Positions 1 through 47,614 of a DNA stretch of 47,614 nt are shown piece after piece. The notes under the pieces are model-generated. The model made no database searches. It was not told where the DNA came from and worked only from the letters and a program-made list of their open reading frames with translations. Position 1 is the first letter of the stretch, and each line of letters begins with the position of its first letter. The DNA is from Propionibacteriaceae bacterium (GTDB taxonomy: Bacteria > Actinomycetota > Actinomycetes > Propionibacteriales > Propionibacteriaceae): contig JAOPXN010000011.1 in assembly GCA_025965155.1 (NCBI GenBank), positions 1 to 47,614 on the forward strand. The letters run 5' to 3'. The translations under genes were made by a program, and so were the position numbers.

Positions 1-1
1 C

Positions 2-286
2 TTCCACGACACGTACGGCCAAGCGCTGGCGAACGTGCTGGCCGGGCTTCGCGCCGGCATTACCGAGTTTGACGCCTCCGCGGGTGGTCTGGGCGGGTGC
101 CCGTACGCCCGGTCGGCGACCGGCAACCTGGCCACTGAGGACCTGGTCTGGCTGCTCACCGGGTTAGGCATCGATACCGGGATCGACCTGGCTGCGCTCG
201 CCCGCACCAGCGTCTGGATGGCTGGTCAGCTGGGCCGGCCATCACCCTCTCGGGTGGTTACCGCGCTGTCCGCGCCGTCGACCTGA
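2..286 (+). CDS. Hydroxymethylglutaryl-CoA lyase, C-terminal part (truncated by window start)
   Basis: Only the last 94 residues are present and the frame is open to the window edge. The fragment opens with FHDTYGQALANV, the metal-site region of the HMG-CoA lyase / DRE-TIM family. It continues with GGLGGCPYARSATGNLATEDLVW, written here in pieces: GGCPYA carries the lyase active-site Cys loop and GNLATED follows it. The family cleaves HMG-CoA to acetyl-CoA and acetoacetate, usually in leucine degradation. The C-terminus stops at a TGA about 90 bases before the next gene. The upstream neighbours that could confirm a leucine or branched-chain operon are outside the window. Confidence 0.88.
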   Translation, partial: FHDTYGQALANVLAGLRAGITEFDASAGGLGGCPYARSATGNLATEDLVWLLTGLGIDTGIDLAALARTSVWMAGQLGRPSPSRVVTALSAPST

Positions 287-352
287 TTCTTCAGCCATCC
301 CGGGCAACCCGGTCCCGAGGAAACGCACGTCGGCGGTTCCGGCTGGGTGCGC

Positions 353-358
353 TAGGTT
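353..358 (+). promoter_or_regulatory. Candidate -10 box TAGGTT for the TY-Chap gene
   Basis: TAGGTT fits the actinobacterial TANNNT -10 pattern. It would start transcription near 365, leaving a short leader that contains AGGAGG (368-373) before the GTG at 382. No clear -35 is visible. Confidence 0.4.
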
Positions 359-381
359 CGACACGACAGGAGGTGACCAGG

Positions 382-1308
382 GTGGCGGTCTACGAAGACT
401 TCGACATCGACCGGAGCACGGCCCAGGCGTGGGCGGAATTCCAGGCGCGGCTGAGTGAGGTCATCTCGGTGATGGACGACTCGGTGGACTTAAGGATCGG
501 TACCGAGTCCGAGAGTGCGGACGTGGCCCCGTATCTGACCTTCAGCAGCCCGGTCCGGCACCGGGTGCGCTGTGAGGCGGCGAGCAACGCGGTGCTGGGC
601 GAGGACTTTCAGCTCTCGCCCGGGCAGTTGGCCATTATGGAGGCGTATGGCTGGAACCCTCCAACCGCGCGGAGCGACGTCGCGTCGGTCAACTTCTGGG
701 TGGAGGACTCCCAGGAGCAGTCCGATCGGCTGGCGGAGCTCGCGGTGCGCGCGCTCCGCGACGTCTACGGAGTTCAGCACCCCGTTTTCTTGGCGCCCGA
801 CCAGCTCGCCGAGGTGCTGCAGCCCAAGCCCGGCCCCATCACGGCCACCGCAGAGTTCGCCGTCGATGACGTGCGAGCCACGGTGCCGGGCAGCCAGGAG
901 CACCTGAACGACCTGGTGGACGAGGAGCTGACCGAGATGTTCGGGCACCGGCCGATCCGGGACGCCGAGGGCGACATCGCGATCAGGGTCGGTTCGACAA
1001 TGCTCTTCCTGCGCACGGCGGCGGACGGTCGCGAGATCGTCGTGTTCGCCGCCGTCGTCCATGACGTTGCCGGTCGCTCCCGGGCGACGGAGATACTCAA
1101 CGACTTGAATGTGGACGTCCGCTGGGTCAAGTTCCAGCTGATCCGTGACCGCGTCTTTGTCACCTTGTCCTTGCCGGCCAGGCCCTTCGTCCCGGCGCAC
1201 CTGCATCAGGCGGTCCGGATCATGTCCGAGGTGGCTGACGGGATCGACGACGAGCTCGCCGGCAAGCTGAACGGTCGCACCACCTTCGGCGAGGAACCCG
1301 AGCACTGA
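382..1308 (+). CDS. TY-Chap / YbjN-like domain protein, 308 aa
   Basis: This is a soluble acidic protein with no membrane segment. It appears to hold two copies of a small alpha/beta fold resembling the T3SS-chaperone/YbjN (TY-Chap) domains common in actinobacteria: one over about residues 1-130 and one over about 160-290, with the segment VGSTMLFLRTAADGREIVVF typical of the beta meander. The family is thought to bind peptides, but no specific role is known. I chose GTG 382 because AGGAGG at 368-373 lies 8 bases before it. A GTG at 373 would overlap that ribosome binding site. It is transcribed alone and converges on the ThuA-like gene. Confidence 0.7.
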   Translation: MAVYEDFDIDRSTAQAWAEFQARLSEVISVMDDSVDLRIGTESESADVAPYLTFSSPVRHRVRCEAASNAVLGEDFQLSPGQLAIMEAYGWNPPTARSDVASVNFWVEDSQEQSDRLAELAVRALRDVYGVQHPVFLAPDQLAEVLQPKPGPITATAEFAVDDVRATVPGSQEHLNDLVDEELTEMFGHRPIRDAEGDIAIRVGSTMLFLRTAADGREIVVFAAVVHDVAGRSRATEILNDLNVDVRWVKFQLIRDRVFVTLSLPARPFVPAHLHQAVRIMSEVADGIDDELAGKLNGRTTFGEEPEH

Positions 1309-1357
1309 CCGGCCGGCCGCAAACCGGCACCCCGCAGTCCGGCCCGCTTGCGCGAGG

Positions 1358-2023
1358 TCAGGCCTGCGTCAGCCAGCGGACCGAGCTCTGCAGCAGCCTG
1401 CGCCGCTCCGGGCTGTCGTACGACTCGGGCCCGTGGCCGAGACCGTCGTAGACCGCCCGGACACCGTCGGCCTCCCGCGCCCAACAGAGCGGGTGTACGC
1501 GTCCTTCCCACTCATGGTCGGCCAGCACGACGATGTCGGAGGCAGTGCGCAGGAAGCTGTAGCGCTCGTCGTCCACCTCGAAGTCGGCAAATCCGGCGAC
1601 GATCGGGTGGGCGTCGGTCCGGATCCGGATCGTGGTCTGGTCCCGGGGCGGGTGGGTCGAGGTGCCGCGCACCCAGCGGCCACCGATCGCATGTTCCCAC
1701 TCAGGCACGTCCGGCAGGGTGTTGGCCGCGGCATGCACCGCCAGCACCGGCCCGCCGGTGGCGAGGTAGTCGGCCAGACCCTTCCGTGCAGCGCCGGAGG
1801 CGGCCGGTGTCAGTCCGTTCGACTCCGGGTTGCCGGCGTTGATGATCAGCAGGTCCGGCGATGCCGAGCTCAGGCCGGCCAGCCCCCGCTCCAGGTCGTC
1901 GTCGGTCCTTACCTCGATGCCGAGGTCCCCGACCACCTCCGCGATCCTGGCCGAGGTGGTTGGGAAGTCGTGCCACGGGTCGGCGTAGGCGCCGGCACCG
2001 GACAGCAGCAGGGCTCGAGTCAC
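1358..2023 (-). CDS. ThuA-like domain protein, 221 aa
   Basis: The protein has the class-I glutamine-amidotransferase-like fold of the ThuA family, first named from trehalose utilisation in Rhizobium. It starts with RALLLSGAGAYADPWHDF and contains PDLLIINAGNP, a GGPVLAVHAAA strand-turn, a GGRWVRGTSTHPP segment and the late WAREADGVRAVYDGLGHGPESY, where family members have their His. The substrate is unknown. The start is uncertain: GTG 2023 lies 7 bases after CACAAT, a weak -10-like box, which would make the mRNA leaderless. GTG 2041 is an alternative. The gene lies just downstream of the NiCoT gene on the same strand, so the two may be co-transcribed. Confidence 0.78.
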   Translation of the reverse strand: MTRALLLSGAGAYADPWHDFPTTSARIAEVVGDLGIEVRTDDDLERGLAGLSSASPDLLIINAGNPESNGLTPAASGAARKGLADYLATGGPVLAVHAAANTLPDVPEWEHAIGGRWVRGTSTHPPRDQTTIRIRTDAHPIVAGFADFEVDDERYSFLRTASDIVVLADHEWEGRVHPLCWAREADGVRAVYDGLGHGPESYDSPERRRLLQSSVRWLTQA

Positions 2024-2046
2024 CGCCTCATTGTGGCCCACCCCGC

Positions 2047-3126
2047 TCAGCCGTTGACGGCTCGCCTGGTCCTTCGCCACAGCATCACCGCCACCAGACC
2101 GATGGCGGCGAAGACTCCGGCCAGGAGGTAACCGGCGTAGTCGGTGTTGACGGCCGCGATCGACTCGAGGGCCGCGACCCGGATCCCGACCTGCTCGGTC
2201 AGCAACGTCGAGGCAGCGATGACGGCGACCGCGACGGCGGAGCAGATGCTGATGGCGGTAATCGTCAGGTTGAAGTTGATCTTGCGGATCGGGTCGGAGT
2301 CGGCCGCCTCGTACATCTTCAGCATCATCAGTCCGTTGCTGGTGTCGCCCAGGGTCATCGCGGCCGTGAACAGGAACGGCAGCGCCAGCAGCGACAGCGG
2401 TTCGGCGCCGGCGAACGCTGCGGCGCCGGTCAGCATCAGCAGAGCGATCTGGGAGCTGGTGTCGAAACCGAGTGAGAACAGCAGCCCGACGACGTAGACG
2501 TGCCGAGGGTGCCTGACCCGACGCAGCGGGGCGGTCATGATCATGGCGGCCGGCCCACGGGGACTGAGGGCGCCATGCCGGAGCGGCATCCCCGGGTTCC
2601 GCCGAAGCTGCCGTCGCAGCCGCCAGGCAGCAGTGAACGCGGCGAGGTTAGCCGTCGCCACCAGCAGCAGGTACGCCCCGGACACCGACAAGCCGATCAC
2701 CGCGAGCAGGCGAGCCAGCGGCGATGTGGCGTCCAGCGCAACCTGGACCACCTGAGCTCCGGTGATCACCAGCAGTCCGGTCGCGATGACAACCGTGGAG
2801 TGTCCGGCCGAGAAAGCCAGCCCGACCGAGGCGGGTCGGCGACCCTCCGTAACGAACTTGCGGGTGGAGTTGTCGATCATCGAGATGTGGTCGAAGTCGA
2901 AGGAGTGGATCAGGCCCCGGGCGTAGGCAAACGCCGCCATCGAGATGGTGACAGCCGCCGCTCGCGGATCCAGCAGGCTGGTGCTCAGCAGCGTCAACCC
3001 AATCAGGTGCAGAGCGGTCACGGTGCCGAAGGCAGCGCCGACCCGGAAGCGGAACGGTGTCGACTCACGGCCGCGCGTGGTGAGCAGCGTCCGTAGCCGC
3101 GTCGGCGGTGCCGTCGTGTTCGTCAT
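2047..3126 (-). CDS. NiCoT-family nickel/cobalt permease, 359 aa
   Basis: This is an integral membrane secondary transporter for Ni2+ or Co2+. The second helix carries HSFDFDHISMIDN, the H-x4-D-H signature of the HoxN/NixA/NicT family. Other matches are AGHSTVV, LGFDTSSQIALL and MTLGDTSNGLMM. About eight hydrophobic segments are visible. ATG 3126 is preceded by AGCGAGG, and its distance to the first helix fits the family. No urease, hydrogenase or cobalamin gene is in the window, so which metal and which enzyme it serves cannot be told. Confidence 0.9.
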   Translation of the reverse strand: MTNTTAPPTRLRTLLTTRGRESTPFRFRVGAAFGTVTALHLIGLTLLSTSLLDPRAAAVTISMAAFAYARGLIHSFDFDHISMIDNSTRKFVTEGRRPASVGLAFSAGHSTVVIATGLLVITGAQVVQVALDATSPLARLLAVIGLSVSGAYLLLVATANLAAFTAAWRLRRQLRRNPGMPLRHGALSPRGPAAMIMTAPLRRVRHPRHVYVVGLLFSLGFDTSSQIALLMLTGAAAFAGAEPLSLLALPFLFTAAMTLGDTSNGLMMLKMYEAADSDPIRKINFNLTITAISICSAVAVAVIAASTLLTEQVGIRVAALESIAAVNTDYAGYLLAGVFAAIGLVAVMLWRRTRRAVNG

Positions 3127-3359
3127 GCGCCTCGCTTCGCCTATCGTGGTCAACCCCAGGAGTCCGCTGGCCGCGTCGGCCGCCCCAATGCAGGATGCCG
3201 CGCGTCGGTCACTCCATCTGAGCGGAGCCGCCTGGTCGATCACTCCACTTTACGGATCGAGACGCCCGCGTGCTGGTCCAGCCGCGATCCCGGCTCAGCC
3301 CGAGAGGCAGGCGCTCCCGACCGGTCCCGCTCCGCACTTGGTCTGGCGTGCTGGGAGGC

Positions 3360-3365
3360 TAGGAT
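3360..3365 (+). promoter_or_regulatory. -10 box TAGGAT, likely leaderless promoter of hrpA
   Basis: TAGGAT ends 8 bases before the first base of GTG 3373. TTGGTC at 3338-3343 could be a weak -35. The placement matches the TANNNT-to-start spacing seen before seven other genes here, so transcription probably begins at or next to the start codon. Confidence 0.45.
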
Positions 3366-3372
3366 GAACCGA

Positions 3373-6300
3373 GTGTCGAGCGCGCCAGCAATGCCCCGAG
3401 ACCCGGCGCCGCAGATCTCTTACGACGATGATCTGCCGATCAGTGCTTGGCGGACGCAGATCGGCGAGGCCATCCGCAATCATCAGGTCGTCATCGTGGC
3501 AGGGGAGACCGGATCAGGTAAGACCACCCAGCTGCCGAAGATCTGCCTGGAGCTGGGCCGGAAGTCCATCGGGCACACCCAGCCGCGCCGCATCGCGGCA
3601 CGGAGTGTCGCCGAACGGATCGCTGAGGAGCTGAAAACCCCGCTCGGTGAGCTGGTCGGGTACCAGGTCCGGTTCACCCGGAAGGCGTCCCGAAGTACCC
3701 AGCTCAAGGTGATGACCGACGGGGTGCTGCTGGCGGAGATCGGACACGACCGCGACCTCCGCAAGTACGACACGATCATCATCGACGAGGCCCACGAGCG
3801 CAGCCTGAACATCGACTTTCTCCTCGGGTACCTCAAGCAGCTGCTCAGCCGGCGTCGTGAACTCAAGGTAATCGTCACCTCGGCCACCATCGACACCGAG
3901 CGATTCTCCGCTCACTTCGCCGGTCCCGACGGGGTGGGCGCGCCGATCATCACCGTCTCAGGGCGGACGTACCCGGTGGAAGTCCGCTACCGCCCGATGG
4001 TGGAGGAGGGCGAGGCCGACCAGGTCGACGCCATCTGCCAGGCGGTCAAGGAGCTGAGCGCTCTGGGCGACGGCGACATCTTGGTCTTCCTCTCCGGCGA
4101 GCGGGAGATCCGCGACGCGGCTGAGGCCATCGAGGGCCTGAAGCTCCGGTCCACCGAGGTGCTTCCGCTGTATGCGCGGCTGTCCTCGGCTGAGCAGCAT
4201 CGGGTCTTCACCGCGCACGCCGGCCGGCGCGTGGTGCTGTCCACCAACGTGGCCGAGACCTCACTAACGGTGCCCGGCGTCCGGTACGTGGTCGACACCG
4301 GCACGGCGAGGATCTCACGCTACTCGGCCCGAACCAAGGTGCAGCGGCTGCCGATCGAGCCGATCTCGCAGGCCTCAGCCAACCAGCGCGCGGGCCGCTG
4401 CGGCCGAGTCGCCCCCGGTGTGGCTATCCGGCTGTACAGCGAGGAGGACTACCTGAGCAGGCCGGAGTTCACCGAACCCGAGATCCTGCGGACCAACCTC
4501 GCTTCGGTGATCTTGCAGATGACCGCGGCCGATCTCGGTGAGATCGCCTCGTTCCCATTCGTCGAACCCCCGGACAACGCCCAGATCACCGATGGTCTGC
4601 GGCTGTTGGACGAGCTCGGAGCCCTGTCGGACAAGGGCAGCCGGGGACGGCCGCGGCTGACCGGCATCGGACGCCGGCTGGCCGCCATCCCGCTCGACCC
4701 CCGAATGGGCCGGATGCTGCTGGCGGGTGAGCGACAAGGCTGTCTGAGCGAGATGTTGATCATCGTCGCCGGCCTGTCCATCCAGGATCCCAGGGAGCGG
4801 CCCGCGGAGCACCGGGAGAAAGCGGACGCGCTGCATCGCCGGTTCTGGGCGCCGCCGCAGCAGGAGGGGCAGGACGCGCCGCCGGTGGAGGGCAGCGACT
4901 TCCTGGCGCTGCTGCGGCTCTGGGAGTACATCCGCTCGTCGCAGAAGTCGCTGTCCGGGAACGCCTTCCGCCGCCTCTGCCGCGATGAGTACCTGCATTT
5001 TTTGAGGATCCGCGAGTGGCAGGACCTGCACGCACAGCTACGGGAGATCAGCCGGGAGCTCGGGCTGAACCGCAACACAGAGCCGGCGCCGCCGGACCGG
5101 GTGCATACCGCCGTCCTCAGCGGCCTGCTGTCGCATGTCGGGCTCGCCGACGTACGGGAGGAGGAGCCGAGGAAGAAGAACGCCGGCGGTCGGCGACGGA
5201 GGAGTACCGGGCTCCGGGAATATCTCGGCGCCCGCGGTACCAAGTTCGCCATCAACCCCGGGTCCAGCGTGGCCAGAATCCAGCCGCCGCTGGTCATGGC
5301 CGCCGAGATCGTGGAGACCAGCCGGCTGTGGGCTCGGACGGTGGCCGGTATCGAGGCCGGCCAGATCGAGGAGGTAGGGCAGCACCTGCTGAAACGGAGC
5401 TACTCCGAGCCGCACTGGTCGTCGCGGACCGGCTCGGTGATGGCGTACGAGCAGGTCAGCCTCTACGGCATCCCGATCATCGCGCGCCGGCCGGTGTCGT
5501 ACGCCAAGATCAACCCGGTCGAAGCGCGGGAGATCTTCCTCCGATCGGCTCTGGTGGAGGGCAACTGGCGTACCCGACACCACTTCTTCGCCGCCAACAC
5601 CGCGGTCCGAGCCGAAGCCGAGGAACTGGAGGAGAGAACCCGTCGCCGCGACGTCGTGGTGGACGACCAGGTGATCTATGACTTCTTCGACCGACGCATC
5701 CCCACCGACATCGCCTCCGGCGCCGCGTTCGACGCGTGGTGGAAGACGGCCCGGCACGAGACCCCGGACCTGCTCACGCTCACCCTGGCCGACCTGATCA
5801 GCCCCGCGGCGGCCGACATCGACGCTCACGCCTTCCCCGACAGCTGGGTGGTGGGGGACCTCGAGCTGCCCGTCGAGTACAGCTTCGACCCGGGTACGTC
5901 CCGCGACGGGGTCACCGTCGGAGTCGAGCTTGCCGTCCTCAACCAGCTCGACGGCGCAGCGTTCAGCTGGCAGGTCCCCGGGCTGCGGCACGAGCTGGCC
6001 ACCGAGCTGATCCGGTCGCTGCCGAAGGCAACCCGCAAGCAGTTCGTGCCGGCGCCGGAGTTCGCCCGCCGGGCCTTGGAATGGCTCCGGGCGAACCCGA
6101 CGACGGAGTCGCTCCCGGCAGGGCTGGCTCGGGCGTTGCGTGCCCTGACCGGCGAGCTGGTGCCGGCCGACCAGTGGCGCACCAACCCGATCCCGAGTCA
6201 CCTGGAGATCACCTTCGTGATCACCGAGGACTCCTCGGTGGTGGCCGAGGGTAAGGACCTGGATGCGCTCAAGGTCGACCTCCGCGCTCGGATGAGCAAG

Positions 6301-7197
6301 ACGCTGACAGCGGCCGCAGCCGAGCACACCATCACCGGCGCCACCAGCTGGGTCTTCGCCACGATGCCGGCCCAGGTCGAGCTGGTCCGCGACGGCCGCC
6401 GGGTGGTCGGCTACCCGGCGTTGGTTGACGAGGGAAGCACCGTCGGGCAGGTGGTGCTGGACACCGTAGCCCGGCAGAGCGCCAGCCAGAGCGCTGGGCT
6501 GCGCCGGCTGGTCACGCTGAACACGCCGGACCCGACCAAGTGGGTCGTCGGTCACCTGTCCAACACCAACCGGCTTGCGCTGGGTCATAGCCCGTACCGA
6601 AACGTGCCGGCCCTGCTGGCCGACGCCCGACTGGCGACCGTCGGCGAGCTGATCCGGCGGCATGCCACCGGGCCGGTCCGCGACGAGACCACGTTTCGGA
6701 CGCTGTCCGACGCGGTGCGGGCCGACCAGGCCGACCTGATGCGAGCCATCGTCGATCTCACCTCCGAGATCCTCAGCGCGCACCAGCAGATCCTCACTCA
6801 GCTGCCCGCCGTCGCCAAGGTCGCTCCGACATCGGCCGCCGACATCTCCGAGCAGGTTGGCAATCTGCTCTTCCCCGGCTTCCTGGCCGCGACGCAGTAC
6901 CCGCATCTGGTGGATCTGCCGCGCTATCTCAAAGCGGTCCAGACCCGCATCAGTGTGCTGCTGACCAACCCGGCCCGTGATGCCGCGCCGCTGGCCACCA
7001 TTAGCCGCGCCGAGGACGCCTACGCGGCGCTGACCAGCCAGGCGCCCCCGGGGCCGCTGCCGGATTTCGTCGAGGACGTCGGCTGGATGCTGGAGGAGCT
7101 GCGGGTCAGCCAGTTCGCCCAAGGCCTGCGGACCAAGGTCCCCGTGTCGGAGAAACGGTTGATGAACGCCATCAGCACGGCGGCGGCGAGACTCTGA
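3373..7197 (+). CDS. hrpA: ATP-dependent RNA helicase HrpA (DEAH box), 1274 aa
   Basis: This is a large DEAH-box helicase of the HrpA type, close to the 1300-residue length of E. coli HrpA. Motifs in order, counting from the ATG at 3364: GETGSGKTT (about 47-55, Walker A), DEAH (about 141), SAT (about 173), ILVFLSGEREI, and QRAGRCGR (about 341, motif VI). These are followed by the helicase-associated and OB-fold regions, and then the long C-terminal DUF3418 region. The family acts on RNA; in E. coli HrpA is linked to rescue of stalled or collided ribosomes. The start may be ATG 3364 (GGGAGG at 3352-3357), but GTG 3373 is preferred because 3364 lies inside the TAGGAT box. Confidence 0.95.
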   Translation: MSSAPAMPRDPAPQISYDDDLPISAWRTQIGEAIRNHQVVIVAGETGSGKTTQLPKICLELGRKSIGHTQPRRIAARSVAERIAEELKTPLGELVGYQVRFTRKASRSTQLKVMTDGVLLAEIGHDRDLRKYDTIIIDEAHERSLNIDFLLGYLKQLLSRRRELKVIVTSATIDTERFSAHFAGPDGVGAPIITVSGRTYPVEVRYRPMVEEGEADQVDAICQAVKELSALGDGDILVFLSGEREIRDAAEAIEGLKLRSTEVLPLYARLSSAEQHRVFTAHAGRRVVLSTNVAETSLTVPGVRYVVDTGTARISRYSARTKVQRLPIEPISQASANQRAGRCGRVAPGVAIRLYSEEDYLSRPEFTEPEILRTNLASVILQMTAADLGEIASFPFVEPPDNAQITDGLRLLDELGALSDKGSRGRPRLTGIGRRLAAIPLDPRMGRMLLAGERQGCLSEMLIIVAGLSIQDPRERPAEHREKADALHRRFWAPPQQEGQDAPPVEGSDFLALLRLWEYIRSSQKSLSGNAFRRLCRDEYLHFLRIREWQDLHAQLREISRELGLNRNTEPAPPDRVHTAVLSGLLSHVGLADVREEEPRKKNAGGRRRRSTGLREYLGARGTKFAINPGSSVARIQPPLVMAAEIVETSRLWARTVAGIEAGQIEEVGQHLLKRSYSEPHWSSRTGSVMAYEQVSLYGIPIIARRPVSYAKINPVEAREIFLRSALVEGNWRTRHHFFAANTAVRAEAEELEERTRRRDVVVDDQVIYDFFDRRIPTDIASGAAFDAWWKTARHETPDLLTLTLADLISPAAADIDAHAFPDSWVVGDLELPVEYSFDPGTSRDGVTVGVELAVLNQLDGAAFSWQVPGLRHELATELIRSLPKATRKQFVPAPEFARRALEWLRANPTTESLPAGLARALRALTGELVPADQWRTNPIPSHLEITFVITEDSSVVAEGKDLDALKVDLRARMSKTLTAAAAEHTITGATSWVFATMPAQVELVRDGRRVVGYPALVDEGSTVGQVVLDTVARQSASQSAGLRRLVTLNTPDPTKWVVGHLSNTNRLALGHSPYRNVPALLADARLATVGELIRRHATGPVRDETTFRTLSDAVRADQADLMRAIVDLTSEILSAHQQILTQLPAVAKVAPTSAADISEQVGNLLFPGFLAATQYPHLVDLPRYLKAVQTRISVLLTNPARDAAPLATISRAEDAYAALTSQAPPGPLPDFVEDVGWMLEELRVSQFAQGLRTKVPVSEKRLMNAISTAAARL

Positions 7198-7220
7198 CCG
7201 GGCCTCTCATCCGGGCCAGG

Positions 7221-7226
7221 TAGATT
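7221..7226 (+). promoter_or_regulatory. -10 box TAGATT, likely leaderless promoter of the PAC2 gene
   Basis: TAGATT ends 8 bases before ATG 7234. A GAGG at 7227-7230 could instead act as a ribosome binding site for ATG 7237 on a longer mRNA coming from hrpA. Confidence 0.4.
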
Positions 7227-7233
7227 GAGGCTC

Positions 7234-8127
7234 ATGATGGATCCGCGCTTGCTCTACTCTCTGCGCGACGATGTGGCCGCCAAACTCGATCAGCATCGTC
7301 CCGTACTGATCCATCAGCTGGACGGCTTCGTCGACGCCGGCCAGGCGGGACGGCTGTTCTCGGCTCACCTGCTGGAGCAGCTGGACCACGAGGTGCTGGC
7401 GGAGTTCGACCACGACCAGCTGCACGACTACCGCAGCCGTCGCCCGGCCATGATGTTCGACACGAACCAGTGGAAGTCCTACGCCGACCTGCATCTGCGG
7501 CTCTACCGGATGGTCGACGAGCACGGTGAGGTCTTCCTGCTGCTGACCGGCCCGGAACCTGACGTGCAATGGGAGCGGTTCGCGGCCGCTGTGATCGAGC
7601 TGATCGAGATCCTCGGAGTGCGCCTGACGGTCAGTGTGCACGGCATCCCGATGGCTGTGCCGCACACCCGGCCGGTGACGCTCACCGCACATGCCACCGA
7701 TGTCGAGCTGGTAGTCGGTTACCGCAGCTGGATCGACCGGGTCGAGGTCCCGGCCAGCTTCACCGGGCTACTGGAGTTTCGGCTCGGCCAGCTGGACCGC
7801 AAGGCGATGGGCTTCGCCGCCCACGTCCCGCACTACCTCTCCCAGGCCGCTTTCCCGGAAGCCACGCTGTCGCTGACCCGTTCCCTCAGCCAGGCCACCG
7901 GTCTCGCTGTGCCGTTGGAGCCGCTCGAGAAGGCTGCGGCCAGCAACATGGCCGACATCGCCGCGGAGATGGCGGGGTCCCCGGAGGTTCAGGAGCTGGT
8001 CGCCACCTTGGAGCAGCAGTACGACACACTGCAGGCCTCCGGTGCCGACCCGGTGCCCAGCGCTGACGAGATCGCAGCAGAGTTTGAAGCCTTCCTCGCT
8101 GAGCAGGACAAACCGGACGACCAGTAG
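7234..8127 (+). CDS. PAC2-family protein (proteasome-assembly-chaperone-like), 297 aa
   Basis: The protein belongs to the PAC2 superfamily. It opens with a phosphorylase-like alpha/beta fold (VLIHQLDGFVDAGQAGRL), then has RPAMMFDTNQWKSY, LLLTGPEPDVQWERF and GIPMAVPHTRP. These are the usual landmarks of the actinobacterial members near 300 residues. It ends in an acidic tail rich in Glu and Asp. In eukaryotes PAC2 helps assemble 20S proteasomes. The bacterial role is not established, though actinobacteria often have both proteasomes and several PAC2 proteins. It converges with the DUF1684 gene, leaving only 6 bases between the stops. Start ATG 7234 or 7237. Confidence 0.88.
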   Translation: MMDPRLLYSLRDDVAAKLDQHRPVLIHQLDGFVDAGQAGRLFSAHLLEQLDHEVLAEFDHDQLHDYRSRRPAMMFDTNQWKSYADLHLRLYRMVDEHGEVFLLLTGPEPDVQWERFAAAVIELIEILGVRLTVSVHGIPMAVPHTRPVTLTAHATDVELVVGYRSWIDRVEVPASFTGLLEFRLGQLDRKAMGFAAHVPHYLSQAAFPEATLSLTRSLSQATGLAVPLEPLEKAAASNMADIAAEMAGSPEVQELVATLEQQYDTLQASGADPVPSADEIAAEFEAFLAEQDKPDDQ

Positions 8128-8133
8128 AGACGC

Positions 8134-8772
8134 CTAGAGGGTCAGCTCCCCGACCCTGATCTCGACGCTAAGCACATTGCCGGCCGGGGCCAGCGGGCAC
8201 GCCCAGGCCGGGTCGTAGGCGCAGGACGGGTTGTAGGCGAAGTTGAAGTCGAGCACCAACGCCTGGCCGGCCCTACCCAGATCGGCACCCTTGGCGGTAT
8301 CCAGCAGGTAACGACCGCCCCCGTACGTGCCGCCCGGGCGTCCGGCAAGCCCGTCTCGGAACGGCAGGAACAGACCACCGCCATAGCTGGCCAACCGCCA
8401 CAGATCCAGCCCGCCGACGTCCGGGATCTCGAACCGGCCGATGCGCTCGAACGGTACCTCACCGTCGCTGCCGGTGGTCATCTCGATCCGGGCCGGCTGG
8501 GCGGCCTCGACCGGCAGCACGAGACGCCAGCCCGGGTCGTACCGGGCCACCGGCAGCCGGACGAAGGAGCCGCGCTCCGCGGCGGGCACGGGTGAGGCCG
8601 GGTGGCTGGCGAACAGGGCGTTGCGCACGTCCTGCCAGTGCTGGTGGGCCGCAGCAGGGTCCCGGTCGGCGGTCTGACGGACCTCGACGTAGAGCTGCCA
8701 GACCTGCCGCCGCCAGTCAGCCACCTCCAGGGCGGTGCTGGCTGGGGGAGGCTCGCTCGGGTCTGTGGTCAT
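8134..8772 (-). CDS. DUF1684 family protein, 212 aa
   Basis: The C-terminal half carries the family hallmark GGGRYLLDTAKGADL, then LDFNFAYNPSCAYDPAWACPLAPAGN, given here as two short blocks: DFNFAYNPSCAY and ACPLAPAGN. The two conserved Cys are present. The N-terminus (about 25-90) is a helical region starting WRRQVWQLYVEVR. The family is widespread in actinobacteria and its activity is unknown. ATG 8772 has AAGGA 7 bases upstream. The gene is divergent from tesB. Confidence 0.85.
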   Translation of the reverse strand: MTTDPSEPPPASTALEVADWRRQVWQLYVEVRQTADRDPAAAHQHWQDVRNALFASHPASPVPAAERGSFVRLPVARYDPGWRLVLPVEAAQPARIEMTTGSDGEVPFERIGRFEIPDVGGLDLWRLASYGGGLFLPFRDGLAGRPGGTYGGGRYLLDTAKGADLGRAGQALVLDFNFAYNPSCAYDPAWACPLAPAGNVLSVEIRVGELTL

Positions 8773-8836
8773 GACTGCATCCTTGCCGATCCTCCGGATA
8801 GTTCGGCCGACACCCGCCCGCGCTACGCACCCTCGA

Positions 8837-8842
8837 TAGGCT
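8837..8842 (+). promoter_or_regulatory. -10 box TAGGCT, likely leaderless promoter of tesB
   Basis: TAGGCT ends 8 bases before GTG 8850, and no convincing ribosome binding site lies between them. This supports a leaderless transcript. Confidence 0.45.
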
Positions 8843-8849
8843 CGGCCCC

Positions 8850-9710
8850 GTGCCTCAGTCCATCGCCGCCCTGATAGACCTGCTCGACCTGGAGGAGATC
8901 GAGGTGGGTCTGTTCCGGGCCCGGCAGCCGGACACGCAGCTGCAGCGCGCCTTCGGCGGCCAGGTGCTAGCTCAGGCTCTGATCGCCGCCGGACGTACCG
9001 TCGACCCGGCCCGGATGCTGCACTCGATGCATGGGTACTTCCTGTTGCCCGGGCGCACCGACACGACCATGGTGTACGACGTCGAAGCGATCCGGGACGG
9101 ACGGTCGTTCTCCTCCCGGCGGGTGGTGGCACGGCAGGGAGGTCAGGTGATCTTCTACCTGTCCGCCTCCTTCCATATCGCGGAGGAGGGCTTCGACCAC
9201 CTCGACCCGATACCTGAGGGTGTACCGGGGCCGGACGAGTGCCCGCGGCTCAGCGATGTGATGGCGAAGGCCTCGGGCCGGACGCCGGATCTGTGGGAAC
9301 ACGAGTGGGGCGCTCTGGACGTGCGCTATATCGGTGACTCCCGGCCCGGCGGTGGACTGGTGGATCCGGCGCACCCGGCGCGGACCCGAGTCTGGGTCCG
9401 GGCTGACGGGGACCTCCCCGACGACCATCGGATCCATCAGGCGGTCCTGGCCTACGCCAGCGACCTGACCCTGCTGTCGGCTAGTACGGTGCCGCATGGG
9501 GTGTTGGTGGGCGTGAATGTCCAAGCCGCCTCCATCGACCACGCGATGTGGTTCCACCGACCGTTCAAGGCGGACCAGTGGCTGCTCTACGACCAGATAT
9601 CACCCACCGCGTCGGGCGCTCTCGGGCTGTCAACTGGCAGGCTGTTCCAGGACGGCACCCTGGTGTCGAACGTGGCGCAGGAAGGCCTGATCCGCCCGAT
9701 TGCGAGATAG
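8850..9710 (+). CDS. tesB: Acyl-CoA thioesterase II (TesB-like), 286 aa
   Basis: This is a double-hotdog thioesterase that hydrolyses acyl-CoA to free fatty acid and CoA. The first hotdog contains RAFGGQVLAQALIAAGRTV and HSMHGYFLLPG. The second contains SIDHAMWFH with the catalytic Asp, then ASGALGLSTGRLF and AQEGLIR with the Ser/Thr and Gln expected from the TesB triad. The length equals that of E. coli TesB (286). The start GTG 8850 gives the normal N-terminus. It is monocistronic; the next gene converges from the other strand. Confidence 0.93.
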   Translation: MPQSIAALIDLLDLEEIEVGLFRARQPDTQLQRAFGGQVLAQALIAAGRTVDPARMLHSMHGYFLLPGRTDTTMVYDVEAIRDGRSFSSRRVVARQGGQVIFYLSASFHIAEEGFDHLDPIPEGVPGPDECPRLSDVMAKASGRTPDLWEHEWGALDVRYIGDSRPGGGLVDPAHPARTRVWVRADGDLPDDHRIHQAVLAYASDLTLLSASTVPHGVLVGVNVQAASIDHAMWFHRPFKADQWLLYDQISPTASGALGLSTGRLFQDGTLVSNVAQEGLIRPIAR

Positions 9711-9766
9711 CCCGATCTCCAGGTAGCCGCAGTTGAAAGGCTCGACCCCGGCCCACAGACCAAAAG

Positions 9767-9801
9767 GGGCGGTCCCGGCACACACGGTGTCGGAACCGCC
9801 C
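9767..9801 (-). terminator. Rho-independent terminator of the SigB-like gene
   Basis: Arms 9767-9781 and 9787-9801 pair over 15 bases with one mismatch and one G-T pair, around the loop ACACG. Read on the minus strand, the hairpin is followed by CCTTTT, a short T tract. It starts 15 bases after the sigma factor stop codon. Confidence 0.75.
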
Positions 9802-9815
9802 GATGGGCGATGAGG

Positions 9816-10769
9816 TCAGGCTGCCAGAACAGACTTCCCACGCAGCTTGGCGATGGCGTGCCGCTCGATCTGGCGGACCCGCTCGGCGGTGATGCCCCAG
9901 AGAGCACCGATGTCGGCGAGCTTGGCCTGCCGACCGTCGATGAGACCGTACCGGCGGCGAACCACGTCAGCGGACCGGTCATCCAGCTGGTCCAGCAGAG
10001 CTTCCAGCCGGGCGTGCTCTTCGGCGTCGAGATACACCTCGTCCGGACCGGGCATCGGCTCGCGGGCGATCAGGTCGCCGAGAGCGGTGTCGCCACCCTC
10101 CTCGACCGGGGCATCCAGACTGACATGGTCACGGCCGTACCTGATCAGGTCCAGGACACGCTCGCTCTCCAGGCCCATCTCGTCGGCGATCTCGGCGATG
10201 TCCGGGTCACGACCCAGCCGACGCTCAAGCGTCCGACGGACCGCGCCCACCTGATTCACCTGCTCGGCTACATGCACCGGCAGCCGGACGATCCTGCCCT
10301 GCTGCGCGATACCGCGGCTGATCGACTGCCGCACCCACCAGGTGCCGTAGGTAGAGAACTTGAAGCCCTTCGTGTAGTCGAACTTCTCGACTGCGCGGAT
10401 CAGGCCCGTGTTGCCCTCCTGGACCAGGTCCAGCAGCGGCATCTGTGACCGGCCGTACTTGCGGGCCACCGACACGACAAGCCGCAGGTTCGCGGTGACG
10501 AACCGCTGGAGCGCACGCTCGCCTTCGTCCACCAGGTACTCGAGCTCGGCGCGGGTGGGCCGCTTGGCGCGTTTACCGCGCTCGGCTGCAGTGATCTCAC
10601 CGGAGAGGATCTTCTCGGCATACATGCCGACCTCGATCGCCTTGGCGAGCTCGACCTCTTCCTCGGCAGTCAACAACGGAGTCTTCGCGATTCCGTCCAG
10701 ATACAGACCTACCGCGTCCTTACCGTCGATACCTTCTGAAACCCGTGAACGAGTTACTTGTGCTACCAC
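9816..10769 (-). CDS. sigB: Group 2 (SigB-like) RNA polymerase sigma factor, 317 aa
   Basis: This is a short primary-like sigma factor without the long N-terminal extension of the principal sigma. Region 1.2 is VGLYLDGIAKTPLLTAEEEVELAK in outline. Region 2 has [42 protein letters not shown] and STYGTWWVRQSI; region 3 has RIVRLPVHVAEQVNQV. Region 4 ends ITAERVRQIERHAIAKLR, the -35 recognition helix. This layout matches actinobacterial SigB/HrdD proteins, often linked to stress or stationary phase. GTG 10769 has AAAGGGG 5 bases upstream; the upstream TTG at 10793 has no such site. It has its own terminator and a candidate ECF-type promoter. Confidence 0.92.
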   Translation of the reverse strand: MVAQVTRSRVSEGIDGKDAVGLYLDGIAKTPLLTAEEEVELAKAIEVGMYAEKILSGEITAAERGKRAKRPTRAELEYLVDEGERALQRFVTANLRLVVSVARKYGRSQMPLLDLVQEGNTGLIRAVEKFDYTKGFKFSTYGTWWVRQSISRGIAQQGRIVRLPVHVAEQVNQVGAVRRTLERRLGRDPDIAEIADEMGLESERVLDLIRYGRDHVSLDAPVEEGGDTALGDLIAREPMPGPDEVYLDAEEHARLEALLDQLDDRSADVVRRRYGLIDGRQAKLADIGALWGITAERVRQIERHAIAKLRGKSVLAA

Positions 10770-10798
10770 TGTGGCCCCTTTCGTTGCCTTCAATACAT

Positions 10799-10826
10799 CA
10801 ACGCACCGGGAGTGGCAAAGGATTCC
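10799..10826 (-). promoter_or_regulatory. Candidate ECF-type promoter (GGAAT-n19-GTTG) of the SigB-like gene
   Basis: On the minus strand GGAAT (10822-10826) is followed after 19 bases by GTTG (10799-10802). This resembles the GGAAC/GTT promoters used by SigE-type ECF factors, which are known to drive sigB in Mycobacterium tuberculosis. Transcription would begin near 10791, giving a leader of about 20 bases with AAAGGGG. Confidence 0.35.
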
Positions 10827-11046
10827 TCACCTGCCCTGAAGAATCCCTGAGACTGTTCCCGGGGGCATCCCGTACTGAGTATTCGGAACCGGGTGGTCGG
10901 TCGGATGCGATCTGCTCCGATCGAATCTCCTCCGGCCGACCAGAACGCGCGAAGCCGTGGACGGCGATCGGCTACTGAAGGTCGCCCACTCCGCCTCGAT
11001 TACCCGTATCCGGGCAGCACAAAACTCCAGAACCACCATTGAGGCC

Positions 11047-13209
11047 TTAGGGGTTTGTCTGGGGCGCCACCTGATCGATGATCCAGGCGTACTCGAATGC
11101 GATTTCCTTCCAGCTGTTGTAACGGCCGCTGACTCCGCCGTGCCCGGCCACCATCTCGGTCTTGAGCAGGATCGGCTTGTCGTCGCCGTTCAGGGCCACT
11201 TGCCGAAGCGCTGCCACCCACTTGGCGGGCTCCACGTAGAAGACCCGGGTGTCGTTCAGGCTCGTAGTGGCCAGGATCGCCGGATACTCGGTTGGCCTCA
11301 GGTTCTCGTACGGGGTGTACTCCTTCATGTACGCATAGACCTCCGGGTCGTGCAGCGGGTCGCCCCATTCCTCCCACTCGATCACCGTCAGCGGCAGGTT
11401 CGGGTCCAAGATGGTGGTCAAGGCGTCCACGAAAGGCACCGCGGCGTGGATGGCCCGGAAGGTTCCCGGCGCCAGATTCGCCACTGCACCCATCAGCAGC
11501 CCGCCGGCGCTGCCGCCGCGGGCCGCCAGCCGGTCGTGCGAGGTGTAGCCCTGCTCGACCAGCCACTCGGCGGCGGCGACGAAGTCGGTGAAGGTGTTCT
11601 TCTTGGTCAGCGTCTTGCCGTTCTCGTACCAGCTGCGGCCCATCTCACCGCCGCCCCGGACATGGGCCACCGCGAAGACGAACCCGCGATCCAGCAGCGA
11701 CAGCCGGGAGATGGCGAACGCCGGATCGATGGGGATCTCGTACGAGCCGTAGCCGTACAGCACGGCCGGGGCGCTCCCGTCCCGTGGCACGTCGCGCCTG
11801 CGCACGATTGACACTGGGATCTGCGTCCCGTCCTGCGCCGGAGCCCAGCCGCGTTCTTGGACATAGTCGTCGGGGTTGTAGGGGCCGTGCTCGGGATCGT
11901 CCTGGACCGGGGTGCGCTTCAACAGCGTCAGCTCGCCGCTGGTCAGGTCGTAGTCGTAGACCGAGTCGGGGGTGAGCATCGACCCATAGCTCAGCCGGAT
12001 CGTGGTGGCGTCGTAGTCGGCCGCACCGGAGGACTCCACTGTGAACAGGGGCTCGTCGAACTCGATGTCGGAGCCTGCGCCGAAGTTGCCGTCGGCGTCG
12101 CGAGGCAGCACGTGCAGCCCGGTCAGCCCGTTGCGACGGAGCGAGACCACCGCGTGTCCGGCGAAGGCGCTGACCCCGGTCAGCCGCACCCCGGGCTCAT
12201 GGTCGATGACCGGAGTCCACTGCTCGTGGCTGGTGGCGTCCAGCGGCGCCTGCGCCAGGGCGAAGTCCTCTGCGCCGTCGTTGTGCACGATCAGCAGCCG
12301 GTCACCGGCAGGTTCGACGTCGTACTCGATTCCCTGCCGCCGGGGCGCCACAACGCGCGGGACACCTTCGGGGTCGGCTGCGCTGAGCAGGCTGAACTCC
12401 GACGTCAGCTTGCTGCCGGCGCCGATCACGATCCACTCGTCGTCCCGGCTGGCATCCACCCCGATCCAGAAACGTTCGTCGGTCTCGATCACAACGTCGG
12501 CGTCCGCGGCTGCATCGGTGCCGATCTTGTGCCGGCGGACTACGTACGGTCGCCAGGCATCGTCCGCCCGGGTGTAGAAGACGTGGCTGTTACCGGCCCA
12601 GGCGAGGCCGTACGCGGTGTCCTCGATCACGTCCGGCAGCAGCTCACCGGTCCTCAGGTCCTTGAACCGCACCGTGAAACGCTCACCCCCGCTGATGTCG
12701 GTGGAATATCCGAGCAGCGTGCCGTCGACGGAAACTGCGAAGGCGCCGATGGCGAAGAACTCGTGTCCCGCGGCGGCGACGTTGGCGTCCAGCAAGACCT
12801 CTTCGCCCTCGATATCCCCCTCGATCGCGGGCGGGGTGTGCCGGTCCACGGCGGCAACCCGGCAGTAGATCGGGTAGTCCGACCCCTCGACGGTGCGAAC
12901 GTAGTACCAGTACGCCGAGGGTGAGCCGTCCGGCGCTGAAGCGTGCGAGGTGTAGGTCGGTACCGACAGGTCGGTCTCCTTGGTCCGCGCCTTGATCTCG
13001 TCGAAGATGGCGTTGCGCAGTGGGTCCAGGTGAGCTGTCCGGGCCTCGGTAAAGGCGTTCTCCGCCTCCAGGTAGGCGAGGACGTCCGGGTTCTCCTTGT
13101 CACGCAGCCACTCGTACGGGTCGTCGAACTGGTCGCCGTGGTGGTTACGGGGCCGCGGACGCTGCTCCGCAATCGGGGGGGAGGCGTCAGGGCCGGGACT
13201 GGTCGACAT
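11047..13209 (-). CDS. ptrB: Oligopeptidase B-like serine peptidase (family S9A), 720 aa
   Basis: This is a cytosolic serine peptidase of the prolyl oligopeptidase family, oligopeptidase B branch, which cuts short peptides after basic residues. An N-terminal beta-propeller spans about residues 30-430. The alpha/beta-hydrolase domain follows. The nucleophile Ser lies in ARGGSAGGLL near residue 565, the Asp in TSLNDTRVFYVEP near 652, and the His in AGHGGVSGRY near 689. The N-terminus HHGDQFDDPYEWLRD is typical of the family, and the length fits. ATG 13209 is directly preceded, 7 bases away, by TAAGGT, so the mRNA may be leaderless. Confidence 0.93.
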   Translation of the reverse strand: MSTSPGPDASPPIAEQRPRPRNHHGDQFDDPYEWLRDKENPDVLAYLEAENAFTEARTAHLDPLRNAIFDEIKARTKETDLSVPTYTSHASAPDGSPSAYWYYVRTVEGSDYPIYCRVAAVDRHTPPAIEGDIEGEEVLLDANVAAAGHEFFAIGAFAVSVDGTLLGYSTDISGGERFTVRFKDLRTGELLPDVIEDTAYGLAWAGNSHVFYTRADDAWRPYVVRRHKIGTDAAADADVVIETDERFWIGVDASRDDEWIVIGAGSKLTSEFSLLSAADPEGVPRVVAPRRQGIEYDVEPAGDRLLIVHNDGAEDFALAQAPLDATSHEQWTPVIDHEPGVRLTGVSAFAGHAVVSLRRNGLTGLHVLPRDADGNFGAGSDIEFDEPLFTVESSGAADYDATTIRLSYGSMLTPDSVYDYDLTSGELTLLKRTPVQDDPEHGPYNPDDYVQERGWAPAQDGTQIPVSIVRRRDVPRDGSAPAVLYGYGSYEIPIDPAFAISRLSLLDRGFVFAVAHVRGGGEMGRSWYENGKTLTKKNTFTDFVAAAEWLVEQGYTSHDRLAARGGSAGGLLMGAVANLAPGTFRAIHAAVPFVDALTTILDPNLPLTVIEWEEWGDPLHDPEVYAYMKEYTPYENLRPTEYPAILATTSLNDTRVFYVEPAKWVAALRQVALNGDDKPILLKTEMVAGHGGVSGRYNSWKEIAFEYAWIIDQVAPQTNP

Positions 13210-13215
13210 GTCGCG

Positions 13216-13221
13216 ACCTTA
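13216..13221 (-). promoter_or_regulatory. -10 box TAAGGT, likely leaderless promoter of ptrB
   Basis: On the minus strand TAAGGT is separated by CGCGAC from ATG 13209. The same AAGG could be read as a ribosome binding site on a longer mRNA. Confidence 0.4.
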
Positions 13222-13237
13222 CCGCTCCGCGCTGACA

Positions 13238-13302
13238 GCCTATGAGGGTGAGGCCGCGCTTCGCGCGACTGCCTATGAGGGGAGGCCGCGCTCCGCGCGG
13301 AC
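13238..13302. repeat. Tandem pair of about 33-bp GC-rich hairpin units
   Basis: Two adjacent imperfect copies (13238-13270 and 13271-13302) both begin GCCTATGAGGG and contain GAGGCCGCGC followed by CGCGCG. Each can fold through CCGCGC/GCGCGG into a very stable hairpin. The pair fills the space between the ptrB start and the stop of the next gene on the same strand, so it could act as a terminator or pause site. Confidence 0.7.
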
Positions 13303-13304
13303 CG

Positions 13305-14120
13305 TCAGAGCCGGCGTACCGTGAGGATCTGCTCGGCGCGACCGATTGGCCCGGACTCGTCAAAGAGCGTCGAGGAGGTCAGCCCTACGCCGTCCCGGCC
13401 GAAGATGACATGGGTGTCCAGGCCCACCCACTGACCCTGAGGTAACCGGTAGAGGTGGATCGACAGGTCGGTGTTGGGGAACATCCAGGAGCTGGGTGGC
13501 ACCCGGACCGCGATGCCGTTGGCGGTGTCCACCAGCCCGACGAACCGTGCCAGGTCGCTGGGCCTCTCATCCTCCACCAGGGTCTTGTCGGTCCGCAGCC
13601 ACGCTTTCACCCGGCCGGGGCCGGCGCCCGGCCCGACTCGGATCTTCAACGACGAGATATAGCCGCCGCGCCAGACGTCGGTGCCGTGCCAGACGTCCCA
13701 CGACTCGGGTTCCGGTAACGGGTCGGGCTGGCCGCCGGCCACCTCGATGGTGTCTTGGCGCGACAGCAGCCAGGCGCGGGCCAGCACCGCTGGGCGGCCG
13801 GCGATGGTCATGGTGGCCTGGACGAGCTCGATGGTGCGACCGGGCCGAATCATCTCGACGCTGATGTGGCTGGGTAGTGCCGGAATCAGGCCCAGGATGT
13901 CGTAGCTGATGCGGACGATCTGGAGGTCGCTGGCTGCGGTGGGACGGCTCGCTAGATACTCCTCGACCTCGTGCAGGATCAGGCCCGACACCGGACCCAT
14001 GTGCTGTTCATGGGACTGCCACGCGCCTTGCGCGTGCAGCGTGGGGAGGTAGGTGTGAGGTCCGACCCGGCGGTAGTAGGCGGGGGAGTGCGGGTCGAGG
14101 TCGATCGCCGAGGAAGTCAT
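13305..14120 (-). CDS. Thioesterase-family protein (double hotdog-like), 271 aa
   Basis: The N-terminal half contains HMGPVSGLILHEVEEYL and then ISYDILGLIPALP with MIRPGRTIELVQATM, the hotdog pattern of acyl-CoA thioesterase-like proteins. The second half has SSWMFPNTDLSIHLYRLPQGQWVGLDTHV, in which the expected Asp and the strand order of a second hotdog can be seen, and FDESGPIGRAEQ near the end. The function is probably hydrolysis of an acyl-CoA or related thioester; the substrate is unknown. The longer frame running upstream to 14774 is an artefact opposite the GCS2 gene. ATG 14120 has AAGGA 4 bases before it. Confidence 0.82.
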   Translation of the reverse strand: MTSSAIDLDPHSPAYYRRVGPHTYLPTLHAQGAWQSHEQHMGPVSGLILHEVEEYLASRPTAASDLQIVRISYDILGLIPALPSHISVEMIRPGRTIELVQATMTIAGRPAVLARAWLLSRQDTIEVAGGQPDPLPEPESWDVWHGTDVWRGGYISSLKIRVGPGAGPGRVKAWLRTDKTLVEDERPSDLARFVGLVDTANGIAVRVPPSSWMFPNTDLSIHLYRLPQGQWVGLDTHVIFGRDGVGLTSSTLFDESGPIGRAEQILTVRRL

Positions 14121-14229
14121 GGAGTCCTTCTGCTCTGGGGATCGTCGCTGCCCGACGGGGGTTCCGGGCGACCCCACAAATCCTAGTGCCGCGGTCCGCG
14201 TAGGCGGCAGTATGGGTGAGGATAGGCCC

Positions 14230-15705
14230 ATGGGCGAAGAGGTCGACGCGACACAGTTCACGCGTGAAGATCGAAAGCGGCATCGGGCCAAGGTTCGCAA
14301 GGGTCTGGACGTCCTCGCCAGGATGCTGAACGAGTCCAGGTTCGACTTCGAACGACCGATGGCGGGTCTGGAGATCGAGCTCAACCTGGTCGACGACCGA
14401 TATGAGCCGGCGATGCGAAATGCCGAGGTGCTGGAGGCGATCGCCGATCCGCAGTTCCAGACCGAGCTGGGCCGGTTCAACATCGAGATCAACGTCCCCC
14501 CACGTCGACTCGGTGACGGCGGGCTGACCTCGTTCGAGGAGTCGGTACGCAAGGCCTTGAACGACGCGAACGCCAAGGCGAAGGGGATCGGAACCCAGTT
14601 CGCGATGATCGGCATCCTCCCGACGCTGCACCCCGAGCACGTCACCGAGGACTCGGTGTCGAAGAACCCTCGGTACTCGCTGCTGGACCAGCAGATCTTC
14701 GCCGCCCGCGGCGAGGACCTGGAGATCGTAATCGACGGTGTCGAGCGGCTGCACATGACCTCGGACACGATCATGCCGGAGGCTGCCTGTACCTCGACCC
14801 AGGTGCACCTTCAGGTCAGCCCGGACGACTTCGCCGGCTACTGGAACGCCGCGCAGGCGGTTGCCGGCATCCAGCTGGCCGTCGGCGCCAACTCGCCATA
14901 CCTGTTCGGGCGGGAGCTGGTCGCCGAGACGCGGATCCCGCTGTTCGAACAGAGCACCGACACTCGAAGTGAGGAGCTCAAGGCCCAGGGGGTACGCCCG
15001 CGGGTCTGGTTCGGCGAGCGGTGGATCACGTCCATCTTCGACCTGTTCGAGGAGAACTCGCTCTATTTCCCGGCGCTGCTGCCGATCAGTAGCGACGAGG
15101 ACCCGGTCGCGGTGCTGGACGCGGGCGGAACCCCGCGGCTGGACGAGCTGCGGCTGCACAACGGGACCGTGTACCGCTGGAACAGGCCGGTCTATGACGT
15201 GACCGGCGACACGCCCCATCTGCGGGTGGAGAACCGGGTACTGCCGGCCGGGCCGACCGTGGTGGACACGATGGCGAACGCCGCGTTCTTCGCCGGCATC
15301 GTCCGAGCACTCGCCGACGAGGATCGGCCGGTCTGGTCGCAGATGTCATTCCACGCCGCGAACGACAACTTCGTCGCCGGCATCCGGGACGGGATTCAGG
15401 CCGACGTCTACTGGCCGCAGGCCGGTCAGGTGAAGGCCTCCGAGCTCGTGCTGCGCAAGCTCTTGCCGCTGGCCGCGAAAGGACTGCAGAGCTGGGGGGT
15501 GGAGGACTCTGAAAGCGGCCGGCTGCTCGATGTGATCGAACGGCGCTGTCTTCGTGCGGTCAACGGGTCGACATGGCAGACTGCGGAGGTGTCCAGGCGT
15601 GAAGCGGCCGGGGACGACCGGCGGGAGGCACTGCGCGGGATGCTAGGCAGCTATCTGGACCACATGCACAGCAACGAACCTGTTCACACCTGGGAGGCGG
15701 AGTAA
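14230..15705 (+). CDS. GCS2-family glutamate--cysteine ligase-like protein, 491 aa
   Basis: This protein belongs to the carboxylate-amine ligase family GCS2 (gamma-glutamylcysteine ligase type). Landmarks are GLEIELNLVDDRYEP near the N-terminus, FNIEINVPPRRL with the conserved acidic residues, HLQVSPDDFAGYWNAAQ, GANSPYLFG and RVENRVLPAGPTVVDTMANA. It would join glutamate to an amine or amino acid using ATP. Actinobacteria mostly use mycothiol rather than glutathione, so the true substrate is open. ATG 14230 (GAGG 8 bases upstream) is preferred; ATG 14212 is possible. The stop is directly followed by the start of the universal stress gene, implying co-translation. Confidence 0.82.
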   Translation: MGEEVDATQFTREDRKRHRAKVRKGLDVLARMLNESRFDFERPMAGLEIELNLVDDRYEPAMRNAEVLEAIADPQFQTELGRFNIEINVPPRRLGDGGLTSFEESVRKALNDANAKAKGIGTQFAMIGILPTLHPEHVTEDSVSKNPRYSLLDQQIFAARGEDLEIVIDGVERLHMTSDTIMPEAACTSTQVHLQVSPDDFAGYWNAAQAVAGIQLAVGANSPYLFGRELVAETRIPLFEQSTDTRSEELKAQGVRPRVWFGERWITSIFDLFEENSLYFPALLPISSDEDPVAVLDAGGTPRLDELRLHNGTVYRWNRPVYDVTGDTPHLRVENRVLPAGPTVVDTMANAAFFAGIVRALADEDRPVWSQMSFHAANDNFVAGIRDGIQADVYWPQAGQVKASELVLRKLLPLAAKGLQSWGVEDSESGRLLDVIERRCLRAVNGSTWQTAEVSRREAAGDDRREALRGMLGSYLDHMHSNEPVHTWEAE

Positions 15706-16101
15706 ATGGCGCAGTCTGCGGCCGGTATGTCGACGATCGTTGTCGGCTACTCATCAAAGCCGGAGGGACGGGCTGCTCTGGAGCGGGCTGTCGCCGAGGC
15801 GACCCTGCGCCACTCCAGGCTGATCGTCGTCCACACCTCGCCCGAGGACGAAGTGGCCTCGCTGAACTCCCAGCTGCAGGGATCCGGGGTGGCGTACGAG
15901 GTACGGCAGGCACCGGACGCGCTCGACCCGGCCGAGGAGCTGATCAGCGCCGCCGAGAGCTCCGATGCCGAGTTCATCGTGATCGGGCTGCGACGGCGCT
16001 CGCCGGTGGGCAAGTTGCTGTTGGGCAGCAACGCCCAGCGAGTGCTGCTGGACGCGTCCTGCCCCGTGCTTGCCGTCAAGGCCGAACCCCAGAGAGCCTG
16101 A
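15706..16101 (+). CDS. Universal stress protein (UspA family), 131 aa
   Basis: This is a single Usp domain. It starts TIVVGYSSKPEGRAALERAV, has DAEFIVIGLRRRSPVGKLLLGSNAQRVLLD (the G-x2-G-x9-G-S/N type nucleotide-binding loop, of which GKLLLGSNA is the core), and ends CPVLAVKAEP. Family members with this loop bind ATP and respond to stress. The ATG abuts the TAA of the GCS2 gene, with GGAGG inside that gene's last codons, so the two form an operon. Confidence 0.92.
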   Translation: MAQSAAGMSTIVVGYSSKPEGRAALERAVAEATLRHSRLIVVHTSPEDEVASLNSQLQGSGVAYEVRQAPDALDPAEELISAAESSDAEFIVIGLRRRSPVGKLLLGSNAQRVLLDASCPVLAVKAEPQRA

Positions 16102-16390
16102 CCTCGCCCCCTGCTGCAGGGCAGGGACTCCAAGAACACGATCTCGCGAGTTGGCTGTTGGTGGCCCGGCGTACGCTTCGAGGACCGACCTTTCGGACCG
16201 CGGACCGACGCCCAGACCGGAAACGGGACGGGCCCAGCAGCCGCAGCACCGCGGGGTCGACACGCAGGTAAACAAGTGCCGGTTCGGTTCCTTTGGGCAG
16301 TCGTGCCAGAATACGTGTTGGAGCACCTATTGACTCCGAATGGGCGCTGCCTGCCCTGATTTCATATCCGGTATGTCCGAGAGGTTCTTT

Positions 16391-17773
<1,383 letters not shown>

Positions 17774-17825
17774 ACCTGAACCGGTCTCCGACGGCAGGGA
17801 TCAGACCCCGCCTCCGGCGGCAGCT

Positions 17826-17860
17826 GAGCCCCCGTACACCGTGATGGTGTGCGGGGGCTC
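17826..17860 (+). terminator. Strong hairpin terminator after sigA
   Basis: Arms 17826-17840 and 17846-17860 (GAGCCCCCGTACACC and its complement with one G-T pair) surround the loop GTGAT. There is no long T tract, as is common for actinobacterial terminators. Confidence 0.75.
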
Positions 17861-17914
17861 GTGCGTTAGCTGACCGGTCGACGGATCCGACGTACTGGCC
17901 CCGTTAGATGCACG

Positions 17915-17946
17915 GCGGCCCCCCGCAACGAGTTGCGAGGGGCCGC
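17915..17946. terminator. Hairpin terminator between sigA and the DUF7455 gene
   Basis: GCGGCCCCCCGCAAC pairs with GTTGCGAGGGGCCGC with one mismatch and a tight loop. It lies 20 bases beyond the stop of the leftward DUF7455 gene, so it most likely ends that transcript, and it may also back up the sigA terminator. Confidence 0.65.
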
Positions 17947-17965
17947 TCCGGTGTTCAGCGACGGA

Positions 17966-18163
17966 TCAGCTGATCCGCGCAGACTCGTCGTGGATCTTCA
18001 GCGCCACCTGTTTCAGCTTGTCGGCGTGCTCCTTGCCGTGGTGCGCACAGAAGAGGAGGTCGTAACCGCCGGCGAGCGTCACTCGCATATAGGCCTGCGC
18101 GCCGCAACGATCACAGCGATCCGCCGCGTTCAGGGCGGCGTCTTCGATGACTGTAGTGCTCAC
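17966..18163 (-). CDS. DUF7455-like small zinc-ribbon-like protein, 65 aa
   Basis: This is a conserved small actinobacterial protein. It has a CDRCGAQAY knuckle and a second FCAHHGKEH knuckle, which together could hold one zinc ion. Between them lies a short beta hairpin (MRVTLAGGYDLL), and the C-terminus is helical. The function is unknown. GTG 18163 has AGAGAGG 5 bases upstream. It is divergent from parE. The position next to sigA and parE recurs in actinobacteria to my knowledge, but this is memory rather than evidence from the window. Confidence 0.85.
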   Translation of the reverse strand: MSTTVIEDAALNAADRCDRCGAQAYMRVTLAGGYDLLFCAHHGKEHADKLKQVALKIHDESARIS

Positions 18164-18186
18164 GTGGGCCTCTCTTTCCTGGAGTC

Positions 18187-18211
18187 CGATCCTCTACTGT
18201 TCGGAGGATCG
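18187..18211. promoter_or_regulatory. Inverted repeat CGATCCTC-n9-GAGGATCG upstream of the DUF7455 gene
   Basis: Perfect 8-base arms (18187-18194 and 18204-18211) flank TACTGTTCG. They lie 24-48 bases before the DUF7455 start in an unusually AT-rich divergent region. It could be an operator or a leader hairpin. Confidence 0.4.
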
Positions 18212-18409
18212 TGCTGTTGTCCTAAATACAACCTACGACTAGTCAACATCCAACTAGACCTCGATTGTTCCCTTAGCGTGTCTCGACCTCATGACTCTTG
18301 TGTAACGAAGTCGTCCATAGAGTACGTGAGCCTCCTCACTATCTGCAGTTCGGATGCCGACACCGATCGGATTGCTCCGAAGGTACGCCGGGCTGTCACC
18401 GGCGCGGGA

Positions 18410-18415
18410 TAGTCT
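18410..18415 (+). promoter_or_regulatory. -10 box TAGTCT, likely leaderless promoter of parE
   Basis: TAGTCT ends 7 bases before GTG 18422, and no ribosome binding site is visible in the gap. No good -35 is seen. Confidence 0.45.
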
Positions 18416-18421
18416 TCGTGG

Positions 18422-20497
18422 GTGCCAACCGCCAAGCCCGCAACCGAAAGTCGAGACTACGAGGCCCGTCATCTGCTCGTGCTGGAGGGCCTTGAGGCCG
18501 TCCGGAAGCGTCCGGCCATGTACATCGGATCCACCGACACCAGGGGTCTGATGCACTGTGTCTGGGAGATCATTGACAACGCGGTGGACGAAGCGCTCGG
18601 CGGTTTCGGCAAGGAGATCTCGGTCACACTGGGTGCTGACCACAGTGTCCGGGTCGAGGACCACGGTCGCGGTGTCCCGGTCGACATCGAGCCGCGGACC
18701 GGTCTGTCCGGCGTGGAGGTGGTCTTCACCAAGCTGCATGCCGGCGGAAAGTTCGGCGCCGGCTCGTACAACGCCACCGGCGGCCTGCACGGTGTCGGCT
18801 CATCGGTGGTGAACGCACTCTCCAGCCGGCTGGATGTCGAGGTGGACCGTAACTCCGCGACCTGGGCCATGTCGTTCCGCCGGGGTGTCCCCGGAACATT
18901 CGACGGACCAGGGCCGGACGCGCCGTTCACCCCCGGTGGTGGGCTGCGCAAGGTGGGACGGGCGAAGAAGGGCGTGACGGGTACCCGGGTGGTCTACTGG
19001 CCGGACCGGCAGATCTTCTTGAAGGACGCGCAGCTATCCCTGAAGGACCTCCAGGACCGGGCCCGGCAGACCAGCTTCTTAGTCCCCGGCCTGGCCCTTC
19101 ACATCCACGACAACCGCACGGCGGAGGCGACCAGCGAGACCTTCCTGCATGATGGCGGGATCGCCGAGTTCTGCGAGTTCCTGGCCACCGACGCGCCGGT
19201 CACCGAGGTGATCCGGCTGCAGGGCCAGGATCAGTTCGTCGAGACGGTGCCGATGCTCGACGATGCAGGCCACATGGAGCCGACCGACGTCGAGCGGACG
19301 TTGGACATCGACATCGCGGTGCGCTGGGGTGAGGGTTACGAAAGCAGGACGCAGTCCTACGTCAACATCATTGCCACGCCCAAGGGCGGCACCCATGTCG
19401 CCGGGTTCGAGCGGGCGTTGACCAAGACCTTCACGGCTGCGCTGAACGGCACCCGGCTGCTCAAGGCGGGGGAGGAGATCGTCAAGGACGACGTGCTGGA
19501 GGGGATGACGTCGGTTGTCACGGTGCGACTGGCGGAGCCGCAGTTCGAGGGCCAGACCAAGGAGGTGCTCGGAACCCCCGCTGTCGCGCGGCTGGTCGAC
19601 AAGGCGGTCCAGCGGGAGCTGACTGCGTTCCTCACCTCGACCAAACGCGAGTCCAAGGCGCAGGCGCGGCTGGTGATGGAGAAGGTCGTCGGTGCTTCGC
19701 GGGCTCGGGTCGCGGCGCGGCAGCACAAGGAGGCGCAGCGTCGTAAGACTGCCCTGGAGTCGTCCTCGCTGCCGGCCAAGCTGGTGGACTGCCGCAGCTC
19801 CGACGCGGACCGTTCCGAGCTGTTCATCGTGGAGGGAGACTCCGCGCTGGGTACGGCGAAGCTGGCGCGCAACTCGGAGTTCCAGGCGCTGCTGCCGATC
19901 CGCGGCAAGATCCTCAACGTCCAAAAGGCCTCGATCGGGGACATGCTGAAGAACGCTGAGTGCGCCTCGATCATCCAGGTCGTGGGTGCCGGCTCCGGCC
20001 GCAGCTTCGACATCGACGCGACCCGCTACGGCAAAATCATCTTCATGGCGGACGCGGACTCCGACGGGGCTCACATCCGGTGTCTGCTGGCCACCCTGTT
20101 CTTCCGGTACATGCGCCCGCTAGTGGATGCCGGCCGGGTCTTCACCGCAGTGCCGCCGTTGCACCGCTTCGAGCTGACGAACCCGAAGAAGGGGATGGAC
20201 AAATACATCTACACCTACTCCGACGCCGACTATCAGCGGAAGGCGGCGGAGCTCACCAAGCGGGGGCTCAATTTCAAGGAGCCGCAGCGCTACAAGGGCC
20301 TGGGTGAGATGGACGCCGACCAGCTGGCGGACACCACGATGAGCCCGCGGCACCGGACCCTGCGGCGGATGACGGTGGACGAGGGGATGATCGCCGAAAC
20401 CACCTTCGAGATGTTGATGGGCAGTGAGGTCGGGCCACGCAAGGAGTTCATCATCGACGGCGCCTACCAGCTGGACGCGGCGGCAATCGACGCCTGA
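18422..20497 (+). CDS. parE: Type II topoisomerase subunit B (ParE / second GyrB type), 691 aa
   Basis: This is the ATPase/TOPRIM subunit of a second type II topoisomerase. Landmarks are RPAMYIGSTDTRGLMH, the GHKL motif EIIDNAVDEAL, the glycine loop GGLHGVGSSVVNALS, the TOPRIM EGDSALGTAK, and MADADSDGAHIRCLL with the metal-binding Asp residues. The C-terminus has RYKGLGEMDADQL. The length and the missing GyrB insertion fit the actinobacterial ParE-like group. Its partner subunit is encoded 1.6 kb away on the other strand (22138-24579). Together they would relax or decatenate DNA using ATP. The genome's gyrase pair is not in this window. Confidence 0.93.
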   Translation: MPTAKPATESRDYEARHLLVLEGLEAVRKRPAMYIGSTDTRGLMHCVWEIIDNAVDEALGGFGKEISVTLGADHSVRVEDHGRGVPVDIEPRTGLSGVEVVFTKLHAGGKFGAGSYNATGGLHGVGSSVVNALSSRLDVEVDRNSATWAMSFRRGVPGTFDGPGPDAPFTPGGGLRKVGRAKKGVTGTRVVYWPDRQIFLKDAQLSLKDLQDRARQTSFLVPGLALHIHDNRTAEATSETFLHDGGIAEFCEFLATDAPVTEVIRLQGQDQFVETVPMLDDAGHMEPTDVERTLDIDIAVRWGEGYESRTQSYVNIIATPKGGTHVAGFERALTKTFTAALNGTRLLKAGEEIVKDDVLEGMTSVVTVRLAEPQFEGQTKEVLGTPAVARLVDKAVQRELTAFLTSTKRESKAQARLVMEKVVGASRARVAARQHKEAQRRKTALESSSLPAKLVDCRSSDADRSELFIVEGDSALGTAKLARNSEFQALLPIRGKILNVQKASIGDMLKNAECASIIQVVGAGSGRSFDIDATRYGKIIFMADADSDGAHIRCLLATLFFRYMRPLVDAGRVFTAVPPLHRFELTNPKKGMDKYIYTYSDADYQRKAAELTKRGLNFKEPQRYKGLGEMDADQLADTTMSPRHRTLRRMTVDEGMIAETTFEMLMGSEVGPRKEFIIDGAYQLDAAAIDA

Positions 20498-20538
20498 GGT
20501 CTGACGGCGGCTGCTTCCGGCCGGCCGCGTCAGCGGCC

Positions 20539-20544
20539 TACAGT
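20539..20544 (+). promoter_or_regulatory. -10 box TACAGT, likely leaderless promoter
   Basis: TACAGT ends 7 bases before GTG 20551. The intervening GCAGGA could also be a weak ribosome binding site. Confidence 0.4.
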
Positions 20545-20550
20545 GCAGGA

Positions 20551-21597
20551 GTGGCTGCTCTGGAACTGCCGTGGCGCGTCCCGATCGTCGGTGCTCCGAT
20601 GGCCGGCGGTCCGTCCACGCCGGAGCTGACTGCGGCGGTCAGCAACGCCGGCGGACTGGGGTTCCTGGCCGGGGCGCTGCTGAGCCCGGAGGCGCTGGAC
20701 GCCCAACTGAGCGCGGTGGAGGCCCTCACACGGCATCCGTACGGGGTCAACCTCTTCCTGCCCTCGGCGCGGAGGGGGAGAGCTGAGGAGCTGCGGGACT
20801 ACCGGCGCAGAGTGGCCCCGCTGGCAGCCGGCCTCGGAGTCGAGCCCGGCGAACCGACCTGGAACGACGACAGCGTCGCGGCGAAGATCGACGTGGTCTG
20901 CGCGCACCATCCGGCGGCGGTCAGCCTGACGTTCGGTAGCCCAGGGGGCGAGCTGACCGAGAGGATCCATGCCGAGATCGGCGCCCTGGTCGTGGGCACC
21001 GTCACGTCGGCCGCCGAAGCGGAGACCGCGGCCTCCGACGGTGCCGACCTGCTGGTGGTCCAGGGAATTGAGGCCGGCGGCCATCGGGCGGTGTTCGTCG
21101 ACGAGGCCACCGACCCTAACGGCGGTGCCGCTACCTCGATCGGTCCGCTGCTGGTCGAGGTGCGGCGGGCGGTCGATGTGCCACTGATCGCGGCGGGCGG
21201 GATCATGGACGGCTCTGGGATCGCGGCCGCACTCGCGTTCGGGGCCGCGGCGGCGCAGCTCGGCACCGCCTTCCTCTGCTCGGACGAGGCCGGCACCTCC
21301 GCCGTCCACCGGCGGGCGCTGTTGGACCAGACGTACGAGCGGACAGTCATCACCCGGGCGTTCTCCGGTCGGCCGGCCCGCGGGCTGCTGAACGAGTTCG
21401 CCGCCGGGTTCACCGAGGGTGCTCCGGCCGCGTACCCCGAGGTGGGCGCGATCACCGGACCACTACGCGCAGCCGCGACGGCCGCGGGCCGCTCCGACGT
21501 GCCGAACCTGTGGGCCGGCACCGGCTGGCGGGCTGTCACCGAAGCGTCGGCGAGCGACATCCTCGCGCGGCTGACCCGCGAGCTGGCCGCTGCCTGA
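20551..21597 (+). CDS. Nitronate monooxygenase-like flavoprotein, 348 aa
   Basis: This is an FMN-dependent TIM-barrel protein of the nitronate monooxygenase / 2-nitropropane dioxygenase family. Visible features are PIVGAPMAGGPSTPELTAAVSNAGGLGFL at the N-terminus (APMAGG and NAGGLGFL are the diagnostic pieces), the FMN phosphate segments GIEAGGHR and LIAAGGIMDG, and GAAAAQLGTAFLCSDEAG. The family oxidises alkyl nitronates; some members are enoyl reductases, so the substrate is not certain. It converges with the carbonic anhydrase gene, with 2 bases between the stops. Confidence 0.9.
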   Translation: MAALELPWRVPIVGAPMAGGPSTPELTAAVSNAGGLGFLAGALLSPEALDAQLSAVEALTRHPYGVNLFLPSARRGRAEELRDYRRRVAPLAAGLGVEPGEPTWNDDSVAAKIDVVCAHHPAAVSLTFGSPGGELTERIHAEIGALVVGTVTSAAEAETAASDGADLLVVQGIEAGGHRAVFVDEATDPNGGAATSIGPLLVEVRRAVDVPLIAAGGIMDGSGIAAALAFGAAAAQLGTAFLCSDEAGTSAVHRRALLDQTYERTVITRAFSGRPARGLLNEFAAGFTEGAPAAYPEVGAITGPLRAAATAAGRSDVPNLWAGTGWRAVTEASASDILARLTRELAAA

Positions 21598-21599
21598 CC

Positions 21600-22100
21600 T
21601 CAGACCAGCTGGACCAGCTCTCCGGTGTCGACGTCGTAACGGAAGCCGCCGATGGTCGCGCGGCCGGCGATCAGCGGGTGGCTGCGCAGGACCTCGACAT
21701 CGCCGAACAGCTTCGTCTCCTGGTCCGGGGAAGCGCCGATCACCAGACCGTTAAGGTCCACGCCGGACCGCTCCTGGATCGCTTGGGCGATGTCCTCGTC
21801 GGTTCCGCTGGCCATGGCGCAGCGGGTGTGCGGGACGATCAGAATGCGCTCAACTCCGAGCAGGTGGACGCCGAGGATGCAGCCGATCAGAGCGTCCGGG
21901 GTCAGCCGGCCACCCGGAGTCCGCATGATCTTGGCGTCGCCGACGCGGAGGCCGATCATCTCCAGCGGCTCGATCCGGGAGTCCATGCAGGTCACCATGG
22001 CGACGCCCGCATGCGCAATGCCGTCGAAGCCGTTCAGTGAGAACCGGTCGGAGTATTCCCGGTTGCCGGCCAGGAGGTCGTCAAAGGCGTGCTCGTTCAC
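21600..22100 (-). CDS. Beta-class carbonic anhydrase, 166 aa
   Basis: The enzyme interconverts CO2 and bicarbonate. The zinc ligands are Cys38 in CMDSR (with Asp40 and Arg42), His91 and Cys94 in PHTRCAM. The preceding VGDAKIMRTPGGRLTPD loop matches the small actinobacterial beta enzymes such as Rv1284. GTG 22100 gives a normal N-terminus and lies 7 bases after a TAGGCT box. It is separated by 37 bases from parC, which is on the same strand upstream. Confidence 0.93.
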   Translation of the reverse strand: MNEHAFDDLLAGNREYSDRFSLNGFDGIAHAGVAMVTCMDSRIEPLEMIGLRVGDAKIMRTPGGRLTPDALIGCILGVHLLGVERILIVPHTRCAMASGTDEDIAQAIQERSGVDLNGLVIGASPDQETKLFGDVEVLRSHPLIAGRATIGGFRYDVDTGELVQLV

Positions 22101-22106
22101 GGCACG

Positions 22107-22112
22107 AGCCTA
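22107..22112 (-). promoter_or_regulatory. -10 box TAGGCT, likely leaderless promoter of carbonic anhydrase
   Basis: On the minus strand TAGGCT is followed by CGTGCC and then GTG 22100, with no ribosome binding site between. The box lies between the parC stop and the carbonic anhydrase start. Confidence 0.45.
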
Positions 22113-22137
22113 GAGCAGGCACGGTTACGGGCAGGTG

Positions 22138-24579
22138 CTACCCCAGTCGCGATGAGAACGCGGCGATCGGCTGGACTGCCGGAACCCCGGAGCCGTCTCG
22201 TCGCCGGTCTGGCGGCGGAAGCTCGACCGGCGAGCCGCTGGCCGCTGACGCGATGGCCGGAGCGGGCCCGGCCCAGGCCAGCAGCAGAACGTCCTCGCCC
22301 TTGAAGAACCGGTGGCAGCGGACCCCCGCAGTTGCCCGTCCCTTGGCCGGGTACTCATCAAACGCCGTGATCTTCACTGTGCCTGCATCGGTGCCGGGAA
22401 GTGCCGTGGATGAGCCGGCGACGGTGGCGACCACACCGTCCGCAGCGGGGACGGCGCCGAAGAAGACGACCCGGGCACCGGTGCCTAGCTTGATTCCGGC
22501 CATGCCGCCTCCGGCGCGGCCTTGGGGACGCACCAGGTTGGCGGGGAAATGCAGCAGCTGGGCGTCGTCGGTGATGAAGACCAGCTCGGTCGCGGCGTCG
22601 GTGAGCTCCACCACTCCGATCACCTGGTCACCGGGTTCAAGCCGGATCACGTCCCAGGAGTCACGGTTCAGCACCTCTGGGTTGACCCGCTTGACCACGC
22701 CTCGGGCGGTGCCGAGTGCCAGACCGAGCGAGTCCTCGCTCAGCCGGGTCAGCGAGAGCACCCGCTCGTCGGGGTTGAGTGTGATCAGCTCGGAGACGTG
22801 TGCGCCACCTTGCAGGTGAGGGGCGTTCGCCGTGGTCGGAACGGTCGGCAGGTCGAGGGCGTTGGCCTTAATCAACCGGCCGGCGGAGGTGATGATGCCG
22901 AAGTCGCCGCGGGCAGTGGTGGGGATCTTGGACACGATGACGTCGTGGTTGGCCCGTGGACCCTCGGTCGGCAACGGTTCGGCGTGGTCGGTCCGCGCCA
23001 TCAGTCCCGCGGAGGAGAGCAGCACCCAGGACGGGTCATCCGGAACTTCCAGCGGCCCGGCGGCGGCGGTCGCCGGGACACCGCTGGAGGCCAGCAGGAT
23101 GGTTCGGCGCGGTGTCCCGTGCAGCTTCGCCATCTCGGCCAGCTCGGTGCTCACCACCGTACGAAGCTGGTCCTCGTTGCCCAGGATCTCCTGCAGGATC
23201 GTGATCTCGGTGCCCAGCTTGTCGCGTTCGGACTCCAGCTCGATGGTGGAGAACTTGGTAAGCCGGCGCAGCTGCATGTCCAGGATGTAGTTGGCCTGGA
23301 CCTCGGTCAGGTCGAACACCTCGATCAGCCGGGCGCGGGCCGCCGCAGCGTCGTCCGCGCTGCGGATGATGGCGATCACGTCGTCGATATCCACGATCGC
23401 CAGCAGCAGACCTTCAACGAGATGGAGCCGGTCGAGTGCCTTGGTCAACAGGAACTGGGTCCGACGCCGGGTGACCTCGAACCGGTGACCCAGATAGACG
23501 GTGAGCAGGTCTCGCAGCGACAAGGTGCGGGGCTGGCCGTCGACCAGGGCGACGTTGTTGATGGCGAAGGAGTCCTCCATCTTGGTCAGCCTGAACAGAT
23601 GCTCCAAGACGGCGTCGGCGTTGAAGCCGTTCTTCACCTCGATCACCAGCCGGAGCCCGTTGGTGAGGTCGGTCAGGTCCTTGACGTCGGCGATACCTTG
23701 CAGCTTCTTGCTGTTGACCGCGTTCTTGATCTGCTCGATCACCCGCTCCGGCCCCACCATGTACGGCAGCTCGGTGATTACGATCCCCTTGCGGCGCGGG
23801 TGTACCTGCTCGATCCGTGCGGCGGCCCGGATCCGGAACGATCCCTTGCCGGTGGCGTACGCGTCGCGGATCCCGTCCAGCCCGATGATCTTGCCGCCGG
23901 TCGGTAGGTCCGGACCGGGGATGAAGCGCATCAAGGCGTCGATGCCGGCGTCCGGATGCTTGATCAGGTGCCGGAGCGCCTGGATGACCTCGACCAGGTT
24001 GTGCGGCGGCATGTTGGTGGCCATACCGACCGCGATGCCGGCAGCACCGTTGACCAGCAGGTTCGGGAACGCGGCCGGTAGGACGACCGGCTCGACGTCC
24101 TTGCCGTCGTAGTTCGGCTTGAAGTCGACGGTGTCCTGGTCCAGCCCGGCCGTCATCGCCAGCGCGGCCGGCGCCATCCGGCACTCGGTGTAGCGCATCG
24201 CGGCGGGTCCGGAGTCGAGGGAGCCGAAGTTGCCGTGCCCGTCGACCAGCGTCAGCCGCATGGTCCATGGCTGCGCGGTGCGGACCAGGGCGTCGTAGAT
24301 GGCGGTGTCGCCGTGTGGGTGCAGCTGACCCATCACCTGGCCGACCACGCGGGCGCACTTGACATGGCCACGGTCGGGGCGGATGCCCATGTCGTCCATG
24401 GAGTACAAGATCCGTCGTTGGACCGGCTTCAGGCCGTCCCGGGCGTCGGGCAGCGCACGCGAGTAGATGACCGAGTAGGCGTACTCCAAGAAGCTGGTCT
24501 GCATCTCGGTGGAGACGTCGATGTCGACGATGCGCTCGGTGAAGTCGTCATCCGGGGGTGCTACCGATTTCCTGGCCAT
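22138..24579 (-). CDS. parC: Type II topoisomerase subunit A (ParC / second GyrA type), 813 aa
   Basis: This is the DNA cleavage subunit paired with the ParE-like protein. The N-terminal domain has [24 protein letters not shown] in outline, [20 protein letters not shown], and the catalytic Tyr130 in [10 protein letters not shown] coiled-coil region and the primary dimer interface follow (about 330-480, with [14 protein letters not shown]), then the C-terminal beta-pinwheel (about 490-800), which lacks a clear GyrA box. The acidic N-terminus [14 protein letters not shown] fits the ParC-like group. ATG 24579 has AAGGAG only about 12 bases upstream, which is long. Confidence 0.92.
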
Positions 24580-24701
24580 CTAGTGCTGGTGCTCCTTGTA
24601 CTTCATACTGTGCTGCCCGTGCACCCCGATTGTGCCTGTTCGCCGGTCGTAGTCCGGGACCGGCACGCAGATTGGTGGGTACCGCCGGGGCTGGGCCGAG
24701 G

Positions 24702-25322
24702 CTACCTGGACCCGGCCATCTCCAGGGTGAGCAGCGTCTGCTTGGCGTCGACCCCGCCGACGTAGCCGCCCAGGGTCTGGTCGGACCGTACGATCCGGTG
24801 GCAGGGGAGCACGACCGGAAGCGGGTTGCGGGCGCAGGCCGAGGCGGCAGCCCGTACCGCCCGGGGTCGGCCCGAGCGCAAGGCCAGCGCCGTGTAGCTC
24901 GCGGTGGTGCCGTAGCCGACCTCCGGCAGATGCGCCAGCACCTCCCGCCGGAACCCGGCGGCAAGCGACAGGTCGAGCGGCAGGTCGAACTGGCGGCGGT
25001 GACCGGCGAAGTACTCGTCCAGCTCGCGTACCACCGGCTCCAGCCGGGCGGGCGCACGGAGAATTCGAGGACTGATCCGAGCCGCCAGGTCGGCCAGTAC
25101 GACGTCGTGGTTCTCCCGGGCGTACGCCACCCGGGCGAGGCCGCGGGCTGTCGCGGCCAGCAGCAGGGTTCCGACCGGGGTGTCGACGGTGCGGTAAGCG
25201 ATGTCGAGCAGACCCTCGTCGGCCGCTGTGTGGGCCAACCGCTCCTGGAGGCGGTGCAGCGAGTCGGCATCTGGGCGGCGTAGCGGGTCAAGCAGCATCT
25301 CGTCGGCGATGGGCTGGCTCAT
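24702..25322 (-). CDS. O6-alkylguanine-DNA alkyltransferase (MGMT/Ogt), 206 aa
   Basis: This is a suicide DNA repair protein that moves alkyl groups from O6-alkylguanine to its own Cys. The acceptor is Cys174 in PLPVVLPCHRIV. YGTTASYTALAL supplies the DNA-binding helix region and GGYVGGVDAKQTLL the end of the fold. An N-terminal domain (about 40-110) is of the ribonuclease-H-like type. The ATG overlaps the stop of the upstream sigma gene as ATGA (25319-25322), so translation is coupled. Confidence 0.93.
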   Translation of the reverse strand: MSQPIADEMLLDPLRRPDADSLHRLQERLAHTAADEGLLDIAYRTVDTPVGTLLLAATARGLARVAYARENHDVVLADLAARISPRILRAPARLEPVVRELDEYFAGHRRQFDLPLDLSLAAGFRREVLAHLPEVGYGTTASYTALALRSGRPRAVRAAASACARNPLPVVLPCHRIVRSDQTLGGYVGGVDAKQTLLTLEMAGSR

Positions 25323-25822
25323 GGCTGGTCCTTCAGGTAGGTGTGACGCAGTGTCTTGATGCCGTCGGCCGCTGCCCGCCGGGCGGCGTCAGTGCTGTTG
25401 CCGAGAATCTGGGCGACCTCGAGATACGGCAGCCCGGCCAGGTAGTGGTAAGTGACCGCCTCCCGCTGCTTGAACGGCAGCTCGGCCAGCGCCTGCCAGA
25501 GGTCTCGGTCGGTCTCGACCGGATAGCGGTCGACGGCGGGCCGGTCGGGCAGATCCGGCAGCGGCACCGGTTGGCGTACGGTCGCCCGGTGCTGGTCGAT
25601 CGCCTTCCGCCGGGCGATGGTCACCAGCCATGCCTCGACATTGCTGCCCGAGGGCAGATCCGGATACGCCTTCAACGCGGCCAGGAAGGTCTCCGCCCAG
25701 GCGTCCTCGGCCCGCTCCCAGCCGAGCAGGGCCCGACAGACCCGGAGCACGGTCGGACCGTGGCGGGCGACGACGTCCTCAAACGGTGGCAGCGGCACAT
25801 CAGGCAGACGCCGCGGAGGCAC
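25319..25822 (-). CDS. ECF-type sigma-70 factor, 167 aa
   Basis: This is a small sigma factor with regions 2 and 4 only. Region 2 contains VLRVCRALLGWERAEDAWAETFLAALKAYP; the short blocks RALLGWERAED and ETFLAALKAY show the core-binding helices. Region 4 contains LPFKQREAVTYHYLAGLPYLEVAQIL and STDAARRAAADGIKTLR, a helix-turn-helix. No anti-sigma factor gene is adjacent; the coupled partner is the alkyltransferase. The cell may therefore use it in an alkylation or general DNA damage response, which is inference. GTG 25822 is the first in-frame start. It has no clear ribosome binding site. Confidence 0.88.
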   Translation of the reverse strand: MPPRRLPDVPLPPFEDVVARHGPTVLRVCRALLGWERAEDAWAETFLAALKAYPDLPSGSNVEAWLVTIARRKAIDQHRATVRQPVPLPDLPDRPAVDRYPVETDRDLWQALAELPFKQREAVTYHYLAGLPYLEVAQILGNSTDAARRAAADGIKTLRHTYLKDQP

Positions 25823-25840
25823 AGAACGTGAGATGCCCCG

Positions 25841-25846
25841 AGCCTA
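25841..25846 (-). promoter_or_regulatory. Candidate -10 box TAGGCT of the ECF sigma gene
   Basis: TAGGCT on the minus strand would give a leader of about 12 bases before GTG 25822. The -35 region would fall inside the 63-bp element at 25851-25912. Confidence 0.4.
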
Positions 25847-25850
25847 AACC

Positions 25851-25912
25851 CGCCGACTAGGCACAAACCCCGGCCTCCCGGCGGCGTGTCGGGGCAGACG
25901 GGACTACTGGCG
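25851..25912 (-). repeat. 63-bp dispersed palindromic element, copy 1 (62 bp, reverse orientation)
   Basis: It starts CGCCGACTAGG and ends GGACTACTGGCG on the plus strand. Its reverse complement aligns with the other copies along the whole length after allowing one missing G. The core reads CACGCCGCC on the minus strand. It lies directly upstream of the -10 box of the ECF sigma gene. Confidence 0.75.
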
Positions 25913-26073
25913 CGAAGGATGGTGCGGTGTCCGGCGCCGGGGTGGCGGATGGCTCGGTGTGGTTCGGCGGTGCGAAGCTGCCCCGTCGGGCTGCCATGGC
26001 CCGCGTTCGACCGGTAGCCGGGGGACACGTACAGGGTCCCGGCGCCGGCCGAACGGGCGCAATCAGCCGGCAA

Positions 26074-26136
26074 CGTCGAGTAGTCGCCTCCGCCGCGCCA
26101 CGCCGACCAGAACGCGGAGGTTGCGACTACTCGGCG
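26074..26136 (+). repeat. 63-bp dispersed palindromic element, copy 2
   Basis: This is the most symmetric copy. CGAGTAGTCGC pairs with GCGACTACTCG, then CTCCGC with GCGGAG inside it, and CAACG with CGTTG outside (26071-26139). About 22 base pairs surround a 20-base loop carrying CCACGCCGACCAG. Confidence 0.9.
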
Positions 26137-26141
26137 TTGGG

Positions 26142-26204
26142 GGGTGAGTAGTCGCCTTCGCTGCGCCACGCCGACCAGGATGCGGAGGTTGCGACTACTC
26201 GGGG
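26142..26204 (+). repeat. 63-bp dispersed palindromic element, copy 3
   Basis: It follows copy 2 after 5 bases in the same orientation and ends exactly at the base before the narK stop codon (26205). GAGTAGTCGC (26146-26155) pairs with GCGACTACTC (26191-26200), and the loop again has CCACGCCGACCAG. Confidence 0.88.
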
Positions 26205-27578
26205 TTAGACGCCGTCTAGGCGGGTGGGGGAGCGGCGGATGAAGGCTGCCCAGGTGACGGCGAAGCAGATGGCGTAAAAGAGGATGAAGCTGATGTACGC
26301 GCCGTCGCCGGTCTTCAGCGTCAGGAAGGACTGCCGGAAGGCTAGGTTCACTGCGACCCCGCCGAGGGCGCCGATGGCGCCGGCGAGGCCGATCAGGGCT
26401 CCGGCGCGACGCATTGCTCTGGTGTCGGCGGTCGCCAGATCCCCGCCACGGCCTACATCGAGCTGCGCCTTGGCGTGGAAGATCGCCGGGATCATCTTGT
26501 ACGTTGACCCGTTTCCGATCCCGGAGAACAGAAACAGCAGCACGAAGCCGAGGATGTACAGCGGCAGCGAGCGCATCTGGGAGGCGGCCAGCACGACAGC
26601 GGCCCCGACGGCCATGGCGACGAAGTTGTAGAAGGTGACGACCGAGCCGCGGAACCGGTCCGCCAGTGCCCCACCGACGGGACGGATCAGCGACCCCAGC
26701 AGCGGACCGAGGAAGGTCAGTGCGGCCGCCTTGACCGGATTCGGGAAGTCCTCCGGGAACTGCACCAGCAGGACCTGGCCGAAGGCGAAGCTGAAGCCGA
26801 TGAAGGAGCCGAAGGTACCGATGTAGAGCAGCGCGATGATCCAGGTCTCCTTGTGCCTGGTGACCTCCCGGATCGCGCCCTTCGCATTGCGCGCCGAGCT
26901 GAGGTTGTTCATGTACAACGCCGACCCGAGCGCCGCCAGCACGATCAGCGGGATGTAGATCCCGACAATCACGCGTGGGTGGTCGGCGCCGAAGGCGGCC
27001 AGCACGCCCAGACCGACCACCTGCACAACGGGTACGCCGAGGTTGCCACCGCCGGCGTTGATGCCCAGCGCCCAGCCCTTGAGGCGGGCCGGGTAGTAGG
27101 CGTTGATGTTGGTCATCGACGATGCGAAGTTGCCGCCGCCGACACCTGCTATCGCGGCCACGACCAGCAAGGTGTTGAACGAGACGCCCGGCTTGAGCAG
27201 CAGGGCGATCAGGATGGTGGGGATCAACAGCAGCAGCGCGCTGATGATGGTCCAGTTCCGACCGCCGAACCTCGCCACCGCAAACGTGTACGGCAGCCGG
27301 AGCACAGCACCGACCAGGGTGGGTACGGCGGTGAGCAGGAACTTCTGGGCCGGGCTGATGCCGTACTCAGGTCCCAGGAAGAGGACCAGCACCGACCACA
27401 GGCTCCAGACGGAGAAGCCGATGTGCTCGCTGGCGACGGAGAAGATCAGGTTGCGACGTGCGATGGCCCGACCCTTGGTGTTCCAGAAGTCGTAGTCCTC
27501 GGGACGCCAGTCGTCGATCCAGCGGCTTCCGCGTTTGGACGCTACACGTGTGACAGTGGTGGATTCGGCCGTGGCCAT
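26205..27578 (-). CDS. narK: NarK-type nitrate/nitrite transporter (MFS), 457 aa
   Basis: This is a twelve-helix major facilitator for nitrate uptake or nitrate/nitrite exchange. The nitrate signature is seen in GVGGGNFASSMTNINAYYP, followed by KGWALGINAGGGNLGV; a second glycine-rich copy is GIGNGSTYKMIPAIF. The substrate Arg residues of the family fit LRLPYTFAVARFGGR and RPVGGALADRF. ATG 27578 has AGGAG 7 bases upstream, better than the ATG at 27692. The position after nirBD points to assimilation. Confidence 0.93.
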   Translation of the reverse strand: MATAESTTVTRVASKRGSRWIDDWRPEDYDFWNTKGRAIARRNLIFSVASEHIGFSVWSLWSVLVLFLGPEYGISPAQKFLLTAVPTLVGAVLRLPYTFAVARFGGRNWTIISALLLLIPTILIALLLKPGVSFNTLLVVAAIAGVGGGNFASSMTNINAYYPARLKGWALGINAGGGNLGVPVVQVVGLGVLAAFGADHPRVIVGIYIPLIVLAALGSALYMNNLSSARNAKGAIREVTRHKETWIIALLYIGTFGSFIGFSFAFGQVLLVQFPEDFPNPVKAAALTFLGPLLGSLIRPVGGALADRFRGSVVTFYNFVAMAVGAAVVLAASQMRSLPLYILGFVLLFLFSGIGNGSTYKMIPAIFHAKAQLDVGRGGDLATADTRAMRRAGALIGLAGAIGALGGVAVNLAFRQSFLTLKTGDGAYISFILFYAICFAVTWAAFIRRSPTRLDGV

Positions 27579-27627
27579 GGGTAGCTCCTCATCAGGGGAG
27601 GTAGGTGAGACGGAGACAGTCTTGGTC

Positions 27628-27658
27628 TGACGCTGCCGCGAGCGGCCGGTCAGCGTCA
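27628..27658. terminator. Hairpin between nirD and narK (terminator or attenuator)
   Basis: TGACGCTG (27628-27635) pairs with CAGCGTCA (27651-27658), with an inner CCGC/GCGG. It lies 41 bases after the nirD stop and about 50 bases before the narK start. There is no T tract, so it may only reduce read-through. Confidence 0.4.
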
Positions 27659-27698
27659 TGGATTCAGGCGGTGGGGGGAAGCGTTGGGTCACGTCTGC

Positions 27699-28043
27699 TC
27701 ACATGGTGCGGAGGATGATGTTGGCGTCAGCGTCGGTGGAGACGTGGTAGCTGCGCAGCGGCGCTGCGCCGGTAACCGAGCAGCCCGTGTCGAGCTCGAA
27801 CGCGTTCTGGTGCAGCGGGCACACGACCACCCGCTGGTCGATCTGTCCGTCGGCGATCGGGCCACCGCGGTGCGGGCAGACTGCCGACACCGCCCGGATC
27901 GAACCGTCGCGGAGCCGGAACACGGCGATCTGCTCACCGACGACCCCGAACGCTCGTCCCTCGCCGATCGGGATCTGGTCCAGCGGGCCGACGACGTGGA
28001 CGCCGGCTGTCATTGAGGCGGGGGTCACTGCGTCGGTGCTCAT
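27699..28043 (-). CDS. nirD: Nitrite reductase small subunit NirD (Rieske-type), 114 aa
   Basis: This is the small subunit of NAD(P)H nitrite reductase. The Rieske-type [2Fe-2S] ligands are present as Cys56 and His58 in CPHRGGP and Cys75 and His78 in CPLHQNAF. Some NirD proteins lack these ligands, so this is the cluster-bearing kind. The ATG overlaps the nirB stop as ATGA (28040-28043), showing coupled translation. Confidence 0.93.
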   Translation of the reverse strand: MSTDAVTPASMTAGVHVVGPLDQIPIGEGRAFGVVGEQIAVFRLRDGSIRAVSAVCPHRGGPIADGQIDQRVVVCPLHQNAFELDTGCSVTGAAPLRSYHVSTDADANIILRTM

Positions 28044-30556
28044 CGGACCGGCACCTGAGGGAGCACCTCGAGCGGCAGCGAGGTACGGAACTGGCCGGCC
28101 GTGAACGGGTCGCTGCGTTCCTTCCATGGGTCGACGTAGTTGTCGACGGACGCCTGCATGGCCGCGTCGAGCTGCTCGGCGATCCCTTCGGAGTCGTCCA
28201 CGATCACGGCTCGGATGTGCTCGATCCCGACCCGGGGTACGAAAGCGTAGGTGCGCTCCAGCCAGTTGGCGTTCTCCCGGTAGTACTGCATGAACCGGCC
28301 CGTCAGGGTCTTCACCGTTTCGGGGTCATCGACTGTGGCGAGCAGGTCGCCCTTGCGGATGTGCGCACCGGCGGCTCCACCGACGTAGATCTCCCAACGG
28401 TCGCCCTCGATGGCCACGACCCCGACGTCCTTGACCAGCGACTCGGCACAGTTGCGCGGGCAGCCGGACACGGCCAGCTTCATCTTCGCCGGCGACTCGA
28501 TGCCCTGGAAGCGGCTCTCGATCTCGACCCCGAGCTTGGTGGAGTCACCGGTACCGAACCGGCAGAACTCACGCCCCACACAGGTCTTCACCGTGCGGAA
28601 GCTCTTCCCGTACGCGTACCCCGAGGGCATGTCGAGGTCAGCCCATACCTGGGGCAGGTCCTCCTTGCGGATACCGAGCAGGTCGATCCGCTGGCCACCG
28701 GTCAGCTTCACCATCGGCACCTTGTACTTGTCCGCGACGTCGGCGATTCGCCGCAGCTGGGCGGGGCTGGTGACGCCACCCTTCATCTGTGGAACCACGG
28801 AGAAGGTGCCGTCACGCTGGATGTTGGCGTGCACCCGGTCGTTGACGAAACGGGCGTCCCGCTCGTCGACGTAGTCGTCGGCCAGCATCATCTTCATCAG
28901 CGAGGCCAGCCCCATCTTCGACTTCGCATCCTCGGCCCCGTCCGGTGCGAGGGCGGCGAAGACCTCCGACACCGAGCGCAGCCCCTGCTCCCGAATGGCC
29001 GCCATCAGGGCCGGCTTGTCCATCGGGATCCCCGGTACGTAGTACGACGCAGCCGGGTCTTCCTCCACTGCACCGTCGGCCGCCCACTCCACTACCTGTT
29101 TCACCAGGAGCTTGCAGGAGCCGCAGCCCTTGCCGGCCCGGGTCTTGTCCATCACGCCGGCGACGGTCTTGCAGCCACTCTTGACCGTGTCGGCCAGTGC
29201 CTTCTTCGAGACGCCGTTGCAGTTGCAGACCTGCGCGTCGTCGGCCAGCTCTGCCACCCCGACCTCCTCGGCCGGTCCGCCGAGGTCGAACATCAGCGAG
29301 ACCCGCTCCTGTGGCAGCGGCAGACCGCGGTCGAACGCCTGCGTCAGGTACGCGACCTTGCGGCTGTCTCCGAGCAGCGTGGCACCGATGATCTTCTCGT
29401 CCCGGATCACGATGGACTTGAACACGCCGCGGCTGGGCTCGGAGAACACGATGTGCTCGTCGGTGTCGCGTTCGGGTTCCTGGATACCCATCGAGGCCAC
29501 CTCGACGCCGGCCACCTTCAGCTTGGTCGCGGTACGCGATCCCAGGTAGGCGGCGGTGGTGTCGGCAGCGGTGACATGGTCGGCCAGTACGGCGGCCATC
29601 TCCCACAGCGGGGCCACCAGCCCGTACACCTCACCCCGATGCTGGACGCACTCGCCGACGGCGAAGATGTCATCCTCATCGAGAACCCGCATGGAGTCAT
29701 CGACCACGATCGCCCGCTCCACCGGCAGGCCACTGGTGAGGGCCACGTCGACGTTGGGCCGGATACCTGCGGCGACAACCACCATGTCGCAGTGCAGGTC
29801 GGGCTGGTCGCGGAGCCGTACTCCGGTGACCTTGTCCTCCCCGAGGATCGCAGTGGTCCGACTGCGGAGATGGACGCCGATGCCGAGCGCCTCGACGCTG
29901 CGTCGCAGGATCTCCCCGCCGGCCGGGCCCATCTGCGCGTTCATCAGGTGCCCGCCGGAGTGCACCACCTCGACACTGATGCCGTGACTCTGCAGACCGC
30001 GGGCCGCTTCGAGACCGAGCAGGCCGCCGCCGATCACCACGGCGCGACGGTGGTGGTCGTGGGTCGCGTAGGACACCATGTTGCGGGTGTCGTCGATGGT
30101 CCGGAACGCGAACACCCCCGGCAGCAGCGATCCGTCCGCGGTGTAGAGCCCGTCCATGTTCGGCATGAAGGAGCGGCTGCCGGTGGCGATGATCAACACG
30201 TCGTAGGGGGTTACGCCACCGTCGTCGGAGTACACCAGCTTGGCGAACCGGTCGATCTTCTCCGCGCGGACACCGGCGTGCAGGGTGATCTCGTTCTCTG
30301 CGTACCACGGCAGCGAGTTCAAGAAGATGTCGGCGTCGCTCTCCTCACCGGAGAGGACGTGGCTGAGCATGATCCGGTTGTAGTTGCCGTACGGCTCGTC
30401 ACCGAACATGGTGATGGTGAACTGCATCGCTCCGCCGCGTTCGAGGATCTCCTCGACGGCGCGCGCGCCCGCCATTCCGTTGCCGATAACAACTAGCCGC
30501 CGCCGCAGGTCGGTGGGCTGCGCCAGGTCGGTTGGACGGTCCAGAGTGCTCGTCAT
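28040..30556 (-). CDS. nirB: Assimilatory NAD(P)H nitrite reductase large subunit NirB, 838 aa
   Basis: The enzyme reduces nitrite to ammonium with NAD(P)H. The FAD/NAD module begins VVIGNGMAGARAVEEIL and includes VVIGGGLLGLEAARGL. The BFD-like [2Fe-2S] domain (about 440-490) has VCNCNGVSKKAL and GKGCGSCKLL. The ferredoxin-like half domain precedes the sirohaem/[4Fe-4S] domain, whose four ligands are in TCVGREFCRFG (near 660) and SGCPRNCAE (near 700). The length is that of typical NirB. The ATG overlaps the TGA of the upstream reading frame by one base (TGATG). Confidence 0.96.
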   Translation of the reverse strand: MTSTLDRPTDLAQPTDLRRRLVVIGNGMAGARAVEEILERGGAMQFTITMFGDEPYGNYNRIMLSHVLSGEESDADIFLNSLPWYAENEITLHAGVRAEKIDRFAKLVYSDDGGVTPYDVLIIATGSRSFMPNMDGLYTADGSLLPGVFAFRTIDDTRNMVSYATHDHHRRAVVIGGGLLGLEAARGLQSHGISVEVVHSGGHLMNAQMGPAGGEILRRSVEALGIGVHLRSRTTAILGEDKVTGVRLRDQPDLHCDMVVVAAGIRPNVDVALTSGLPVERAIVVDDSMRVLDEDDIFAVGECVQHRGEVYGLVAPLWEMAAVLADHVTAADTTAAYLGSRTATKLKVAGVEVASMGIQEPERDTDEHIVFSEPSRGVFKSIVIRDEKIIGATLLGDSRKVAYLTQAFDRGLPLPQERVSLMFDLGGPAEEVGVAELADDAQVCNCNGVSKKALADTVKSGCKTVAGVMDKTRAGKGCGSCKLLVKQVVEWAADGAVEEDPAASYYVPGIPMDKPALMAAIREQGLRSVSEVFAALAPDGAEDAKSKMGLASLMKMMLADDYVDERDARFVNDRVHANIQRDGTFSVVPQMKGGVTSPAQLRRIADVADKYKVPMVKLTGGQRIDLLGIRKEDLPQVWADLDMPSGYAYGKSFRTVKTCVGREFCRFGTGDSTKLGVEIESRFQGIESPAKMKLAVSGCPRNCAESLVKDVGVVAIEGDRWEIYVGGAAGAHIRKGDLLATVDDPETVKTLTGRFMQYYRENANWLERTYAFVPRVGIEHIRAVIVDDSEGIAEQLDAAMQASVDNYVDPWKERSDPFTAGQFRTSLPLEVLPQVPVR

Positions 30557-30903
30557 CAGTGCTCCACCATCCCGAGGTCGACGACCACCGATCCGCTGAC
30601 GCCCACCTGCGCTACCAGATGGAGCTCGATCACCGAGCCGCCCTCAATGTCCTCGACCACCCGCAGCGGCACATGCACGTCGCTCTTGGCGCCGATCGGG
30701 AAGTAACGCATCGGCACGCCGTCACGCATCAGCACGGCAGTGATCAGCTCCGCCGAGGAGTTACCCCCGCGGAAGTACAGGGTCTGGTTGATCACGCCGT
30801 CCGGCACTACGTGCACCAGCTCCGACGAGATGGGCACCGGCTTGTCCAGGCCGGCTCCCTCGAACGGATAGATGCCTTGCAGGAAAAGATTCTTGGTCAT
30901 CAT
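30556..30903 (-). CDS. Possible separately translated 115-aa protein inside the nitrate reductase frame
   Basis: The last 115 codons of the nitrate reductase frame start with two ATG codons (30903 and 30900). AAAGGA at 30911-30916 lies 7 bases upstream, a textbook ribosome binding site. The segment reads NLFLQGIYPFEG, LYFRGGNSSAELI, GVPMRYFPIGAKSDVHVPLRVVED, and ends SVVVDLGMVEH. It looks like a compact beta-rich domain and not a linker. I recall similar small proteins beside nitrate and nitrite reductase genes in other actinobacteria but cannot name a function. Confidence 0.55.
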   Translation of the reverse strand: MMTKNLFLQGIYPFEGAGLDKPVPISSELVHVVPDGVINQTLYFRGGNSSAELITAVLMRDGVPMRYFPIGAKSDVHVPLRVVEDIEGGSVIELHLVAQVGVSGSVVVDLGMVEH

Positions 30904-33102
30904 CGGACGGTCCTTTCGACGGGACGGTTGCAGGAGCTGGTTCAAGGTCGGTCGGGTCGGGGCCGAGTGTTCGGTGTGCTTCGGTGGGGTGGCGAGGAGG
31001 TGAGCATCATCCGGTGAGCCGATCCGCTCCAGGCTGACGGCGCAGGCCTTGAATGCCGGCATCTTCGAGTGCCGGTCCAGCGCGGGGGAGGTGAGGACGT
31101 TCGCGTTCGACGCCCCGCCCCAGTGGAACGGAACGAAGATCGTGTCGGAACGGATGTCCTCGGTCAGCCGGGCGCGGAAGTTGGCAGTGCCGCGTCGGGT
31201 CCGAAGCTGGACGATGTCCGCGCCGGTGATGTCCAGCCGTCGCGCCAGGTCCGGGTGGATTTGTGCCTCCGGCTGGACCTGGGTCTGGGCTGTGCTGCGA
31301 TGCCTCCGGGTCTGGGCGCCACTTTGGTACTGCGCCATCAGTCGCCCGGTTGTCAGTACGTAGGGGAAGTCCGCGTCCGGCACCTCGACCGGATCGCGGT
31401 GCTCAACCCGGATGAAGCTGGCCCGCCCGTCCGGGGTCGGGAAGCTCTCGGCGAACAGCCGCGGGGTACCCGGATGCGTCGGCGACGGGCAGGGCCAGAA
31501 GACCCCTTTCTCGGCCTCGATCCTCTCGTAGCTGATGCCGGAGTAGTCCGCGATGCCACCCGCGCTGGCCCGCCGCAGCTCCTCGAACACGTCGCGTGGC
31601 TCGGCGGAGAAGTACTGGCCGCGCCCCAGCCGGTCGGCGAGCGCCTTGATCAGCTCCAGGTCGGTCCAGACACCCGCCGGTGGCGGCAACGCGCGGCGTC
31701 GCCGGATCACCCGACCCTCGAGGTTGGTCATCGTGCCCTCTTCCTCGGCCCACTGGGCCGTCGGCAGCACGACGTCGGCGAACTCGGCGGTCTCGGCCAG
31801 GAAGATGTCGGACACCACCAGCAGGTCGAGGCCGCGGAGCCGGTCGGCCACCCGGTTGGCGTCGGGTGCGGACACCACCAGGTTCGAGGCCAGCACCAGC
31901 AGCGCCCGTACCCCGCCGGGGCTGCCCAGCTTGTCCAGCATCTCGAAGGCCGACAGGCCAGGCTGGGGCAGCTCTTCCGGGGCGATGCCCCAGACCTTGG
32001 CGACATGAGCCCGATCAGCCGGGTCGGCCAGCTTCCGGTAGCCGGGCAGCTGGTCGGCCTTCTGACCATGCTCGCGGCCACCCTGCCCGTTGCCCTGCCC
32101 GGTGATGGTGCCGTAGCCGGAGTACGGCTTACCGGGCAGACCCAGCGCGAGGGCCAGGTTCAAAAACGCCTGGGCGGTGTCGGTGCCGTTGCTGTGCTGC
32201 TCGGCGCCGCGGGCGGTCAGGATCATCGCGCTCGGAGCGGTGGCGAGGGCCTGCACCGTCTGCCGGAGCTGTTCGACCGCGATGCCGGTGATGCGTTCGG
32301 TCCGGTCCGGCCAGTACGCCGCCACGCCCGCCTTGACCGCGGCGTACCCCTTGGTCCTGGCCGCGATGTAGTCGGTGTCGACGTAGCCCTCTTTGATGGC
32401 GATGTGCAGCAGGCCGTTGGCCAGTGCCAGGTCGGTACCGGGAAGCGGCTGCAGGTGCACGGTGGAGCCGGCCGCGGTGGCGCTGCGGCGTGGGTCGACA
32501 ACGATGTGGACGGCGCCGTTCGCCCGTCCGGCGTCGAAGAACTGCATGGCCGGCGGCATGGTGGCCGCCGGGTTGGAGCCGACCAGCAGGATGGCCTTCG
32601 CCCCGGCGATATCGGCGAGCGGGAACGGCAGCCCCCGGTCGACGCCCAACGCCCGGTTGCACGCGGTCGCAGCGGACGACATGCAGAACCGGCCGTTGTA
32701 GTCGATGGCGGAGGTGCGCAGCGCCACCCGGGCGAACTTGCCGAAGGCGTACGCCTTCTCGTTGGTGAGCCCACCGCCGCCGAAGCAGCCGACACTGTCC
32801 AGCCCGTACCTGCGTTGGCTGCTGGTGATTCCGTCGACGACCTGGTCCAGCGCCTCGTCCCAGCCGGCGGCACGGAACGGGCTGTTCCGGTCACCGCGGA
32901 CGGTCCGGACCAGCGGAGTCAGCAGCCGCTGTGGATGGTCCAGCAGCGAGTTGGCGTTCCAGCCCTTGGAGCACAGGCCGCCCAGGTTCGTGGGGAAGTC
33001 AGGTTGCGGCTGCAGCGTTGCCGGTCGGTCGCCCGCGACCATGCTGATGCCGCACTGCAGCGAGCAGTACGGACAGTGCGTGAGCGTGGGTGCGGGGGAC
33101 AC
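30556..33102 (-). CDS. Assimilatory nitrate reductase (molybdopterin), in-frame with a C-terminal 115-aa domain, 848 aa
   Basis: This is the catalytic subunit of the NasA/NarB type, which reduces nitrate to nitrite with bis-MGD. The [4Fe-4S] ligands are Cys10, Cys13, Cys17 and Cys44 (CPYCSLQCG and GLCSKGW). Family blocks are GRFCMSSAATACNRALG, LLVGSNPAATMPP, AEEEGTMTNLEGRVIRR and VPFHWGGASNANVLT. GTG 33102 has GGAGG 8 bases upstream. The reductase proper ends near residue 700. A low-complexity Pro/Thr/Arg linker then runs into a separate conserved-looking domain without a stop. No flavin reductase (NasB/NasC partner) is adjacent, so the electron donor is unknown. Confidence 0.92.
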   Translation of the reverse strand: MSPAPTLTHCPYCSLQCGISMVAGDRPATLQPQPDFPTNLGGLCSKGWNANSLLDHPQRLLTPLVRTVRGDRNSPFRAAGWDEALDQVVDGITSSQRRYGLDSVGCFGGGGLTNEKAYAFGKFARVALRTSAIDYNGRFCMSSAATACNRALGVDRGLPFPLADIAGAKAILLVGSNPAATMPPAMQFFDAGRANGAVHIVVDPRRSATAAGSTVHLQPLPGTDLALANGLLHIAIKEGYVDTDYIAARTKGYAAVKAGVAAYWPDRTERITGIAVEQLRQTVQALATAPSAMILTARGAEQHSNGTDTAQAFLNLALALGLPGKPYSGYGTITGQGNGQGGREHGQKADQLPGYRKLADPADRAHVAKVWGIAPEELPQPGLSAFEMLDKLGSPGGVRALLVLASNLVVSAPDANRVADRLRGLDLLVVSDIFLAETAEFADVVLPTAQWAEEEGTMTNLEGRVIRRRRALPPPAGVWTDLELIKALADRLGRGQYFSAEPRDVFEELRRASAGGIADYSGISYERIEAEKGVFWPCPSPTHPGTPRLFAESFPTPDGRASFIRVEHRDPVEVPDADFPYVLTTGRLMAQYQSGAQTRRHRSTAQTQVQPEAQIHPDLARRLDITGADIVQLRTRRGTANFRARLTEDIRSDTIFVPFHWGGASNANVLTSPALDRHSKMPAFKACAVSLERIGSPDDAHLLATPPKHTEHSAPTRPTLNQLLQPSRRKDRPMMTKNLFLQGIYPFEGAGLDKPVPISSELVHVVPDGVINQTLYFRGGNSSAELITAVLMRDGVPMRYFPIGAKSDVHVPLRVVEDIEGGSVIELHLVAQVGVSGSVVVDLGMVEH

Positions 33103-33113
33103 ACGCCCATCCT

Positions 33114-33151
33114 CCGGTGACCGTGTTACAGCGCCCGGGGAAAGATGTAAC
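33114..33151 (-). promoter_or_regulatory. Candidate GlnR binding site upstream of the nitrate assimilation cluster
   Basis: On the minus strand GTTAC (33147-33151) and GTAAC (33125-33129) are exactly 22 bases apart. This is the spacing of the two a-sites in the GlnR box GTNAC-n6-GAAAC-n6-GTNAC-n6-GAAAC. The two b-site positions (CCCCG and ACCGG) do not match well. GlnR is known to activate nitrate assimilation genes in Streptomyces and Mycobacterium. Confidence 0.45.
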
Positions 33152-33211
33152 GCCTTCGAAAAGCAATCCTCACAGCCTCAGAACAGCGATGTTAGGCGGT
33201 GTGACGAGCCT

Positions 33212-34942
33212 TTAGGACCAGTCGAAGTCGGAGTCTCGGAACTCGCGTTCGGAACGCTCCGACCGCTCCGCTTCGCTGGTTCGGAGCTCCACCCGGCGGA
33301 TCTTCCCGCTGGCGGTCTTGGGAAGCTCGGCGAACTCCAGCCGGCGGATCCGCTGGTACGGCGCCAGCCGCTCGCGGGCGTAGCGCAGGATCGACGCGGC
33401 AGTCTCGGCGTCGGGCTGGTAGCCGGCCGTGAGCACGACGTACGCCTTCGGCACCGAAAGCCGGACCGGGTCCGGGGCCGGGACGATGGCGGCTTCGGCG
33501 ACTGCCTCATGCTCGACCAGCACCGACTCCAGCTCGAACGGGCTGATCCGGTAGTCGCTGGCCTTGAAGACGTCGTCGGCCCGGCCGATGTAGGTCAGGT
33601 AGCCGTCCATGTCCCGGCTGACCACGTCGCCGGTGTGGTAGACGTTGCCTGCGAACGCCCGGGCGTTGAGGTCGTCATCGAACCGGTCGGCGCTCTGTTT
33701 GTACCCGGTCATCAGCGGCAACGGACGTGCCGGGACCGGCACGCCGTTTTCGTCACGTTCAAGCTGCAGGCAGAGCTCGCCTTCGGTGGCGGACTCTTCG
33801 CCGCTGGCCGGGTCAACCAGGACCACGGTGTAGCCAGGCAGCGGCCGGCCCATCGAGCCCGGTTTGACCGGCTGGCCGGGGGAGTTGCCGACCTGGGCGG
33901 TGGTTTCGGTCTGACCGTAGCCATCGCGGATGGTGATGCCCCAGGCCTGCCGCACCCGATCGATCACCTCCGGGTTGAGCGGTTCACCGGCGGACAGACA
34001 CTCCCGGAGCGAGTGTCGGATACCGGTCAGGTCGGTCTGAACCAGCATCCGCCACACGGTCGGCGGCGCGCAGAAGGTGGTGGCGCCGGTCCGCTCCAAC
34101 ACCCCCAGCAGCTCCGCAGGGTCGAAGCGGACGTAGTTGTAGACCAGAACGGTGGCACCGGCCAGCCAGGGCGTGAAGAAGTTGCTCCAGGCATGCTTGG
34201 CCCAGCCCGGGGACGAGATGTTCAGGTGGATATCACCCGGCCGCAGACCCATCCAGTACAGGGTGGACAGATGTCCGACCGGGTAGGAGGTCTGGGTGTG
34301 CTCGACCAGCTTCGGGCGCGCGGTGGTTCCGGAGGTGAAGTACAGCAGCAGTGGGTCGGATCCCTTGCTGACACCCGGCAGAAACCGGTCGGCCCCGACG
34401 AACTCCTCCACCCGGTCGTAGCTGACCCACTCCGCGCTCGCCTCGCCACCGACAGCGAGCCTGGTCACTCCTGCCGGCAGCTCCCCGAACTTCGCCGCGT
34501 CACCATGGTGGGCGACCACCAGCGTGACATCGCCACGGACCACCCGGTCGGAAAGGTCATCGACCGGCAGCTGAGGAGTGGCAGGAATGATCACCGCGCC
34601 CAGCCGGATCGCTCCGAGCATGATCTCCCACAGCGGCACGCAGTTTCCCAGCGCCACCAGGATCCGGTCGCCGCGACGGACGCCAAGATCGCTCAGTAGG
34701 TGCGCCACAGCGACGGAGCGTGCCGACAGCTGGCTGAAGGTGAGCTGTTGCTCGGCGTCGCCATCGATCACCCACAAGGCGATGCCGTTCGGGTTCTCCT
34801 CGGCGAGACCGTCGAACCATTCTGTCGCGAAGTTGTAGAGCGGGAGCTCCGGCCAGGTGAACCCCTTGTACGCCACCTCGTAGTTGTCCCGATGCTGCAG
34901 CAGGAAGTCCCTCGCTGCGAGCACATGACAGTTCAGGGTCAT
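33212..34942 (-). CDS. AMP-forming acyl-CoA synthetase, 576 aa
   Basis: This is an adenylate-forming enzyme of the acetyl/medium-chain acyl-CoA synthetase type. It activates a carboxylic acid with ATP and joins it to CoA. Motifs are LLLYFTSGTTARPKLVEHT (P-loop), RDGYGQTETT, YHTGDVVSRDMDGYLTYIGRADDVFKASDYRISP in outline, and the catalytic Lys in LPKTASGKIRRVEL. The N-terminus NYEVAYKGFTWPELPLYNFATEWFD resembles medium-chain synthetases (ACSM type). ATG 34942 has GGAGG 5 bases upstream. The C-terminus is rich in Arg/Ser/Glu. The substrate cannot be told from the sequence. Confidence 0.9.
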   Translation of the reverse strand: MTLNCHVLAARDFLLQHRDNYEVAYKGFTWPELPLYNFATEWFDGLAEENPNGIALWVIDGDAEQQLTFSQLSARSVAVAHLLSDLGVRRGDRILVALGNCVPLWEIMLGAIRLGAVIIPATPQLPVDDLSDRVVRGDVTLVVAHHGDAAKFGELPAGVTRLAVGGEASAEWVSYDRVEEFVGADRFLPGVSKGSDPLLLYFTSGTTARPKLVEHTQTSYPVGHLSTLYWMGLRPGDIHLNISSPGWAKHAWSNFFTPWLAGATVLVYNYVRFDPAELLGVLERTGATTFCAPPTVWRMLVQTDLTGIRHSLRECLSAGEPLNPEVIDRVRQAWGITIRDGYGQTETTAQVGNSPGQPVKPGSMGRPLPGYTVVLVDPASGEESATEGELCLQLERDENGVPVPARPLPLMTGYKQSADRFDDDLNARAFAGNVYHTGDVVSRDMDGYLTYIGRADDVFKASDYRISPFELESVLVEHEAVAEAAIVPAPDPVRLSVPKAYVVLTAGYQPDAETAASILRYARERLAPYQRIRRLEFAELPKTASGKIRRVELRTSEAERSERSEREFRDSDFDWS

Positions 34943-35012
34943 CAGGTCCTCCAATTCGAGCGATGCCGAGCGGTCCCCGACGGATACATCTCTCGATCGT
35001 TGCTGAACGGTT

Positions 35013-36728
35013 TCAGGCTAGCCTCTTTCCCATTCGTACGTCGGGCGCCCCTAGCCGGGCAGCGTCGGCCGACAGGTCGTCGGGCTGGTGCTGGGACTCA
35101 CGCTCCGCGGCGACTCGGGAGTGGTAGTGCTCCACTTCGCGGGCGATGTCGTCGGTGGTCCAGCCCAGCACCGGCGCCACCAGGTCGGCGACTTCGACGG
35201 CGGCTGCGGCACCTCGATCCCAGGTCTCGATCGAGATCCGGGTTCGCCGGGCCAGAATGTCGTCCAGGTGCAGCGCGCCTTCGTGGGAGGCGGCGTAGAA
35301 CGCCTCGACCTTGAGGTACTCAGGTGCGGAGTCCAGCGGCTGCGCCAGCTCGGGCCGCTGCTCGACCAACGCGAACAGCTCCCCGACCAGTGAGCCGTAC
35401 CGGTTCAGCAGGTGCTCCACCTGGCCGACCCGGAGAGAGACCCGCTCGGCCAGGTTGTGCCTCCCGTTCCACAGCGCCTGGTACCCGTCGGCGCCGAGCA
35501 GCGGAACATCCTCGGTGCAGGACTTCGGAACCACCTGGTCCAGGTCGTGCACGACCGCGTCGACCGCGTCCTTGGCCATGATCCGGTACGTGGTGTACTT
35601 CCCGCCGGCGATCATGGTCAGCCCGCGGACCGGGGAGGCCACTGCGTGCTCGCGGGACAGCTTGGAGGTGGAGTCCTCCTCACCGGCCAGCAGCGGCCGC
35701 AGGCCGGCGTACACACCGACGACGTCCTCGCGGGTCAGCGGGTCCGCGAGCAGGGTGTTGGCGTGGTCGAGGATGTAGTCGATGTCGGCCTCGCTGGCCG
35801 CCGGGTGAGCAAGATCAAGATCCCAGTCGGTGTCGGTGGTGCCGATGATCCAGTGGCTTCCCCACGGGACGATGAAGAGCAGGCTCTTCTCGGTCCTGGT
35901 GATGACGCCGGTGCTGGAGTTGATCCGGTTGCGGGGGATGACCACATGCACCCCTTTGGAAGCACGGACCCGGAACTGGCCCCGACCGCCGAGCATCTGC
36001 TGGATCTCGTCGATCCAGACGCCAGCGGCGTTGATCGTCTGCTTGGCACGGATCTCGAAGTCCTCGCCCGACTCCAGGTCCTTCACCCGCACTCCCGCGA
36101 CATGATCGGCTTCCCGGATGAAGCCGGTCACCCGGGTGCTGCTGGCGCAGACCGCGCCGTAGTGCGCAGCTGTGCGCGCGATCATCATGGTGTGCCGGGC
36201 GTCGTCGACCTGTCCTTCGTAGAACTTGATCGACCCCGTCAGAGCGTCCCGGTTGGCGGAGGGGAACGACTCCAGGGTTTTGCGTCGACCCAGGTGGCGG
36301 AGGTGCGCGGGGACTCCCCGCCCGGCGCCCATCAGGTCGTAGACGCCGATGCCGAGCCCGGCGTACGCGCGGTCGAAGGCCGGCTTGCTCAGCGGGTAGA
36401 TGAAGGGCACCGGTTTGGCCAGGTGCGGCGCCAGCTTGGTCAACGCCAGCTGCCGTTCCTTCAGGGCCTCGAAGACGAGGTGGAAGTTGAGCTGCTCCAG
36501 GTAGCGAAGGCCACCGTGGAACAGCTTGGTGGACCGGCTGGAGGTGCCCGCGGCGAAGTCGCGGGCCTCCACCAACCCCACCTTCAGCCCGCGCGTCACA
36601 GCGTCCAGGGCACACCCGGCGCCGGTCACGCCCGCTCCGATGACCAAGACGTCGAGCTCCTCGGAGGCCAACCGTTGCAGGGCCTCGGCCCGCGACACGG
36701 GGTTGAGCGGGGAAGTGGTGGAGTGCAT
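35013..36728 (-). CDS. glpD: Aerobic glycerol-3-phosphate dehydrogenase GlpD, 571 aa
   Basis: This is a membrane-associated FAD enzyme that oxidises glycerol 3-phosphate to dihydroxyacetone phosphate and passes electrons to quinone. The FAD site is VLVIGAGVTGAGCALDA. Further landmarks are GTSSRSTKLFHGGLRYLEQ, WGSHWIIGTTDTDWD, VYAGLRPLL and MIAGGKYTTYR. The C-terminal DAO_C domain contains RRTRISIETWDRG. ATG 36728 has AGGAAG 7 bases upstream. It follows glpK after 68 bases on the same strand, forming an operon. Confidence 0.95.
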   Translation of the reverse strand: MHSTTSPLNPVSRAEALQRLASEELDVLVIGAGVTGAGCALDAVTRGLKVGLVEARDFAAGTSSRSTKLFHGGLRYLEQLNFHLVFEALKERQLALTKLAPHLAKPVPFIYPLSKPAFDRAYAGLGIGVYDLMGAGRGVPAHLRHLGRRKTLESFPSANRDALTGSIKFYEGQVDDARHTMMIARTAAHYGAVCASSTRVTGFIREADHVAGVRVKDLESGEDFEIRAKQTINAAGVWIDEIQQMLGGRGQFRVRASKGVHVVIPRNRINSSTGVITRTEKSLLFIVPWGSHWIIGTTDTDWDLDLAHPAASEADIDYILDHANTLLADPLTREDVVGVYAGLRPLLAGEEDSTSKLSREHAVASPVRGLTMIAGGKYTTYRIMAKDAVDAVVHDLDQVVPKSCTEDVPLLGADGYQALWNGRHNLAERVSLRVGQVEHLLNRYGSLVGELFALVEQRPELAQPLDSAPEYLKVEAFYAASHEGALHLDDILARRTRISIETWDRGAAAAVEVADLVAPVLGWTTDDIAREVEHYHSRVAAERESQHQPDDLSADAARLGAPDVRMGKRLA

Positions 36729-36796
36729 GAGTTTCTTCCTATCAAACGCAGTCGTGGTGGCGGTGCCGACCTGATGAAGGACGATCCGGGTAGAAG

Positions 36797-38314
36797 TCAG
36801 GACACATCGACCCAGTCCAGGGTGCGCTCCACCGCCTTCTTCCACCCGGCGTAGCCCTCGTCGCGTTGAGCCTGGCTGATCTGCGGCGTCCAGCGCTCAG
36901 CCTCATGCCAGTTCTGCCGCAGCTCATCGGTCGAGGACCAGAAGCCGACGCCGAGACCGGCGGCGTAGGCCGCACCCAGAGCAGTCGTTTCGGCGACCAC
37001 GGGCTTGCTGACCTCGACACCCAAAGTGTCGGCCTGGATCTGCATGCACAGCTTGTTGGCCGTCACCCCGCCGTCGACCTTCAGCACCTCCAGGTGGACT
37101 CCGGAGTCCCTCTCCATTGCATCCACCACGTCGCGGCTCTGGTAGCAGATAGCCTCCAACGTCGCCCGGGTGATGTGGGCGCTGGTGTTGAAGCGGGACA
37201 GCCCGACGATCGCACCCCGCGCATCGGATCGCCAGTACGGCGCGAACAGCCCCGAGAAGGCGGGGACGAAGTAGACGCCGCCGCTGTCGCTGACGGTCCG
37301 GGCCAGCGCCTCGGTCTCGGCGGCGCCGCCGATGATCTTGAGCTGGTCCCGCAGCCACTGCACCGCGGACCCGGTGACGGCGATCGAGCCCTCCAGCGCG
37401 TACACCGGCGGCGCCTCGCCGAACTGATAGCAGACGGTGCTGAGCAGCCCGTTGGAGGAGCGGATCAGCTCGGTGCCGGTGTTCATCAGCAAGAAGTTGC
37501 CGGTGCCGTAGGTGTTCTTGGCCTCTCCGGCGGACAGGCAGACCTGGCCGACCATCGCCGCATGCTGGTCGCCGAGGTCACCGGTAATCGGCACCTCGCC
37601 GCCGAAGGGGCCGAGCTGGAGAGTCTCGCCGTATCCGTGCGGGTCTGAGGAGGGCCGGATCTCCGGCAGCATCTGCCGCGGAATGTCGAAGAGGCCAAGG
37701 AGCTCGTCGTCCCACTGGAGCGTCTCGATGTTCATCAGCATGGTGCGGCTGGCATTGGTCACGTCGGTGATGTGCACGCCGCCGCGCGGACCACCGGTCA
37801 GGTTCCACAGCAGCCAGCTGTCGGTGGTGCCGAAGATGGCGTCCCCGGCCTCCGCATCGGCCCGGGCCTGCGGCACGCTGTCCAGGATCCAGCGGATCTT
37901 GCCGGCTGAGAAGTATGTCGCGGGCGGGATGCCGGCCTTACGCCGGATGATGTCGCCGGCGCCCTCGCGCTCCAGCGCCGAGGCTATCCGGTCGGTGCGG
38001 GTGTCCCGCCAGACGATCGCGTTGAAGTACGGCCGTCCCGTCCGCCGGTTCCACACCACGGTGGTCTCCCGCTGGTTGGTCAGACCGACAGCCGCGAGGT
38101 CGGAGGAGCTGATGCCGCGGGCGTTCATCGCCGACTGCACGACTGTCTTGGTTCGTTCCCAGATCTCCACCGGGTTGTGCTCCACCCACCCCGGCCGCGG
38201 CATCAGCTGCTCATGCTCTAGCTGATACTTGGCCACTTCGCTGCCCGAGTGGTCGAAGAGCATGCAGCGCGTACTCGTGGTGCCCTGGTCGATCGCCGCA
38301 ATGAAGTCAGCCAT
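36797..38314 (-). CDS. glpK: Glycerol kinase GlpK, 505 aa
   Basis: The enzyme phosphorylates glycerol to glycerol 3-phosphate. The phosphate loop is [43 protein letters not shown], the [12 protein letters not shown] loop, and [27 protein letters not shown] (in part) are all standard FGGY-family glycerol kinase blocks. ATG 38314 has GAGG 6 bases upstream. No glpF facilitator or repressor is adjacent. It is divergent from the ribosomal-protection GTPase gene. Confidence 0.96.
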
Positions 38315-38396
38315 GAGTTCCTCTCGATCCCGCAGTCGGCTCCAGCCAAGCACACCCGGTCGGGGTGATCATGGTGCGCCTGACCAGAAAACCCGT

Positions 38397-38414
38397 TGAC
38401 CTCCAGTGAGGTCA
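38397..38414. promoter_or_regulatory. Operator-like palindrome TGACCTC-CAGT-GAGGTCA in the glpK / GTPase divergent region
   Basis: Perfect 7-base arms surround a 4-base spacer. The left arm is part of TTGACC (38396-38401), which could be a -35 for rightward transcription. The half-site CCTCCAGT resembles MerR/SoxR-type operators only loosely. Confidence 0.45.
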
Positions 38415-38461
38415 CTTGCTTCACTCGGATCAACACCGGCGATGCGGAGACGGAGATCGAA

Positions 38462-38572
38462 ATGCGGCAAACGCTCATGTTCACCCAGAAGGTCACTGCC
38501 ACCAACTTCAAGGACATGAGCCTCAGTGGATGTACTGAACCTAGGAATTCTTGCGCACGTCGACGCCGGTAA
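38462..38572 (+). CDS. Possible 36-aa leader peptide overlapping the GTPase gene
   Basis: ATG 38462 opens a 36-codon frame that ends at TAA 38570-38572, 47 bases inside the GTPase gene in another frame. A GGAG lies shortly upstream of it. The product starts MRQTLMFTQKV and ends in a run of Arg. Tet(M) genes are known to have a leader peptide with attenuation, which makes this placement suggestive. Coding status is unproven. Confidence 0.25.
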   Translation: MRQTLMFTQKVTATNFKDMSLSGCTEPRNSCARRRR

Positions 38573-40544
38573 GACCAGCCTGACCGAGCGGCTGCTCTAC
38601 GCCGCCGGGGTCATCGACGAGATCGGCAGGGTCGATGACGGCAACACCCAGACCGACTCGTTGGCCCTCGAACGAGGGCGCGGCATCACGATCAAGTCCG
38701 CCGTCGTCTCGTTCGTGGTCGACGGTGTCACGGTGAACCTGATCGACACCCCTGGCCACCCCGACTTCATCGCCGAGGTCGAACGCGTCCTGGACGTGCT
38801 CGACGGTGCGGTGCTGGTGATCTCGGCCGTCGAGGGGGTGCAGGCGCAGACCCGGATCTTGATGCGGACGCTCCGGCGGCTCCGCATCCCGACGCTGATC
38901 TTCGTCAACAAGATCGACCGGGCCGGCGCACGCTACGAGCAGGTACTGGGCAGTATCGCCCGCAAGCTGTCTTCGGACATCGTGCCGATGGGATCGGTCA
39001 CCGGGCTGGGCACCCGAGACGCCGTCTTCAGCTGCTTCACCGGCGCCGATGCAGTGGGCGTCCCGGGGCTGGTGGATGTACTCGCCGACCACGACGACGC
39101 GGTCCTGGCCGCCTACATCGACGACGCGAGCAGCGTGTCGTACCGGCGGCTGCGCCTGGAGCTGGCGGCCCAGACCGGGCAGGCGCTGGTGCATCCGGTG
39201 TTCTTCGGGTCGGCCATCACCGGCGCCGGCGTCGAGGCGCTCAGCGCGGGGATCACCGAGCTGCTCCGCCCGGCCGCCGGCGACTCCAACGGCCCGGTGT
39301 CCGGCACCGTCTTCAAGGTCGAGCGAGGTGCCGCGGGGGAGAGGATCGGCTACGTACGGATGTTCTCCGGGACTGTGCGGACGCGCGACCGGATCCAGCT
39401 CGGGCGGCGGGGCCTGCGGAAGGTGACCGCGATCAGCGTCTTCGACCGAGGCTCGGTCGTCTCCCGTGGGTCGGTCACGGCCGGGCACATCGGCAAGCTC
39501 TGGGGTCTGGGCGACATCCGGATCGGTGACCCGGTGGGTCTGCCGCGGCCGACGTCCGAACACGCCTTCGCGGCCCCGACGCTGGAGACGGTTGTGGTTC
39601 CCGACCGGCCGTGCGACCGGGGCTCGCTCCATGCCGCCCTCGCGCTGGTCGCCGAACAGGACCCGCTGATCAACTTCCGCCGCGCCGGCAACGGTCAGGA
39701 GGCGTCGGTCGCGCTGTACGGGGAGGTGCAGAAGGAGGTGATTGCGGCAACCCTGGCCCGGGACTTCGGCATCGACGTCACCTTCCGCCAGACGACCACC
39801 ATCTGCATCGAGCGACCGACCGGCACCGGCGCCGCGGTTGAGATCCTGGGCACGGCCCCGAATCCGTTCCTCGCGACTGTCGGGCTGCGCATCGAACCCG
39901 CGGCGCTGAACGCCGGCGTGGACTTCCGCTTGCAGGTCGAGCTCGGGTCGATGCCGTACTCGTTCATCAAGGCCGTCGAGGAGACGGTCCGGGAGACGCT
40001 GCAGCAGGGCCTGTCGGGCTGGCAGGTGACCGACTGCCTGATCACCATGACCCATTCCGGGTACGCAGCGCGGCAGAGCCACTCCCATGGGGTCTTCGAC
40101 AAGAGCATGTCCAGCACCGCTGGTGACTTCCGCAACCTCACCCCGCTCGTGCTGATGAGCGCGCTGAGCATGGCCGGGACGACCGTCTACGAACCGATCC
40201 ACCGGTTCCACCTCGAAATTCCGGCCGACTCGCTCGGACCGGTCCTCCCGACGCTGGGACGGCTCCGGGCCGTTCCAGACATCCCCACCGTCTCAGGGCC
40301 GTGGTGCCTGCTGGAGGGCGAGATCCCGGCGGCTCAGGTGCACCAGCTGACCACTCAGCTGGCCGGACTGACCCACGGCGAGGGGGTGTTGGAGTCCGCC
40401 TACGAGCGCCACCAGCCGGTTCGTGGCGCGACCCCGACCCGGGCCCTGTCCGACTCCGATCCGCTGAACCGGAAGGAGTATCTCCGCACGGTGGTCCGCA
40501 GAGTAGGCGGCTTGCAGGAGGGACAAAAGGCTCTTACCACGTGA
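38526..40544 (+). CDS. Tet(M)/OtrA-type ribosomal protection GTPase, 672 aa
   Basis: This is an EF-G-like translational GTPase of the tetracycline ribosomal protection family. The G motifs are AHVDAGKTS (10-18), RGITIKSA, DTPGHPDF and NKID. Domain IV contains DCLITMTHSGYAARQSH and then KSMSSTAGDFRNLTPLVL, which aligns with the Tet(M) tip loop (SPVSTPADFR). This copy has extra residues around HSHGVFDK before it. Relatives remove tetracycline from the ribosome; chromosomal actinobacterial members may have other natural ligands or roles. GTG 38526 matches the Tet(M) N-terminus; AAGGA lies about 11 bases upstream. Confidence 0.88.
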   Translation: MDVLNLGILAHVDAGKTSLTERLLYAAGVIDEIGRVDDGNTQTDSLALERGRGITIKSAVVSFVVDGVTVNLIDTPGHPDFIAEVERVLDVLDGAVLVISAVEGVQAQTRILMRTLRRLRIPTLIFVNKIDRAGARYEQVLGSIARKLSSDIVPMGSVTGLGTRDAVFSCFTGADAVGVPGLVDVLADHDDAVLAAYIDDASSVSYRRLRLELAAQTGQALVHPVFFGSAITGAGVEALSAGITELLRPAAGDSNGPVSGTVFKVERGAAGERIGYVRMFSGTVRTRDRIQLGRRGLRKVTAISVFDRGSVVSRGSVTAGHIGKLWGLGDIRIGDPVGLPRPTSEHAFAAPTLETVVVPDRPCDRGSLHAALALVAEQDPLINFRRAGNGQEASVALYGEVQKEVIAATLARDFGIDVTFRQTTTICIERPTGTGAAVEILGTAPNPFLATVGLRIEPAALNAGVDFRLQVELGSMPYSFIKAVEETVRETLQQGLSGWQVTDCLITMTHSGYAARQSHSHGVFDKSMSSTAGDFRNLTPLVLMSALSMAGTTVYEPIHRFHLEIPADSLGPVLPTLGRLRAVPDIPTVSGPWCLLEGEIPAAQVHQLTTQLAGLTHGEGVLESAYERHQPVRGATPTRALSDSDPLNRKEYLRTVVRRVGGLQEGQKALTT

Positions 40545-40598
40545 GGATGCACACGCTGCGCACTGGGAATGCCAGCGCACGATCCCGCCGCCGTTGCG

Positions 40599-40604
40599 TA
40601 GGCT
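40599..40604 (+). promoter_or_regulatory. -10 box TAGGCT, likely leaderless promoter of the GNAT fusion gene
   Basis: TAGGCT is followed by AACGGT and then GTG 40611, with no ribosome binding site. Confidence 0.5.
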
Positions 40605-40610
40605 AACGGT

Positions 40611-43259
40611 GTGCGTGCCACCCAGGAGCAGAACCCTCCCGGTTACCCGACCGAGTGGGAGGCGGACGTCGTTCTCACCGACGGTGGGGTAGCCCGGCTC
40701 CGCCCGATCAAGCCCAGCGACGCGCAGATGCTGGTGGACTTCTACGACCGGGTGTCACCGGAGTCGAAGTACCTCCGGTTCTTCGCGCCGTACCCTCGGC
40801 TTAGCCAGCGTGACGTGGAACGGTTCACGAAGGTTGACTACGTCGACCGGGTCGCCTTCATCCTGACCGTCGGTGAGCAGATGATCGCCGTCGGCCGGTA
40901 CGACCGGACCGAGAACGACCAGGCCGAGGTGGCGTTCCTGGTCGAGGATGCCCATCAGGGGCGTGGCATCGCGCAGCTGCTGCTCGAGCACCTAGCCGAG
41001 GCCGCTCGAGAACGCGGCATTACCGCCTTCGTGGCCGAGATCCTGCCGGAGAACCGACGGATGGCCCAGGTGTTCGTCGACGCGGGCTACCGGGTGTCCA
41101 AGGGCATCGAAGACGGCGTGCTCTCGGTGGAGTTCCCGATCCTGCCGACCGACACCTCCGTCGGTGTGATGGAGCGACGTGAGCACCGGGCCGAAGGCGC
41201 GTCGATGGAGCGGATGCTGACGCCGGACCGGGTGGTGGTTCTTGGCGGCGGCCGACGGGTGCAGGGCCTGGTGAACTCCATGCTCAGCGGCGGCTTCCGT
41301 GGCGAGATCGTTGGTGTCAGCACCGACGACAGCCCGGTGTCGGGCGTTCCGACGTCAAGCTCGATCGCGACCATCGACGGCAAGATCGACCTGGTTCTGG
41401 TCTCCATCCCGACCCGACAGATGGGTGCGGTGGTTATCGACGCGGCGCACAAGGGCGCTCACGCGATGGTGGTGTTGACCGGCACCGACTACCAGCCGAA
41501 CGACAACCGGACCATCGTGAACCTGGCTCGGGCGTACGGGGTCCGGGCGCTTGGCCCGGATGCGCTCGGCCTGATCAACACCGACCCGGAGGTGGCCCTG
41601 AACGCCAGCCCGGGTCCGATGCCGCGGCTTGGTGGAGTCGGCCTGTTCTGCCAGTCGGCTGCGGTGGGGGTGGCGCTGCTCAACCACGCGGTCCGGCAGA
41701 ACCTCGGGCTCTCCTCGTTCATCAGCACCGGCGACTACGCCGACGTCACCGGCAACGACGTGATGCAGTTCTGGGAGGACGACGAGAGCACCCGGGTCTG
41801 CCTGCTGTCGCTGGACTCGATCGGCAACCCCCGCAAGTTCTCGCGGATCGCCCGGCGGCTGACGCGGCGCAAGCCGGTCGTCGTATTTGCGCCGGGACGG
41901 ACCAACCGAGCGGCCCACGCGGGAGTGCGGGGCGGACTGGGCCATGCCCCGGATGCCGCCGTGGATGCCCTGTTCCGGCAGGCCGGCGTGATTGTGGTGC
42001 ACCGGCGAGGGGCCATGTTCGACATCGCCAAGATCGCCTCCCGGCAGCCGCTGCCGTCCGGGCCCCGGGTCCGGATCATTACCAACTCCGCCACTCTGGC
42101 GAACCAGATGCTGCACACGGTCCAGGCGGTCGGCCTGCTGGGTGCCGGCGATCCGGTGATCCTGGGCAGTGAGTGGGGGGCCGATGCCTTCGCCGATGCT
42201 GCGGGCGAGGCGCTGGCCGACGAGCGAACCGACTCGGTCGTCTGCGCGGCCGTCGGCGTCTTCGACGACGGCACCGAAGCGGTGCACCACACCCTGGAGA
42301 AAGTCGCCGCCAGCGCCGTCAAGCCGGTGATCGGGGTGTTCTTGGACTTCAGCACGCCGCAGGACGAGGGCGGCGAGCCGGACCTACTGGGAGGTCTGCC
42401 CAGCTTCGACGCACCGGCCGACGCCATCCAGGCGCTGGCGGCGGTGACCGCCTACGCCCACTGGCGGGAGCGGGACCCCGGCGCAGTCCCACTGATCGAG
42501 GCCGACCAGATCCAGGCAAAGCGGGTGATCAACCGGGTCATCTCCTCCGAGCCGCGGGGCCGGGAGCTGACAGACGGGGAGACGTCGGAGCTGCTTGACG
42601 CCTACGGTTTGCTGCCGGTGCCCAAATACCCGGTCGCCACCTTGGCCGAGGCTATTGCCGCGGGGGAACGGCTGGGCTGGGACGTGGTGCTCAAGGCGAC
42701 GGCGCAGGCAGTCCGCGGCCGGCCGGACATGGCCAGCGTGCATCGGCACATCGAAAGCGTGGAGGCGATGGCCGCTGCCTGGCAGGACCTCGGCCGGCTC
42801 GTCTGCGAGCTCGGGCTGGGTGACCACAGTGACCTGTCGGTCGCGGTCCCGGTGGTGCAGAAGATGGCGCCGCCAGGCGTCGCCCTGGTGATCACCAGCA
42901 TGGAGGACGCCGCCTTCGGACCGATCATCTCGCTCGGACTGGATGGGATCGCCAGTGAGCTGCTCGGCGATGTCGTGTACCGGGTGCCACCGCTGACCAC
43001 GGTGGATGCAGCCGCCATGGTGCGAGACCTGAAGGCTGCACCAACACTGTTCGGGCGGCACGGGACTCCGGGGGTTGACGTCGAGGCGGTGCAGGACGTG
43101 CTGCACCGGGTAGCCCAGGTGGCTGACGACCTGCCGCAGCTGGCGCACCTGACGCTCAGCCCGTGCATTGCGTCGATCAGCGGTATCTCGGTGCTCGGCG
43201 CGCGCATTTTCGTCGCCCCGACCGATGACCAGCGGGACCCGATGGCCCGGATCCTCTGA
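40611..43259 (+). CDS. GNAT acetyltransferase fused to NDP-forming acyl-CoA synthetase-like domains (PatA type), 882 aa
   Basis: The N-terminal GNAT domain (about 20-190) has AEVAFLVEDAHQGRGIAQLLLEHL, the acetyl-CoA loop being DAHQGRGIA. A CoA-binding Rossmann domain (about 200-330, RVVVLGGGRRVQGLV), a succinyl-CoA-ligase-like domain, and an ATP-grasp domain (about 640-880, DVVLKATAQAVRGRPDM) follow. The order fits actinobacterial protein lysine acetyltransferases such as Streptomyces PatA, which control acetyl-CoA synthetase. In the segment GRTNRAAHAGVRGGLGHAPD I do not find the SHTG motif with the phospho-His of active synthetases. The second part is therefore probably a ligand sensor. Confidence 0.9.
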   Translation: MRATQEQNPPGYPTEWEADVVLTDGGVARLRPIKPSDAQMLVDFYDRVSPESKYLRFFAPYPRLSQRDVERFTKVDYVDRVAFILTVGEQMIAVGRYDRTENDQAEVAFLVEDAHQGRGIAQLLLEHLAEAARERGITAFVAEILPENRRMAQVFVDAGYRVSKGIEDGVLSVEFPILPTDTSVGVMERREHRAEGASMERMLTPDRVVVLGGGRRVQGLVNSMLSGGFRGEIVGVSTDDSPVSGVPTSSSIATIDGKIDLVLVSIPTRQMGAVVIDAAHKGAHAMVVLTGTDYQPNDNRTIVNLARAYGVRALGPDALGLINTDPEVALNASPGPMPRLGGVGLFCQSAAVGVALLNHAVRQNLGLSSFISTGDYADVTGNDVMQFWEDDESTRVCLLSLDSIGNPRKFSRIARRLTRRKPVVVFAPGRTNRAAHAGVRGGLGHAPDAAVDALFRQAGVIVVHRRGAMFDIAKIASRQPLPSGPRVRIITNSATLANQMLHTVQAVGLLGAGDPVILGSEWGADAFADAAGEALADERTDSVVCAAVGVFDDGTEAVHHTLEKVAASAVKPVIGVFLDFSTPQDEGGEPDLLGGLPSFDAPADAIQALAAVTAYAHWRERDPGAVPLIEADQIQAKRVINRVISSEPRGRELTDGETSELLDAYGLLPVPKYPVATLAEAIAAGERLGWDVVLKATAQAVRGRPDMASVHRHIESVEAMAAAWQDLGRLVCELGLGDHSDLSVAVPVVQKMAPPGVALVITSMEDAAFGPIISLGLDGIASELLGDVVYRVPPLTTVDAAAMVRDLKAAPTLFGRHGTPGVDVEAVQDVLHRVAQVADDLPQLAHLTLSPCIASISGISVLGARIFVAPTDDQRDPMARIL

Positions 43260-43383
43260 GGACGGTCCTCTGCCCCTGGGGATGTTCTCAAGGGAGGCTG
43301 CGGGGTGATCCACAGCCCTGACCGGCTGCTCGAGGTCATGCTCCGCATCAGGGATCGTCAGCGGATCATGGCAGGATGAGCGC

Positions 43384-43965
43384 ATGAAGGTCGACTCCAC
43401 CGCCAGGAAGGGCTTACGAGCCGAGATCGATGCCAGCGGGTACTTCCCCGAGCTGGTGGAGGACGCGATCGTGCTTGCGGTCGGTGACGAGGAGCTGGTG
43501 GACTTTGTGGTGCACCACGAGCCCACGTTCAACAACGACGAGATCCACCGGCACATCACGATCTTGGCGCTCACCCCGACCCGGTTGATCGTCGGTCACA
43601 CCGATGACCATCCGGCCGAACCGCACATGCCGGGCTCGTACGCGGCGACGTCGACCGAGTCCGTGGGGTTGAGCAGGATCAACAACGTGGTGCTGACCCG
43701 GGTGGTGACCCAGCCGGAGGACTACCGGCCCGGGTCGACCGGGGTGTACGAGGTCTGGCTGACGGTCGGCTGGGGCGCCGTCCGCCGGGTCGACCTCGAG
43801 CAGGCCACCTGCAGCGACCCGCAGTGCGACGCCGACCACGGCTACACCGGCGCCTTGGTGGCCGACGACCTTTCGGTACGGATGGGAACGGGCGCGGTCG
43901 GGACCGAGCGGGTCGCGCGGCTGGCGCAGTTCGCCAGCCGGCTGCAGCAAGCGGCCGCGGTATGA
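43384..43965 (+). CDS. DUF5998 family protein, 193 aa
   Basis: This is a soluble protein conserved across actinobacteria and of unknown function. Landmarks are SGYFPELVEDAIVLAVGDEE, HHEPTFNNDEIHRHITILALTPTRL (NNDEIHRHIT is the core), VYEVWLTVGWG, and CSDPQCDADHGYTG with two Cys. ATG 43384 lies 7 bases after CAGGAT, a degenerate -10 box. The stop overlaps the next start (ATGA at 43962-43965), so the two proteins are translated together and probably act together. Confidence 0.85.
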   Translation: MKVDSTARKGLRAEIDASGYFPELVEDAIVLAVGDEELVDFVVHHEPTFNNDEIHRHITILALTPTRLIVGHTDDHPAEPHMPGSYAATSTESVGLSRINNVVLTRVVTQPEDYRPGSTGVYEVWLTVGWGAVRRVDLEQATCSDPQCDADHGYTGALVADDLSVRMGTGAVGTERVARLAQFASRLQQAAAV

Positions 43966-45146
43966 CCCCTGGCTCAATCGGCCGCGCGGCCAACGACCTG
44001 GCGGCGCGCGCGGCGAGCGACCCGGCGTCGATGGTGGTACCGCGCTACGGCCATTCCACCCTTGCGGACCTGATGCCGAGCATCGGAGCCCACCTGGGGG
44101 TGCCCGGCTGTGACCGTCCCGCGATTGAGCTGCCGGACTCGGACCGGTATGTGGTGGTGCTGATCGACGGACTGGGCTGGCAGCTGGTCCGCCGCGCCAT
44201 CCAGCACGTGCCGTACCTGGCTGGGCTGCTGGGCGACGCCGAGCCGATCACCTCCGCGGTGCCCAGCACGACCGTGACAAGCCTTGCCTGCCTTGGCACC
44301 GGATTGCCACCGGGCCAGCATGGGCTGGTCGGCTACACCTCCCGCGTGCCGGAGACGGGTGAGCTACTGAACGCGCTCACCTGGGACTCCGATCTGGTGG
44401 CTCGCAACTACCAACCGCAGCCGACCTTCTTTGAGCGGGCTGCCGCCGACGGCGTGGCCGTCAGCTCGGTAGCCCTGGAGCGCTTCAAGGCCACCGGACT
44501 CACCGAGGCCGCGCTCCGCGGGGCGGATTTCGTGTCTTTCGAGCACGAGAAGCACGAGGACACCCGGATCGAGCTCACGGTGGCGGCGTCCAAGCGTGGC
44601 CGGCGGAGCCTCGTCTACGCCTACGAGCGGGAGCTGGACCACTGTGGTCACGTCGAAGGGTCCGCCTCCCCGACCTGGCTGGAGCACTTGATCCGGATTG
44701 ACGCCATGTGCGAGCGACTGCGGGATGAGCTGCCCGACGATGTGCGGATGGTCATCACCGGCGACCACGGGATGATCGACGTGCCGCCCAACCACCGCCT
44801 GGTGGTCGAGGACGAGCCGGAGTTGGTGGCGGGGATGTCGGCCCTGGCGGGGGAGGGGCGTTTCCGGCAGGTGTACGTAGACCACGACCACCCGCAGGCG
44901 GTGGCCGCGCGCTGGCGGGACCGGCTGGGAGACACTGCATGGGTGCTGACCCGAGACGAGGCAATCGATGCCGGCTGGTTCGGGCCTGTCGCCGACTGGG
45001 TCCGGGACCGGTACGGGCACGTACTGGTCGCCATGCGCGACGACTACGCCCTGATGACCCGGCAGTTCCCCCGCGAGCTGTCCCTCGTCGGCATGCACGG
45101 CTCGCTCACCCCGGCCGAGATCATGGTCCCCCTCTTCACCGACTAA
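43962..45146 (+). CDS. Alkaline-phosphatase-superfamily nucleotide pyrophosphatase/phosphodiesterase-like protein, 394 aa
   Basis: This is a metal-dependent phosphodiesterase or phosphatase of the NPP type. The first metal ligand is Asp in VVLIDGLGWQL. The Thr nucleophile region is SAVPSTTVTSLACLGTG, a second ligand set is ELDHCGHVEG, and the late site is MVITGDHGMIDVP. MHGSLTPAEIMVPL closes the domain. There is no signal peptide, so it should be cytosolic, and the substrate is unknown. ATG 43962 overlaps the DUF5998 stop. The longer frame beginning at 43824 is not supported. Confidence 0.88.
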   Translation: MTPGSIGRAANDLAARAASDPASMVVPRYGHSTLADLMPSIGAHLGVPGCDRPAIELPDSDRYVVVLIDGLGWQLVRRAIQHVPYLAGLLGDAEPITSAVPSTTVTSLACLGTGLPPGQHGLVGYTSRVPETGELLNALTWDSDLVARNYQPQPTFFERAAADGVAVSSVALERFKATGLTEAALRGADFVSFEHEKHEDTRIELTVAASKRGRRSLVYAYERELDHCGHVEGSASPTWLEHLIRIDAMCERLRDELPDDVRMVITGDHGMIDVPPNHRLVVEDEPELVAGMSALAGEGRFRQVYVDHDHPQAVAARWRDRLGDTAWVLTRDEAIDAGWFGPVADWVRDRYGHVLVAMRDDYALMTRQFPRELSLVGMHGSLTPAEIMVPLFTD

Positions 45147-45191
45147 CCCCCGGGTCTCTGATCCGCCGACGGCACAAGCACCACCCCCTCT

Positions 45192-45254
45192 CGCCGACTA
45201 GTCGGTTCCTCCCCCTTCCTGGCGGCGTGTTGCGGCGGATGTGACTACTCGGCG
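45192..45254 (-). repeat. 63-bp dispersed palindromic element, copy 4 (reverse orientation)
   Basis: It runs from CGCCGACTAGTC to GACTACTCGGCG. Its reverse complement aligns without gaps with copy 2, with 49 of 63 positions identical by my count. The core reads CACGCCGCC on the minus strand. Confidence 0.85.
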
Positions 45255-45523
45255 GCAGGCTTCGCGCGGCGGTCGGCGGCTGAGTAGGAGCAGGCAGCTT
45301 GGTGAAACCTGGAATGTCACAGCTAGTAGCCGCTGAGGAGCTGGACGAGCGCAACCCAGTCTTTCCGCGCTCGACTGATGATGCGCAGCGTGAGGTGATC
45401 GACTTTCCTGGATGGCATCTTCGGTGCTGTGGGCGCCTGCGGGCTTTCTATGCCTTTCCCAGACGCCGGGTTGGCACCGATGCGCCCCGTCTGCGCTGCG
45501 CATCCACACCGCCACCTGGCAAA

Positions 45524-45586
45524 CGCCGACCCGTCATATTTGCTGCACCACGCCGACCAGAGCGCGGAAAAGCCGACTACTCGGCG
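45524..45586 (+). repeat. 63-bp dispersed palindromic element, copy 5
   Basis: The right arm GACTACTCGGCG and the core CCACGCCGACCAGAG are intact. The left arm (CGCCGACCCGTC) has decayed, so only partial pairing remains. Confidence 0.82.
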
Positions 45587-45618
45587 GATGGCGGTGTAGG
45601 TCGTCACGCATCCCGAAA

Positions 45619-45681
45619 CGCCGACAAGTCACATCTGCTGCACCACGCCGACCAGAGTGCGGAGGAGGGGACTACTCGGGG
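45619..45681 (+). repeat. 63-bp dispersed palindromic element, copy 6
   Basis: The left arm CGCCGACAAGTC, the core CACCACGCCGACCAGAG and the right arm GGACTACTCGGGG are all present. It lies 32 bases after copy 5 and 15 bases before the stop of the aminotransferase gene. Confidence 0.85.
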
Positions 45682-45696
45682 CTGTCGGTGAGCAGG

Positions 45697-46893
45697 TCAG
45701 ATTCGCAGCTGAGCGAAGGCGGTGCCCAGCCGGGACAGGCCTTCCTCGATGGTCGCCGACGGGTACGTGATGAACGACAGCCGCAGCGTGTTTCGCTGCG
45801 GTGACCGCGCGAAGAAGGGGGCACCGGGCACGAAGGCCACCTCGTGGCTGATGGCGTGCCCGAGCAGCTCAGTCGAGTCGAGCTCGGCGGGCAGCGTGAC
45901 CCAGACGAACATGCCGCCGTCCGGGTGGTTCCAGCTGCTGCCAGCTGGCAGCGCCTGCGGCAGGGTCGCCAGCATAGTGTCCCGGCGGCGGCCGTACTCG
46001 AGCCTGCTGCGGGCGATGCTCGCGTCCAGCCGGCCGGCGGCCAGATAGTGGGCTGCGGCGGCCTGGTCCAGGGTTGAGGTGTGCAGATCCGCCGCCTGCT
46101 TGGCCACCACCAGGGCCGGCTTGGTGGTCGGGTCGGTCCTCACCCAGCCGAGCCGCAGACCGGGCGCCAGGATCTTGGAGAAGCTACCGGCGCAGATCAC
46201 GTGCTCGCTATCGGTCATTGTGGCCATCGACGGCACAGGGTCGCCGGAGTACCGCAGCTCGGTGTACGGATCGTCCTCAATCACCCGGAAACCGAACTGC
46301 TCCGCAGCGGCTACCACCTCGGCCCGGTTCTGCGCTGACAACGTACGGCCGGTGGGGTTGTGGAAGGTCGGGACCGTGTAGAAGGCCTTCGGCCGGTGGC
46401 GTCTCGCCAGGTCGGCCAGCACCTCCACGTCCACGCCGTCGCCGGTGGACGGCACCTCCACCAGCGTCGCCCCGGCGAGAGCGAAGCACTGCAGCGCGGC
46501 CAGATAGCTCGGGCTCTCCACCAGAATCACGTCACCGGGATCGACCAGCGTGGTCGACAGCAGGCTGAGCCCCTGCTGCGAGCCGGTGGTGATGACGATG
46601 TCCTCAGGCCGGGTCGGGAGCCCGCGGGCGACGTACCTGTCCGCCACGGCGGCGCGTAGCTCGGCGTTCCCCTCGGTGGGCGAGTACTGCAGCACCTTGC
46701 CCGGCGCCGCGGCCAGGACTGCCTCGAACGCAGCGCGGGCGCCCTCGACGTCGAACAGCTCCGGAGCCGGCAGCCCGCCGGCGAAGGAGATCACCCCAGG
46801 CCGCTCGGTCAGCGCCAGCAGGTCGCGCACGATCGAGGACTGCACGCCATCGAACCGGCGGGACAGGGCTGGGGTGGAGGTGATGGTGCTCAC
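45697..46893 (-). CDS. PLP-dependent aminotransferase (class I/II, 2-aminoadipate type), 398 aa
   Basis: This is a fold type I aminotransferase. The PLP lysine is Lys240 in CAGSFSKILAPGLRLGW. FAGGLPAPELFDVE, QYSPTEGNAELRAAVA, TTGSQQGLSLL and PTFHNPTGRTLS are typical of the group with 2-aminoadipate (LysN) and aromatic or branched-chain aminotransferases, and of the MocR catalytic domain. No DNA-binding domain is attached. The substrate is open. GTG 46893 has AGGAG 7 bases upstream. Confidence 0.9.
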   Translation of the reverse strand: MSTITSTPALSRRFDGVQSSIVRDLLALTERPGVISFAGGLPAPELFDVEGARAAFEAVLAAAPGKVLQYSPTEGNAELRAAVADRYVARGLPTRPEDIVITTGSQQGLSLLSTTLVDPGDVILVESPSYLAALQCFALAGATLVEVPSTGDGVDVEVLADLARRHRPKAFYTVPTFHNPTGRTLSAQNRAEVVAAAEQFGFRVIEDDPYTELRYSGDPVPSMATMTDSEHVICAGSFSKILAPGLRLGWVRTDPTTKPALVVAKQAADLHTSTLDQAAAAHYLAAGRLDASIARSRLEYGRRRDTMLATLPQALPAGSSWNHPDGGMFVWVTLPAELDSTELLGHAISHEVAFVPGAPFFARSPQRNTLRLSFITYPSATIEEGLSRLGTAFAQLRI

Positions 46894-46929
46894 CGATAAC
46901 TCCTCGGTCTTCGGATGGGAACAGGGTGC

Positions 46930-46935
46930 ATGTTA
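46930..46935 (-). promoter_or_regulatory. Candidate -10 box TAACAT of the aminotransferase gene
   Basis: TAACAT on the minus strand would start a leader of about 30 bases that includes the GAGGAG ribosome binding site. Confidence 0.35.
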
Positions 46936-46985
46936 TGCCCACTCCTCTCGGCCTCCGCGAGTTATTCAGTCGGTGGCTATTGAGT

Positions 46986-47048
46986 CGCCGACTAGCCGCT
47001 GCCGCCGCGACACGCCGTCGGGTGGGCGGAGGGAGTGACCAGTCGGCG
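46986..47048 (+). repeat. 63-bp dispersed palindromic element, copy 7
   Basis: CGCCGACT at the left pairs perfectly with AGTCGGCG at the right. The inner part (CCGCCGCGACACGCCGTC) aligns without gaps with copy 2. It sits between the divergent aminotransferase and thymidine kinase genes, close to the expected -35 of the latter. Confidence 0.8.
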
Positions 47049-47083
47049 GGGTTGGTTAGCGCGGGGTGGGAGAATCCTCCCTC

Positions 47084-47614
47084 GTGGCAGAGTTCCTTTA
47101 TTTCACCGGGCCGATGGACTGTGGCAAGTCGACACTGGCGCTGCAGTTCGACTACACCCACGCCGCCGGGGGCCGGCTCGGTCGGCTGTTCACCAGCCGC
47201 GACCGTGCAGGTGAAGCCACGATCTCCTCCCGGCTCGGCCTCACCCGCCCGGCGATCGAGGTGCACGAGGACTTCGACTTCTGGGCCTACGTGGTGGGAC
47301 ACCTCACCGGGGGCGAGCGGATCGACTACCTGGTCTGCGACGAGTCCCAGTTCTACCGCCCGGAGCAGATCGACCAGCTGGCCCGGATTGTCGACGAGCT
47401 TCAGATCGACGTATTCGCGGTCGGCATCCTGACCGACTTCCGGACCAAGATGTTCCCCGGGTCGCAACGCCTGGTCGAGCTGTGCGACAAGATCGAGATC
47501 CTCCAGGTGCGGTCGCTGTGCTGGTGTGGCGAGCGAGCGACCCACAACGCACGCACCGTGAACGGCGTGATGGTCACCGAGGGTGACCAGGTGGTCGTCG
47601 GGGACACCGCCGAG
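47084..47614 (+). CDS. tdk: Thymidine kinase, N-terminal 177 residues (truncated by window end)
   Basis: This is a type II thymidine kinase, phosphorylating thymidine in the salvage pathway. The P-loop is GPMDCGKST (9-17). The catalytic Glu lies in LVCDESQFY, and TDFRTKMFPGSQRL is the lasso-side segment. The zinc-site cysteines begin at CWCGERATHNAR. GTG 47084 gives the family N-terminus. GAGAAT ends 9 bases before it, so the mRNA may be leaderless. The C-terminus lies outside the window. Confidence 0.94.
   Translation, partial: MAEFLYFTGPMDCGKSTLALQFDYTHAAGGRLGRLFTSRDRAGEATISSRLGLTRPAIEVHEDFDFWAYVVGHLTGGERIDYLVCDESQFYRPEQIDQLARIVDELQIDVFAVGILTDFRTKMFPGSQRLVELCDKIEILQVRSLCWCGERATHNARTVNGVMVTEGDQVVVGDTAE

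What the first reader, a model, noticed from the sequence alone, without database searches (positions are those of the whole stretch)
25851..47048. Seven copies of a 63-bp palindromic element in three intergenic spaces
Copies at 25851-25912, 26074-26136, 26142-26204, 45192-45254, 45524-45586, 45619-45681 and 46986-47048 align end to end. Six are exactly 63 bp and one is 62. They share arms CGCCGA.TAGTC and GACTACTCGGCG and the core CACGCCGACCAG. Five read forward and two in reverse. Constant length with both orientations suggests a discrete mobile or once-mobile unit (REP/MITE class), or a selected RNA/DNA hairpin, rather than chance palindromes. No transposase or RAYT-like gene is in the window. 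I do not know of a named family that matches, but I cannot search.
Basis: seen in the sequence. Interest (0 to 1): 0.85.

Follow-up and report, generated by a model that had tools for sequence, protein, structure and literature searches.

The report
Palindrome repeats with own nuclease gene
The seven 63-base palindromes belong to a repeat family scattered between genes of some actinobacteria, and the genomes that carry it tend also to carry one particular DNA-cutting enzyme gene bracketed by the same repeats, which makes that enzyme the likely, still untested, spreader of the repeats.

Summary
A profile of the family finds at least 135 places in the genome (121 exactly 63 bp), mostly intergenic; the genus is Microlunatus. 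It is REP-like but no known REP: no GTAG foot, no target duplication seen, no Y1 (RAYT) transposase in the genome. Across species the stems differ, but the loop CGACACGCCG and the end TGAC-NNN-TCGGCG persist. Outside the window lies a gene for an AbiEi-type DNA-binding region fused to a Vsr/DUF559-like nuclease domain. Outward-facing palindromes bracket it on both sides in 9 of 10 close homologs examined. Of 20 Microlunatus genomes, the palindrome pattern occurs in exactly the 6 with a close homolog (>300 bits) and in 0 of 14 others. Of 196 genomes of the order, six of the seven with the pattern are the six best scorers. Of 33 homolog loci, 30 have inverted repeats at the gene edges, against 2 of 33 farther out. 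I read this as a REPtron-like system built on an enzyme unrelated to RAYT. Association is shown; binding, nicking and mobilisation are inferred. Against it: two palindrome-bearing genomes lack a close homolog, two have one not bracketed by this motif, and several sister-genome comparisons are uninformative.

The parts
25851..25912 (-). 63-bp palindrome copy 1 (62 bp, most diverged of the seven)
   Evidence: R1 51.1 bits
26074..26136 (+). palindrome copy 2, best-scoring copy of the genome
   Evidence: R1 84.3 bits; folds at z -4.7
26142..26204 (+). palindrome copy 3, abuts the end of the MFS transporter gene 26205-27578 (-)
   Evidence: R1 67.8 bits
45192..45254 (-). palindrome copy 4, 45 bp after the end of the phosphodiesterase-family gene 43962-45146 (+)
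   Evidence: R1 73.8 bits
45524..45586 (+). palindrome copy 5
   Evidence: R1 70.9 bits
45619..45681 (+). palindrome copy 6, 15 bp from the end of the aminotransferase gene 45697-46893 (-)
   Evidence: R1 76.9 bits
46986..47048 (+). palindrome copy 7, between divergent genes
   Evidence: R1 70.9 bits

Best explanation
The palindromes are the non-autonomous repeats of a REPtron-like system. Its cognate enzyme is a protein of about 310-390 aa that joins an AbiEi-type DNA-binding region to a Vsr/DUF559-like nuclease domain. In this genome the gene lies outside the window, between pheT and argC (contig C76:52650-53606), bracketed by two outward-facing copies. Most likely mechanism: the AbiEi part binds the roughly 24-bp arms of a palindrome, the nuclease nicks at or beside it, and repair or replication copies the repeat into a new intergenic site, often just past a gene end with the G-rich tail towards the gene. 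The gene mostly keeps its locus while the repeats spread, and the repeats decay or disappear where the gene is lost. SHOWN: the repeat family, the outward arrangement, the bracketed gene, the co-distribution, the conserved acidic/His residues. INFERRED: binding, nicking, copying, and that this enzyme and not another factor moves the repeats.
For: (1) Bracketing: in the 10 close homologs examined (six of the genus, four of the order) a forward copy lies on the right in 10 and a reverse copy on the left in 9 (8 by motif with <=1 mismatch; the ninth, G000, by R1). (2) Flank test: inverted repeats at the gene edges (z > 4) in 30 of 33 homolog loci, direct repeats in 5 of 33; windows 1.0-1.4 kb out 2 of 33; left of one locus against right of another 8 of 33; obgE loci 4 of 18. 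(3) Genus: pattern CGACACGCCGN{6,30}TGACNNNTCGGCG in G000 9, G004 76, G007 37, G009 106, G012 6, G013 16, and 0 in 14 others; reversed-pattern control 0 in all 20. The same six, and no others, have an A6 match over 300 bits; the other 14 reach at most 99. (4) Order sample of 196: pattern in 7 genomes; six of them are the six best A6 scorers. (5) Two sister pairs differ in both traits: G000/G014 and G012/G006. (6) AbiEi-type models match 31 of 31 homologs and MTES_1575 27 of 31; E254, H261 and D270 are invariant in 31. (7) AbiEi of Streptococcus binds two 23-bp inverted repeats (PMC3985639, passages), a layout like the arms here.
Against: All evidence is association; nothing was tested biochemically. 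A6 contains the G000, G012 and G026 proteins, so their top scores are by construction. Labels are clumped on the tree (3 changes; 19 of 1000 shuffles have as few), so the 20 genomes are not independent. Palindrome-first test: of 8 genomes, G209 has no match and G211 only 79 bits; G212 and G213 have homologs (342, 346 bits) not bracketed by this motif. G009 is bracketed on one side only. A stricter scan kept both sides in 6 of the 10. The G012 homolog at argC (193 bits) has no palindrome nearby. MTES_1575 matches that I saw singly (three) are below its curated cut-off. Weaker homologs show inverted (17 of 25) and direct (16 of 25) repeats about equally. In 5 of 8 sister comparisons the site is not simply shorter by an element.
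Confidence: 0.6

Rival explanations
1. The palindromes are binding sites of the AbiEi-nuclease acting as a regulator, chromosome-structuring or genome-defence protein. They are kept by selection, and the nuclease does not move them.
For: Two-arm layout resembles the AbiEi operator. Several positions are invariant among copies that are otherwise 68% alike, and 121 of 135 have exactly 63 bp. Copies sit in an ordered way at gene ends.
Against: Copy numbers differ widely between related species; copies lie in many unrelated spaces; the gene itself is bracketed by copies, as expected of a mobile unit.
Confidence: 0.2
2. The palindromes are MITEs of an unrelated, perhaps lost, transposase; the nuclease gene merely sits in a repeat-rich spot or uses the palindromes as its own landing site.
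For: Outward pairs also enclose other genes, so enclosing a gene is not unique to the nuclease. I did not search for every transposase family.
Against: Co-distribution with the nuclease; edge-specific inverted repeats in 30 of 33 loci although the repeat differs between lineages; no target duplication.
Confidence: 0.12
3. They are conserved RNA hairpins at gene ends (terminators or mRNA-stabilising elements), without mobility.
For: 79 of 125 copies face a gene 3' end, at a median of 11 bp; some copies fold well.
Against: Little covariation; 46 of 125 face 5' ends; most sampled genomes of the genus lack the pattern; after rpmA a separate terminator-like hairpin precedes the copy (read by eye).
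Confidence: 0.05

Closest known systems
REP / REPIN elements with TnpA-REP (RAYT) genes: the REPtron
   Same: Many dispersed intergenic palindromes; inverted pairs; an enzyme gene flanked by inverted copies; species-specific repeat matched to a gene lineage (features from PMC6006769, passages, and PMC3733652, sections 6 and 16).
   Different: 63 bp with an invariant loop instead of a 20-40 bp hairpin with a GTAG foot; no Y1/HUH domain in the genome; the enzyme is an AbiEi/Vsr-like fusion.
CGTC-tagged REPs of alpha-Proteobacteria
   Same: REP-like dispersed palindromes without a RAYT; the paper reports no associated transposase gene (PMC3733652, sections 6 and 16).
   Different: Stems of 8-9 bp with loops of 4-5 and a CGTC tag; here about 24-bp arms, a 15-nt centre and a different conserved motif.
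AbiE type IV toxin-antitoxin operator and AbiEi
   Same: N-terminal AbiEi-type region; DNA site of two inverted arms of similar length (PMC3985639, passages).
   Different: Here the protein carries a nuclease domain and the sites number over a hundred; no AbiEii partner was seen at the locus (the interval from pheT to argC was inspected for pheT, argC and the nuclease only).
Vsr-like nucleases (MTES_1575 REase, DUF559, EDxHD homing enzymes)
   Same: Nuclease domain by profile; MTES_1575 is described as a Vsr-fold REase (PMC3710099, passages); the only solved-structure match is 3r3p, 'mobile intron protein', at a non-significant E of 0.16 (that 3r3p is I-Bth0305I is recalled).
   Different: I recall no member tied to dispersed palindromes; my searches listed none.

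Membership tests
REP/RAYT (REPtron) | Many intergenic palindromic copies per genome | tested here: met
   At least 135 places; 4 of 128 with context lie mostly inside a called gene
REP/RAYT (REPtron) | 20-40 bp hairpin with a GTAG/GTGG foot | tested here: not met
   63 bp; conserved positions and tail differ; other species' copies lack GTAG at the foot
REP/RAYT (REPtron) | Cognate Y1/HUH TnpA-REP gene | tested here: not met
   PF01797: 0 matches in the genome; controls ring in 10 of 14
REP/RAYT (REPtron) | Enzyme gene flanked by inverted copies (in the wide sense, any enzyme) | tested here: met
   9 of 10 close homologs on both sides, 10 of 10 on at least one
CGTC-REP | CGTC tag, 8-9 bp stem, 4-5 nt loop | tested here: not met
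   Layout and motifs differ (definition)
MITE of a DDE transposase | Target-site duplication | tested here: not met
   No excess of 2-8 bp direct repeats at three assumed boundaries, 116 copies; 6 of 116 at k=3, offset 12 equals the shuffle maximum
MITE of a DDE transposase | Parent transposase with the same ends | not tested
   Only Y1 and the DUF559-type enzyme were searched
AbiE type IV TA | AbiEi-type protein | tested here: met
   PADLOC AbiEi models match 31 of 31
AbiE type IV TA | AbiEii toxin partner in an operon | not tested
   No AbiEii search was run
Vsr-like nuclease | Vsr fold and active site | tested here: inconclusive
   Profile matches and conserved D243, E254, D256, H261; no structure was predicted
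Mobile element | New insertions caused by the enzyme | not testable with these tools
   Needs an experiment

The most novel reading that the evidence does not exclude
A separate class of bacterial mobile repeats in which an antitoxin-type DNA-binding fold joined to a Vsr-like nuclease spreads palindromes, independently of Y1 and DDE chemistry. It would be widespread in Propionibacteriales, each nuclease lineage with its own repeat, and outward pairs of repeats may also carry cargo genes as cassettes.
Probability: 0.42. Interest if true: 0.92.

Novelty: new variant of a known kind. Interest (0 to 1): 0.8.

Why it matters
If true, a common set of AbiEi/DUF559-type proteins of unknown role in actinobacteria would gain a testable function, and RAYT would no longer be the only enzyme type tied to REP-like repeats. 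It offers a model for repeats reported to lack a transposase, such as CGTC-REPs (PMC3733652, section 16). Because stems differ between species while the loop and ends stay, matched and mismatched enzyme-palindrome pairs are natural controls for a biochemical test.

Tried and rejected
RNA-structure reading: little covariation and no Rfam match in the window. RAYT reading: no Y1 domain. MITE with target duplication: none found. Pairs as ends of one fixed larger element: 13 similar pairs among 31 intervals between copies, due to one further repeat family in some loci. A rule that each copy's tail points to the nearest gene: true for 51 of 68 singletons, but it does not explain why neighbours within 2 kb are 23 -+, 12 ++, 10 -- and 0 +-. 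In G009, 15 of 15 neighbours within 3 kb are -+ (100 places typed from a list whose full count is 106); in G007, 3 -+ and 1 ++ (28 of 37 places). Terminator as target: seen only at rpmA (by eye); folding on the tail side was slightly stronger at 3' ends (median z -0.38 against 0.07 on the head side), too weak for a rule. The palindrome of G010 between rpmA and obgE was not found beside the nine loci tested, two of them G010 nuclease-like genes. Viral contigs gave no relative of the nuclease, and none lies in the 116 pattern loci. Sister genome: about 0.69 Mb of G014 gave 8 single-copy sites plus the nuclease site; own DNA minus G014 is 139, 112, 74, 29, 26, 3, -10 and -1260 bp; at C78:28022 G014 keeps a degenerate copy. 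Literature: seven searches for the link listed none; AbiEi with DUF559 gave 0 papers; the library is open-licence only. RepRanger (PMC12306157) was searched for terms only and names neither DUF559 nor AbiEi.
Full report
WHAT IS THERE. The window is contig C125 of a 4.49 Mb genome in 134 contigs. The seven copies were confirmed. A blastn search with one copy found 22 further places at E <= 1e-5. I aligned 33 copies, built model R1 with a structure that I gave, and obtained 149 matches, 135 distinct places after opposite-strand duplicates were removed. Lengths: 121 of 63 bp, 10 of 62, 3 of 64, 1 of 61. Only 150 of 8767 candidates were scored.

ANATOMY. On 116 copies of 63 bp with context, information starts sharply at position 1. 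A6, G10, C12, C30, G52, C54 and T58 are at 100% after rounding, and a G-rich tail is conserved to about position 70 on the 3' side only. The two arms show little covariation. Median pairwise identity is 68%, the highest 92% between neighbours.

CONTEXT. With my own simple gene caller, 128 of 135 places had context: 4 lie mostly inside a called gene, 5 at a contig edge, 119 between genes; 7 were on contigs fetched later. Neighbours within 2 kb are 23 -+, 12 ++, 10 -- and 0 +-. Of 125 usable copies, 79 face a gene 3' end (median 11 bp) and 46 a 5' end (median 72 bp); for singletons the tail side is nearer in 51 of 68 (p 4.5e-5).

RELATIVES. In 31 genomes R1 (E <= 0.001) found G000 139, G004 120, G009 138, G012 84, and 0-3 in the other 27. 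The nearest genome by obgE, G014 (91% identity, 83% complete), has 0. Contig lengths identify G004 as Microlunatus speluncae and G009 as M. parietis; the genus of G000 follows from the shared genus label, its species is unknown to me. Copies of other species share the loop and ends but have other stems.

THE GENE. In G026, G012 and G000 an outward pair encloses a gene matching AbiEi_4 and, below cut-off, MTES_1575, with DUF559 over its cut-off in G000 only. The two others are 50% and 45% identical to the first. A fourth gene between two copies (G001) had no Pfam match and was left out of the profile; a pair in G009 encloses NUDIX genes instead. With profile A6, 167 of 196 genomes of the order match at 1e-10, and 20 of 20 of the genus at 1e-6, six of them above 300 bits.

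TESTS. (a) Bracketing: right side 10 of 10, left side 9 of 10 close homologs; a stricter scan kept both sides in 6 of 10 and at least one in 9. (b) Flank test: inverted repeats (z > 4) in 30 of 33 loci, direct 5 of 33; obgE 4 of 18 inverted, 0 direct; weaker homologs 17 of 25 inverted, 16 of 25 direct; distant windows 2 of 33, mismatched loci 8 of 33. Loci with short flanks were dropped: L218, L232, L170 and L177. The 33 are best-scoring loci, one per genome. (c) Genus: 6 of 6 against 0 of 14; minimum 3 changes on the obgE-argC tree, and 19 of 1000 shuffles are as low, so the trait is clumped; presence falls in four separate places of the tree. (d) Order: pattern in 7 of 196; six are the six top scorers (G026, G000, G187, G055, G007, G123), of which G000 and G026 are in the profile; the seventh, G095, has one match with a shorter spacing and no A6 match at 1e-10. 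(e) Palindrome-first: 6 of 8 genomes have a homolog of 319 bits or more; G214 repeats G055's coordinates and is not independent; G208 and G215 are bracketed on both sides, G210 has the motif on one side of a partial homolog on a short locus, G212 and G213 lack it; G209 has no match and G211 79 bits. (f) On the nuclease tree the palindrome-flanked homologs are not one clade (12 tips within an ancestor of 38); most of the rest carry other flanking repeats.

LOCUS HISTORY. A homolog lies between pheT and argC in G000, G004, G007, G013, G009 (3.8 kb from argC) and G012; the G012 copy there is diverged (193 bits, no stop inside) and without palindromes, while its close homolog follows gyrA. In G011, G018 and G005 the pheT-argC gap is 55-130 bp; in G014 another ORF fills it. 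So the locus is old, and loss or replacement goes with absence of the pattern.

MECHANISM. AbiEi of Streptococcus binds two 23-bp inverted repeats, by those authors' model one monomer per half site (PMC3985639, passages). Here each arm is about 24 bp around a 15-nt centre. The nuclease part is Vsr-like by profile and conserved residues. The step from nicking to a new copy is conjecture.

VERDICT. It works like a REPtron; it is not a member of REP/RAYT, since the foot and enzyme tests failed. Confidence 0.6 that the nuclease is the cognate enzyme that spreads the repeats.

Noticed in passing
G009 (M. parietis) L289:4080-7261, L077:1501-2724; M. speluncae L250:3231-5806, L314:2746-4239; own L155, L147, L487: Outward pairs 1-3 kb apart often enclose one to three other genes (MFS with a MarR-like gene, NUDIX pair, oxidoreductase, racemase-like, CAAX-like, aldo-keto reductase-like; most named by eye), as if pairs could carry cargo cassettes.
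   Followed up: partly
G000 C118:15885-16186 and C7:80449-80781 (L152, L081): A second repeat of about 290 bp, 84% identical, lies between outward pairs at two loci; a related ~100-bp piece recurs in C67, C94, C81, C70 and C87.
   Followed up: no
L161:1285-1370 (G010, rpmA-obgE space): A different long palindrome lies after a terminator-like hairpin in a species without the present family.
   Followed up: partly
L198 and L199 flanks: Nocardioidaceae homologs of the nuclease are flanked by tandem arrays of other units containing GCCGAGTCGGCG or GCCGAGCTGTCG, inverted across the gene.
   Followed up: partly
G000 C34:114-326, C67:12172-12383, C7:192941-193178: Runs of three copies at a regular spacing of 74-75 or 87-88 bp.
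   Followed up: no
L067:1501-1606 (G007): A 106-nt version holds the loop motif once in each orientation, suggesting that the 63-bp form is a shortened double unit.
   Followed up: no
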